Position numbers and translations under genes: made by a program
Shown: positions 1 through 64,000 of the stretch, piece by piece
Position numbering within the stretch: the first letter of the stretch is position 1
Layout: the number at the start of each line of letters is the position of its first letter
Notes under the pieces: model-generated
Told to the model about the DNA's origin: nothing
The model's database searches: none
The model's input: the letters and a program-made list of their open reading frames with translations, nothing else
Source of the DNA: Tetradesmus obliquus
Lineage: Eukaryota; Chlorophyta; Chlorophyceae; Sphaeropleales; Scenedesmaceae
Assembly (NCBI GenBank): GCA_030272155.1
Contig: CP126201.1
Location: forward strand, 1,346,501-1,410,500
Length of the DNA: 64,000 bases
Reading direction: 5' to 3'

Positions 1-249
1 CGCAGGCCACGTGGTGTGGCTGCTGTCGCTTGATGTAACATTGAGTTGCTCCAATACGTGAACTGAAAGTGGGGCAAGTGACTTACTCTAGGGCGGTAGC
101 TTGCCCACCCCTGTAACAGACCTCTCTCTCGAAGCTATGGAGCGCGCGTTTCCTACCCACGTCCTCTCTTCAGAGCCTGATCTCCCTCTTCTTACTGTTA
201 ATCCCATCTTCATCTCCTTCTTCTCCGACAAGGCCACCATATCATGGTA
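1..249. other. No gene recognised
   Basis: I see no coding exon, RNA gene or repeat that I can support here. The recognisable duplicated block begins at about 250. Confidence 0.5.
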
Positions 250-639
250 CAGGCGCCTAGCACAGCTGTGTTAGGATAGGTGTCGCAGACAACATGCTGG
301 CTGCGTCGGCACTTGCGGCGCAGCGTGCTTCGTGCTGAGTTGAGAACACAGCGGACCGCAGCCTGCGGCAAAAGAACAGTGTTGCTGCTGCATCTCTTGG
401 ACGCAGTTCCTGTTTCGGAACGTTGGACACCACTACAAAAGATGCGGTTGCATGCACCACATGATCAACTGACACTGTTGATGGCATCACGCACGTTTGC
501 ACCCCACTGGGCCAGTCACCCCCAGCTTATGTGCATAACTGCAACTGGTAGGGTTTGGTACCCAACTCAATGCTGCCCTGCCAAAGGGCACAAACTGGCC
601 CCGATACAGTACTGGCCAAAGGCAGGTTGTAATGTGAGT

Positions 640-1290
640 GATCACACAGCAGCAGAGCCTGCTGCTTTTCAAGGACGCACAGACGCGCAATTCAACAGCA
701 GCAGCTGCTGCTGCTGCAATAACAGAATCGCCTCACTCCTCCCACTATGGCTCACATGCACCAAACCCCCAGCCCAGCCGCCAGCCCACGCATAGCTGCC
801 GCCAAACTCCAATGCTGACCTGTCATAATACGTCACAAGCTGCCCTCAGCACAAGAATGACCAGAGAAATGACATTGTGTCAATGCTGAAGCAGCAGCAC
901 AGCCTGCTGCGTCTTAAAGACGTACGGACAGCGCAGGCTAACAGCAGCAGCAGCAGCTGCTGCTGCTGCTACGATGAAAGAACAGTTGCTCAGCTGCAGT
1001 TACAGAGCAACAGATGCTGCCACAATAATCCAACAGCCTACTCCTCCCACTGCGGCTCACAAACAACTCCATCCACTTTCCTGTTTCTATTTTTGATGAC
1101 CACATTCCTGTCTTTCACCTCCGCCAGCTCACACGCATAACTGCCACCAAACAAGTGCTGACGTGTCGAATGACGTCACTTCTACTCGCGCCACTCCGCC
1201 GTCGCCTTCATTGTTGCATGTCTTGCTGAAACAGCAGCAGAGCCTGCTGCGTCTAAAAAGACAGCTGTTCCAAGAGCAGCAGTAGCAGCC
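640..1290 (-). repeat. Copies of cyclase terminal exon beyond its stop
   Basis: Two degenerate units (around 640-890 and 890-1230) repeat the arrangement of 1230-1430: a CAGAGCCTGCTGC lead, a CTCCTCCCACT box matching the terminal codons, and an ACGCATAGCTGCC(A/G)CCAAACTCC box matching the part that encodes FGGSYACELAAG. They lie downstream of the stop codon in gene orientation, so they are 3'-edge copies of the terminal exon. The other duplicate shows the same kind of array at 19650-20560. Confidence 0.7.
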
Positions 1291-2047
1291 TCACTCCTCC
1301 CACTGCGGCTCACACACCAGCCCTTCACTCACACTCTCATCATCAACCCCAGCCGCCAGCTCACATGCATAGCTGCCACCAAACTCCAGCGCTGACCTGT
1401 CAAATGACGTCACTTCCACCAGCTTCCCCCATTCGTAACACTCTGCAGTCGCCTTTGCAGAATACGACTCCACCGAATGCGGCACAAAACCGCCGCGCGT
1501 GGGGCCGCCCACTTTGCTGAAGGTTTTAGGGTTTGCCTGGATCTTGAGGACTAGGGTTCTGGGGACCAGGGTTGTGCTGATCTGGCGTGCTGTGACAATG
1601 ATCAGGCCTTGATCTGGCTGTATGTTGGTGCTGAAGAGGGTGGGGCTCTGCGGCTTGAAGTGCCAGGTGCGCTGCCTGGAGCTGTACCTACAGCAGCGGC
1701 AGCAGCAGCAGTGGAGCGACAACCAGTTGCATTGACAGTAACTGCCATGGCTACGCTCGGCTACAGTCGCGATTGCAAACGAACACATTGCCAGTGGTGC
1801 AGGTGTTGCACATCATCATGCTGTCAGTGCACCCATCCATCAGTTCACAATGCACCGCTGTGGGGTCCAGTCTAATCAACACAAACAACGGCCCACCCCA
1901 TCAGCAGCGCGCAGGACAGCGGCACAGGTAGCTTGTCCATGTTGAGGGTGGGCAGCATATTGCAGATTGGTGCTGCATGATTCAATGCAATATCTCTGGC
2001 CTTTCGCCGTATCGCCTTGTTACAGTGTCTATGCCTGGCCTGATATA

Positions 2048-2145
2048 TCCCGTATCACGCCGGGTAACTCCATATCCCCCCGGGTATCTCCATATCACCC
2101 CGGGTATCTCCATATCGTGCCGGGTAACTCCGTATGGTGCCAGGT
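2048..2145. repeat. Short tandem repeat, about 20-21 bp unit
   Basis: Four to five imperfect copies of CGGGTA(A/T)CTCCATATC plus 3-5 variable bases. It lies in the inserted segment of copy A and codes for nothing I recognise. Confidence 0.8.
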
Positions 2146-3075
2146 GATCCCACGACACCCCAGACACCCATGGTGCAAACAAACAATGCAGACCAGACAA
2201 TCATGCCTAGCAAATCAAGCAAAGCAAGCCTATCAAATGGTGATGCCCAGCAAATGGGAATGCACAGCAAACCATGGCCAGCAACACCAAGTGCAGCAAA
2301 TCAAGATGCGCATTGCACCATGCAGCGCTGCACGTCACAGCAAATCATATGCCGTCTAAAAGCCTCACTCATCATCGTCATCCAGCAGCACAGCACGCCT
2401 GCGCCTGAGACCACCACCACCAACCGCTTCAGCAGCCATCATCATGCCGCCTGCGCCTGGCACTACCTGCTGCTGCTGCTGCATCATGCGGCCTCCATTG
2501 AAATGCTGCTGAGGTGGCTGCCAGGCACCGCCAGGAGCCATCATCATGCCGCCTGCGCCGGCCACTTCATGCTGGTGCTGCATCATGCTGCCTCCACTAA
2601 ATTGCTGCTGAGGTGGCTGCCATGCACCGCCAGGAGCCATCTGCATGCCACCACCTCCTGGTAGGTTAAAGGTGAAGTTGTACACGGGTGCAGCGCTGTA
2701 CCCACATGGCGCATACTGAGGGTGCATGCCAGGCAGGTGTGGCTGCACAGCAGGCTGCATCTGCATCTCGGGGTTGTAGTAGGTGGCAGGGTGGGGTGCG
2801 GGCATGCGCTGTGCGGGTGCAGCGGCTCACAGTTGATGTCTGCAAGGTGCCTGTCAGTGTTGACGGTGTTGAAATGCCGAAGGATGCTGTTGACATGCCC
2901 GATGAGTGCGTCCCTCTTGTATTCTTCGCCATTCTGCTGGCGCGCCTGTTTGGCAGCATGGGCAGCAGCAGGAACAGCAGCACGACAGGTCAGCATGTGT
3001 TGTGTTGGTGGCATGCAGGGCATGTGCATGCTGTGAAGCCCATATGGTTGAGATAAGTGTAAGCAACGTGTGTAA

Positions 3076-3215
3076 AGTGTGTTTGGGGCTGTCTGCAGCT
3101 GGATGTGCAGTTTCCTGCAAGCAGCCAGATGACCTGTAGTGCTGGCCAGCACTACAGGTCATCTGGCTGCTTGCAGGAAACTGCACATCCAGCTGCAGAC
3201 AGCCCCAAACACACT
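3076..3215. repeat. Perfect spacerless palindrome, 140 bp
   Basis: The two 70-base arms are exact reverse complements around the centre between 3145 and 3146, with no spacer. The match stops at 3075/3216. The right end overlaps the next palindrome by 4 bases. Confidence 0.95.
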
Positions 3216-3377
3216 AGAGTTCGTGCAGCTGGTGGCTGAATATGTGCTGGTGGTGAGTGAGGGGCTGAATTTAGATGCAGGACTGCCTGGACCATGGTCC
3301 AGGCAGTCCTGCATCTAAATTCAGCCCCTCACTCACCACCAGCACATATTCAGCCACCAGCTGCACGAACTCTAGTG
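3212..3377. repeat. Perfect spacerless palindrome, 166 bp
   Basis: Two 83-base arms mirror exactly around the centre between 3294 and 3295 (CCATGG). The right arm is the natural minus-strand continuation of the P-loop exon; the left arm is its fold-back copy. It overlaps the previous palindrome over CACT (3212-3215). Confidence 0.95.
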
Positions 3378-5089
3378 GCTGCATGTCTTCAATTGGTGTG
3401 TTGATGCCCTTCATCTGCGTCAGCCAGCTGGTGATGCTCCTGTCAGCTGACTTGTTTGTGCGCAGCGTGTTGGCATTGCGTGTGACGCTGTTGGCTTTGG
3501 GTGCGCCCCAGAGGTCGTTGCCGAGTTCCTTTGAAATGGCATTGATAAGGGTGGTTTTGCCTGCGCCTGAAGCGCCGGCACACACGAAGGTGCTGTTGTG
3601 TCGCTTCAGGGTGAGGTCGGACAGGAGGCGTTGCTCCTGCGAGGCTGTGGTCTCGTCTTCGTTCACCATCTGTAAAAAGTAATAATTTCGATGAGCGAAC
3701 TGATGCAGGTGAGCCTTCACAGTGCTGGTTTGTGAAGCCGAGCAGCAGACCGAAGGTGCGTACCTGCTCGCATCCAGTCGTGTCCTCCTTGTTTTCGTCC
3801 AGCTGAAACTGTTGCTCCGCAGCGTCTTGACTTGCTGTCTTAATGGGATGGCACCAATCGACAAACTAGGAGTACTCGTCCTCAGCGTATGGGTCTTTGT
3901 AAACGTGGTACAGCCTTCTATCAATCCACTGCTGATAAACAGGAGAGCCGTTACCAGGTGGGTGCGCCATCGAAACAATGATGAGCTGCAGTGGTCGTCG
4001 AAGTAAAGTCAAACGTGCTTGTGACAAGTAACCGATAGCGGTGGTGTGGTTTAGCGTGGGAGCGACGCAGCAGCAGCCGGTGCGTCCGACTGAAATAATA
4101 TTATGTATTTACAAATTGTTATTAACGTCAAAGCTGCTCAATGTTTCGGTGCGTGGCGAAAGGCACCGTGCCCGGTCAACAGTTGATGTGGTTCAGTGTG
4201 CAGTGTTGCTGTGCACCCCGTGGAAAGACACCCAGTCCGACGAGACCCTGAAGTTGTTACATTCAGCTGTAATAGCTGTCATGCATGGAGGTTGTGTTGC
4301 TTGCGGTTGAGTTGTGCATGAGGATTGTGGCACCCTGCTGCTCTGGCAGCCAGCGGCAGGGTGCTCCAGGCCGGAGATATATCACACATCTGGGGAGATA
4401 TCTGGTACATCACACAGCAAGCTGTTCAGCCAGCAGATTCACGTTCTGCAGCGCCACACGCCTGGATGCAATCATGTGTGTAAAGTCAAGCAATCAATCA
4501 ATTACACGTTTTTCTAGCAAGTGGTGAACCCAGAGGAGGGAGCCACTCCCAAACCACCTTAGGTGATTCCTAACCAGTGAGTGCAAACCCACAAGCCAGG
4601 GCCAGATACGGCCAAAACCTTGAAGACAACAGCACTTGCTTGGCATGTCTGTCAATCGCTGATGGCCCTGAGCTGGACCAATCATGTGTGTGAAGTAAAC
4701 CATGCAAATCTGCGCATGTGTGGCGCGATCCAAGGCCTGCTCACCCCATGAGCAGCGCGTTGGGCAGCGGCACCGGCAGCTTGTCCATGTTGAGAGTGGG
4801 CAGCACGCCACCCGACAGGCAGAACTGAGCCTGTGGCAGCAGCAGCAGCAGTGGCAGCAGCAGCATAAGGTGTCGCCGTCATTGTGCCAAATCACTGGAT
4901 AGCATACCAGCCATTGCCAGTGCTGAGCAGCATTACCGGTGCTACCTGCCGTGCATGGGTATCCCAGTTGTACAACAGGTGTACCAGGTGCAAGTCATGC
5001 GGACTAAAAGCAAGTCAGTTATATTTCACGCGCAAGAGGAGGGCAGTAATAGGCCCGGGGAGGGCCTGACAGGCAACACACACGGAGTA

Positions 5090-5452
5090 AAGGTTGCAGG
5101 TTCGCCTCTGCATCAGAAGCCTGCTGCAACACTATTTCCTGCCTTGGTGGGGAGACTCCATAAACTGGCACCATAAATGCACCATAGATGGGCAAAACCA
5201 GTATGATGTTAGCAACAACATGGTTATTGCAGGACGGCGCACCTCTGCATCAAAGCCTGCTGCAGTGCTGATGTCAGGCTTGGTGTCGCCACATTACACA
5301 TGGGCGAAATCAGCATGCAAACAACAAGATGCTTATTGCAGAACTGCTCAACTCTGCATCAAAGCCTGCTGCACTGCTGCTGTCCGGCTTAGTGACAGTT
5401 GCACTGCAACCATGCAGTTTCAAATTTGAATATCTTGCTGATGCAGGCTCAC
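5090..5452 (-). repeat. 3'-edge copies of a cyclase exon (copy A)
   Basis: Segments around 5095-5150, 5238-5290 and 5348-5395 repeat the CTCTGCATCAAAGCCTGCTG end of the exon at 5453-5531 together with its donor. All lie downstream of the exon in gene orientation. Copy B has matching extra copies at about 21465-21510 and 21558-21610. Confidence 0.85.
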
Positions 5453-6059
5453 CTCTGCATCAAAGCCTGCTGTAGTGCTGCTGTCCGGCTTGGTGGAGAA
5501 GCCTTACGACCAGACAAAGGAGCGGGGGAAGCTGTGCGGCATGGCGGCAGTGCGTAGCAGAACAACAACACAGCAACAGCAGGAGCAGCAGGAGCAGCGG
5601 CACTGCTGTTGGTGCAGTGGTGGCTGGATCTGTTGTGTGTCAAAACACAGTTCCAGCGAGTGGTGCTGCAAGCTGGCTGCTGGGTGCATTTGTGCGGCAG
5701 CGCCTAGAGCAGCTGCAAAAATCCAGTGCAGGTTCAAGATTGCATCACTGCTGGCATGTGATTAAAACCGCGCTTCTCTCTCTATGAATCTTCATTCTGT
5801 GCTGCTTTATTGCTGCAGGGTTCCTTTTCCGCCGGAGCTCCCGCTCTGGCGAAGCCGCCTCAACAGCAGCAGCACCCGGTTGATTGTCTCGCCTGAGTGC
5901 TGCCAGCGGCGCCAGCAGCAGCGGCAGCACAGCAGCAACCCCGGCAGACCTTAGCGCCCCAGGAGCAGCAGCAGCAGCAGCAGCAGGAACAGCCAGCAAT
6001 GCAGCAGCAGCAGTGCATGGGTTGCCGCGATGGCAGCAGCAGGAGCAGCGCTAGTACTA

Positions 6060-6993
6060 TGTGCTGACGTGTGGCCTGCTGGCTGGAATGATGGTGGTGG
6101 CTGTGGCAGCGAGTAATATTTGGGAGGTGCTGAGCGCAGTTGGAGACCTGGCCAGCACCATACATGTGGGTAGCTGTTACTACCTCTTATTGCATGTTAT
6201 ATTTAGGTTAGACGTCGTCAGTGGCAGCGAGCAACATCTGGGAGGTGCTGAGCGCAGTTGGAGACCTAGCCAGCACCATACAGGTGAGCAGCTGTTACTA
6301 CCTGTTATTTTGTATGTATTTTGGGTTGGAAGCCCTCAGTGGCTGCCAGCAATAATTGGGAGGTGCTGAGCGCAGTTGGAGACCTGGCCAGCACCATACA
6401 GGTGGGTGCTGGTTAATACATGATATGTCTTATGCCACTTTTGTGGCCGTCATTTGTGGCAGCGAGCAACATTTGGGAGGTGCTGAGCGCAGTTGGAGAC
6501 CTGGCCAGCATACAGGCGAGTGGCTGTCACCCACTATCTTCAATCCGACCTGTATGGAGCTGGCCAGGTCTCCAACTGCGCTCACTCCTGTGGGGCGCGG
6601 GGCCGATGGCGACGTTGCTATGGCTTAAATGGTAACATGATGATGATGACTATCTTCAATCTTTTTGTGATGAAACTGCCTGCTTACTTCCTGGGCGATC
6701 AGTTCCCTTGCTCGCCTACACACCACGTAACAGCAGGTCAAGCGTGACACCAAGCCGGCTGCTGCTGCTGCCGCTGCTGCAGCATACTTGTGCACTGGTG
6801 AATCTGTACTGCCGCGTCTCCTGCCGCCGGCCTACACACCACGCACAATCAGGTCAAGCGTGACACCAACTTGGCTGCTGCTGCTGCTGCTGCTGCTGCA
6901 TACTTGTGCACCGTTGTTTCTGTACTGCCACATCTCCTGCCGCAGGCCGTTGCAATGCCTGGGCTGATAGCGATGGTGCTGGCAGTGCGGAGC

Positions 6994-7088
<95 letters not shown>

Positions 7089-7350
7089 CACTGCCGCAGA
7101 ACAGCAGCAGCAGCAGCAGGATCGGTTGTCGCCACAGTCAACGGCAGGCGCTCAAATCATCAAGCCAGCAGGCAGTAGTTGCAGCAGCAGAAGAGGCAGG
7201 GGTTGCAGCTGCAAGCTGCTGCTGCAGCTGCGCTGTGATGAACCCCTCGTACAGGAGCTGCTGCTGCAAGCTGTACATTATGTTAGTGGCTCATTTGTCG
7301 TCGCTTTGGGACTGGCTCTGTTTGCCAATGGCATTTACCAGCGTGTGTAA
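6060..7350 (+). CDS. Unresolved plus-strand gene with repeated exon
   Basis: I do not recognise the family. Four head-to-tail copies (6107-6170, 6226-6282, 6345-6402, 6462-6515; period about 118) encode SNIWEVLSAVGDLASTIQ or close variants and mostly end in a GTG(A/G)G-like donor. Two further acceptor-edge copies at about 6738 and 6853 start GTCAAGCGTGACACCAA (VKRDT) after an AG. The second opens into a frame through a long Ala tract (29 CAG codons, 6998-7084) to a tail containing EPLVQELLLQAVHYVSGSF and a hydrophobic end, with a stop at 7350. Joining the two parts in phase gives a plausible C-terminal half. No start is identifiable, and the 5' limit is arbitrary. Confidence 0.35.
6556..6588 (-). 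repeat. Inverted copy of the 6.1-kb exon
   Basis: GCTGGCCAGGTCTCCAACTG and the bases after it are the reverse complement of part of the four direct copies just upstream. It is the only inverted member of that array. Confidence 0.85.
6998..7084 (+). repeat. (CAG)29 microsatellite
   Basis: An uninterrupted CAG run, the longest in the window. In the possible gene at 6060-7350 it is read as GCA, giving poly-Ala. Confidence 0.95.
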
Positions 7351-8393
7351 TCACCATGGCTCTGCCGTGCAACGCTGCACCATTGGCAGGGATGATGAAT
7401 AATCCGTGATGTTTTGTACCATATGGGCCTCTCATCAGCCCCTGGTATGAATTCACACTCCTAATGCTTTTTAGAAGTGGAGCACGTTTTCTATGATCGG
7501 GAAGTGGCGAAATAGGGCAGTTAAGTATGAGCAGGCAATGGGGTAACATCATTGATGTTAACAGTGAACCCAGTTGAAGTCGATACAATAGTGAAATGGA
7601 CAATTGTCTGGTCTCAAGCTCTGTCAGACATCCAGCAGCTGCTGCGGCACCGAACATACAGTCAACCCTGCTGAGTCAGGCTGCACCAAACATTGGATAA
7701 TACAGCCCAACACTATCATCATGGCCAGGACAACCAGCAGACTAGCTGTACAGTTGTACTTACTGTAATGCACATGGCGGAACACTCTATCAAACACAGG
7801 CAACTTTCGCCAGAACACCAGGCTGCAAACTCTGCAGTCGGCTCCATTGCCGGCAGTTGCAGAGTGTAGTAAAACTACTGCCAAGCAAAAATATCTGCAT
7901 GCATCCTGTACAGCCGCTGTGCGGCACAGCCTTGTTCAACGTACCCATGATCGGCCTGCACAATCACGCGCTACAGGCAGAGCTGCAACCTGCACAGCTG
8001 GACAAATTCAACAGAAGAGCAGAGCATCGTGTCTGTACCTTGTTGCAACAGACTTGAGCAAAGCAAAACTCATGCTGGCAACAACTTGACTGCAGTCGCA
8101 ATGCTCACCTGCAATCAACACTCTGCACGGTCAAACACGTGAAACATTGCAGCACGCTTGTGTCAACATGCAGCACAGCCTAATGTAACATGGCGCCTGG
8201 CGACATGAGGCAGCGGGGTAGGCAAAGTAACAAACTGGCAGATGCATTCTTTTTCGCAGAATAGAGGCAGCTGTCACAAGTACAACACGTGACAGCCTGC
8301 AATCAAGAGGTACAACGCGCACAGCCCCATACAGCTGTCGAGCCATTGAAATACATGACGATGTCCAGCAGCAACTGTTGCAGCCAGATGCGC
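7351..8393. other. No gene recognised
   Basis: Only short unrelated open frames are present, with no splice pattern or motif that I can support. Confidence 0.5.
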
Positions 8394-8582
8394 ATAATAA
8401 CCCCTCTTAACAAGAGTCTCATGATAACCCCTCTTAACAAGAGTCTCATGATAACCCCTCTTAACAAGAGTCTCATGATAACCCCTCTTAACAAGAGTCT
8501 CATGATAACCCCTCTTAACAAGAGTCTCATGATAACCCCTCTTAACAAGAGTCTCATGATAACCCCTCTTAACAAGAGTCTC
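8394..8582. repeat. 27-bp minisatellite, seven copies
   Basis: Seven essentially identical copies of a 27-bp unit containing ATAACCCCTCTTAACAAGAG. Each unit has a small inverted repeat, CTCTT-AAC-AAGAG. The length is a multiple of three, so both strands stay open (ITPLNKSLM per unit on plus), but I see no gene around it. Confidence 0.95.
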
Positions 8583-9792
8583 AAACTGCCTGAATCATGC
8601 ATGCTGCTGTGGCAATGGCAAAAATCCAAAATTTGGTCAAACCTTCTTACCACAGACGGTTGCAAAGCTGTAAAGCAGCTAGCAGGGACCTGGTAAGCAT
8701 ATAAGACAGCAACTACCAACCCTTCAGTAAAACCAATGCCAGCCGGAGGTCCTGATGCGAGGCACAACAACGCCACGACAGCAATGATACGGGTTGTCAC
8801 AACACAGTTGTGCATCAATCCTCCTGTGTAGCAGCTGCAGGTCATGAACTGCCAACACGACATGCCTGTATTGCATTTCCTATCTCACTACAAGGCAGCC
8901 ATTAACGCATTTGCTGACATGGCTACACAGCGGCAACACAGTGCAACGCAAGACTGGTTGATGACGACATGAGCAAAGCCTGCCTCATCATACAGCGCAG
9001 CAGGCTGTTGCTGTGCTCTTGACATGCAAGCTTGCAAGAGCAAAGCACCGCCTCAATTTAGTCACTTGGTGACGTCCCTCAGCCACACAACTGCAGCTAC
9101 GAAGGGCGCTGTCCTCAGCTGAGCAGCAGCTAAGCAAGACAAAAGCAAAATGACACCTAACACAGCAAAACAGCATAAAAACAGCACAGCCCAGAATCAA
9201 GCCGCCGCGTGCTGCGGCCGCTCCATGTGCACACCACAACCTGCAACACGACCGACACAACGTTTCAGCTTGGCAACGCACAGCAACACACAACCATCCA
9301 GGCCCGACCTCAAGCACCTCAAGCACGCTGCTCACTTCATGCAGCTGCCCTTTCCTCCTGGCCCTGATCCTCCAACTGCTCTGGTGATCTGCCTGATGAT
9401 CCGCATCATGATCAACCTGATAAACACTGAACCGCCAGCCATTCGCCTGATCATCCGCCTCAAGATTCCATGTTCCATGCTGCACACTTCATGCAGCCAA
9501 CTCCTAACATTCCAAATGATCTTCCACCTCTGAAACACCACATGGATTCAACAGACATACTGCAGTCAGTGCCGAAAGCGCCGCTGCCCACTCCTGCCGC
9601 TGCCCACTCCTGCCGCTGCCCACTCCTGCAGCTGCCCACTCCTGCAGCTGCCCACTCCTGCAGCTGCCAAATCAGACTTCAGGCCAGCACACTCTGCTGC
9701 TGCTGCATCCTGTACATTGCTGAAGCCTCCATATGCCCTTTGGCACCTGCAGCAGCAGCACCTTTGCAAACGTCCGCCACCCCTGCTCCCCC
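8583..9792. other. Intergenic; contains a 16-bp tandem repeat
   Basis: No gene recognised. At 9583-9662 a 16-bp unit (CGCTGCCCACTCCTGC, later AGCTGCCCACTCCTGC) is repeated five times. The segment lies downstream of the probable end of the AP2 gene and may be its 3' UTR. Confidence 0.6.
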
Positions 9793-10044
9793 TCAACTGT
9801 CCTCAGCGTCATCATCACTTTCATTACTTCCGGCAGCGTCCCCGCCCGTCTCATCAGCACTAGCACCGGCAGCAGCTGGCCCAGCTGCTGCTGCTGCCGC
9901 CGTGAGGCATGCCATCCTCCTTGCTCACAGAAGCATTGCCGGCAGCTGCTTCTGCCGCTGCAGCGTTCTGCAGTGCCTGCAGAGCTGCAGCAGCAGGCAG
10001 CCTAGACGTCCCAGATCCAGCCGGCGACAGCGGATTAAACAAGC

Positions 10045-10075
<31 letters not shown>

Positions 10076-11221
10076 CGAAGATGGCGGCGATGCACCCACT
10101 GCTGCTGCTGGGGTTGCTGCTTCAGGCGATGCAAGCTGATTGCTGCTGCGAGGCAGAGGGGGTTGCATGCTGGTGCTGCCCCCCATGGGAGGATAGGAGA
10201 AGGACCTCTGCTGCCAGCTTGCTCCCCTGCTGCTGCTGCTGCTGGTGTCGCTGCTGCTTTGGGTGGTGGGTGCTGGCAAGGCGTGGTGGTCAGCTGCAGG
10301 GTTGAAACGTGCTGCTTTGCATGCTGCCTTACCTCTCCTTCCAGCCTGCTGCTGACACCTCCCACGGGTGCATTGGCCATCACTGTCAGCACAGCAGCGG
10401 CAGCAGCAGTGCACTCAGAAGGTAGGCTGAAAGCAGAGGTCGCATAGCTATGCTGGCGGGATGCCCCTAGCTGTACAAGTGTTGCTGAGTGTTGGTCGGC
10501 CTGCTGGGATTGCTTCTGCGCTGCTGCTGCTGCTGGGGTTGTGTCAGCAGCAGCATTTGCAGGGTTTGGCTCCTCAGCTGCAGCTTCAGTTGCTGATGGT
10601 GCTGCTAAGCCAGCTGTGCCAGTTTCAGCAGCTGCAGGAGCAGCCGGTGCTGCTGGCTGATCTGTTATATATATTCTGCAACTGGGGTCGAGGCACGGCC
10701 AACTGCTGTAGCCTGCTGCTGCAGCGCCGCCTGCTGCTGCTGCAGCTTTTCATGCAAGTTGCTGACTGTCTTGCCAGCTACTGCTGCAGCTGCTGCTGCT
10801 GCCGCTGCTGCAGCCGTAGGTGACGCTGCAGCTGCTGCTGCAGCTGTTAGGCCGGCAACAGTGGCAGCAGCTGGCTCCAACTTGAGTGCTGCTGGTGCTG
10901 CTGCAGCTGCTGTATTTGTCACACCTTGCATGCCGCTGTTTGCTGCTGCTGCTGCTGGCAGCATGCCACCACCAGCAAGTGGTGTTGCTGGTGTTGCTGC
11001 TGCTGCTGCTGCTGCCGCCGATGCAGGTGCAGGAGAGAACAGTGGCAGCAGTGGTGTGCTGTTACCTGCTGCTGCAGCAGCAGCAGCAAACTCTGAGTTA
11101 CTCAGCTACTGCTGCCAGGTGAAAGCCCTGCCTCCGGCTGCTACTGCTGCTGCCAGAGCCGCTGCAGTTGCCTCCTCTGCTGCAGCAGCAGCGGCAGCAG
11201 CAGCTCCTGCCTTGTCACTAT

Positions 11222-11255
<34 letters not shown>

Positions 11256-14200
11256 TTGCATTGCAGCTTCATGCTGTGCTTCCAAATCTTGGATCTCCTC
11301 ATCATCAACAGGCACCCCTTTCAATGTCAGCGCTGCACCTGCTGCTGCTGCTGCTGCTGCAGTCGCAGCTGCATTACTTGCCGCACCCTGCTGCTGCTGC
11401 TGCTGCTGCTGTGATGCGCCGATGCGTGCTCGGACTTGGGCCATGTATGCATGGAGATCGTCGCTGGCTGTAGCATCACCCACACCGGCTGTACCTGCAG
11501 CTGTAGCATCTGCACTGCCAGGCCACTGGCTCCCCTGGCCTGCTGCTGCTGCTGCCTGCAACCGCTGCTCCCAGCCTTGATTGCTGCTGCCAGGCACAGC
11601 AGCAGCAGCAGCAACAGCAGTGGGAGTGCTGCCACTGCCTGCTGCTGCGCCTGCAGAGCCCTGCCCACCAACAGTAAGGGGCCGCAGTGCAGCCGCCAGT
11701 GACGTTTGCACCAGCCAAGGTTTAGCAGTAGATCCTCCGCTGGGTCCTGACAGGCCTGACAGGCTTGTAAACCAGTCAGGCTAGCAGGACCGCCTGTCAG
11801 GCCTGGCAGGCCTGCAAGGCAACCTCCAACATGTTACGTTCTCTGCCGGCGGCGCGTGCTGCTGCCTGGGCAGCAGCAGCGGCAGCGGAGTCTGATGCGG
11901 CCATCTGCTGGTGCTTGTCCCAGCGGTTGCTGTTGCTGGCGGTGCCAGGCTGCTGCTGATTCAGCAGCAGCAGGTCCAGAGGGCCTCCTGATGACAGTAA
12001 ATTTGATGCCCTGCTGCCGCTGGCATCTCCGCCGGCAGCAGCACCAACATGCATGTTATGAATCAGCAGGTCTGCATCTTGCTGCTGCTGCTGCTGCTGG
12101 CGCTGCTGCACCTCATGCTGTGCTGCTGCTGCCAACAATGCAGGGTGCTGGCTCAGGCTGCTGCTGCTGCCAGGCACTTGCCCGTACGAGCCCTTCATCA
12201 GAGCCCTGAGGCTGCCAGCAGCAGCAGCAGCAGCGGCGGCGTCTGCATTGCTGCTGCTGCTGCCACCGCCTGCCTGGTAGGGGCTTAGCAGCTTTGAAAC
12301 CAGATCACCCTCTGCCAGCAGATCTTCAAAATCCAATGTTTTGTTGTCAACATCCATGGGCTGACACGCTGCTGCTGCTGTTGCTGCTGCCAGCTGCTGC
12401 TGTTGCTGCTGTTGGGCGGCAGCAGCAGCAGCACTGCCTGGGGCAGAAGAAGGGTTGCCTGTACCGTACATTCGCAGTCCAGGCACCTCTGGTAAGCTGC
12501 TCATATGGCTGGGCAGGCCTAGCCCCATCTGCTGCTGCTGCTGCTGCATCTGCTGCTGCTGCTGCTGCATCTGCTGCTGTTGCTGCTGCGTCTGCTGCAG
12601 CAGCAAGAGCTGCTGCTGCTGCTGCAGCTGTTGCTGGGCAGCAGCATGCGTCAGGCGCAGCCGAGACGGCGACTGGTGCATCAATGCAGCAGCCAGATCA
12701 CTGTTGCTGTATGCTCCAAGGTAAGCAGCTGGCATGCCCCTTCCCAGATCACCTGCCATCAGTGTCTCTGCATCCAATGCATGATCATATATGTTGTGCA
12801 GGGGACTGAAGCCGCCTAAACCTCCCAAACCGCCCCTGCCTAAACCCCCATAGCCCCTGCCGCCGCCATGCCCGTCACCTCCAAACCCTGAACCCCTCAG
12901 CAGCTGATCCAGCCCCATTGCCGCCCCATCCCCAAACCCTGGCTCGTCCCTGAACCCCAGCCCACTGCTGAGCCCTAAACCGCCCTGGGAGCTGGTTAGG
13001 CCGCCGCCAAGCCCTAGCGGCCCAAGCCCTAAACCGCCGAGGCCCATGCCGCTAAACCCAAGCCCTGCTGCACTGGCTGAAACCCCTGCTAGGGTTTTTG
13101 AAGCCCTTGGGAGGTTGTTGGCTTGGCCTGAGCCGTCTACTGTTACAAAGGGAGAGCTGGGAGGGCGCTGCTGCTGCTGCTGCAGGTGGGAGTAGCTGTT
13201 GGTGTTGCTTGGTGCCGCCTGCAATCAGAGAATGTGTAGGTAGGTGTAGTTGGCAGCACAGGGCAGTGTGGATAGGTGGGTCATCACAACAGGCTAATTG
13301 CAAGAGGAAAGCAGTACGGTACAACATGCTGCTTGCTGCCCTGTGCCTGTGCCTGCTGCTGCTGCTGCTGCTGATTGCATTGCAGCTCAAAGCGCAACCT
13401 GCGGTAGTTATCACAACAGCTGCATGGCTTGCTGTGGCCTGGTACTTGCCTCCTGCTGTGCCCCACTTCCAGTAATTCAAATACCACCACAACCGCAAAT
13501 ATGTGTTACTAACAGTCATATCACAATATTATAACACAGCTGACTCACCATGGCTTTGTAGATGCCCCCCATCACTCCATGGCCACTGCTGATGCCCCCA
13601 TGGCCCCGCCCAGCACCACCAGCAGCAGCAGCAGCAGCGCCAACACCACCCACCAATCCACCCACGCGCCCGCCACCCCTGCTGCTGCGCCCGCCCCTGC
13701 TGCTCCGGCCGCCGCCTCTGCCGCTGCTGCCGGCAGCGCCCGGCGGCTGCACACCAGGCCGCGGCGGCGCCTGCTGCTGCTGCTGCTGCTGTGATTTGCT
13801 GCTAGGGCTTGATCCTCCTGCAGGGGAGCCGCCATTGCCGGTGCCCTCATCATCTGATGCTGCACCTGTTGCTGTTGCTGCTGCTGCTGACGCAGCAGCG
13901 GCGGCTGCCTTGCTGCCGCGTGGTGCGCGGGGTGACTGTGGGTTTGAGCGGGCCACCTTGCGGCTGGATTTGCGCAGTGCCGCGATGATGTCCTCCTGCA
14001 CGGAAAGTAACAAAGGTGCACAGGACAGCAGTGCACAAAAGTGACAGTGGTAAATAACAGAAGCAAGGTTGTTACATATTGACTTCAGCGGGGTGACTGT
14101 GCGTTGGAGCGGCCCACCTTGCGGCTGGACTTGCGCAGCGCAGCAATGATGTCCTCCTGCAGGACAAAAGAAAGGGGGGCACACATATGGATGCGTGCAG

Positions 14201-17012
14201 CATTGTGGTGCAATAATGGGACAGTAAGGTCCTTGCAGCTGGATTTGCGCAGCGCTGTGACAATATTCTCTGCGGGGGTTAGGAAGAACAAGGCAGAATT
14301 GACAACAGCATACAAAAGTGACAGTGACTGCGGGTTGGAGCGGGCCACCTTGCGGCTGGACTTGCGCAGTGCAGCAATGATGTCATCCTGCACAAAAATG
14401 GAGAATGATGCTGCACGCAGACAAGGATGATAATATATCATGAAAAGCACTTGCAAGCATAGTTCTGGGTAGGGCCTTGCGGCTGGGATTGCGCAGCGCA
14501 GCAATGATGGTCCCCCGCAGGAGAGGGGAGACATGCGACACCCGCAATGGCAATACACGATACACAAGATGGCATTACACGATGCAAAGGACGGCAATAC
14601 ACGACATACAAGATGGCAATACATGGTTCATGGCACTTCCAGCAGCATCTTGCGGCTGCAGCTGCACGGCGCAGTGCAATGTCCAGCTGCAGAAGGGTGT
14701 GGTGAGGATGCCACACCAGGGCAGCAGCAGCACGCACGAGGCACAACTACAGCCACATTTTGCAGCACTTAGCACCCAATCCAAGCCGCAGCAGAAGAGC
14801 AGCTATACTTACATGCTATGGTCAAGTGCCGCACGCCCTACCGACTGAAATCTCTCTGTTAAGCACCAGAACTTATGGCATACATAACCTGCCCCTGGTT
14901 GCTGCTGGTGTACGAGGTTGCGCTGTCATCAGTGCCCAGCGTCTGGTGCTAGGGACATTTGCCAGCGCAACTTCACACTCCGCCAGCTTGAAGTTCACGA
15001 ATGTTTTCATACGCCAGGGCAATACAAACAAACTGAAATTGACACTCACCCGCGCCAGGTTGCCACGGGTGACTCACGGCAGCGCATCTTCATTCAATAT
15101 CAGCTTGAAGTTCACTATAACTAATGCGCACTGTGAACTTCACACTCACCCGCGCCAGGTTGCCGCTGGTGACCCACGGCAGCACATCTTCATACACCGC
15201 CAGCTTGAAGTTCACAATGGTTTTCACGCCCCTGCACTTCACTGCCATGATGTCATGCGCCTTGGCGGCCTGCACCTCGTTGTCAAAGCCACCCAAGTAG
15301 ACTTGCTTCTTGGCGTCCCAGATGTGGGCCTGCAATGAAAAGAGATACGCGGCAACGTTCACTGTGAGTTCACTCTGCAGCAAGGCAGGTTTCACTGTGA
15401 ACTCTGCTGCCTGCACCTCATTGTCAAAGCCACCCAGGTAGACTTGCTTCTTGGAGTCCCGGATGTGTGCCTGCAAGAATAAGAAGGAAGCAGCAAGGTT
15501 GACTGTGAGTTCACTCTGCGGCAGCACAGGTTTCACTGTGAACTCTGCTGCCTGCACCTCGTTGTCAAAGCCACCCAGGTAGACTTGCTTCTTGGCGTCC
15601 CAGATGTGGGCCTGCAATGAAAAGAGATACGCGGCAACGTTCAATGTGAGTTCATTCTGCAGCAAGGCAGGTTTCACTGTGAACTCTGCTGCCTGCACCT
15701 CATTGTCAAAGCCACCCAGTTAGACTTGCTTCTTGGCGTCCCAGATGTGTGCCTGCAAGATTGAGAGAGAAGCAGCAAGGTTTACCGTGAGTTCACTTTG
15801 CGGCAGCACAGGCTTCACTGTAAACTTTGGTGCCTGCACCTCAATAATGCTGCCCAGGTGCACCTGCTTCTTGGCATCCCAGTTGTGCGCCTGCACAAGA
15901 AATATGCAGCAGATCCAGCCCTAAGATAAGCGGTTTTGCTGACAGCAAGTCGCGCCCCTTGGCGGCCTGCACCTGGCTTAGTCTTCTGCTTATGTTCAAG
16001 CCATTCAAGCGCCGCTGAACCTATAAAGCCCAGCAGCAAGTGTACAGATGGCTCACCTCCCAGCGCTTGGTGCGCCTGTGCTGCGTGACGCCCCTGAACC
16101 TGCTGCTGTTGCCGATGGGGCCGCGCCGCGCCCTAGACACTTGCTGCAGGCGCGCAAGCAAATCAAGCACACAGGAGGAACAGAAGTTGTGGTATCGAGC
16201 ATGTGGGCGCACAGCATTGTAGTGACAGATCCTTGCACAGGACACATGCACAAGGTAGCAAAGACAGCAGCCGATTGAACTGATTCGGCGGCGCCGGGCG
16301 CAGCATGTCAAAGCTAGGGAGCGCATCACACGTTCAAGCCTGGTGTTTATCTCTGGCGCAAAGCCATTGACAGCAGCCGCAGAGCGGTAGCAGCAAGAGC
16401 TCCTGCTGCGGGAAACACGTGTGCTGCATGCACAACACAAGATACGACAATCTGGGCAACCCCGCACGTCACTCTGACATGTTATATAACGCTCACCTCT
16501 ATGTCAAAGTTGGTGAGTGCCTCCAGGTCGCTGCGCAGGTCGTTCACTTCACGCACCGCCACAGGCCGCGTCATCACTGCAGTCAGCGCATCATCAAAGC
16601 TGCTGTAGAGCCGCACCCCGGCTGCTGCTGCTGCTACTGGGTTGGATGGAGCGGGGCTGCCGGTAAGGTGGTGAGGGGGAGCAGCAGCAGCAGCAGCAGC
16701 AGGAGGCTGCTGGGGTGCTGCCATTTGCAGGAGGTGCTGCGCTGGGTGCTGCTGCTGCTGTTGCTGCTGTTGGACAGCATGGGCTACTGCTGCCTGGTGC
16801 GGCTGCTGCGCCTGCTGCTGCTGCTGCTGCAGCTGCCTGTACTGCTGCTGCTGGTGTGAGGCTGCGGAGGCAGCTGCTTCGCTGCTTTGGTAGGGCGTGC
16901 GTGCTGCTGCTGCTGCGAAAGGAGAGGGTTCACCGTCTCTTTGAGCAGCAGCTGCAGCAGCTGCCATCAGTTGCCGCTGTGGGGTTTGTGTTGCTGCTGC
17001 TGCAGCTGCTGC

Positions 17013-17043
<31 letters not shown>

Positions 17044-17075
17044 AGCAGCTGCTGCTGGCTGCTGCTGTGGTTCAT
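9793..17075 (-). CDS. AP2/ERF-domain transcription factor
   Basis: A DNA-binding regulator expected in the nucleus. Exons read on the minus strand: 16497-17075 (Gln/Ala-rich, first ATG at 17075), 16057-16143, 15150-15329, 13549-13995 and 13218 to about 11800, then Ala/Gln-rich coding sequence at about 11110-11710 and 9793-10960 whose joins I cannot fix. The first five exons are all in phase 0. Exons 2 and 3 together make one complete AP2 domain: SSRFRGVTQHRRTKRWE joined to AHIWDAKKQVYLGGFDNEVQ, then AAKAHDIMAVKCRG and VNFKL. Exon 4 opens with EDIIAALRKSSRKVARSNPQ, the segment that follows AP2 repeats in algal proteins; no second AP2 domain is seen. Exon 5 has Gly-Leu repeats and long poly-Gln. 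The 3' end is inferred from an acidic tail (SNESDDDAEDS, stop at 9793-9795). Start and 3' half are uncertain; the family is not. Confidence 0.85.
14000..14700 (-). repeat. 5'-edge copies of AP2-gene exon 4
   Basis: At least four degenerate copies of the exon start (IIAALRKSSRKV and variants) with an AG acceptor lie upstream of the intact exon at 13549-13995: near 14105-14160, 14230-14280, 14335-14390 and 14475-14520, with a doubtful fifth near 14640-14690. The variants include DDIIAALRKSSRKVARSNPQ and TIIAALRNPSRKALPR. Only the last copy in transcription order runs on into the full exon. Confidence 0.85.
15336..15900 (-). repeat. 5'-edge copies of AP2 domain exon
   Basis: Four copies of the AHIWDAKKQVYLGGFDNEVQ exon start precede the full exon at 15150-15329 (near 15430-15475, 15555-15615, 15690-15755 and 15840-15895). 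Three continue into EFTVKP-type sequence instead of KAHDIMAVKCRG; the farthest is the most decayed. A 3'-edge copy (GCCAGGTTGCCACGGGTGAC) lies on the other side of the exon, at 15047-15110. Confidence 0.9.
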
Positions 17076-18521
17076 GCTGTTGCTGAGCACTGCTGCAGCT
17101 GTTGCATGCACTGGATAAGCAGCGACCAAGGAGCTGACAGCTGCCCTGTGTGCTGAGACCGCCTGTTAGCTGCTCAAACACGGCCGTCAACTGCCGCTGG
17201 TGCTGGTTCGGCCGTTGCTATTGCTGCTTTCGGGCAGATGATGATAGCGAGATCTGCAGGAGCGCTGTGATCCAGCAAGCTGGTAACCTGCAGCAGCAGC
17301 ACATTCATCTTTGAAATAGGGGGAAATAGGCCTAGAAGGAGAAGAGCATGCAGTGAATCATTCAGCCAGCACCCTCCTCAAATTCTGAATGGTGATGAGT
17401 CAAATGCTGCTGCTGGTACAGCCGCGCTGCGAGCACACTCTTGGTTTAGCGTGCTGCACGCAGGGGAGCAGACAGTGCTGGTGATTCTGAAGCATTGCAA
17501 GCAGTACTAGTGCATGATCTCAGGACGCTGCAGTGGACGACGCAAGGCGTCACAATGCGTGCATGCATGCATCTGGCTGCTAGGTGCTGCTACTGCCTCT
17601 CTCAACCCCCTATGCCTCAAGCATGTTTTTAGCTGATTGGTGCTCAGCCGGAGCAATGCAGCCTTTGCAGACGCAGAGGATGTTTGTTTAGGTTATTAGA
17701 GACCTTCGATGTCCGGCGCCGTGTTGGTATCGCAGCTGTGCACGCACTGCGAGCCCCACACAACATAACATCGGACCCCCCATACGCAAAATTGTGCGGT
17801 TGCGACTAAGAACGCATAATAGTATTGCTTTTTATTGACATATCAGTAATCAACCTGCCGTTGATGCTAACTCGTAGCTGCACGCGAGCATGAAAGCAGC
17901 AGCAGGGGCAGCAGGTGATGACGTGCAGCAAGTGTGCAAGTACGTGCGTGAGGCTGGCATGCAGTGCAGCTGCTTGGCTGCACGCAATCAAGAAACAAAC
18001 ACAGCATATTTAAGTGTTGTTATAAGCTCTTTCGAGCAGAGGAACGTGCCAGGCACGACCGGTGGTGTGGCTGAAATCATGGCGTGCAAGTTCTATGCAG
18101 TGAGAATTACGTCTACAAGTAAAAGTATGCACGCATAATTTTTACGAGCGGTTGCTGGGCCCGCACAAAATGTCAGGTGCTGCTTCTGCTGCAGTTCAGC
18201 TGGCAGGTGCTCCTGCTGCTGAAGCAGCATGCCGCAACGCAGCACCCGGCAGCAGATGCCGCAGGACGCCATTTGTTCTGGCGCGCATGCGGAGCAGCAT
18301 CGTGCGAAGCCTGTCACACATGGGACGGCCGTAGCCGGCTCAGCAGCAGCAGACTCACGAGGTAACTTGCACAACGTTGGCCGGTCCAAGGAGCGGGCAA
18401 ACTTGCGGTTGACAAAGCAGCTGACACAGCAGCCGAGCTTTCCTGCTCTTCAAAAGCAGCGAGGCCCAGATCGCAGATCTTCTGCTGCTGTGCGATGAAT
18501 CAAGCGGCTTGAGCCAGCACG
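17076..18521. other. Upstream region of the AP2 gene; no gene recognised
   Basis: The frame of the first AP2-gene exon stays open upstream to 17129 without another ATG, so a further 5' exon could lie here. Beyond that I see no supported coding segment. Confidence 0.5.
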
Positions 18522-18802
18522 ATGAGCGGTTGCGGAAAGACACTGACAAGGATCAATGCGCCGGACAGGGTAGCGGACATTGCAAATGCTGCAGAATGGC
18601 CCTGGTGTGGAGATGTTGGCGATGATTCGCAGATGCAGGTGGGCGTTACGGTCACCGGCAGGTGGCTGTCACCGTTGGAGACATCACAGGAAGGTATGAC
18701 ACCTTCAAGGCTTGGACAGGCGTGGTTGATGGCCCGACGTTGAAAGGTCCATCATCAGTGCTCAAAAGCGGTTTCGTGAATATCACAGCTGTACTTACGT
18801 AA
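18522..18802 (+). CDS. Possible small coding segment, unknown
   Basis: From an ATG at 18522 one frame reads INAPDRVADIANAAEWPW, and from about 18660 another frame reads VAVTVGDITGRYDTFKAWTG to a TAA at 18800-18802. Both halves look protein-like. They would be in one frame if the 23 bases from GTGGGCG to GGCAG at about 18637-18659 were absent. That piece begins and ends like an intron but is far shorter than any other intron here. It may be a degraded gene or a chance reading; no family is recognised. Confidence 0.3.
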
Positions 18803-19301
18803 ATCTGCGCGTAGATGAGGCACGGCTTCGGAGCAGCCACTGTGACGTGCTCCCTTCCGCCGTGCGGCAGGCACTACTGCCCTTGCCGCTTCGTTTATCT
18901 TCTTTCCTTGTACTAATGGAAGGCATAATCACGCGCTTGTGTGGTTTAGGCAGGCTCCCTGCTGCTGGACAGCAGTACAGCTGATCAAAGATGAGGGAAC
19001 ATAGCAGGTGTCACGTGCTCTTCCTTCGTTAGTTCCTGCATGCAAAGCCCCTTTGCATTTGAACAAAACACGGCTGAGTTGTAAGTCTTCGTGATGGGCG
19101 CTGAAGCAATTCAACCAACTTGTGAGAGCAGTGGCTTGTCATACAGCTGTATGGGCCAACCCCGACAGGCCACTGGCCAGCCATGGCTGGTGGAAATGGC
19201 ATGCTGGATGTGTCAACACTTGCGGCACAGCTGCATTGAGTTACATGTTGTTGCGCTAAAAACAACAACAAAATGCTGAAAACAACAACAAAATGCCCTA
19301 C
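18803..19301. other. No gene recognised
   Basis: Unassigned sequence between the possible small segment and duplication copy B. Confidence 0.5.
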
Positions 19302-20964
19302 AGGCGCCTAGCTTAGCAGTGTCGGGATGGGTGCTGCGGACATGATGGCTGTGCCAAATTTTGCGGCGCAGCGTGCTTTGTGTGGATTGTTGAACTCAGC
19401 GGACAACAGCAAAACAAGTGTTGCTGCTGCATCTCTTGGCTGCTCTTGGAGGTGGTTCCTGTTTTGGAACGTTGGACACCCCTGCACCAGATGCAGTTGC
19501 ATGCAGCACATGTAGTTGTTGCTTGCCTATCATGCATCACAAGGAGCACCAGGATCACCGCACCACAGCTCTCAACAAAAATATGCTGTTCCAGGACATA
19601 CAAAAGTTGTGCGCTCAACAGCAGCAGCAGCAGCAGCAGCAGCAGGGGCGCCTCACTCCTCCCACCGCAGGTCACACACCAGCCCCTCCTGCAAACTGCT
19701 GCCGCTCAGCCCAGCCGCCACCTCCCACGCATAACTGCCACCAAACTCCAGCGCTGACCTGTCATACGACGGCACAAGCCGACAGCACAAGAATGACTAG
19801 AGAAATGACATTGTGTCAGTGCTGAAGCAGCAGCAGAGCCTACTTCTTCTTCTTCAAGGCATATAGGCAGTGCAGGCTAACAGCAGGCTGTTAGCCTGCG
19901 ATAACAGCCTCCTCGTCAACACAACAGCAGCTGCCGATGCTGCAATAACAGCCTATTCTGCAAGAACAACAGCCGCAGCAGTGCTGCTGCTGCAATAACC
20001 AAACAGCTCTTTCCTCACACTGCGCCTTACACACAAGCCCCTCCATGCTGCTGTCTTCCACTTTTGTTGCCAGCTGACACGCATAGCTGCCGCCAACTCC
20101 AGCGCTGACCTGTCACATAATGTAATCAGCTGCCTCCAGCACATGATTGACTAGAAAATGACGATGTGTCAATGCTGAAGCAGCCACAGGGCCTGCTCCT
20201 CCTTCCTGACAACAGGCGCATTGGTCCACACCACGATTTCTATTCAATTCTGCAGTGCCACAAAAGTCGTCACGGGCAATACCGACAGCGCAGGCCAACT
20301 GCAAACCAGAACAGCCTAAGCCTCCTACTGCGGCTTACACACTAGCCCATCCACAATGCTGTCCTTTACTACCGCCAGCTCACACGCATAGCTACCGCCA
20401 AACATCAGGGCTAACCTGTCAAATGACGTCATTTCCACCAGCTCGCCCCATATTTAACACTGAGCCGCCCGCTTTAGTGTGCCACGTCGTGCTAAAATAG
20501 AGCAGAGCCTGCTGCTTCTGAAGAAATTGCTGACAGCTGCGCCAAAAGCAGCAGCAACAGCAGCCTCACTCCTCCCACTGCGGCTCACACACCAGCCCCT
20601 CACTCAAACTCTCATCACCCAGCCCAGCCGCCAGGTCACACGCATAGCTGCCACCAAACTCCAGCGCTGACCTGTCAAATGACGTCACTTCCACCAGCTT
20701 GCCCCATTCGTAACACTCTGCCGTCGCCTTTGCAGAATACGACTCCACCGAATGCGGCACAAAACCGCCGCGCGTGGGGCCGCCCACCTTGCTGAAGGTT
20801 TTAGGGTTTGCCTGGATCTTGAGGATTAGGGTTCTGGGGACCAAGGTTGTGCTGATCTGGCGTGCTGTGACAATGATCAGGCCCTGATCTGGCTGTATGT
20901 TGGTGCTAAAGAGGGTGGGGCTCTGCGGCTTGAAGTGCCAGGTGCGCTGCTTGGAGCGGTAGCT

Positions 20965-20998
<34 letters not shown>

Positions 20999-21990
20999 CA
21001 GTAAAAGCAGTTGAGCGACAGCCAGCAGTGCAGTCCGTAACGTAGCTGCATTTGGCTGCACCCATCAATGACAATTGGCACGCTAGGCAACGCCTCATGC
21101 TTTGTGCAGTACTGTTGCACAAGCACATCAGTTCACAGTGCAGAGCTATGTGAAGCAGTCTGTTCAAAGCTCTCACCCCATCAGCAGCGCGTTGGGCAGC
21201 GGCACCGGCAGCTTGTCCATGTTGAGGGTGGGCAGCACACCACCCGACAGGCAGAACTGAGCCTGCAGCTGCAGCAGCAGCAGCAGCGGCAGCAGCAGCA
21301 GCAGCAGCAGAAATGGGGTGTCAGTGTCGCTGCGCTATCACATGTGAGCAGCAGACCAGCCACCGCCAGCGCACAGCACATCCGAGAGGATTCCAGCTGG
21401 CTCTGCGCAAATTACTTGTAGGCAGATCAGCTAGCGAATGTGCAGTGCTTGTCGCTGGACGGTGCACTTCTGCATCAAAGCCTGCTACAGTGCTGCTGTC
21501 TGGCGTTGTGGTGAAATGGGCAGTGTCGATATGATGTTGTCAGGCTAGCTGCTGCAGGCTCACCTCTGCATTAAAGCCTGCTGCACTGCTGCTGTCTGCC
21601 TTGGTGTCGACCACATTGCAATTGGGCGAAATCAGCATGCATACAACAAGATGAGTATTGCATGACTGCTCACCTCTGCGTCAAAGCCTGCTGCACTGCT
21701 GCTGTCCGGCTTGGTAGAGCAGCCTTGCGACCAGACAAAGGAGCGGGGGAAGCTGGCATCCCAGCGGCGTTGCGTAACGGACGGCAACCCAGTAGCAGCA
21801 GCAGCAGGAGCAGTAGCACTGTCGTTGGTGCAGTGGTGGCTGGATCTGTTGTGTGTCACAGCACAGTTCCAGCGAGTGGTGCAGCAAGCTGGCTGCTGGG
21901 TGCGTTTGTGCGGCAGCGCTGCAAGAATTCAACGCAGGTTCCAAGATCACAGCATTGCTGGCATGTGATCAAACCGCACTTGTCTCACTT
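19302..21990. repeat. Segmental duplication, copy B
   Basis: Partner of 250-5790. It holds the 3' flank, the terminal exon and two internal exons of the intact cyclase-like gene, plus the same kinds of exon-edge copies. It lacks the 2.7-kb insert seen in copy A. Confidence 0.85.
19650..20560 (-). repeat. Copies of cyclase terminal exon beyond its stop
   Basis: Three decayed units repeat the last part of the terminal exon (CTCCTCCCAC box, then CGCATAGCTGCCACCAAACT) downstream of the stop at 20566-20568. They correspond to the units at 640-1290, so this array existed before the segmental duplication. Confidence 0.75.
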
Positions 21991-22091
21991 TTCCATAAAA
22001 CTTCTCTCACCTGCCTCCCCAGTTCTTCTCCACATGCGCCCAGCCCTCACCACGCACCACACGCACACTGCTGCTGCTGCTGCTGCTGCCA

Positions 22092-22126
<35 letters not shown>

Positions 22127-24046
22127 GCCATTGCTGTTCTCGGTCGCATCTCCTGCCTCTGCAGCAGAGGAATCGTCACTGCCAGCGCCACTGCTGTTGC
22201 TGCTGCTGCTGCCGTGCTCTGCCGGCAGTGTGAGCTCGTAGCGCACCCGTGTCTTGGTGCTGTGCACGTACCAGTGCAGACCCACGCCTGGCAGCAGGTG
22301 CAGCAGGCCCTGCGGGGAGCCGCCCTCTGCAGCAGCACAACATTAGCTAGCGTGGGAAAGCCGCTGGTGGCCGCCGCCGCCGCTGCAGCAGCAGTAGCAG
22401 CACTGCATGGATACTGCTGCTGCCCCTTGGTTCCACTTTGTGTGTGGCTTGGCTTGACCGCCTGTCAGCAGCCCACCTTCCCGCCAACGTGTGTCCTGCC
22501 AGCCTGGCAGTGACTCCGTGCGCAGCTGCGCCTTGCCACCGTCACAAACGTGACACAAAAGCACAATAGCATCCCACCAGCCAGCAGCGCACCTTCCGAC
22601 CAAGGTGTGTCCTGCCAACCTGGCAGCGACTCTATGCGCAGCTGCGCCCCTTGCACGTTGCACTGCACTAGCAGGCTGCCATCCGGCCCAGCAGCCACTT
22701 TCATCACACCACCAACAGCATCCTGCAAGCAAGTGGAGAGACAGTGCTGCAGGTTGGGGAGATGGCCTAAAGCAGTCACATGCGTGGTGTGGTGTGCTGC
22801 CCTGTACTGGCAGGCAGCCATCCGGCCCTGCAGCCACCTTCATCACACCACCAACAGCATCCTGCAAGCAAGTGGAGAGACAGTGCTGCAGGTTGGGGAG
22901 ATGGCCTAAAGCAGTCACATGCGTGGTGGGGTGTGCTGCCCTGTACTGGCAGGCTGCCATCCGGCCCTGCAGCCACCTTCATCACACCACCAACAGCATC
23001 CTGCAAGCAAGTGGAGAGACAGTGCTGCAGGTTGGGGGATTTTGCCTAAAGCAGTCACATGCGTGGTGGGGTGTGCTGCCCTGCACCAGCAGGCTGCCAT
23101 CAGGGCCGGCAGCCACTTCCATGACACCACCTGCAGGATTCTGCAAGCAAGCCGACAGAAGACGGTACTGCAGGTTTGGTGGTTTGCCTGCAGCAAGCAT
23201 ATTATGTTGTTGTATAGTACCCTGCGCCAGCAGGCTGCCATCAAGGCCAGCAGCCACCACCATCACACCGCCTGCAGCATCCTGCAAGCAAGCAGAGAGA
23301 CAGCGCTGCAGGTTGGGGATGTTGCCTGAAGCAGTCATATGTGGGGTGGGGTGTGCTGCACCTGCCATCCGGGCCAGCAGCCACCTGCATGAAACCACCT
23401 ACAGCATCTCGCATTCAAGAGCAGAGTTCCGCAGTCCTGTGTAAATCACAGGAAGGCACCAAACCTACTGCTGTGGTACTATCCTGGTGGTTTCAGGGTG
23501 CCTGAACCCCAGCGTGTCAGCTTTGAACACAGCTGCTGCCAGTAACTGGCTCATAAACAGTGTGGCTGCAACCAGCTACGCAGCCGCAAAACATCAGTGC
23601 CAACCTCTTTCTGAATCCACACATCACCACTGGCTAGAAGTGCTGCAAGCAGTGCATGGGCACGGCCTCACCTCCACACAAAAGTCAGGTGCTTCAGTGG
23701 CTCCCAACAGGTTCGGCTCCGCCTTAGGGCCCCTGCTGATGCTGATTCCCTCAGAGCTGTCGCTATACGATTCAAATGTTGTCAGTTTTCCCAGCTTGCT
23801 GTCCTCGTTGAACAGCAGGCCAGTGTAGAAAGCTGGGTGCTTTGGCTTCTGCTCTGGGAAGTAGCCAGTCACGAGGCCGAAAGAGTGCTCGGAGCCGATT
23901 ACGCGAGTGTACCAGCCTTCGAACCATGGCGGTGATTTTGGCTTGCTGCTCTGCGGGTTGAGCCTGCTGCCGATTGCTGCCTGGTTGAGCCTGCTGAGCA
24001 TGTTTGAAAGTTTTCTCACGACAACGGATGGTAAGTATCTTCGCAT
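20566..24046 (-). CDS. Tocopherol-cyclase-family protein
   Basis: Six exons join in phase: 23672-24046, 22593-22722, 22011-22326, 21674-21752, 21177-21262 and 20566-20962, giving 460 aa, close to plant tocopherol cyclase (about 490). The start is the ATG at 24044-24046. Family marks are PPWFEGWYTRVIG near residue 45 and AHVEKNWGGSFPRSFVWSQG near residues 265-285, which match the FEGWYFRV and EKNWGGGFP blocks of VTE1-type proteins; GLHWYVHSTKTRVRYEL lies between them. A poly-Ser/Gly insert lies in exon 3. Tocopherol cyclase closes the chromanol ring in vitamin E synthesis in plastids. Outside these blocks the protein is divergent, so a related cyclase-fold activity is possible. No clear transit peptide is visible. 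The gene is divergent from the OPR-like gene. Confidence 0.85.
22723..23440 (-). repeat. Five 5'-edge copies of cyclase exon 2
   Basis: The start of exon 2 (DAVGGVMKVAAGPDG) with its TTGCAG acceptor recurs upstream at about 22857, 22997, 23137, 23277 and 23405, with a period near 140 bp. The two nearest copies are almost identical; the farthest is the most decayed. Only the last copy in transcription order (22593-22722) runs on through the full exon to a donor. Confidence 0.95.
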
Positions 24047-24570
24047 CAACTGAATCTTATATAACCGATTTTTGTATAGTCGATGAAAACGATAAGGTCC
24101 TTGTTGTGGCCTGCAGGTGAGGTACTCACAGCCTCATGCACTCCAATGTTCCTGTCAACTCAAGGTCACTGCAACTGCCTGTAACAACAACGGGCCCTTG
24201 ACACGCCAGCAGCATGAGCAAGTATCTTGTACAGATGCGCCTGGTACGAAGAAACTATAACTATGATCAATAGCCCTTTGCATCAGGCTGCGCTGGCCAG
24301 CACAACAACCCTCTACTGAACCTCCGCATGCAAACCCTTTTCTCAACCACTCAACAAATTTCTTGTATAATGTTTAAGCTTCATGAAAGCTCACGACGCC
24401 AACGCATCACTTGACAAGCTTCTAGCATTCGGGCCTTGCTGGTGAAGGCATGCGGAGGCTTGTCAGGGCAGCTGGTTGTTACGTTTTCGTGTACGTTCTG
24501 AATTACGGATATAAATATCATTTTTAAACTCCGTTTAGGCGCATCGTTGCCACCTTCGTGCAGCAGTAGT
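24047..24570. promoter_or_regulatory. Shared divergent promoter region
   Basis: The 524 bp between the start codons of the cyclase-like gene (minus) and the OPR-like gene (plus). It is AT-richer than its surroundings. I cannot name a specific box with confidence. Confidence 0.5.
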
Positions 24571-25138
24571 ATGCTGCACAGCACCAAGCAGCAGCACATG
24601 TCTGGAGCCACATGCAGGCAGCCACAGACCACCAACAGTCCCGCATTCAACCCTGCAATACAAACCGCAACTATACTTTATCGCAGCAGAGGCATCAGTT
24701 GTCGCAGCTATAGCAGCAGCAATGGTAGCAGCAGCATAGAGCCTAGGCCCAGGCCTAGCGGCAGCAAGCAACAGTCATCAAGAAATAGAGGGCACTCAGC
24801 TGCCACTGCATTGCAAGCAGCAGCTGATGAAGGCACTAAGCAGCTCAGCAGGGCGCCACGGCAGCGCAGAGCAGCGCAGCAGCAAACTGCTGAGCAGCAG
24901 CAGCCTCAACAGCAGCAACGACAGCAGCAGCAGCAGCTCAGACAACAGGACCAGCAACAGCAGCAGCAGCAGCAGCAAGATGGTGATCAGCTTCTCCCAA
25001 CCAAGCGTATCAGGCGGCACCCACGCAAGCATACCACTGCGCAGCAGCCAGCAGCAGCATCAGGCGGCAACGGCAAGCTCAGGCAGTTGTTGCAAAGCTG
25101 CACTTCATGGCAGGATCTTCAGCAGAGGCTGCAGCTGG

Positions 25139-25177
<39 letters not shown>

Positions 25178-27550
25178 CCCAGCCCAGGGCCATACAAGCA
25201 GTGGCAGCAACAGCAGCACGGTTGGTACGGCAGCAAGCCATCGCTGCTGCTGCTGCCGCTGCAGAAGCTAATCAGTCAAGGGGCAGCCAAGCAGGATCAA
25301 CTCCAAGTAAAAACAACAGCAGTAGCAGCAGCAGCAGCAGCAGTAGCAGCAAGCACACACCAAGTTCAGCAAGGAGCAAGGCACTGCAGCTGTTGAATCA
25401 GCAGGGACCTGTTGCAGTACTGTATGGCGGCAGCAGCAGCAGCAGCAGCAGCATGCAGCAGCAGCAGGATGCAGCTCAGCTCTGGTCTTGGTTTCATAGC
25501 CAGCTGCTGCATCCTGCTGCTCAGCAGCAGCAGCAGCAGCAGGCCACTGTCACTGCCGCAGTGCTGCTACAGGCTGTTGCAACCATGGGTTGGAGCAGGG
25601 GCAATGTGGCCCGGCTAACTGCTGCTGGCGATGCTGCTGCTCACGATGCTGCTGCTCAGCAATTCAACAGGGCCTGCAAGGCCTTATTAGTAACAGGGCT
25701 GTCAGCAGCAGCAGCGGCATTGCAGCAGGGCAGCAGCAGCAGCAGCAGCAGCAGCACTGATGGCAATGCAGCAGTGGTCGCGCTGCGTTGTCCGCCAGTT
25801 GCGGTCGTCAACTTGGTCGCTGCTGCTGCTGCCCTCGTTGTGAGGCTTAGACCAGAGGAGCAGCAGGAGCTGCTTGTGCCAGTGCTGGCAGCAGCACTCA
25901 GCAGCAGCAGCGGCAGCAGCAGCAGCAGCAGCAGCAGCAGGCTGGGGTACCCCTCAACAGTGAAGCTGCTCGTCAGCTGGGTGCTGTCAGGCAGTGCGGT
26001 AGCTGAGGAGCTGCTGCTGCTGGTCAGGTGCATGCAGGTGGGTGGGACTGTGGCTGCTGCTGTGCGGAAGACACCTACTTTACAGATGTGTTGTACAGCA
26101 AGTATATCCGTCATTCTGGCTGGTTCGAGGTGTTGAAGTGTGTTGTAGCAATGATTAAAGGCGGCTGCAATAAGCTGCAAGCGGCACTGTTCATTTGTTT
26201 TCTTTCGGCAGCCAAAACGCTGCTTCACTCCTGCACTTGTTTTGTGTGCTCTTGCTGTACGCTGCTGCAGGGTCACATAGAGCAGCGGCCGCACCTGCTG
26301 CTGCCGCTGCTGCTGCGGCTGCACCGCCTGGACCAGCAGCTGTCACGGCTCAAGCAGCAGCAGCAGCAGCAGCAGCGGCAAAGCAGGCAGCTGCTGACTC
26401 AGCTTAGGCAGGAGCTTATAGGCTGGATCCCCGACCACATCGTGGCAGCACTGCAGCAGCAGGTGCAGCAGCGGCTGCCGCTGGCACCTCAGCAGCAGCA
26501 GCAGCAGCAGCAGTACTATGGTCGCGGCCAGCAGCAGCAGCAGCAGCAGCAGGCTGAGGTGCTTCAGCCTCCTGCATGGCAGGCACAGGTGAATGGGGTC
26601 ACGGTGCTGCAACTGCCAGCAGCGTCACTTTCCATCTTGACTATCTTTATGATTGGAGGCTGCAGCAGGCGCACACCTAGTCACATGCAGCTCGATTGTG
26701 TTGCTGCGGTTCACTTGTCACGTGAAGCTGCGACCACCTGCGGCGGCCACTGTTGCTGCTGCCGCTGCTGCCGATTCTGTTGCTGCTGTGCGTTGCAGGA
26801 TCTGCTGGACATCTGTGCTGCCTTCAACCAGCTTCATCACGCTTGGCTGTGCTACTCATGCCATCAGTGCTGCTGCTGCTGCTGCTGCTGTTCCATCTTG
26901 CAGGATCTGCTGGACATCTCTGCTGCCTTCACTCAGCTTCCACGTTACTTGGCAGTACGGCTGGTGCCGTCGCTGCTGCTGCCGGCTGGTCACATGCTGC
27001 TGCTGGCAGCAGCGCAGCAGCTGCGCAGTGGCAGCCAACACCCAGCAACCCCACCTGACAGCAGCAGCAGCAGCAGCAGCAGCAGTAGCGACAGGCGATC
27101 CAATGCAGCTTACAGCACCTGCTTCACTCCTGTACAGATCAGTGTGTGGATGACACACCTCTCCCAGGCACTCGGCCCTACAAGAACTTCACCGGGAACT
27201 TCCCCGCCCAGCAGAAGTTCACAGCGGCCGGACTGGGAACTTCACTATGAACAGCGGAAGCAGCTGGCAACTGCCCTGCTGGACTACACAGGGGAGATAC
27301 GAGGCCAGAAGGGAGCATGGACTCCCTCTGCGCTTGTTCCAATGTTATCAGCAGCACAGGAGTTAGGCTTGGCTGCTGCTGTTGGGCGGGAGTGGTGGGC
27401 AGTCGTCCAGGAGGCTGTGCTGCTTGATATTGAAGGTTACTGGCCGTCACAGCTGGTGACTGTGCTGCAGTGCATGGCGGCCTCACAAGTCCAGCCTGAT
27501 GCTGGGGCAATGGAGCAGCACTGGCTGCCTGGTGTCTCTAGCTGGTTTGT

Positions 27551-27593
<43 letters not shown>

Positions 27594-29870
27594 GTGGCCG
27601 GCAGCAAGTCTGTGCGTGGGCAGCGGGCAGCAGCAACGCTGCTGACAGTGCCGCAGCTGATAGATCTGCTTGAGGTGCTAGCGCAGCTGAGCCATAAACC
27701 CAAGGACAGCAGCTGGTGGGAGGGGTACCAAGCCACGCTGCAGCAGCAGTGCACTGCACTGCAGCAGCAGCGGCAGCAGGGTGTGGTGTTGGATTGCCAG
27801 CAGATCGTGCGTGTGATCTGGTCAGCTGGCAAGCTGCGGTTAGAACTTAAACCCTTGCTGCTAGCCTGGCTGCTGCAGCAGCTGAAGCAGCAGCAGCAGC
27901 AGCTGCAGCAGCAGCTGAGCAGCAGGCAGTGCGTGGACTTGTTTGTGGGGCTTAGCAAGCTGGTGCCCAAAACCCCTGGGGTTTTGCAGCCGCCTCTGTA
28001 CAAAACCCTGTGCGAGCTGCTGCCTGGGAAGCGTCTAGGGTATAAGGACATCTCAAACCTGATCCGCTGCATGGGTGGCATTGCTGATGGTACCGATGCT
28101 GGATCCGTCTCTGGTGCGCTGGTGGCAGCAATATCTGGCAGCAGCAGCAGCAGCAGCACCGGCCAGCAGCAGCAGCAGCTGGTGCCGCCGGCGGCTGTGG
28201 TTCAGCATTTGTTAGGTGCTGTTGAGCCCTACTTGGAGCGGCTGCAGGGCCGGGCACTGTCCATGCTGCTGTGGGGTGTGCGCAAGATGGGGCACCAGCC
28301 ATCAGAAGCCTGGCTGAGCAAGTGAGTGACTCTCGCTTCGCTTTTAAGCTTTGTTGTGGCGATCGGGGTTTGGTGTGGTTTCAGGGGCTGTACTGCTGTG
28401 GGGGGTGCGCAAGATGCGGCACCAGCCATCAGAAGCCTGGCTGAGCAAGTGAGGGAATGTCCCCAACTTTGCAATGTTATAGATTGAGTAATAGCCGTTT
28501 TGTAAGCCGCACCTTTCTGCATCGGCACCGATCCTCATCCTGGGGAGGCGGAAACCACGACAGTCATTGCCGCTGTATTGGTGTATTGGTGTATTGGTGT
28601 ATTGCCGCTGTATTGGTGTATTGGTGTACTGGTGTGGAAGGTAGACCACCCAGGCCCTCACACCCCTATCAGGAAGCTTTTGGGTTGTACTACAACTAAT
28701 AAAACTAAAAGTTACATCGGCTGTGCTGCTGTGGGGAGTGAGCCAGCCGCAAAGCCCCTGGCTGCGCACGAGCGTGGTGAGTTGTGTTGGGTTTGGTTGT
28801 GCGGAGGTTGCTTGCTAGGGTCTGCAGAGAAACACAGTGCTGTTGAGCCCTACTTGGAGCGGCTGTAGGGGCGGGCGCTGTCCATGCTGCTGTGGGGTAT
28901 GCGCAAGATGGGACACCAGCCGTCCGAGGTTTGGTTGAGCAAGTGTGTGATCTCCTCATTAATGTGCATTCATGTGGTGTGCTGTTTCCCGGGCTGTGTT
29001 GTTGTGGGGTGTGCGCAAGTTGGGGCACCAGCCATCCCAGGTTTGGCTGAGCAAGTGAGTGGCTTCTGCGTTGTTCCAGCCTTTTTTGTCAAGTGGTTGT
29101 TCTTAATCACAGGGGCGCTGTCCATGCTGCTGTGGGGTGTGCGCACGATGCGCACATGGGCCTGGCTGAGCAAGTAAATGACTTTCTCAGCTTTGCCTCT
29201 TGCATTCCAACTACTGGCTGTCTTTTCCATCCTGCCCAGCTGCCAGGCAGCCACATCAACGCTCTTGCGCTGGCCCCAGTTGCATGAGTCGCATCAGCTG
29301 CCTCTCTGCGCCACCCATGCGCCTTGCAGGTACCAAGATAGATGGCAGCCAGCCCAGCAGCCATCTATCTGGGCGTGGCTGGCATCTATCTTACCAGCAT
29401 GCTGCGCTGTTGTGCTCATACCTCGCATGGCAGACTGCGAGGCCGCCATTGTCAGATACCTAGTACACTGCTCTCATGCGCCATTGCTAATGCACCACAT
29501 GCTGTGCAGGCAGCCCCGGGACACGCCATTCCACCACCGCTATTCCTTGCCAACCGTGCCTCAGCATGCTGTATCTAAGCTGCTCCTCGTTCCTCTGCCT
29601 TCTGCTGCTGCCTCCCTGCCCTCGCTGTGCTGCTGTGTTTCTACTCGCTCGTTCCCCAAACAACTGCAGGTACCAGGACGCCGCGCTGACCCTGATGCCC
29701 CGCATGGCAGACTACGAGGCAGCCATTGTCTTCAGCTGCCTGGTGCATTGTGGCTGCCCGATCGACCCGCCTTTGGTAGAGCACATGCTGGGCAGAGAAC
29801 CAAGAGAGAGCTTCAGCCCAGGTATCATGGCTGATCTGCAGTCAGCACTGGCACTGCTGGAAGAGCAGCA

Positions 29871-29908
<38 letters not shown>

Positions 29909-30155
29909 GATGGGAGTTGGAGATGCGGCTGGCGCTGCTGCAGCAGCAGCAAGGTGTTGGGCAGCAAGGGGGTGCCAGTGGCAGCAGCAGCAGCGGCGGC
30001 TGGTATGATCCTTGGTATGAAGGGCCGCTGCAGCAGCAGCAGCCGCAGCAGGAGGAATGGGAGGAACAGCAGCACGAAGAGGAGGAGCCTGCAGAGTTAG
30101 ATTTAGATAGCCTGATTGACCAGGCACGCAGCGAGATCGGCGCACAAAAGAGCCT

Positions 30156-30196
<41 letters not shown>

Positions 30197-30357
30197 GTGG
30201 CCAAGTATCTGGCAATGGGGCGGGTCAGGTGGAGCAGCAGCAGCAGGAGGAGGCAGGCAGTGGGGGTGCAGCGCAGCAGCAGGAGTTGGATGAGGCGACT
30301 GCGCAGCGCATCAAGCAGCGCATTGCAATCGTAGAGGAGCTGTTCCGTGAGCGATGA
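24571..30357 (+). CDS. OPR-like organelle RNA-binding protein
   Basis: Four exons fit in phase: 24571-26037, 26271-26588 (end uncertain), 26904-28321 and 29670-30357, about 1296 aa. The start is the first ATG of the open frame. The N-terminus is Ser/Arg/Ala-rich, fitting an organelle transit peptide. The body has helical repeat pairs such as WPSQLVTVLQCMAASQVQPD and ALSMLLWGVRKMGHQPSEAWL. The latter fits the octotricopeptide (OPR) pattern with its ...P-x-x-W end, seen in Tbc2-type chloroplast RNA factors. Long poly-Gln and poly-Ser loops separate the helices, and the tail is acidic and Gln-rich. OPR proteins bind specific organelle transcripts and control their stability or translation; the target here cannot be inferred. 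Repeats are few and diverged, so another alpha-solenoid family is possible. Confidence 0.7.
28322..29669 (+). repeat. Intron with both kinds of exon-edge copy
   Basis: This single intron holds four copies of the 3' edge of the preceding exon (LWGVRKMGHQPSEAWLSK plus donor, ending near 28450, 28942, 29054 and 29175), then copies of the 5' edge of the next exon (GTACCA at 29328; PRMAD(C/Y)EAAIV at about 29420-29465). A microsatellite of GTATTGGT units (28574-28637) and a fold-back around 29328-29395 (AGATAGATGGC / GCCATCTATCT) lie between them. Confidence 0.9.
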
Positions 30358-30404
30358 TTCAATGGTTCAATAAAACGATTGTTGCGCATGCTGCATTGGG
30401 ATGT
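30358..30404. other. 47-bp gap between convergent genes
   Basis: The stop of the OPR-like gene (30357) and that of the minus-strand gene (30405) are 47 bp apart. AATAAA occurs at about 30369 on plus. The two 3' UTRs must overlap each other or the opposite coding sequence. Confidence 0.75.
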
Positions 30405-31296
30405 TTAAACAGGTGATTGGCAAGTTGAAGCAGCCATGGTGGCAGGGCCCCCTCTAGATATGTGGGCGAGCAATTGTTGCCTCCACTTGTTGCGATATGT
30501 GTTGTCATTCCTGTCATTCTTCACACTTGGCTTGGCCTTGCGTCCTCCAACTGCGCTGCTGTACCAGACAGGCGACAACTGGGAGACACACAGCGTGCCG
30601 TCTTCGCTCTCATCGTACTGTAATACCAGACTAAGAAGGTTTAGAGTGAGTTCAACTCTGGTATGTAATGTGCAGCTCGAACCAGCAGGAATGAAAGGCT
30701 GCAAGTGAGCAGCACATCAGAATATATGAAGTTGAAGACAGCAGCCATGGTGGCAGGGGGGGCCTTTTAGATGCGTGAGTGAGCAGCATGTTGCATTCAG
30801 CTATTGCAAACTGTGTTCACATGCCAATGCAAGCTTTTTACAAGTGAGGGCTCAATCGGAATTGGCGCGTTTTTGGGCCGGGCAGGTTGTGACGCGGAAA
30901 CTAATCACGCGACACATTTCAGAGCAAAGTCTACCAAATGGGTCAGCATCAGCAGACATGCTGTCGTATCATCAGCAGGCATGCTTTCATTAACCATACG
31001 TACTGCCTCAGGGGGATCTACCAGCAACAAAAAACCGAATGTAACACGTGTTACTGGCCAACCAGCCTGTCCAGATCTAGCTGGCCATGCTCTGCCACTT
31101 CTTGCTGCTCTTCTGCTGCTGCTGGCTATCCAACAGTACGGCTTGGATGTGTCAGCCGCCCTCCAGGCGGGTGAGCACGTGCGCCACCCGCACCCCTGGC
31201 AGCAGCACCAGCTGCTGCGCCCCTCTCAGCACTGTACAGCACTGCTACACAAGCTCAGCACACACGATATGCTATCACGCTGGGATCATTTCATCC

Positions 31297-31335
<39 letters not shown>

Positions 31336-32870
31336 AGTTGTTGACACTGCGCAGTACATAGTCAGCCGCCCTCCAGGCGAGTGAGCACATGTGCCACCCT
31401 CACCCCCGGCAGCAGCACCAGCCGCTGCCCCGCCACGTCAGCTGTCAGCACGCGCCCGCCATACACCAGGCGCAGCTGCATGCACACAGATGCAGCAAAC
31501 AGCGACAATTTCGCAAGTAACAAGGTGGTACCATTGCTAGCAGCAAGGTCACTAGCCTGAGGCCAGGTGGCATGATCACTGATCATGTGACAGCTGCAAT
31601 TGCACTGTCCAATGTTGTAACACTGTATCCAATGCTATTCACCACGAGTGACATGCCAGCTGCAGCGCAAACATGACACAAACTGCCCATTGCACTGCCC
31701 TAGAACAGTTCAGTACAGAGGTTTTGCAAGCTGCAATGTCTGCGCTCACCGTGTCCAAGGTTGAAGCCAACATGCCACCCGCACTGCAGCTTTCGAATTC
31801 CGTGTCCCAAACAAAATAGCTGACTCAGGCTGGAAAAATCCTTTTCAGGCTGCTGCCTGCACTCACCGTGTCCAGTGTTGTGCCCCTGCCAGCCAGATTT
31901 TCCGCAACTTGCTGCCGCAGCCAGGCCACGCTGCAGCCAGCAGGTGGCAACGCCAGCCCACACCAACCGTGACAAGCTGTGGCTGCCTGTGCTAGCCGAC
32001 TCACCGTGTCCAGTGTTGTGCCGCTGCCAGCCAGCTGTGCTGCCACCTGCTGCTGCAGGCAGCCCGCGCTGCAGCCTAGTCGAAGCACCAGCCCAAACCA
32101 AACAAATCAGAGACTATGCATACTCCCGCTCACCGTGTCCAGTGTTGTTCCCGTGCCAGCCAGCTTGTCAACAACTTGCTGCCGCAGCCAGGCCACGCTG
32201 CAGCCAGCAGGTGGAACAGCACGAACCTCAAGCAACTCAGTAACACGTGGAAACCTGGGCTCACCGTGTCCAAGGTTGTGCCTGTTCCTGCCAGCTTTGC
32301 GGCAACTTGCTGCCGTAGCCATGCCACGCTGCAGCCAGCAGGTGCTGTACATTGTTACATGCACTGCCTCGGCAGCCTGAACCATGCACTGCTGGCAAAC
32401 AGCACCACCTTCAGTACTGTGGCAGGCAGTGGGGCAATGGCAAGGGCGGGGAATGCTGCCTCCTCCTGCTGCTGCTGCTGCTGCTGCTGGGTTGGCTGTT
32501 GGTCGCTGGTGCTGCTGGTGCTGCTGCTGCTGCTGCTGCTGCTGTAGATGGCTTCTGAGGAGCTGCTGGTAGGAGGCGCGCGTAAGGAGTGTGGCGACTC
32601 TCCTGGGGTGGTGCTGCTGCTGGGCTCTGCTGCTGTTGCTTTTGCTGCTGGTGATGTTGCTGTAGCGTTGCGTGCCACGCTGATAGGTTGATGGCATACG
32701 GAACGCCTGCCTGCGTTGGCAATATGTAGCTGGCAAACAGCAACAGCATGTGTCTTGTATTGTGCCAAGGCTCTGACGCTGCAATTGCAGCTTTTGCTCG
32801 TGCTTGTCCGTAACTGGAAGTCGGAGGTTGCCTCAGAGGAAGGCCTGAGGCGTGCAGTTAAGGACCTCAT
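30405..32870 (-). CDS. Unknown protein, possibly organelle-targeted
   Basis: I do not recognise the family. The first exon starts with an ATG at 32870 and has an Arg/Ser/Thr-rich, acid-poor N-terminus that could be a transit peptide, followed by poly-Ser and poly-Gln, then AAFPALAIAPLPATVLK. A middle exon (VAWLRQQVAAKLAGTGTTLD and variants) is present five times at 31740-32345. Next comes LRLVYGGRVLTADVAGQRLV ending LLPG before a GTGAGG donor at about 31400. The terminal exon starts after a TTACAG at about 30616 (YDESEDGTLCVSQLSPVWYS) and stops at 30405-30407. A 3'-edge copy of the LLPG exon lies at about 31160-31215. Not every junction phase could be settled. Confidence 0.5.
31740..32345 (-). 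repeat. Five tandem copies of one exon
   Basis: Copies end in GG(A/T)CACGGTGAG-type donors near 31748, 31868, 32003, 32138 and 32262, each preceded by a CTGCAGCG acceptor-like start except the most truncated one. Spacing is 120-140 bp. Unlike most arrays here, four copies keep both edges, so I cannot say which is used or whether several are. Confidence 0.8.
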
Positions 32871-35510
32871 TGCTGCTGCTACTGCTTGCTACATGACATT
32901 CCTGCCTGACTAGGCTGCGCTCGCTGTAGAGGCCTTGTAAGCTCGGACTGCTCTACACCGTACTTTTTAAAGCCTTTATAACCTGCATTGGGCATTATTA
33001 AGATGCGAATGCTGTCTCGGAGATGAGCCGGTTGGCAGCAACGTTGCAATTGCAACAGCGGATGGCAGGCCACGCACGGGTGCGCTTTGGTGTCAGCAAT
33101 GCACAAGCGACGAGCTTTTGTTGGACGCTGAGTGTGTTGTGCATCCACGTGCACTGACAGAGGCATGGGGCCTGCCTTTTTAAGTGTAAGGCTCTACTGT
33201 ACAGCAGAGTGACTCTGCTGTGTATGCTGCCGAATCCTGCTGGGCATCCTAAGAGCAGTAACTGATGCTAGCCTTGGGGTTACGTAAATCGGTGTTAGAC
33301 ATTGCTTTGTGCCTGAATGTCTCTAGTTCGGAGTACAGGGAGAGGAGAGGGGGGTAGCAGTATATAGGGTCGCTACAGATACCTGTGCAGTTCACCATGA
33401 GCTAAGGAGTTCGCCCGTTTCGCCTGCTCGTCCAAACTCCGTTGTGAGATTGAATGAAAAAAGTTGCGTTGTGTGCGTCGAACATCTGACGTGCTCATTA
33501 CTTGACGTGTATGGAGTTTGTATCGCCGGCCTGTGCAGTGCAGGGACCGTGCAGCCGCAGGCATTCACAAGCTGATTGTATGTGATGCTATGGTTTTTTC
33601 CTGCACCGAAAACCACATTCACCTCGGCGTTTGGACGAACCGGCGAAACCGGCGACCTACACAGCACATAGTGAACTGCACAGGTAACTGTCGCAGCCCA
33701 ATATATACAGCAAGCAGCCGTATAATCTGACGATCTCTGGGCGAATAGGATGCGGGTGATATGTTCAATGCGCATGTTGGCAACCTGGAGTGGTCAGCAG
33801 ACGCGGCCTTCATCTTGCAGGCAGTTTGACTGAACTTCGGTTTTATTGCACACACATCGCAGTGTGCCTGGCTGGCGATGCCGCTTCGTGTAAAGAGAGC
33901 GTATACACCTTCAGTTGTACTGCACAGCAGGTTGTTCAATGCGTGGTATGCTGCTGGGCTATGTGTGCAGCAGTACTGCTAGCTGCTGTTTGGCATTCTG
34001 CTGGGCCTGCTACTTGCAGGTGACTTTGAGCTGCACATAAGTTGCAGTGCAACTGAAACGCAGCTGGCCAGGAGGCTTCTGAACAAATTTCTGCTGAGCT
34101 ATGCCGCAATACTGTTCGAAAGCTGTTGTTAGGTCTGCAGAGCTACTCAGCATGCAAGCAGTTTAGCTGGATGCCAACCATGTGTACACTAACAGAAACT
34201 TTGTTGCACCAGCAGCCGCACTGCTGCAGTGTGACGCACACAAGCAGGCCTGGCCTGACTTTTGTCAAGATGCAAGTCGGGTGTAACGTGGAAACTGTTA
34301 CCAAGACACCAGAAGGTCCAAAAGTCCCAGGCTGCTCAGAGATACTCTCTCTGGATAGTATTCTGCCAAAAACAGGCAGCGACTTCAATGGCAACTTCAA
34401 TAGCAAGATGCACAGCAGCTGTCAGCTGCTCGGTGTCACAGTGCAGAAAGTTTTGCTGCACCACAGTGCATGCTGCAAGCAGCTCTGCATGCAGCACTTG
34501 CAAGCAAAACTGGTGTCAGTTCTTGTAATAAGTTGTATCCGAAGGCAGGCCAACTGCTCAGCCAAAACTGCAAAGCTCAAGTTATTGATCCAATGCAATA
34601 GTTGCAAAGGAATGAAGGCAACGGCTGTGCGCTCTCGCATGAATAAAGAGCTGCAAAACAGAATCAATGCAGATGATGGAAGCTGGAAGAAGCTTCAAAA
34701 CCATATGTGAGGTCCCTAAACCTCAGAATGCTCGCCAGGGCTTTAGATTGGCATTCAGCAAGCCGACCTGCTGCTCCACTTTTGTCAAGTATGCTCGACA
34801 AACGCAAGCACAGCATTCAGCATTTTATGGCGCATGCAGCTGCAGCTAAGCTCGGCAAAGACAGCCGCAGCACAGCAGCAGAGTCTGCTACTGCTAGGCA
34901 GACATGATATTCACAAACACAATCTCTTAAATTCTCCACTTTCGTGGACATATAATGTAGCGGGTGGACTACAGCGCTCACCCTACCAGCGGAAATAGCA
35001 GCAGGCTATGCGAAGTGTGTGCAAAGCGACTCACTGACACACAGACTGCTCCGACAGCTAGGCCATGCAACAACAGAGCAAAAGGCGTCAACAGCTCTTT
35101 ATAGGGCCATAGTTCGGCAATTCAGCTACAAGCAAGAAGCTCAAGCAGCACGACACGCATAACAACAGCTGCAGAATGTGTCATCCACAGACGCCGTGAC
35201 GCTCACAATAGGCCCATATTGGTATGGCCATGTCACATGTTATATAACAAACAGCCAAGTGGAGCTGCTTGGCATGTATCAGCGGCAGCGTATGCCTTCA
35301 TCATTATTAGGCTGCATGCGACACTGCATGACAACAAGCCAGTGTCCTTATGAAGCACAGCAGCATAGCAAACAACAAGCAGCTGTAGCACAGCAGCAGC
35401 TGGCAGCGCAGTGTGCCTCCCCAGCCCCAGATCTTCTTCCTGGCATCTCAATTGTTATATAACAGTGTTATATAACACTAAGTGCCATGCAAGCCGCTCA
35501 AAAAGAGAAA
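32871..35510. other. Long intergenic stretch
   Basis: No gene is supported. The longest frame (34126-34710, plus, 194 codons) has no recognisable motif or splice context. The 10-bp palindrome GTTATATAAC occurs at about 35239 and twice at about 35456-35476. Confidence 0.5.
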
Positions 35511-35540
35511 TTGGCCCATCCGCCAATCATCTCATTGATG
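35511..35540 (-). repeat. Copy of the Cys-rich gene terminal exon, past its stop
   Basis: TGGCCCATCCGCCAATCATC matches the last coding bases at 35571-35598 (TGGCCCATCCACCAATCTTC). It lies downstream of the stop codon, so it is a 3'-edge copy in the 3' UTR. Confidence 0.85.
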
Positions 35541-35557
35541 AGTGCCAAGCAAGCTGT

Positions 35558-36428
35558 TTAAGATGAGAATGTGGCCCATCCACCAATCTTCTCATTGGGT
35601 GCAATCTTGCCATCTGGACTTACAAAGAAGGTCCTGCCGCCCAGCCAGCTCTCACCACCACGCAGCGCAAATGCAGGCCCGCCGTCTGTCGGGTGTGCAG
35701 TGAGCACGAAGCCCCAGCACGCAGCATTCGCCATGCACGCGGTCTTGCAGGAGTCTATGCTGTTGCACTGCGGGGTGTTCCACTCAATCGCGTCGCGCCC
35801 GGCCTCAACTAGTGTGGGGTTTGGCGAGGTCCCAACCAGACCAGCCTTCGTGTCTGCCATCCAGTTTGTGATGTTGCAGACAGCATACAGGCCTGAGCCC
35901 ATTGTCTTGGCCTTCAGATCGTCCTTGGTGTTATCCTTGGACGCAGCAGCGATCTGGCTTGGGGGCACCCTGTAGAACATGCGTGCTGTGTCCGGTTCAT
36001 ACATTGCGTCCACAATGTCCAGCCGCGCGTGCTTGCAGGTGACGCTGGTGCCTGCCTTTTCCATCTCAGCAATGCAGCACTTGTTAGCAGGACACTCCTC
36101 CACACACTCCTTCACGCCGGCGTTCGCGGTGGCAGCTGTAATGGTGACGTTCACGGTGAACATAGAGTCCGGAAGACCCATGCGGTCACCCACTGGCTTG
36201 GGCACCTGAGCGAAGCGAGGCACGCAGGCATCCACATTCGATACCCCTTGGCCGAACGTGATGCCGTATGAGGTGTAACCGTCACCCACAAAGTCGTTGA
36301 AGGTGGTGGAGGGGCACGATGAGCAGGTGTCACTAGTGACACCCACATTGTAGGTGCCGTCTGGGCACACTTCGCAGTCAGTGCCGCCAGTAACCTTGCC
36401 AAATCCAGCCACACAAGCTGCAGGAAGC

Positions 36429-36464
<36 letters not shown>

Positions 36465-37701
36465 GATTGTAAGGTACTTGTGATTGGCTAAGATGAAAGT
36501 GCAGGTTCAGCACCACAACGAACACGCATGAAACTATTGTCCAAGGCAACAGGCGTGTGGCTGCTGCCACCCCAGCAGCGCAGCATGCAGTGTCACACGC
36601 TGCGTGACAAACACTGGAGTGACACAGCAGCGCGTGCTCACTGTCGCAGGTTGTGGAGCCCTAGTCTGTGCTAGGGCAGCAGCAGCAGCAGCAGCAGTGC
36701 CTACTCACTGTCGCATGTAGCAGACCCCTCGGCCCTCGAGCTCTTGAAGTCTTGGCACTCCTGGCAGACAGCTCCAGCTCCACCGGCCGAGAAGAAACCA
36801 ATCGGGCACGGCTTTGCAGGGAGGCTTCCGTTTGTGGGGTTGCTGGGGTAGAACGGTGTATCGCTGCTGCCGTCATATACACCACTGCCTGCCTCTGGGA
36901 AGCAGTCATCGATGTTATCCTGCAGGGTGCCGTTGCCTGGCTGGTAGAATGTTGTCTTGCCTGGGGGGCACTGCTCACAGGGGCCCATGGAGTCCTTGGC
37001 AGCCCAGAAGCCATCTGGACACTGCAAAGGGAGAGGAGCAGCAGCAGCAGTGAGGGTTAGTTGACACGCCGGCACAGCAGAGGTTGTTCAGCAGCAGCAC
37101 AGGACAGAGGAATGCAGGCACAGTCAAGAAGAAAGCAGGCGGGAGAAGAAAGCAAGGGAATGAGGCTAGCTGGTATAGCAAGCTCACCTGGTTGGCACCC
37201 TCAGAGGTATAGCCGAAGCCTCCCGGGTTTTTGCAGTCGGTGAACTTGGTGGAGGTATCATTGGAGTACAGGTTCTTGGTGCAGGCCTTGCAGGGCGCAT
37301 TGATCAAGCCGAATGTAGTGTTGGCCACGCCGTAGGTGTTGGCTGGGCAGGGCTTGATGGCCTTGAACTTGGTGAAGTCGGATGGGTCGAAGGTGATGCC
37401 CCAGCCGGCCTTGATGTAGCAGCCTGCTGACGTTGCGGGAGCTAGTGAGCCAGCAGCAGCGCCGGGGCGCTCATCAGCATCGACTGCTGCGCTCATGATG
37501 CCCTCTCCGCACTTCGTGCAAATGTCCTTTCCGTCCTTGGCAGGGTTGGTGGACAGCACCTGTTATAAAAGGAAACAAGGCAGAGGCAGCAGCAGTGCTG
37601 TAAGAAGCTGTTTTTGTTTATTGCTGAAGCTGGATTAAGCAGCAGCTTAGAAATAGTACAACCAAAAAGTGCACTGCAATGAAGCTGAGCTAAGATTCAG
37701 C

Positions 37702-37736
<35 letters not shown>

Positions 37737-39701
37737 CACCTCCTTGTATGACTTCCAGCCAGGCCTGTAGTATCCCTCTGCCTCCCTGTTAGCAGGCGTG
37801 GTGTAGCACTGCACCATCTCGCCGTTTGCGTTGGCAGCGCTGTCGCGCACAAAGTAGCCGGGTGGCACCACGCAGTCATCAGCAGAGATGGAGCCGTTCT
37901 TCAGGGTGGTTGCACTGTAAGGGCAAGGCTGGCAGCCGGCAGTGGTGCCATCGCTGTAGCTGCCGACAGGGCAGAATTCGGTCTCTGGGGGAGTCCAGTC
38001 GGTGCCGTTGGTGTCGATTGTGCCGTTGTTGGTGCTGTTGTTAGTGAAGTTCACCACCTGGTATCCGGGCAGCAGTACTGCAGGAAGAGTGGAATATAGG
38101 GATGGCAGGAAAACAGGCAGGGAGGCAGGCAACAGAGGAGGGGTCAGGAGAGAGGGAGGCAGGAGCTAAGGGATGCCAGCTGCGGCAGGAGATGCTTGCA
38201 GGAAACGCAGCTGCCACATTATGCTTGCAGGAAATGCAGCTGCCGCAGGATGCTTGCAGGAAGCGCAGCTGCCGCAGGAGATGCTTGCAGGAAACACATC
38301 TGGCAGGTGCTGGCAGGCACGATGGCTGCCACAAGGCAAGCATCCTGCGTCGACACATACACTGCATCGCATGTTGCGCGTTGTCTGCTGCTCCTCACCG
38401 TTACACAGGCGCAGTGCAATGGTGCCGATCTGAGCCGTGGTCCATCCCTCAGGGCAAGACTTGCAGGCAATGGAGGTCTTGTTGTCGGTGCGCACATACT
38501 CCTCGCGATACAGGCCCTTGGGGCAATCCCTGACCACATTGAGCTCCCAGAACTTGCCAGGGGGCACCTGGCACACAGCAAGCTTGTCATCACGGGCGCC
38601 GGTGTAGTCGGGAGGTGCAGCCAGGCCAGACTGGCAGGGCAGGCAGGTCCGCAGGCGGTTGAAGGCGGGTGCGTAGGTGGAGCCTGTGCACTCCTGGGCA
38701 GGGGAGCCGGCAGTTGCAGGCAGCACATAGCCGGCCCGGGCAACTGCACATTGTAAAAGCAGAGCAGCAGCAGCAGCAGAAGCAGCAGGATGTCAGCCAG
38801 AGTGTACAGGCTGCTGCTGTGAAGTAGGGGTGACAACAGGACTGGCTGCTGCTGCTGCTGCTGCGTGGCAGAGCTGCTGAAAAGCAGAAGAAACTTCCAG
38901 CTGCTGTCCTGCTGGGGTGTGTAATGTCAGCTTTCCCATGGCCTACTGCAGACTGGTTGTGATGCTGTTACTCACTGCAGTCGGCACGCCTGGTGCTCCT
39001 CTCAGACTTGGTGGTCAGACCAGTGCTGTTGTTGGCATTGCAGGACATTGGGAGGCCGCCAATGTTGTCACTCGGCTTCCTTGCCTTAGGGTCACCGCCT
39101 GGGCAGAAGCTGCCGGTAGTGCAGGGCACGCAGGCCTTTGGGGTGGCGGTGTTCTGGAAAGTGCCGGGCGGGCAGACTGCAGGAGGCAGACGAACGACCA
39201 GCAGCAGAAGCAGCAGCAGCAGTGTGAGACAGGTGAAGGTGGTGCACTTACTTGCTGCCCCCAGTATGATTGGAAAGCAGTATAAAATTGTTTGTATAAG
39301 TATTAGCAGCTGTTCTAGGCTGTTTTGAGAAGATGCTATGCTACACAGGGAGCTGCACCATGAAGTAGGCAGCAACCTGCTGCAAACATGAAGTGCCGGC
39401 GAGCAAGCTATGCAGCAGCACAGGATGCATAGATCTACTCACCGCACTGCACGACGGACTTGCCATCGCTGCCCTTAACAGGCACGTAGCCCCTCTGGCA
39501 GCGCAGGCACACGTAGGTCTCCTGGGAATCCATGATACGAGTGGTGCAACGCCTTGCCGTGCAAGCGGGGATTTGAGCGGGGCAGCTGACTCCAGACTGC
39601 AGCAGCATGCGCCCGTTGCGGCCTGCCGGGGCAGCAGCGAAGGCACTACTGGCAGCTACTGCCAGCAGCAGAGCAGCAAGCACGAGGCGAGCTGCGGCCA
39701 T
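35558..39701 (-). CDS. Secreted Cys-rich GCC2/GCC3-like protein
   Basis: Seven exons join in phase: 39443-39701, 38976-39176, 38399-38743, 37740-38077, 37188-37559, 36709-37021 and 35558-36417, giving 895 aa. The ATG at 39701 begins MAAARLVLAALLLAVAASSA, a strong signal peptide. The mature part has many modules of the form CPPGTF...C..C..G.(F/Y)CPGG, the pattern of the ephrin-receptor-like GCC2/GCC3 domain, plus many N-x-S/T sites (for example NFTNNSTNNGTIDTNGTD). The last exon has Cys pairs (VEECPANKCC) and a CKTACMANAACWGF segment like a PAN/apple motif. It is probably a glycoprotein of the cell wall, extracellular matrix or secretory lumen; the exact role is unknown. Introns begin or end in CAG/CTG runs. 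A 3'-edge copy of exon 6 lies at about 36630-36660. Confidence 0.85.
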
Positions 39702-41061
39702 CCTTGATATGTTTTTGATTGGTTGCAAACTTTAATTCTGTGAATGTGGTGAGCTACAGTAGCTTGTTGAGGTTTGGGAAGAGCAGGCACTGAGGCTTCT
39801 GCTTTTGTCAGCACCTTTTCGTTCTGTCAGACAAGTAGAGATGATGTGATAGCTATGTCCAGCGTGTCTGTGCCTATATACAGGAGAGCGCTGTGGCCGA
39901 CCCCAGGTTGAGTTTCGGACACAGCCGGAAGTCGCCCCTTCCGACCACTACTGCCTGGTGTGGCTACCAGGACGATCACAGCTGATTCGTCGCCAAAACC
40001 ATAGCTTAAAAGCTTTCTTTACTTTAAACAAGAAACGAACATAAAGCCGTGCTGGTGCTGGGGGGTGGGTCCGTAGGTCATCCCCTCAGAGAATCCCCCT
40101 GCTCTCGGCGAGTGGCGGACTGACGAACAGATGTCCGGCTGAAGGAAATGTACAAGCTACAGCATCGAGCTCCATGTTTTTGATACTTGCACGCAAATGC
40201 ACCCAGCCCAAGAATCAAAGGATGAACTTCAGAAAGTCGCCGGGTGAATTTGGCCTGCGGCAGTTGCTGCCTTGGACCTTGCGGAGTGGCACGGATAACA
40301 CGTGCACGGATTCTTTGTTGCGATATACAACTGCTACCCAAATACCCTTGCTGTCTAGTGCACAGCCATTGTGTTCATACCTGCAAAGCAAGGCTCCCTC
40401 TGCCGCCACCCCAGTGTGTTGCAACTGCTGCTGCTGCTGTTGCAAAGTCAACACCCTTTGCTGTTTTTATTGTGCATTTGACCATGATTCCCAGCTGCAG
40501 ACTTGTATCCTCTGCACCCCACGCTGCTAGGGGCAACCACGGCATTGCAAACACTCTTCACTGTGAACTGCTGGCGGCAAGAAGCATACAGCGGCCAAGG
40601 GGGTCACACCAACACACCGCAGCAGCATCCACAGGCCAACGCACCCCAAAACATGCACCGTACAGCAGCACCGGTTTTGGCAGTGCTGCTGGCGTGAAGA
40701 CTCAGGCTTGAGCCACTCCTGCGAGCACTGGTGTGCACACTACGGCATACATTTAAAACACATTTAAATGCTATGTTCCACTCTTGTGCATGCGTTCGCG
40801 CATTGTGGCAGATGGTGTAGCAGCTACTGTCAGCAGCGCTGCTACTGCTACAACAGATATGCTGCAGCCTGTGGCAAGCTCTGAGCTCTACATGTCATAC
40901 AGTGTAGCTGCCGGCAACTTGCGGATGTTGCTGCTGCAATGCGCGCGTATCGAGGCTGCCGGAACAACACTTGCTGCATGGTGCAACTTGTATGCTGCTG
41001 CTGCTGCATGCACGGGACATCACCTCGGTTCTTGACAGCATTTGAAAAAAGTTGAGTACGC
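39702..41061. promoter_or_regulatory. Divergent intergenic region
   Basis: Between the start of the secreted-protein gene (minus) and the ubiquitin-like/E2 gene (plus). A frame from an ATG at 40784 (MRSRIVADGVAATVSSAATA) to 41035 could be a first exon of the plus gene, but I cannot link it. Confidence 0.4.
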
Positions 41062-41621
41062 ATGCTGCAAGAGTGCTGCTACATGCAAGGGCCCTGTACA
41101 GCCCTCTCTCCTAAAACCTCGCACCCATCCGCAACACGCTGCCACTCCCACCGCCACGTTGCTGCTGCTGCTGCTGCTGCCATTGCCACAGCTGCTGCAG
41201 CTGCTGCTGCAGACACACTAGACCTGGAGCTGTGGATGCAAGATGGCACCACGCACAGCATGAAGCTCAAGCCAGGCATCACCACAGCCGGGGAGCAACA
41301 ACAAAGCAATGCTCACACATTCAACTGCAAAGCCACATGCACTCCTTCAAGACAAGTTGTCTGCAGGAAGGCACTCCACCCACAACTGCGCACCCACCAG
41401 CAACACTCCTTCCCACCCACCCACCCACCCCACCCCGCTGCTGCTGCTGCCGACTTGCCGCAGCTGCTGCAGCAGCTGCAGACACGCTCGACCTGGAGCT
41501 GTGGACACAGGATGGCACCACACACAGCATGAAGCTCAAGCCAGGCACCACCACAGCAGGGGAGCTACGCCGTACGGCAGCAGACAAGACGGGCTTGCCT
41601 GTGGCAGAGGTGGGTGCAGTG

Positions 41622-41662
<41 letters not shown>

Positions 41663-41776
41663 CTGTGGCGGCGCTGCTGCTGCTGCTGCGGCGGCGGCGG
41701 CGGCGCATGGCAGCAGAGAAGACGGGCTTGGCTGTGGCATAGGTGCGTGCGCTGCTGCTGCTGCTGCCGCTGCTGC

Positions 41777-41819
<43 letters not shown>

Positions 41820-41972
41820 TTGCCAGGGCAGCAGGGAAGACGGGCTTGACTGTGACAGAGGTGGGTGCAGCGTGCCGCTGCCGCCGCCGCTGCTGCTGCT
41901 GCTGGTGTTGCTGTGCTGTCATGGCAACAGAGAAGACGTGCTTGCCTGTGGCAGAGGTGGGTGCAGTGCTGC

Positions 41973-42019
<47 letters not shown>

Positions 42020-43010
42020 AGCTGCCAGGGCAGTTGTGCTGCGGTGTTGCTGCGCTGCTGCTCTGCGCTGCTGCTGGCAGGGCTGCCAGGGCTGCTGTGC
42101 TGCCAGCGGTCATTGTGATGTCTAAACAACAACACAAATCGCTGCCTTCCTGCCGCTGGCATTGGGTTGCCCCCTTGTAGTTGCAACAGCCGTTGTGTTG
42201 GTGCTGAGGGCCTCCATGAAACCGCCATGCCATGTTGTTGGGGACGCCTGCTGCAGGTGCGCCTGGCGTATGCTGGGCGCGACCTGCCGCCCAGCAGTGA
42301 CGACAGCGCCTTCGCACCCCAGCCGGGTGTCACCAAGCTGTTCACAATGCGTAGTTTTAAAAAGCCAGCAACTGTGTGTCCTGTGTTGCTGCCTGCTGCA
42401 GGTGTGCCTGGCATATGCTGGGCGGGAGCTGCCGCCCAGCGGTGACGACATCCCCTTCAAAGCACGCACAGCCTCACCTAACAGCCACATGCGTACTATG
42501 TCGGCATTGTCGCAGGTGCACCTGGCATATGCCGGGCGTGAGCTGCCGCCAAGCAGTGACTCGCTCCTGCAAACTACACACAGCCCAACCTGACACATGT
42601 GCGTGTTGTGTTCGCACTGTCGCAGGTGCGCCTGGCGTATGCTGGGCGCGAGCTGCCGCCCAGCGGCGTCGCCAGCGCATTCGCACCCCAGCCTGGCATC
42701 AGCAAGCTGTTCACCATGTGCAGTTGCGCGCAACGTCAGCAGCCGAGTGTGTTGCGGTGCTGCCCTGTTGTAGTGCGCCTGGCATATGCAGGGCGCGAGC
42801 TGCCGCCAAGCAGTATCGCGCTCTTGCAAACTACATACAGCCCAACCTAACAGCCAGATTACTGCTGTGTTGGCATTGTCGCAGGTGCGCCTGGCGCATG
42901 CAGGGCGCGAGCTGCCGCCAAGCAGTGACGCCAGCGCCTTCACACCCCAGCCGGGTGTCACCAAGCTGTTCACCATGCGCAGGGCGGCTGCAGGTGGTGG
43001 GTGGGGTGAC

Positions 43011-43044
<34 letters not shown>

Positions 43045-43222
43045 TGGCATGCGAAGTTCGCAGCAGGAATGGTGCAGCATGTAGTGCGGAGGCTTCTTGA
43101 TAACCTGCAAGCCATGCTCTGCAGAGTTCCAACACCTGCCGTCCTGTCACGCGCTTCAGCAGCCACAGTCACCGCATTGGCATGATGCCTTTTCAAGGAT
43201 GACCCTCTGCCATTGCCGCCCC

Positions 43223-43259
<37 letters not shown>

Positions 43260-44491
43260 GTCGTGATGGTGGTGTTGCAGCCGCTGATGCAGGCTCTGCC
43301 ACTGACTCTGCAGCCAAAGAGGAGCCCCCACCCAGCAGCAACCCCACAGAAGTGACAGTGCTGACAGTGGACGGCAAGGTGATGGTTCATTGATGTTGAT
43401 GTGCCGGCTGCTGAGTGCCACAAGTCTTCTGCAGCTACAAGGGCCACATGTAGCATGTGGGCTACAGTTCTGAATGTGGACGGCAAGGTGCACCACTGCT
43501 GGTGCAGTGCGCACTAACACAGGCTTCATCAAATTGCTGTCTGCCCGGCCGCCCATCGCCTGTTTTTGCAGATGCTCAAGATGGCGTTGCCCCCCTCCAC
43601 TACTGCTGGTGCAATGCGCACTAACACAGGCCCTGGTAACCACACAAAAACACAGCTGCACCTTACTGCTGTCTCCCCGGCTGCCCATCGCCTGTTTTCG
43701 CAGATGCTCAAGCTTGCGGTGACGCCCTCCACCACTGCAGGAGACATCAGGATGGCAGTGGCGGCACGGCTGGGCGCATTCGCCAGTGAGGTGCGCTGCG
43801 CTGGCAAGCGCAAACACATGTGTCACACAGTGAAAACATACGTAATCTCTATGTTTACACACTGCACCTGATGCCAGTATGCTGTATTCACAGCCAACTT
43901 CTCGAGCGAGCTAGCTGTGTGCCACCTCCTCACCACACGCACAGAAATATTGTGCAATCCATGCTCAACTAAATATGCCTGCCAGGGCAGCACCTTGCGA
44001 GTGCTCGTCTTATCACGTGTCGTATGTGGCCGTGCAGGTGCGCCTGGCGTATGCGGGCGTTGAGTTGGACCCCTCCAAGGACAGCTCCTTGTGTTTCAGC
44101 AGATACAAAGCACCGACGACCTACTTATCAAACGTTGTGTTCACTTGCGCAGGTGCGCCTGGCGTATGCGGGCGTTGAGTTGGACCCCTCCAAGGACAGC
44201 TCCTTGTGTTTGAGCAGATCCAAAGCACCGACGACCTACTTATCAAACGTTGTGTTCACTTGCGCAGGTGCGCCTGGCGTATGCGGGCGTGGAGCTGGAC
44301 CCCTCCAAGGACAGCTCCTTGTGTTGCAGCATGTACCAAGCACTGACGACCTAATTTTTAAAACCTTGTGTTCACTTGCGCAGGTGCGGCTGGCGTATGC
44401 GGGTGTGGAGCTGGACCCCTCCAAGGACAGCAGCCCCTTGAAACTCAACCCCAAGATATCAATGCTGCAGTGCATGATGCGCATGAAAGGA

Positions 44492-44543
<52 letters not shown>

Positions 44544-44888
44544 CAGCTGGCGCAGCTGCCAGCGCAACAGTAAGCAAGATTGTGACGGCGCCAGGTGCCG
44601 GTGTGCACGGCAGCGCAGCGGTGCAGCTGGCCAAGCAGTTCCGGCACATCATGCGGCACCCGATTCCTGGCGTGAGCTGTGCGCCAGATGACAACGATGA
44701 GATGACCTGGCACGTCAAGGTGCGAGGAAGGCCCCCATATACTAGCAGCATGCAACTTCCTTGCGCTAAAATGCGAGTGGCTTACGTGCAGTTTGTGAAG
44801 CCAATGGGTTGATGTCCGCTGGTGTATCTCAGCACTGTGCGCCATAGTTCCAACCAGCCAGATTGAAGTCAGCAATCAGCCTGCTCAA

Positions 44889-44920
<32 letters not shown>

Positions 44921-45261
44921 TGGTTGCTTTGGCAGCTGGCAGGGCCCAGCAACACGCCCTATGCTGGGGGCTGGTTCTCAGTGCAGCTGAAGTTGACAAC
45001 AGCTTCCCAGGCGTGATGCCCCGCGTGCGCTTCATGACGCCCATCTGGCACCCCAACATTGAAGCAGATGGCAGCTACGTGTGTGTGGGTTTTGGCGAGG
45101 ATGTGCGCTCCGTGGCGTGCGTGCTGTCGGGCCTGCAGATGCTGCTGGCACACCCCAATGCAGACTCACCTCACAACCTCAGCTGTGCGCTAGAAATGAA
45201 AAAGGACCATAGTGCGTACGAGGCCAAAGCGAGGAGCATGACGGCGCAGTCTGCCATGTAG
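41062..45261 (+). CDS. Double ubiquitin-like / E2-fold fusion protein
   Basis: Two ubiquitin-like domains precede a ubiquitin-conjugating (UBC) fold. Domain 1: exon 41482-41609 (TLDLELWTQDGTTHSMKLKP, ADKTGLPVAE) joined to the exon from 42885 (VRLAHAGRELPPSSD, VTKLFTMRR). Domain 2: exon ending 43377 (TEVTVLTVDGK), exon 43704-43790 (MLKLAVTPSTTAGDIRMAVA) and the exon from 44384 (VRLAYAGVELDPSKDSS...MMRMKGG), ending in Gly-Gly like ubiquitin. After poly-Ser comes the UBC part: SAAVQLAKQFRHIMRHPIPG, AGPSNTPYAGGWFSVQLK, MTPIWHPNIEADGSYVCVGF, stop at 45261. The Cys sits one residue later than the usual HPN-x7-Cys. The frame changes near 44990-44994 between QLK and VDNSFPG, consistent with one missing base or a sequencing error. 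A role in ubiquitin-type conjugation is likely; activity is not certain. The start is unknown. Confidence 0.75.
41610..42884 (+). repeat. Three donor-edge then five acceptor-edge copies
   Basis: In this intron, copies of the preceding exon's 3' edge (KTGLPVAEV-like, then GTGGGTG/GTGCGTG) occur near 41705-41740, 41828-41862 and 41920-41960. Copies of the next exon's 5' edge (GCAG then GTGCGCCTGGCGTATGC) follow at 42257, 42398, 42514, 42625 and 42772, before the copy at 42885 that runs on. Periods are near 110-140 bp. Confidence 0.9.
43378..44383 (+). repeat. Exon-edge copies around ubiquitin-like domain 2
   Basis: A donor-edge copy (GTGGACGGCAAGGTG) lies at about 43475-43492, downstream of its exon. 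An acceptor-edge copy of the MLKLAVTPSTTAGD exon lies at about 43572. Three acceptor-edge copies of VRLAYAGVELDPSKDSS start at 44038, 44154 and 44269 before the complete exon at 44384; spacing is 115-116 bp. Confidence 0.9.
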
Positions 45262-45589
45262 CAGGACATGGGGATGTGCTTCCTTGCCGTTTAGCGGTTG
45301 TTGCCAACTGTCTGTTGAACAGGGGCGTTACAGTCAGTTGCATGCAAGCAGGCAGTTGCGTTATTGCAAGGACATTCAAGTGGTGCTTAAGATGGAGGGA
45401 GACCTGGTGGTTGCTGCTGTTGGTTGTTTAAATATTTGTCATTAGGGCTTGGGTAATACTACTTTGGCTACAAGGGATCGGTCTGGCTCTTAGCTCATTG
45501 ACGTGCAGCTAAAAATCAAACATAAACAGTTTGCTTGCTCGTCAGCACCAGAGTTCAACTGCAGGCGTTTGTTGTAGCAGCTGCGAACA
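45262..45589. promoter_or_regulatory. Short gap before the dioxygenase gene
   Basis: 328 bp between the stop of the fusion gene and the ATG of the dioxygenase on the same strand. It must hold the 3' UTR of one gene and the promoter of the next. No specific element was identified. Confidence 0.5.
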
Positions 45590-46634
45590 ATGTCGCTAGC
45601 CCTGCAGCACCCGAATATGACCGCCCGATCGCAAGCTACAAATACACAGAAACGCCCTAAAGTGCAATGTAGTGCCACCACAAAGCAGCTGCTCTTCAAC
45701 CAGGTCACACAAGACAGGGCTTTCCTGCCAGCACAGGACCCACTCGTGAGGTGCAGACAAGCATGCAGGAGCCCTGCAGCAGTGCAAGTGCAAATGAAAA
45801 GCATTGCTGTCTCTACAGCGTGCAGTGTTGATGAGTACGCCTGTACAGGCGCAGGAACAACAGGCTCAGGTGTAGCAGAAGAGCCAGCAGCTGTTGCTGT
45901 AGCCGCACACACCTGAATGTCATCCCACAAAGTGCTACCATCAGCGCTCCGTGCCCTCCACATTGCTACTGTACTTTGACCTCAAGATGTTACACAGCTA
46001 TTTAAGTCTTGCGCTGCTAAACCATTCCTGCAGGCTGCCACCTGGCCTGCAAGCATATGAGGATGCCTTGCAGGAGCTGCCCAAGCTCGCCCTGGGCAGT
46101 GAGTGGCTGCATGGCGGCACACACCGCGATGAGCAGGCTCTGCCAACTGCTGCCAAAGCAGAGAATAACGTGTTGCAGGAGGGCAGATGTAGCGTCAGAC
46201 AGCACTTGCAAAAAAGCTCTGCAAGACAATGCAGGATACTACGAGTAAACTCCTGATGCCTTCAGTGCACTTGCCCCTGCTGACAACCCTTCGCTCCAAC
46301 CCGCTCCTAAACACGTGCTTTGTCATGATCTGATGTGTTTGTCTCTTGACTGCAACGTGCTGCTGCTAACAGGCCCTGGGTTCTTGAGGAAAACCTTGCA
46401 GGATCTGCCTTGCTTTGACCTGCAGCAGCTGCCAGCACTCGCCAGCTGCGACACAGCACAGCTGCTGCAGCAACTGCCGCCTGCTTGCCAATGCTATACT
46501 GCTGCTGCTGGCACCAGCAGCAGCAGCAGCCCGCAGCAGAGCACGGCTGATGTGTTGAGGAGCTTTCCGTCGTGTGATGCCCAGCTCTGGAGGGCGTACA
46601 TGGTGCTGGCTTTCCTGACACATGTGAGCAGAGG

Positions 46635-46675
<41 letters not shown>

Positions 46676-49600
46676 GGAAGTGAACATGTCAACGTCTGCA
46701 TCATTGTCTGCTGTGTCTGTGCAGTTGCTGGCGCTGGTTCTGCTGCCACGCAGGCTGTGCAGCAGCAGATCTCACACCTGTTCAAACAGGGAGGAGTTCA
46801 TATCTCCCCCCCTCTGAAGTGTTACTCATCTTACTCATGTGCGCCTTGTCGCGCCCTGCAGGGCTTCCTGTGGTGTGATGGCCCTGGCGTGCCCAGCGTG
46901 CTGCCACACCTGCTGGCCGTGTGGTTACTCGTCCACAATGCACAGCCCAAAAATGCATCCCGCTTATGTGTCTCTTCACTGCAGGGCTTCCTGTGGTGTG
47001 ATGGCCCTGGCGCGGTGTTGTTGCTGGCACTTGTTATGCAGCATGCGCAGGCTGTGCAGCAGCACGCCTCACGTCTTTTCATTCCATACTCATCTTGCCA
47101 CTGCCTCCTGCCTGCAGGGTTACTTGTGGTGTGATGGGCCTGGCGTGCCCAGCGTGCTGCCACATTGTCATCATGCACATAACACATATGGTTTATGTAT
47201 GTTCTTCCTCCTGCCTGCAGGGTTACTTGTGGTGTGATGGGCCTGGCGTGCCCAGCGTGCTGCCGTGTTGTTGCTCACACAGTAACATACCTGTGTCTCC
47301 TGCCTGCAGGGCTTCCTGTGGTGTGATGGCCCTGGCGTGCCTAGCGTGCTGACACAGCTGCTGGCGCAGCCCTTTGCAGCCGTGTCAGCAGCAATAGGCA
47401 TGCCGCCAGTGCTGACATACGCGACATACAACCTCATGTGAGCTGCTGGTAGTAGCTGCATGTGCTGATCAAGATGGCTGCTGGTAGTAGCTGCATGTGC
47501 TGATCAAGATGGCTGCTGGTAGTAGCTGCATGTGCTGATCAAGATGGCTGCTGGTAGTAGCTGCATGTGCTGATCAAGATGGCTGCTAGCAGCGTGTGAG
47601 CTGCAGCTTCTAGCAGTGGGCATGCCGCCGGCGCTGACGTACTCCACATACAACCTCATGTGAGCTGCCAGCTGCAGCTGCATGTGCTGTGCATTTGCTG
47701 CATGTGCACGTGTGTCCCACAACAGCAGTTGCGAGGCACGTGCCGGGCCCTGCCAGGGCATACACGACCACACAGCAGCGCTGCAACCTCAGCTGTGCCT
47801 GCTCAGCTTTTATGAGAGAGGATAGTTACATGTGGGTCCTGGCACCATCTTAGATGGTATGAAGTGTTGCAGCAAGCAGCGTGCAGTGTGGATGGCAAGC
47901 TCCAAGGGTTGGCCTGGGCTTCTCACTTGCGACTTGTAACGTGCTTGCAGGAACTGGCGCCGACTGGACCCTGCAGCGCCTCTGGAGCTCGGCAACATCT
48001 GCTGCCAACACGTGCGTGTTTGACCGATGTTTGACCAGTGTTCTGACCGAGATGTGACCGGTGTTTGACCGTTTATCTTATAATCCATCGATACAACTGC
48101 AACACGAGGTAGCTGCTTACTGTGCATGAAGCACACTGCAAGCTTGCATGTAGGGATGTGCGCGGACGTATAAGTTTACCTTCTATACTACAATTTATAA
48201 CGTACAACACGTATAAACGTATTTATACTATACAAACGGTATGATACTCATGCGTTTATACTGAGTATATGATGGATCGTGGACGTATAATGTGTATATG
48301 ACGTAGAAAATGCCCAGTATACACGTATTTATACACGTACCCAGCGTACTCAGCGTATACTATAACTATACGTCAATTATGCGTGCAACCAGGCTCTCAA
48401 AAAGTATACGACGTATAATACCGTATATCATACTTCCGTATATTGTACGTCTATATGTCCGCACATCCCTACTTGCATGCCATGCTGCAGGCAGGATGCG
48501 CTGCAGCAGTGCGTCTGCAGAGGATATGCAGCATGCAGCAGAACTGCTGTGTCTGTGGCAGCAGTGCCTGTGCTGTATTGTGGCTGTTGTATAGACAAGG
48601 AGCACATGATCAAGGCCTGGTATATGGTCAACCCTACTGCTGCTTCATTTCTTGCTTGCAGAACTTCTTTGGCGGCATGGATGAGGAGTGGTTCAGGCTC
48701 ATCCACGTGGCCATCGAGGCGGCAGCAGCGCCGGCCATCGCAGCGCTGCAACCGCTGCAGCAGGCGGCACTGCAGGTAGGAGTGCCTGCTGTGCTGCGGC
48801 CTGTTGACTGCAGAGTGCGTGCCTGCTGATTGCCCACGTGTTTGCGGCTCAGGGATCAGCTAATTATGCTGCACCGACTGCTTGCCATGCAGATGCGCTA
48901 ATCCATTAAATTAGCAGCAACTGTGCCTGGCAAATATCCTGAGATTGGGCGATCAGCTTGGTAAAGGATCATAGCACCAAGCTTGCTGCTGCTGCTCCCC
49001 CCGTTTGTCTGCGCCACAACAACCACAACAACAGCGTGTTGCCGCTGCCACCACTGCTGCTGCTGCTGCGGCCGCTGCTGCCGCCACAACAGCTTGACGC
49101 AGCAGCCATGGAGCTGCACCTTGCCGCCATCACCTCTGCCTTACAAGCCATCATAACTGCTGCTGCCGCCGCTGCCGCTGCTGCTGCTGCTGCTGCTGCC
49201 GATGCCGCTGCTGCTGCTGCTGCCGCTGCCATAACAGCGTGACGCAGCAGCCATGGAGCTGCACTTTGCCGCCATCACATCAGCCCTGCAGGCCATGCAG
49301 GAGCTGCTGGCCCGCATGGGGGAGCGCTGCGACCCTTACGTGTACTACAAACGCGTGCGCGTGCCCATGTCAGGTACTTTGGGCTAAATGGTTGCGGTTG
49401 TCCTGTTTGTGCTCTAATGCTTTTGCATGGGGGAGCGCTGCAACACTTACAAGCGTGTTTGTACTAGGCGGATCCAATGTGTCTTGTGTATGATTTTGAA
49501 TGTTGTGCATTGGGGAGTGATGTGACCCACACGTGCTCTACAAGCGCGTACATGTGCCCATGTCAGTTGAGAGGCGGCTCGGGATGTGCCTGCCCTTTAT

Positions 49601-49682
49601 TGCAAACAGAAGTTGCAGTCATTTGCATGCAGGCAGTCGGCATAAGCAATGTGCAGCGCTTTCAGGAGGAGCTGTGCTGCTG

Positions 49683-49721
<39 letters not shown>

Positions 49722-50388
49722 GGTGCTCACAATTCAGGCTGGCGCAACAACGAGGCGCTGCCACAGGGCCTGGTCTACGAGGGGCTGTGGGGCAACCAGC
49801 CGCAGCAACTGTACGGCGAAACCGGCGCGCAGTCGACTGTGGTGCACGCACTGGACGCAGCGCTGGGCATCCAGCATACAAAGGGGTGGTGAGTAAGGGT
49901 TCCAGTTTGTTCTGTGGTTTGACACAGATTTTTACTCAATTGTGGTGCGCGCGTTGGATGCTGCTCCAGGCATCCAGCATAAAAAGAGCTGGTGAGTGCA
50001 GCCAATGACTTTGGTTTGGTGGTTTAGGATGAGGGAATGCTGGTGCAAACACGCACTACACGCTGCACTGGGTTTCCAGCAGCATCGATCACTCGCATCT
50101 CTGTCCTGGCCTGGTTGCTTCGCCCGCAGGATGCAGGTCTGCCTCACTGACATGCAGGCTGTGCCCACATGCCGCCAAGCCGCAGAGCCTTGCTGCAGCA
50201 GCTGCCCGCTGAAGCAGTACTGACACCCAGCCTGCTTCTGCTCTTTGGTGCTGAATTGCATGCAGGATGCAAGCATACTTGTCAGACATGCGTGCCCACA
50301 TGCCGCCCAGCCACCGAGCTTTCCTGCATCAGCTGGAGCAAGGGCCCTCAGTGCGGGACGCTGTGCAGGCGCTGGCACAGACAACAAC

Positions 50389-50419
<31 letters not shown>

Positions 50420-50680
50420 GGCAGCAACAAAAGCAGCAGCAGCAGCAGCAGCCTAGTGGAGGCGTATGATGCAGCAATAGCAGAGCTGGAGCGGTTTAGG
50501 TCACAGCACCGAGCATTTGCGATTGCATATATTGCGCAGTGGTCTAAAAAAGAGGCAAAGGAGGTCGGGACAGGCGGCAGCGACTTTGTGCCTGCACTGT
50601 CAGCATATAAAGATGCGACTGCTGCACACAAGCTCGCCGGCAGCAGCAGCAGCAGCAGGGGCTGTCCGCTGCACAGCTAG
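45590..50680 (+). CDS. Indoleamine 2,3-dioxygenase
   Basis: Heme enzyme that opens the indole ring of tryptophan to N-formylkynurenine, the first step of the kynurenine route. Nine exons join in phase: 45590-45750, 46034-46098, 46373-46623, 47310-47437, 47951-48011, 48662-48775, 49238-49373, 49738-49888 and 50266-50680, giving 493 aa. Family signatures occur in order: FLPAQDPLVRLPPGLQAYED, RAYMVLAFLTHGFLWCDGPG, MPPVLTYATYNLMNWRRLDP, LELGN, NFFGGMDEEWFRLIHVAIEA, AHMPPSHRAFLHQLEQGPSV, then FRSQHRAFAIAYIAQ, where His437 matches the proximal heme ligand, and GTGGSDFVPALSAYKDAT. Poly-Ser/Asn/Gln lies at about 395-415, a usual loop. No clear targeting peptide is seen. The exon models are strong because every phase agrees. 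Confidence 0.95.
46860..47309 (+). repeat. Four 5'-edge copies of dioxygenase exon 4
   Basis: The exon start GGCTTCCTGTGGTGTGATGG (GFLWCDG) after TGCAG occurs at 46860, 46985, 47118 and 47220, before the complete exon at 47310-47437. Two copies read GGTTAC in place of GGCTTC. A 3'-edge copy of the same exon lies downstream at about 47600-47665. Confidence 0.95.
47443..47590 (+). repeat. 35-bp tandem repeat, four copies
   Basis: The unit CTGCTGGTAGTAGCTGCATG plus TGCTGATCAAGATGG repeats almost exactly. It starts right after the donor of dioxygenase exon 4 and ends just before that exon's downstream edge copy. Confidence 0.95.
48151..48471. mobile_element. hAT-type MITE, 321 bp
   Basis: The ends are inverted: TAGGGATGTGCGCGGACGTA at 48151 and, read from 48471 backwards, TAGGGATGTGCGGACATATA. 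The 8-bp sequence CTTGCATG stands directly on both sides (48143-48150 and 48472-48479), the target-site duplication length of hAT transposons. The inside is AT-rich, full of TACGTATA-like words, and has no coding potential. It sits in dioxygenase intron 5, between exons ending at 48011 and starting at 48662. The well-kept ends suggest a recent insertion. Confidence 0.9.
49095..49570 (+). repeat. Edge copies flanking dioxygenase exon 7
   Basis: An acceptor-edge copy (GACGCAGCAGCCATGGAGCT) at about 49096-49160 precedes the exon at 49238-49373. Donor-edge copies (GGGGAGCGCTGC(A/G)AC; CTACAAGCGCGTACATGTGC) follow at about 49428-49470 and 49500-49565. Confidence 0.9.
49930..50220 (+). repeat. One donor-edge and one acceptor-edge copy, intron 8
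   Basis: About 49938-49997 repeats the end of exon 8 (GTGGTGCGCGCGTTGGATGC, donor GGTGAGTGC). About 50129-50215 repeats the start of exon 9 (GATGCA then GCCCACATGCCGCC). The order within the intron is donor-edge first, acceptor-edge last. Confidence 0.85.
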
Positions 50681-51117
50681 GTGCTGGCTTTGTGCCTGCA
50701 CTGTCAGCATACAAGGATGCGACTGCTGCACACAAGCTCGCCGGCAGCAGCAGCAGCAGCAGCAGGGGCTGTCCGCTGCACAGCTAGGTGCTGGCTTTGT
50801 GCCTGCACTGTCAGCATACAAGGATGCGACTGCTGCACACAAGGTCGCCGGCAGCAGCAGCAGCAGCAGCAGGGGCTGTCCGCTGCACAGCTAGGTGCTG
50901 GCTTTGTGCCTGCACTGTCAGCATACAAGGATGCGACTGCTGCACACAAGGTCGCCGGCAGCAGCAGCAGCAGCAGCAGCAGGGGCTGTCCGCTGCACAG
51001 CTAGGTGCTGGCTTTGTGCCTGCACTGTCAGCATACAAGGATGCGACTGCTGCACACAAGCTCGCCGGCAGCAGCAGCAGCAGCAGCAGCAGGGGCTGTC
51101 CGCTGCACAGCTAGGTG
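50681..51117 (+). repeat. Four extra copies of the dioxygenase C-terminal exon end
   Basis: Units of 107, 107, 110 and about 110 bp repeat the coding end (FVPALSAYKDATAAHK, Ser run, GCPLHS) after the stop at 50678-50680. Apart from the CAG run and one (C/G)TCGCC change they look identical. CAG counts from first to fifth unit are 6, 7, 7, 8, 8. Confidence 0.95.
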
Positions 51118-52625
51118 GGGAGCGAGTCGCAGCATATGCTGTAGTATGCCAATGCGAGCTGGTGCTGCGCACAGTAGGCTAGATAGAAGCCGGCAAAGCG
51201 GCCATTACATGCGATTTGTGCTTGTTTTGGTGCAATTTTGGTGGCTGTAGCATTTTTTTAAACAGCTATTGCAATCTTTGAACAGCATTTGTGTGCTGCA
51301 TGCTTCCTGTATGTTAATTGCCAGGGCAGCTGCTGCTGTATAGTGCTGTGAGTCACCTGGCGGTGAATTAGTGGGTCGTTTGTGCTTTGAATCTGATATT
51401 GTGCGTGTGCAGCGTTGCGGCAGTGGTGTCACAGTTGCATGCTGCAGTACGGCCCGTGCTGGAAGTACGGCACGTGCAGCTGTTGTCATCGCACAGCAAC
51501 GTAACGGCCGCGTGTTAGTCACATCGATACATATCCGCAAACGGAGTGTTCAAGCATTGCGGAGAACCACGTCGTGCAGCAATCGCAGGATCCCTGCCAT
51601 AGCCAGTCTGCAGAAGTGATGCAATCCCTCTCTGCAAGGCCAACGCCAATCGAACGGAGCTTTCTCTCAGTCATCAAGTCCATTCGTCTTCTTAGAACTC
51701 TTCTCTGGTCGCAGTGTTGCCGTTGAAGGCCTGCATGGATATTAGACTGCTCCCAGGCGTAGTCCTGACAGTGAGTGTTCAGCGTTAGCCTTGATCCGTG
51801 GCCCAGCAATGGCGCAATATTCTAAACTTGCATCTCTTCTGGCTGTAACAACGCTGCACGGACCTGACAGTTGGAATGCACATGTTAGACACAGCATTGG
51901 AAGCAGCAGATGAAAGCAGCAGCGCAGCGCTGAGGGCTGTCCTGTTTGTGCAGCAACAGCATCTCCTTCCCACCGCCTCATGAGCACATTTGCTGAATGT
52001 CAGTTGATCCGTCAGCTCTGTTGTTCACTATCCAACCAGCAGCCTCGAAGTTTCTCGTTTTCATTCCGCGTGCAGCCAATGCGCGAGGGCTACTGCTGTG
52101 CTGGCAAAGATGCCGCAGCAGCACCGCTTGCCGCAGCGCCACTGCATACACTATGAATCTGCATACACAAACCTTAGAGGCATTTGGCCCTGCCAAAGTA
52201 TCTGTCAGCACCCTGGTGCAGCCAGCACAGGTTCTGCGTGGTACATCACATCAACCAGCTAGCCAGCTACAGAGCTGCACAGGAGCTCCAGCTTGTCCCG
52301 CCCACCACCTGAAGGCATGTCGCATGCACTCTTTGCTGCACTCTGTGTTATGATTACTGGTGCAGGCTGTCGGGCAGCACTTGCAGGAACCGGATGCAGC
52401 CAGCTGCTGCTGTGCCTTACTTCAAACCAAACACCATCTGGCATGCCCAAAATCCTTGTTCCTGTGCAGGCTGTCGGGCAGCACTTGCCAGAGCCGGATG
52501 CAGCCAGCTGCCGCCTTGCCTCTGCACAGCTGGCAGCAGTGGCAGGCCAGCAGCAGCAGGGCAGCCATTTGCAGGTGGTGGCAGCCTCCTTCCAGGCACA
52601 GCTGCGCGCAGAGCTGCGAAAAGAT

Positions 52626-52657
<32 letters not shown>

Positions 52658-53261
52658 GCCAAGTGAATGTGCTGCAGGGAGTGTGGCAGCAGCACCAGCA
52701 GGAGAGCATGCAGCAGCAATAGCAGCAGCGGGGCATGACGAGTGGTATGCAACAGGGGCAGCACAATCAGACATCCAGCAGCAGCAGCAGCAGCTGAGCA
52801 GCAGTGCAGAAACACCAAAGCTGAGCAAGACAGCCAGCAGCTTAGCACGCGCAGCAGCTGTCACAGGCCACAGCTGCGTACGGCTCTACATAGACGTGCT
52901 GCAGAAGTATGACACTGACACCTGGCAGCAGCTGTTCAGGTATGTGTTGACAGAGAGATGACAGAAAGATTACCAATCTGTTTTTTTTAATGTGTTTGTA
53001 CAAGCCTGTTTGCAATCGGCAAGTGCAGCAATGCGCATTTGTGGGATGCGCAGCTTGGATGACATGTAATGACGTGCTTGTCCAGTCAGCTGCCTGCGCA
53101 ACCTCCCTGCTTCCTGCCTAGGCACCATCATCAGCTGGCTGGCGCTGCAGGTGTGCCTTGACAGAGAGATCACAAGGAGATCACAGAGAGATCAATGTGT
53201 GTCAATACGCCTGTTTGCAATTGGCAAGTGCAGGCTGGTTTACGCTGCTGCTCCCTGCTGC

Positions 53262-53294
<33 letters not shown>

Positions 53295-53361
53295 TGACGC
53301 TGGTCATCACTGAACCCATCTGCCTGCCTGGCTGCCTTCCTTGCTTCACTCCTGACACTCC
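51118..53361 (+). other. Mostly unassigned; possible 5' exons of the LRR gene
   Basis: No family is recognised. From about 52480 to 52940 a plus frame (AVGQHLPEPDAASCRLASAQ, later HSCVRLYIDVLQKYDTDTWQ) looks coding and ends at a GTATGT donor-like site. An acceptor-edge copy of its start lies at about 52357-52415. A short segment near 53110-53150 (TIISWLALQ before GTGTGCC) may be another exon. These could be the first exons of the LRR gene. The part 51118-52290 holds nothing I can support. Confidence 0.4.
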
Positions 53362-56249
53362 TGCAGTGCACTGGCTGACTGCCCCAGCATCAGCAGCATA
53401 CACATCACCGAATGCAGCTCACAGCAGCTGAACACAACATCAACCAGCGATGAAAAGACGCTGGCAATGAAAGAGCTCCTGCATCGCTTGTCAGCAGCAA
53501 ACTGCAGTGCGGCAGCAGCAGCAGCAGCAGCAGCAGCAGCGGGGCGTTCTTACCACTGCTGCAACTGGCTGCCGCAGCTGGTTGCCTCCTTAAGCTCCCA
53601 GCTGCAATCCCTAGAGCTGCAGCTGTTTGCGCCGCTGCCGGCTGTGCAGCAGCCGCTGCTGCTGCTGCTTCGGGAGCTTCGTACACTGTCTTGTGTAGCA
53701 GCAGAGCGCGGGATGTTCCTTGATGTGCAGCACCCGCATGCAGCAGATCTGCTGCCGGATGTGGTTGCTGGGCTCAGTGAGCTTCGGCAGCTGCGCAGCC
53801 TGACAGCTGTGATGGCGCCAAACAGCGAGGAGGCCGTACAGGTAACCTTCTAATAGAGGATAGTAATTTGTGTTGTTGCTGCTCAACCACTGCTGTTTAT
53901 GCTTTTTGTAGCAGCGTTTGCAGATAGTTTGTGGACTATGTGCCATGCAGCAAACCAGTGGTCATGTAGTACCTTCCTGTGCTGAGTGCACGGTGCATCA
54001 TGACGGTCACCGAGGCGGCACAGCGTCGGAATGCAGCAGATATTGTTTGTTGAAGCAGCCCGCAGTGTCATGTATAATGCAGCTGTATTGAGTGTTGGTG
54101 GGCGCATATTCTATTGGCATGGCCCCGCCGATGGGACACAACTAAACATGCTGCACCGTCATTGCTGCCGCCGCCACCGCTGCTGCTGCTGCTGCTGCTG
54201 CTGCTGCAGACTGTGCTCAAGCTGCAGCATACATTCAGCCAGCTGGGCAGCCACCTGACACACCTCAGCTTTGGCACTGGACTTGATAGTAGAATAAAGC
54301 TGCAGCTCTCAGCGCCGCTAAACTGCATGCCGGCGCTTCAAGCCCTAACATGCCAGCCAGGGTTTACATTGGATGCCGAGGACATCCTATACCCTGATCT
54401 GGAGGCAGAAGGGGCAGCAGGAGCAGATCCGAACCTCAATGCAGGCAGCAGCAGCAGCAGTGAAGCAGCAGCAATCGTGCCGTCTTTGACTCACCTCGTG
54501 ATGAATGATGGTTGGGATCACGGCCCTCTGCTGCAGCTGTTGACTCAGCCTAGCAGAGAAGGTGCTGCTGCTGCCGCCAGCCGCACGCTGCTGCAGCAGC
54601 TGGAGTTCAACTGCGGCGGGGAGCTTCCGTTTGAACTTTTGAACCAGCTGGAGTGTCTGCGCAGCTTGAAGTTCACGGTGAGCAGCAGCAAAATAATATA
54701 AGAATATTATATATTATTTAAATATCCACAGCAGCTGCAAACCAATTCCCACCCATGCTGTCCGGGGATGGCGAGTGCCACCGGTGTTTCAAAGCTCTGC
54801 GCCTGACTGCCACCCTGTGTTTCTGCGCTTGTTTTGCATGCTGCTCTCATGCAGGCCCGGGAGAAGCATGATCTGAGCGAGCTCATCAGAGAGCACCTGC
54901 CCCAGCAAAGCAGCTGCAGTGCCTGACGCTGCGGTGCTGTTGCGCCGCTGCTGTGCATTTCGCATGCTCACGCAGGCCCGGGAGAAGCATGACCTCACAG
55001 ACTTCACCAGCAGGGCCCTGCCTTAACAAAGCAGCTGCAGCGCCTGACGGTGGTGTGATGTTGGCCCCGCTGCTGCACCTACTGCCTTCGATGCAAGCGC
55101 GAGAGAAGCACGACATAACAGACCTCACCAGCAGGGCCCCTGCCCTAACGAAACAGCTGCAGGGCCTCACTGTGGTGTGCTGTCGCCTTGCTGCTTCTAG
55201 CGCAGGCCCCAAAAAGCGCGAACTGACTGGCTGGGCAGTTGTAGTCCCCTGCTTTAACACAGCAGCTGCCAGGCCTCACTGTGCTATTGCCTTGCTGCTG
55301 GGCATTCTCCTCTTGGTGCAGGCGAGGGAGAAGCACGACCTCGCAGACCTCACCAGCAGGGCCCCTGCGCTGAGCAAGCAGCTGCAAGGCCTCACAGTGG
55401 TGTGCAGTGCCCCCTCGGAGCAGCATGACGAGTGGGCCAGCCCCTACCGACCTGTGCCGCTGCTGACTGCCCTGACAGCCCTCACTAGTGAGTTCAATTG
55501 ATGATAAGATCAGCAGTAACAATGCTGACAGTTATGATGGCGAACATGTGAGCAGCATGATGAGTGTGCCAGCTCGTAACGCCCTGTGCCGCTGCATTTG
55601 AAGCATATGTACTTCACATGCGATGACCTGTATCTTGTTGCTGCGTGATCATGCACCCTGTGCAGGCCTCAAGGTCATCGGCACCCCTCACATGCTGCTG
55701 TGCGCCAGCCAAGACCTTCCTCTGCTGACTTGACTGCCTCGACCCTGCACGTGTCTTGTTTTGGTGCTTGTTTATAATCCTTTCTGAAAGCAGGCCTCAA
55801 GGTCATCGGCACCCCTCACATACTGCTGAGCACCACCCAGGACCTGCGGCTGCTTTCCTCGGCGCTGCCGCGGCTGCAGCAGCTGAATTTTTCTGGGGGC
55901 TTCACAACCCTGCGGCCTGCTGCACTCCCAATGCAGGCGGTTAGCCGCAGCAGCAGCAGCAGCAGCAGCAGCAGTTTTGTTGTGCTTGAGACGCCGCCGC
56001 AGCTGACAGCCCTCACGCTGCTGTGCAAAAACCCGGACCACAGAGAGCAGCACAGCTTGGTCTTCATGCATGGAGCACTACCAGCAAGCTTGAGGAGCCT
56101 ATGTGTGCGCGGAACAGCATGCAGCATACAGAGAACGTACAACAGCGGGGGTGTCAGCGGCAATGCAGCAGGCTGGCAGGTTGTTGGAGATAGGAAGCAG
56201 CAGGGTTCTGCTGCTGCTGATGATGCTGCTGCTGGCGGTGGTCAGCAGG

Positions 56250-56308
<59 letters not shown>

Positions 56309-56968
56309 TCGGCAGCAGGAGGCAGTCAAGCAGCAGTGGGTGCGCTGCCCCTGCTGCAGCATGCAGAGGTGGAAGTTGAGTCGCTTGAGGATGCGGCCGG
56401 CATGCTCGGGTAGGGTTTAGGGTTATGTTTTGATGTTGTTACTTGGAAATCATCAAGGTTTGAAATGTGCAACGTGGAAGTTGAGGCGCTCAAGGATGCA
56501 GCCGACATGCTCAGATGCGTACTCAAATTGAATTTTTACTCGTTGAGGGTCTAGTTTGAGATGTGGAGTGCTACAAAGGGGTTGAGACTGCGGCGAGGTT
56601 CCCGATGTCGCTTTCTGTGTGCGCTGTGAGTTGCTGTGCTCAGTGGCGCTGGAGGCACGACATGATGTGCTGCATGGATCTGAGTTCACATCTTGATCGT
56701 ACAATGCAGCCGTGCATGTGCTCATGGCAGCAGGGAGAGCCTGCGCTGCAGGAGCCGGCACTGCAGCATGGTTATGTGGTGAAAATCTAATTTTCAAATT
56801 TTAAATTCCGCCGTTGTCGTCATGTACACATCAAGACCGATGTGGTCGCAATGTTGAGACATATGCACCTGCTGCATTGCAGGGGGAGCACCGCACTGCT
56901 GGACCTGTCGCTGCAGCTGCGTCCTGACAGCATCAGCGCCACCCTGCATGGCCTGCAGCTTGCAGACG

Positions 56969-57000
<32 letters not shown>

Positions 57001-57081
57001 GGCGCAGCGGGCCTTCCGTCTGTGCAGCCGGCATGGTGGCCGCAGCAGCTGACACGTCTGGCGCTGAGCGTGCCTGGTGAG

Positions 57082-57147
<66 letters not shown>

Positions 57148-58309
57148 TCGGCAGCCCTGCAGCTTGCAAGTTGGCATTGCGCAGGCTTGTACCCCGCTAT
57201 GTGATGGCACGCGCCGGTGTTGCGTTGAACAGCTGCAGGTGGTGTTGCATCAACATCAGCTCCAATGCTGCTGCCAATCGGCAAGAAGCCTTGCGCTGTG
57301 CTGTATTCTGCTGCACACTCGCCAACTTCCAACTCGACCTAGGAATTGACCAGTTTTTAACTGAGTACAATGAACTCACTAATGTTTCGCAAAGTACAGC
57401 CACAGGCGCATCCACAAAGGAGCCAAACACAGCTGATCTTGTCACATCTTGTCATGCTACGCCATGCAGGCCTGTGCTCATCTTGTTACATTTGTCACGC
57501 CACACCATGCAGGCCTCCCCCTTGTTCAGGACGATCTGCACAGCGCTGCTGCAGATGCTACTGCCGGCTATGGCCTGGCCCTGCTGCTGCCTGCCCTCTG
57601 CAGCAGGCTTCAGCAGCTGCGGGAGCTCTGTCTGGTCTGCTATGGAGAGCGCTGCATGCCGGCAGGTGAGGCTGCAGGCTGCAGACATTACAATTACAAT
57701 TCAATCTTGCACACAGAACAGCACGCAGCAGTGCTCGCAAGGCTGCTGGTGTTGTGGGGTGCTGTTGTCTTGCTCTGCGGGAGCTCTGTCTGGCCTGCTA
57801 TGGAGAGCGCTGCATGCCGGCAGGTGAGGCTGCAGGCTGCACTGCCAGTACAGAACAGAATGCGGAGTGATGGCTGGTGTTGTCGGGCGCTGTTGTAATG
57901 CGTTGGAAGTGGGCGCCAAGCCAACAGGTCACAGCCAACAAGCCAACAGGTCATTGCCGAGGTTCAAGTCACTGCCTCATGCCTTGGCTCATATGCATGA
58001 TGAATCACCCAATATGCCAATGGTTGCAGGCTGCGCCGTGAGCAGCAGTAAGGGCACGCTGTGCGGTGCGGTCAAGGCTGCTGTCCCCCTGGCACTGCGT
58101 GTGTGGGATGCAGTTGTATATGCACGGATTTAGACACCCACCGAGTCTTGAGGACACGCTGGTTGCGTGACTGCGCACCGTTGAATGCAGTTGTGTTGTG
58201 CCGCAGGCGGTTGGACAACGGAAAAGACAGGGCGCTGCTGAGGGCAGAGCATCACCCTGCTTGTCATGCAAGATCGGAGCATGGATGGTTTGAAGATGCC
58301 GCGTGCTGC

Positions 58310-58347
<38 letters not shown>

Positions 58348-58526
58348 GTGCCCAGCAAGCGCTCAGCCACATCAGCAGCCTGACCAGGCTGCAAACCCTA
58401 CAGCTCAATTCTGTGCTGCTGCCGCTGCTGCTGCTGCTGCTGCCTCTGCTGCCGCTGCTGCAGGTGGCCAGCGCGCTCTCAGCCACATCAGCTGCGCTCA
58501 GGCTGCTGATTCGCGCCTCAACTGTG

Positions 58527-58592
<66 letters not shown>

Positions 58593-58889
58593 AGGTGCCC
58601 AGCAAGCGCTCAGCCACATCAGCAGCCTGACCAGGCTGCAAACCCTACAGCTCAATACTGTGCTGCTGCCGCTGCTGCTGCTGCTGCCTCTGCTGCCGCT
58701 GCTGCAGGTGGCCAGCGCGCTCTCAGCCACATCAGCTGCGCTCAGGCTGCTGATTCGCGCCTCAACTGTGTGCTGCTGCTGCTGCCGCTGCTGCTGCTGC
58801 TGCTGCCTCTGCTGCCGCTGCTGCAGGTGGCCAGCGCGCTCTCAGCCACATCAGCTGCGCTCAGGCTGCTGAATCGCGCCTCAACTGTG

Positions 58890-58926
<37 letters not shown>

Positions 58927-59327
58927 GCTGCTGCAGGTGCCCAGCAAGCGCTCAGCCACATCAGCAGCCTGACCAGGCTGGCAACCCTAAAGCTCAACTT
59001 TGTACTGCTGCCGCTGCTGCTGCTGCCTCTGCTTCTGCTGCTGCAGGTGCTCAGCGCGCCCTCAGCCACATCAGCCGCCTGACCAGGCTGCAAACCCTAA
59101 AGCTCAACTACACCTGCGGCATGGCTCCGGCACCCACCCACATGGATGAAGCAATGTTTCAGCCATTTGCTGCGGGCCTACAGTGCTGCAGCAGGCTGCG
59201 GCAGATTGTGCTTGGGCCTGAGCTGCCCCTGAGTGACGAGCAGCAGGCGGAGCTGCAGCTGCGGCTGCCCAACTGCCTGGTGCATGATCATCATCATGTT
59301 ACCCATCAAGCCATGCCTGGTGCATGA
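53362..59327 (+). CDS. Leucine-rich-repeat protein
   Basis: Exon pieces share the LRR texture: 53362-53840 (PSISSIHITECSSQQLN, LSSQLQSLELQLFAPL), 54211-54678 (LGSHLTHLSFGTGLDSRIKL, LLQQLEFNC), 55320-55489 (AREKHDLADLTSRAPALSKQ), 55793 to about 56412 (LPRLQQLNFSGG, PPQLTALTLLC), about 56882-57075 (TALLDLSLQLRPDS, LTRLALSVPG), about 57508-57665 (LQQLRELCLVCYGERC) and 59047-59327 (ALSHISRLTRLQTLKLNYTC; stop at 59325-59327). Poly-Ala and poly-Ser runs lie in loops. It probably acts as a protein-interaction scaffold; no kinase, NB-ARC or F-box domain is visible. The start and some joins are uncertain; earlier exons may lie in 52317-53361. Confidence 0.65.
54857..55319 (+). repeat. Four 5'-edge copies of an LRR-gene exon
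   Basis: Copies of GCCCGGGAGAAGCATGA(C/T)CT with the following segment up to GCAGCTGCAG(G/T)GCCT occur at about 54857, 54976, 55098 and 55201, before the complete exon from 55320. The copy at 55201 is the most changed. A similar single copy (GGCCTCAAGGTCATCGGCAC) at 55666 precedes the exon at 55793. Confidence 0.9.
56413..56520 (+). repeat. 3'-edge copy of an LRR-gene exon
   Basis: AACGTGGAAGTTGAGGCGCT and the next bases (VEVEALKDAADML) repeat the exon end at about 56365-56412 (VEVESLEDAAGML). They lie downstream of it, after a GTAGGG donor-like site. A second donor-edge pair lies at 57600-57666 and 57775-57826. Confidence 0.85.
58313..59046 (+). repeat. Six 5'-edge copies before the last LRR exon
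   Basis: (CTG)n-CAG acceptors followed by an LRR-like segment occur at 58348, 58464, 58594, 58708, 58827 and 58937, then 59047, which continues to the stop. Two unit types occur: GTGCCCAGCAAGCGCTCAGC (58348, 58594, 58937) and GTGGCCAGCGCGCTCTCAGC (58464, 58708, 58827). Spacing is 110-130 bp. Each copy is led by a long CTG run. Confidence 0.9.
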
Positions 59328-60455
59328 TGTAGGGCGGGCACAATAGGTCGTAGTTTGGGGATTCTTTGAGGCTGGGGAGAGGCTGGGGAGTCCTCAGAGG
59401 GTGCAGCTCAGGCTGCCCAACTGCCTGGTGTGTGATGTGGGTAGTGTGAATGGTGGCGGCGGCCCCATCTAGGCGTCTGAGTAAGCTTTATGTTTTGCAT
59501 TGCGCTGCCTGCAAAGCTGTGCACAAGGTGCAGCACATGGAGCACCGGACATTGTACACGTTGGAGAAATTTACTTTGAACCTGCCGACTGTGATGTGGG
59601 CCGTATAGCTTGAGCTCAGCAGGCCAGGCAGCGGCTGCAGTACTGCACACCAGTGTGGGGTGTTGTGGGTTAATCAAGCAGGGAAGATCTGTCACTCATC
59701 GATGTTGCATGCTGTGATGTGATGGAATGGGTTTCATCTGAAGCTGAGTACGAAGGCGCAGCGGTGGTGTTGCATGTGGGGCGTGCATATGCTGCTGTGT
59801 TGTGTCACATGCACATGCATATGCATGTGCTGCTGCACGGCTGACCTTTGCCGGGCCTTTCACTGCTGCTGACGTTGACAGCACTGTACCTGTGGTGCCA
59901 CCATGGCCATGTTGTACTGGTGCTGGCGCGATGTAAGTTCACAAAAGCGCTGATGCAGAAGTGCAATCGTATATTATCATGCGAGATGTGGCTGGTGTTG
60001 CTGTGTGAAGCTGCGCCAGCGTCAATCAACGGTTTACTCGATAGCGTCTTCTTTGTTCATCCCAGGTTCCTTTTATAATTATTTACGTAAGCTGTCAAAG
60101 AGTCGAAGTTTGAGCTAGCATCACAGCTGTTTGATCCGGAGCAGCATTGTAGCTTGGGTAGGTGTTTGCAGCAGGTGACACACATGTGCAGCAGCTGCGG
60201 AGTCAACAAGGCTCGCCTCTGATCACGATCTCATCTTTATTGAGTGCGATTGAGCTGTGCAGTAACTTGCGTTCTTGCTCCGGCATTGTGCGTGCGCAGT
60301 GTGAGGCACGAGCTTCCTGCCTGGACCACGATCGTCCTAATCCGGGGCCTGCCGTATCATCACGCTATATCTGCTGATTCAACTGTTATTCGAGCTTCCA
60401 CACCCAGCAAGCAGGCACCCAGCCCTCGTTGTGGTGACACCTGAAGGCCATCAAC
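59328..60455. other. Intergenic
   Basis: GTGCAGCTCAGGCTGCCCAACTGCCTGGTG at 59400-59430 is a copy of the LRR terminal-exon end beyond its stop. The rest shows no supported gene and must include the promoter of the GH79-like gene. Confidence 0.55.
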
Positions 60456-63315
60456 ATGCCTCAGCATCGGGCCTTCAAGGCCACATTTAGCAATGAACAA
60501 ACAATCGAACGTAAATGGACCGGGCCAAGAGTTGCTGCACTCTGCGCGTGCGGAGTATTCTTGACTGTTGGCCTGGTGGGAGCGTTCTTACACTTTTCAG
60601 CACCGCAGCAGCAGCCACGCAGCAGCGCTTGGCTGAACCAGCAAAGGCCTTCGCTCGAGCTGTCACGGGCGTGTCAGCAGCTGCCAGGCAGGCACGGGCA
60701 GCTGTGCCGGGGCTATGTGGAAGCAGCAGGGGAGGAGCGCTGGAGTGCTGCTGCTGCATGGCGCCGCGGCAGCCCTGACTCATGTGAGTGTCCTGCAAGC
60801 AGTCCGTCATGTGTTATTTTTTAATTCAAATGCTGTCATTTGTGCGGCTTTGCTGTCCAACAGGCAGGCAGGGCAGCAGCAGCAGCTCACACCAGCAGCT
60901 CTGGCTGGTCCAGCAGCGAGTGACGCTGCATCATATGCTGCTGTGGATGCCATAATCACTGCCTCGGCGCTTGTGACCGCATACTTTGTATCACTGTAAC
61001 CATTTGAATCCATGTGCACGTGCGTGCACCTTGCGGCATTGGATACAACCCATCCACCGACCCATTGCTGCCTGGACGCCAGCAGCTGATACCAGCAGCA
61101 TCCTCCCACCACCGCGTTTACAACTTCTCTGCTGATCGTACTGACGCGTACACTGTGTTTGTCCATGCTGCTGCAGTCGTGTGCGCCGGCATATCTGTGG
61201 CATGCCTGGACGCCCACACTGTACATCAGCTCTGTTACGCAAATGCTGCTGATCTTAATAATGTCTCTTATATCACTTATACCATGTATGTTGCCTGTTT
61301 CCCACGCCTTTGCAGTCGTGTGCGCCGGCATATCTGTGGCATGCCTGGATGCTGACATTGAAGCTGAGCCAGCAGCACCTGCCAGCGCATGCGTGCCGCT
61401 GCAGGAGGGGTCCCAATGCAGCTTCAGCAGCTTTTGTCGGCAGGGATTCTGCGGAGGTGCGTTTGATACAGCATTTGATATCATTCATGATTTGAAAGGC
61501 AAAGGCAATCTCAGCACGAGGCTATCGGCAGTTGTTCTTGCAGCAGCAGGAGTGCTTGCGGCAGCAGCCACGGTGCAGCTGGAGCAGCTGCCAACAACTG
61601 TTTGAAAGCTGTTACGGCAGCAGCAGTAGCAGCAGCATCAATCGTGGGCGGTTCTCGTTCTACAGCTATTGCTAGGCTTGTGAAAGGACCGGCGTGCGCC
61701 TGTCAGGGCTTGCCTGTGCGGCTGAGTGTCGTCACGCGTGGCAGCAGGTCCACATGCGCCCTACATCGATATGGCGCAGCAGCATACAAAGCGTGGCGCA
61801 TTCTTCAGCCATCACTTGCATTGCGTAAAACAAACATCAGTTTGTTGCCCGCTAGAGCCTGTCTTTTTGCTTATCAACAGGATTGAGGCAGGTTTCAGTC
61901 ATGTGTTTGCTTTGCTGTTGCTGTTGCTGCATGCCCGCCAAAAGACTCCAAGGAGCAGCAGCAACCAGAAGCAGTAACCTCTGAACCCGCAGCAGCAGGC
62001 GCAGCTGATACTACCGACAGCCGCAACAGCACCAGCGGCGACAGCATTGTCACAATCGTGCCATCTGCACTGGAAGAGACAAGCACCACAGCAGCAGCAG
62101 CCGCAGCCGGCGCTGCGGCAGCTGCACCTCAGCAGCAGCAGCAGGATGGGGCCAACATAACATATGAAGATGCAACCACAATGATGAACCAGCAGGTCAA
62201 TATAGTCAACGAAACAGAAGCAGAAGAGGAGGTCCCCAGCCGTCGCCTGATGGCTTCCGCAGCAGCCGTCGCAAAGCGCAACGCGCCAATGGAAAAGTGG
62301 CCGACAGCAATCTACTCGGTCGATATCAGTCAGGCCGGCAGACGCTTGCCGGATACGTTGCTTGCCACATCCCACGAGTACAACCGCATTTATGATTATG
62401 GGGAGGAATACATTCACGCTTGGGCGAATGTTTTTGGCAAGCTGTCATCATCTCCGATCATTCGTGTGGGCGGCGCCAGCCAGGACAAGATGAAGAAGGT
62501 GCGGAGGCTGTTATATTGCCGCTTTTGTTATGTCATATATTATTACTATCAGTCAGCATGAGGCGTATTTTAGTGAACAGTGTCATCCTTTGTATGACAT
62601 GTGGCGGCGGCGCCAGCCAGGGCAAGATGAAAAGGGTGCAGCTGTTACTTGACTTGTTACAAACATGTTATGCCAACCAGATGACGAACAACTGCCCTGA
62701 TGCGTGCGTCCACATTTTGTCATTGTTTCATGCGGGTTCGCTGTTGCGCGCTGCGGGTTGCTGGACGTGCGCAGCTGGCACGACTGCCGCCTGCAAGGCC
62801 GCTTTGTTGTACACGGGCATTGGCTGCTGTTTGCTCTCTTGGCAAAATCCTGCACTGCTCGTTATCCGTATATACTTTATCATGTATGGAATGGTATCAT
62901 CATCAAGTATTAATTACTGTATGTTCTGCATCTGTCTGCGTGCTGTAGGTGCCAGGTCCGAGGGTGTGGAAGGCTCTCAAGGCTCTGCAGGAGAGAGTCA
63001 ACGCCAGGTGCGCTGAAGAACCAAGCTGTAGCTTGAGCTGCTGTGCACGTCCCATGCAAAAGGACGGCTTTACACAGTGAATGCACAGTTACGCTCCTTC
63101 AGGCATTCCTGGACCAGGACACGGGTGTCCCCCGGGTCACCGGGTGTCACTGGGTGTCACCGGGCGTCACTGGGTGTCACCGGGCGTCACCGGGTGTCAC
63201 TGGGTGTCACCGGGGTACCCTGCCATGTGGTGGTGCTACGCGTGAGCTCAGCGGTGCCGCGTGTTGCGCCGTGTGGCAGAAGAACGCAGTAGAGCTCAGC
63301 AGGGAGATCATGGCG

Positions 63316-63346
<31 letters not shown>

Positions 63347-63469
63347 AGGTACATCTTTGGGCTGCCGCTGTGGCAGAAGAACGCAGTGGAGCTGTCCAAG
63401 GAAATCATGGCACTGGCTGAGAAGCATCTAGCTCCTGGTGCTGTCATTGGTTATGAGCTGGGCAATGAG
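60456..63469 (+). CDS. Heparanase-like (GH79) glycosidase, partial
   Basis: Five exons join in phase: 60456-60783, 61316-61456, 61945-62498, 62949-63007 and 63349-63469 (401 codons so far); the rest lies beyond the part I can read or the window end. The ATG at 60456 is followed by a short basic tail and one membrane segment (VAALCACGVFLTVGLVGAFL), so this is a signal-anchored type II protein. Exon 2 gives a compact Cys-rich module (FVCAGISVACLDAD, CSFSSFCRQGFCGG). After an Ala/Gln/Thr linker with N-x-S/T sites comes the glycosidase barrel: RRLPDTLLATSHEYNRIYDY, SSSPIIRVGGASQDKMKK, RYIFGLPLWQKNAVELSKEI and GAVIGYELGNE, where the last Glu is the expected acid/base residue of GH79. It probably acts on cell-wall or matrix glycans in the secretory route or at the surface. 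Confidence 0.85.
62600..62642 (+). repeat. 3'-edge copy of GH79-like exon 3
   Basis: GGCGGCGCCAGCCAGGGCAAGATGAAAAGGGTGC repeats the exon end at 62470-62500 (GGCGGCGCCAGCCAGGACAA) with its donor, downstream of it. Likewise, an acceptor-edge copy of exon 2 (GTCGTGTGCGCCGGCATATC) lies at about 61177, upstream of 61316. Confidence 0.9.
63137..63216. repeat. 10-bp tandem repeat
   Basis: About eight copies of GGG(T/C)GTCAC(C/T) in tandem, within intron 4 of the GH79-like gene. Confidence 0.9.
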
Positions 63470-63521
63470 GTAAGGCAGTGTGTTGTGTGTGTCTGCTGTC
63501 ATGATTGTGTAACTGCTATCT

Positions 63522-63568
<47 letters not shown>

Positions 63569-63950
63569 TGCAGTTCCCCTGGCTGAGAAGCATCTGGCCC
63601 CCAATGCTGTCATTGGTAATGACCTGGGTAACGAGGTGAGGCGGTGTGCTGTGTGCGATGTGAGCGGATTGTATATTGTAGCTGCTTGCTGCAGCAGCAG
63701 CGGCCGCTGTAGGATCATTGGCTATGAGCTCGGTAGTGAGGTGGGGCAGTGTGCTGTGTGTGTCTGCTGTCGCAATTAAGTGACTGCCATCTGCTGTTTC
63801 AGCACCACCAGCAGCAGCAGCAGCGGTTGCTTTGATGCCATTTGCTAGGAGTTCGTGCAACGAGGTGAGTCAACGCTTGCTTTTGCCGTGAACTGCAAAC
63901 GCAGGCAATCTGATGCAGCGCAACCAGCGGTAGCAGCAACAGTACGTACT

Positions 63951-63987
<37 letters not shown>

Positions 63988-64000
63988 CAGTGCCACAACA
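63268..64000 (+). repeat. Edge copies around GH79-like exon 5, to window end
   Basis: An acceptor-edge copy (TGTGGCAGAAGAACGCAGTA) at about 63273-63320 precedes exon 5. Donor-edge copies follow at about 63575-63645 (GAGAAGCATCTGGCCCCCAA, TGACCTGGGTAACGAGGTGA), about 63705-63750 and, more weakly, about 63835-63870. The next true exon is not recognisable before the window ends. Confidence 0.85.

Follow-up and report, generated by a model that had tools for sequence, protein, structure and literature searches.

The closest described systems, as presented in the parts of the sources on which we draw, combine short duplication with splicing in different ways. Intron gain by tandem genomic duplication (reviewed in PMC3443670; for a case in potato RdRp see PMC4974935) has in common with the structures described here a local genic duplication that is tolerated via splicing. 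Small tandem duplications made during break repair by CST/Pol alpha fill-in (PMC8355091) are likewise short and offer a plausible mechanism for the birth of such copies. Dual-specific splice site arrays in polyubiquitin (PMC10809524) are also splice-bounded tandem arrays, and one of the arrays reported below lies in a ubiquitin-like gene. Introners (PMC9860276) are recurrent intron-related insertions with green algae among their hosts, and in Chlamydomonas and Volvox tandem repeats were enriched toward intron ends in a study of motifs of 1-50 bp (PMC3887541). Exon-edge copies of the kind described below did not appear among the titles and abstract beginnings retrieved in literature searches of open-licence papers.

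Exon-edge copies in the window and in control blocks

Our analysis covered a 64-kb stretch of Tetradesmus obliquus DNA (the window) and five 50-kb control blocks from other contigs, with exon borders as predicted by HMM gene models (371 exons in all). An edge copy was called when an exon edge matched the adjoining intron with a score of at least 22; reversed introns served as the control, and exons of at least 60 bp and edges with no more than 20 masked bases were counted. In the window, 14/41 exon edges on the acceptor side and 7/39 on the donor side had a copy, counts that are inflated because the HMM models take some array copies there as exons. The five control blocks gave 9/203 and 8/198, respectively, and the reversed introns of all blocks gave 0/481. 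Edge copies are real and present beyond the window; the window is a hot spot, and the edge rate in the controls is about 4%. The duplication of exon borders reported in the first-pass annotation thus exists, but some arrays lie off the borders, such as the one at 2430-2649, which sits within a modelled exon. The period of mostly 100-140 bp given there agrees with TRF, which found 11 window arrays with periods of 99-141.

With window and controls pooled, and wrong-side tests limited to exons of at least 140 bp, 5' edges have their copy upstream in 23 of 244 cases and downstream in 1 of 148 (Fisher P 0.00015), while 3' edges have it downstream in 15/237 and upstream in 3/162 (Fisher P 0.047). 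Exon middles in the same blocks had no local copies (0/61). This placement had been described correctly, but the ordering rule read from it follows from geometry. When a duplicated segment spans an acceptor, the final copy alone is joined to the remainder of its exon, and the donor is the mirror case; the order is therefore automatic and no evidence for a special mechanism.

The claimed frequency far above random does not hold as stated: arrays with a border were in excess of random placement in the controls and not significantly so in the window. Of the window arrays with a period of 88-150, 12/32 hold a predicted border where random placement predicts 9.2 (P 0.17), whereas in the control blocks 17/26 do so with 8.2 expected, a value reached in 0/2,000 shuffles; for all blocks together the figures are 29/58 and 17.2. 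Nor do border copies stand out over intron copies. Plain 60-bp intron windows of the controls had local copies in 149 of 1,839 cases (60 of these with a partner reaching an exon) and the exon edges compared with them in 24 of 428, so that intron windows are copied at least as often.

On the minus strand, the AP2 gene (domain assigned by Pfam) carries a TRF array of an exon 5' edge with its acceptor at 15261..15912, which precedes the complete exon 15150-15329 with copies at -141, -282, -423 and -561 and spacers alternating A-B-A-B; the 3' edge and donor of the same exon are copied 100 bp downstream (15034..15149, TRF). Exon 22578-22722 of a cyclase-like gene, also on the minus strand, has five 5' edge copies in steps of 127-141 bp (22659..23426) and a 3' edge copy 116 bp downstream, with a non-homologous spacer (22458..22577). 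All other loci are on the plus strand. Four head-to-tail units of 117-118 bp with an exon-like 3' edge and donor were found by TRF at 6102..6530, where the first unit, outside the gene models, was judged by eye to be the real edge and the 34-aa piece had no Pfam match. The ubiquitin-like gene (ubiquitin domain by Pfam) contains exon-edge copies in steps of 110-147 bp (42236..42982) and a TRF array of three copies (115-116 bp) of an exon 5' edge with a CAG acceptor (44009..44431). The latter copies precede the complete exon at 44384, the unit starts with AG|GTGCG, and the outermost copy is identical to the next over 48 bp with an unrelated outer intron side.

In the dioxygenase gene (IDO by Pfam), 5' edge copies lie 145 bp upstream of acceptor 49237 (49085..49281) and 136 bp upstream of acceptor 50265 (50126..50335, spacer non-homologous), and 3' edge copies lie 193 bp downstream of donor 49373 (49314..49566) and 103 bp downstream of donor 49888 (49833..49997, spacer non-homologous). 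Five 107-bp units, 97% alike, start in the 3' part of its last modelled exon (50584..51117; TRF, predicted exon). An LRR-like gene has 5' edge copies of the exon at 55322 in steps of 109-121 bp (54809..55408), and about five TRF units with a length of 110-119 bp make up an LRR-like region at 58304..59109, every unit combining exon-like with CTG-rich parts. A putative GH79 gene has a 3' edge copy 136 bp downstream of donor 62498 (62423..62639), and a 5' edge copy precedes acceptor 63348 by about 96 bp (63272..63411), with the similarity beginning 15 bp inside the exon. Among the gene names first given, Pfam confirmed AP2, IDO and ubiquitin, and it also matched ubiquitin-conjugating domains, but GH79 and cyclase had no match in the models and pieces submitted; positions 57814-63636, searched as one merged model, gave 0 Pfam matches. 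The PDH E1-alpha and cpn60 domains are whole without the copies according to Pfam.

Spacing and anatomy of the copies

Offsets, and codon differences in relation to spacer type, were analysed for copies within 5 bp of the border; spacers of at least 15 bp entered the spacer and offset comparisons, and loci scoring at least 19 the spacer and overall codon comparisons. The offset from copy to exon was 123.7 +/- 15.9 bp (23 loci). It is made up of 57 +/- 21 on the exon side and 66 +/- 20 on the intron side, which trade off with r = -0.72 and add up to the offset more tightly than in any of 20,000 permutations. Only one of the 24 loci with an offset of up to 200 lies outside 95-148 (193). Among the 30 offsets of up to 150, 6 are divisible by 3 and 24 are not. 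The multi-copy loci, and only these, resemble a minisatellite in their head-to-tail units, expanded copy number and mosaic copies. Several arrays have the form e(Xe)n, where e is the exon-edge repeat, and arrays swap copies, as seen from dimers and mosaics. The length of 95-145 bp is left without explanation in the border-duplication model that follows.

Origin of the copies

We consider it somewhat better than an even chance that the copies are relics of border duplications of about 95-145 bp that were spliced out, expanded into arrays and often joined diverged gene versions. Short duplications, measuring about 95-145 bp from start to start, would arise in genic DNA by break repair or unequal exchange. 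Those straddling a border would survive, with the complete edge staying on its exon, and would be tolerated because splicing throws out the partial copy. Recombination between the exon-edge repeats might then grow or shrink the arrays. The copies would be non-functional and decay neutrally overall, to which codon positions and the loss of splice dinucleotides point. In a large class, the repeat may have joined two previously diverged gene versions with similar exons and dissimilar introns, so that the exon half alone would be recognisable and each copy would bring its own well-formed splice context. The copying of edges rather than exon middles, almost always where splicing can tolerate it, is in favour of this reading. 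Against it, the enrichment in the window is not significant, intron windows are copied equally often and some arrays have homologous spacers. The original proposal of a short duplication tolerated by splicing gains from the narrow offset and the parts that sum to it, but its simple form fails in most informative loci. In the comparison of exon and intron halves (loci scoring at least 24), 11/17 informative loci have exon halves 85-100% alike and intron halves at the level of unrelated introns, and simple tandem duplication with neutral decay fails for this reason. Copies were said to include the adjoining intron end; this is true for some arrays with homologous spacers and not for these 11 loci.

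The alternative that survives best, although we think it unlikely, is ordinary within-chromosome tandem duplication, in which intron halves diverge much faster than exon halves or gene conversion with the exon keeps the latter alike. It is in line with the copy exchange within arrays and with the homologous spacers in some of them (0.97 for the inner pair at 44383, 0.96 and 0.99 for those at 22722, and 0.89 for B3 26083), as well as with inner decoy pairs, whose spacers tend to be less similar than their exon parts. However, where exon copies are 90-97% alike, most spacers are no more similar than unrelated ones and fall below a simulation of faster spacer divergence, and a spacer score of at least 0.3 was reached in just 2 of 20 loci with a single detected copy. 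The outermost pairs of arrays 44383, B3 26083 and B1 33613 have unrelated intron sides and exon pieces 90-100% alike. Searched against their own local 5 kb, 32 spacers gave 12 clear same-strand matches (score above 25), all in multi-copy loci; two spacers searched genome-wide each matched their own place only, and six plus-strand block-to-block comparisons gave one match of at least 25 and none of at least 30.

For the joining of diverged gene versions, codon positions are informative. Over all loci scoring at least 19, differences between copy and exon are distributed 30:31:52 over the codon positions in the controls and 81:73:124 in the window. This supports the expectation for a neutral copy next to a synonymously evolving exon and rules out selection on the copies as protein overall. 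A strong third-position bias, suspected from hand-picked loci, did not hold over all loci. The ten loci with an unrelated spacer and an exon identity of at least 0.90 show differences of 4:6:22 (P 0.008 against 0.46), and pooling all 16 loci of that identity leaves a weak third-position excess (29/50, P 0.06). Third-position bias showed no association with unrelated spacers (Fisher P 0.63 and 0.40). Three versions of a CCT exon (L040) differ solely at third positions (0:0:6, 0:0:10 and 0:0:10), a locus found via protein similarity, which favours silent differences; its outer intron side is similar to the real intron side (0.70) though the exon parts differ more. In a paralog pair, introns diverge much faster than exons, a 394-bp exon having 17 differences and the noncoding DNA 357/473 identical positions plus 97 gap columns. 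The 4:6:22 pattern, the L040 differences, the good copy contexts and the fast paralog introns together lend moderate support to diverged versions. Against them stand the third-position excess, which is the same for homologous and unrelated spacers, and the PDH gene, for which no second version appeared when an 801-bp piece was searched in the assembly. For a piece of cpn60, two further loci showed matches of 76-83% along single exons.

Alternatively, a recurrent process in this alga might reproduce exon edges precisely up to the splice border at a distance of about 124 bp and set each beside another intron end that already has working splice signals. Repair between haplotypes so strongly diverged that homology is confined to exons, or copying guided by spliced RNA, could do this; we regard it as rather doubtful. 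An assembly artefact, in which two divergent haplotypes were merged with short overlaps of about read or k-mer length left at the borders, is less probable still. A haplotype switch would fit the exon-only similarity, the intact splice contexts on both sides, the offsets of 95-145 bp and the silent differences, but not the stops, frame-breaking indels and dead splice sites of some copies, the arrays of 3-5 decayed copies or the mostly neutral codon pattern.

The preferred reading of border-duplication relics takes the copies to be non-functional, and the splice signals (copies within 2 bp of the border) bear on this. Splice sites of copies come close to real ones in strength, with medians of 6.7 and 7.4 for acceptors (background -0.6) and 5.7 and 6.7 for donors (background -1.4), and the -20 to -7 context of 20 acceptor-side copies averages 1.06, compared to 0.95 in real sites and -1.33 in the background. 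The suggestion that copies supply decoy splice sites is thus right as to potential. Poison or decoy sites under selection are nevertheless very improbable, even with the scarcity of offsets that are multiples of 3 in their favour, since GT or AG is intact in 26/34 copies where exon-part decay predicts 26.4, which gives no sign of decoys maintained for use; there is no codon constraint overall, and the frame bias is small. The least credible source is the birth of introns through tandem genomic duplication of exon segments that contain AGGT, or else dual-specific splice site arrays: donor and acceptor regions are similar (score of at least 20) in 15/303 predicted introns, the unit at 44009-44431 begins with this motif, and AG|GT occurs at 9/20 copied acceptors (7/20 of their copies, 88/313 of all acceptors), but 11/20 copied acceptors do without it and identity is high from border to border in 1/303 introns (68/80 at 42515, within an array; next 42/80).

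Significance and comparison with described systems

Unexpected features are the narrow spacing, the unrelated intron halves, the near-normal splice signals, and the differences, mainly at third positions, in one CCT exon and in young copies limited to the exon. If the control rate of exon edges with relics applies, fossils of short duplications may be numerous in this genome. These would then be a natural assay for border duplications tolerated by splicing, for intron lengthening and for the death rate of decoy splice sites, and the narrow length and exon-delimited similarity would constrain the repair or recombination process behind the copies.

In tandem-duplication intron gain, the donor and acceptor sides of the intron would be copies of each other from border to border; here existing introns lengthen and one edge is copied, the border-to-border repeat being limited to the single intron named above. 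The polyubiquitin arrays (PMC10809524) consist of whole in-frame ubiquitin monomers, whereas the copies here are partial edges, mostly at offsets that are not multiples of 3, and AG|GT does not mark the unit borders throughout. For introners (PMC9860276) a dispersed family would be expected, and both spacers searched genome-wide are unique. Duplications by CST/Pol alpha fill-in (PMC8355091) are born as full copies; here full-unit homology is seen in some arrays, but similarity is exon-only in 11/17 informative loci, and the length is narrow. The repeats of Chlamydomonas and Volvox (PMC3887541) also come from green algae, and the edge copies, spaced about 124 bp apart, fall beyond the 1-50 bp range considered there.

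Sequence sampled and gene models

The genome searched comprised 104.66 Mb in 17 contigs, with the window on contig 11 (positions 1346501-1410500). Our analysis covered 314 kb of genome sequence plus a few small loci, namely the window, which was pre-selected because it looked unusual, and five 50-kb control blocks from contigs 1, 2, 3, 4, and 8, picked independently of the first-pass annotation; several tests were picked post hoc. All border counts rest on models from an unsupervised HMM gene finder trained without homology, which gave 371 exons, a median intron of 274 bp, and a splice consensus (border as slash) of CAG/GTGAG or GTGCG for donors and TGCAG/G for acceptors. Among nine selected products, Pfam matched E1_dh (2-298 of 300), Cpn60 (1-488 of 490), IDO (152-410 of 412), AP2, Omp85, DEAD, and ubiquitin, and two products had zero Pfam matches. 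A ubiquitin-conjugating domain was detected in one additional model. E1_dh and Cpn60 were covered almost end to end by modelled exons with the copies left out. The AP2, cyclase, and Omp85 products test less, because they had been hand-spliced without copies beforehand.

Exon edges are copied into the adjoining intron

Self-comparison revealed direct repeats with a clear peak at offsets of 90-140 bp and weaker harmonics, and TRF found 11 arrays of period 99-141 in the window. Comparison between blocks gave one match reaching score 25 and none reaching 30. Since TRF arrays of period at least 40 and score at least 100 numbered 17 in the window versus 13 in 250 kb of controls, the window is repeat-rich. 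CAG/CTG triplet runs are very numerous throughout it, some within modelled exons (poly-Q, A, S) and others elsewhere. A young array of five 107-bp units, 97% alike and each with a CAG run, lies where the IDO gene ends (50584-51117).

In window and controls together, exon 5′ edges (70 bp) were copied into the upstream intron in 23/244 cases and into the downstream one in 1/148; the counts for 3′ edges were 15/237 downstream and 3/162 upstream. Exon middles (0/61) and the reversed-intron control (0/481) gave none, and intron middles had a local copy in 20/130. By source, at score 22, the window contributed 14/41 acceptor and 7/39 donor sides, the controls 9/203 and 8/198. Both edges of one exon were copied (score at least 19) in 6/201 exons, above expectation (Fisher P 0.005); split by source, this was 3/169 in controls (P 0.015) and 3/32 in the window (P 1.0).

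The first-pass annotation had proposed that genes duplicate their own exon borders, with the intron end, far more often than random and under one ordering rule. The excess held in the controls, where 17 of 26 arrays of period 88-150 contained a border against 8.2 expected by random shifting (0/2,000 shuffles), but was not significant in the window itself (12/32 versus 9.2 expected, P 0.17). All 58 arrays divided into 29 with a border, 13 exon-intron mixed, 11 intergenic, 3 exonic, and 2 purely intronic ones on the HMM models. Possible starts for a 124-bp unit are about equal (59,414 intron-internal versus 52,584 border-crossing), and the few purely intronic arrays therefore point to a border excess that is limited to the ~124-bp class. 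It does not extend to repeats in general: 60-bp intron windows in controls had a local copy in 149/1,839 cases, 60 of these with an exon-reaching partner, versus 24/428 exon edges. The ordering adds nothing beyond duplication and protein survival, because in a duplicated unit of intron end and exon start only the last copy runs into the exon; donors mirror this.

Anatomy of the copies

At loci with one-unit offsets the offset was 123.7 ± 15.9 bp (n = 23). Exon parts measured 57 ± 21 and spacers, the intron part between copy and real edge, 66 ± 20; the two were inversely correlated (r = -0.72), and their sum was tighter than in all 20,000 permutations. Similarity starts exactly at the border (gap 0) in most loci. 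In most control-block loci the spacer by the real exon resembled the intron by the copy no more than unrelated introns do (95% point of the null: acceptors 0.20, donors 0.10). In a simulation with spacers diverging 1.5 times as much as exon parts, plus indels, 12/37 loci fell below the 1% point, as did, by our own tally, 11 of the 17 with exon parts at least 0.85 alike. A PDH E1-alpha exon (copy 63/65 identical, spacer score -0.07) and a cpn60 exon (64/67, -0.04) are examples, and the Omp85 gene contains three identical occurrences of one 35-bp edge with dissimilar spacers.

Several multi-copy arrays have the form e X e X e E (e, exon-edge repeat; X, spacer; E, complete exon), in which X is alike within the array and the outermost intron side is unrelated. 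These lie at window position 44383 (outer e 48/48), at 26083 in control block B3, and at 33613 in block B1; other arrays, among them that at 33925 in block B4, were without this pattern. Dimeric A-B-A-B arrays occur at window position 15329 and at B1 22952.

Splice signals and decay

Median splice-site scores of copies versus real sites were 6.7 versus 7.4 for acceptors and 5.7 versus 6.7 for donors, far above intronic background, and acceptor copies resemble acceptors even from -20 to -7 (1.06, against 0.95 for real sites and -1.33 for background). GT or AG was lost in 8/34 copies, the 26 intact ones comparing with 26.4 expected from exon-part identity. By codon position, copies differed from their exons 30:31:52 across the control blocks and 81:73:124 in the window, which is the pattern of a neutral copy next to a synonymously evolving exon. 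The 42 aligned copies held 7 stops and 58 indels, and we saw no sign of a maintained function.

A class beyond simple decay

The ten loci with an unrelated spacer (score at most 0.2) and identity of at least 0.90 differed 4:6:22 by codon position (P 0.008 against 0.46); the third-position excess was weaker for all 16 loci of at least 0.90 (29/50, P 0.06), and codon-position patterns were alike whether the spacers were homologous or unrelated. In a CCT exon at L040:237-604 (C16:4.1728-4.1732 Mb), a case biased by its discovery through protein similarity in a Pfam search, a 69-bp edge exists in three versions with only third-position differences (0:0:6, 0:0:10, 0:0:10). Its outer and real intron sides resemble each other (0.70) beyond what the exon parts would predict, making the locus a mosaic.

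A paralog pair on the minus strand of the window (1294-3669 and 20569-24001) has a last exon identical at 377/394 positions, its 17 differences being 9 silent, 7 not, and 1 unclassified, and flanking noncoding DNA that is 75% identical with many gaps. Exons can thus stay common to two gene versions while introns diverge fast, and the pair is useful for comparing intron and exon rates. Block B3 contains a duplicated gene (C3:1.00-1.03 Mb; copies at 0-8.6 kb and 21.7-29.8 kb of the block). The three-unit exon-edge array at 26083 lies in one copy, and the corresponding exon of the other has no such array; the units of the array retain a TAC codon in common with the paralog, a codon that has been altered in the real exon.

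The exon-only class might have originated where two diverged gene versions were joined with a ~124-bp overlap. Such joining would limit the similarity to exons, give each edge a good splice context of its own, produce silent differences, and leave hardly any intron-internal cases visible. The assembly yielded no second version of the PDH gene, so the diverged partner would have to be an allele or to have been lost.

Mechanism and comparison with known systems

For the copies in general, the favoured reading is that short duplications crossing exon borders arose by break repair or unequal exchange and were tolerated by splicing, and that the exon repeats later exchanged with one another. The narrow copy length is not accounted for by this mechanism. 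In the portions considered here, PMC8355091 describes duplications from fill-in repair, and PMC3443670 intron gain via tandem duplication and via break repair with flanking repeats. Neither the between-block comparisons nor genome-wide searches with two spacers showed introner-like dispersal. One segment of a cpn60 intron (L028:4759-4895) is possibly a small dispersed element: pieces of 51-120 bp have matches of 74-86% identity at seven sites on other contigs, and one 48-bp piece has an opposite-strand match close by. Duplication-made introns are defined by a border-to-border repeat, whereas here such a repeat is clear in 1/303 introns. Repeats near intron-exon junctions have been described from two green algae with motifs of 1-50 bp (PMC3887541); the exon-edge copies described here exceed that size and lie outside what the portion of that study considered here covers.
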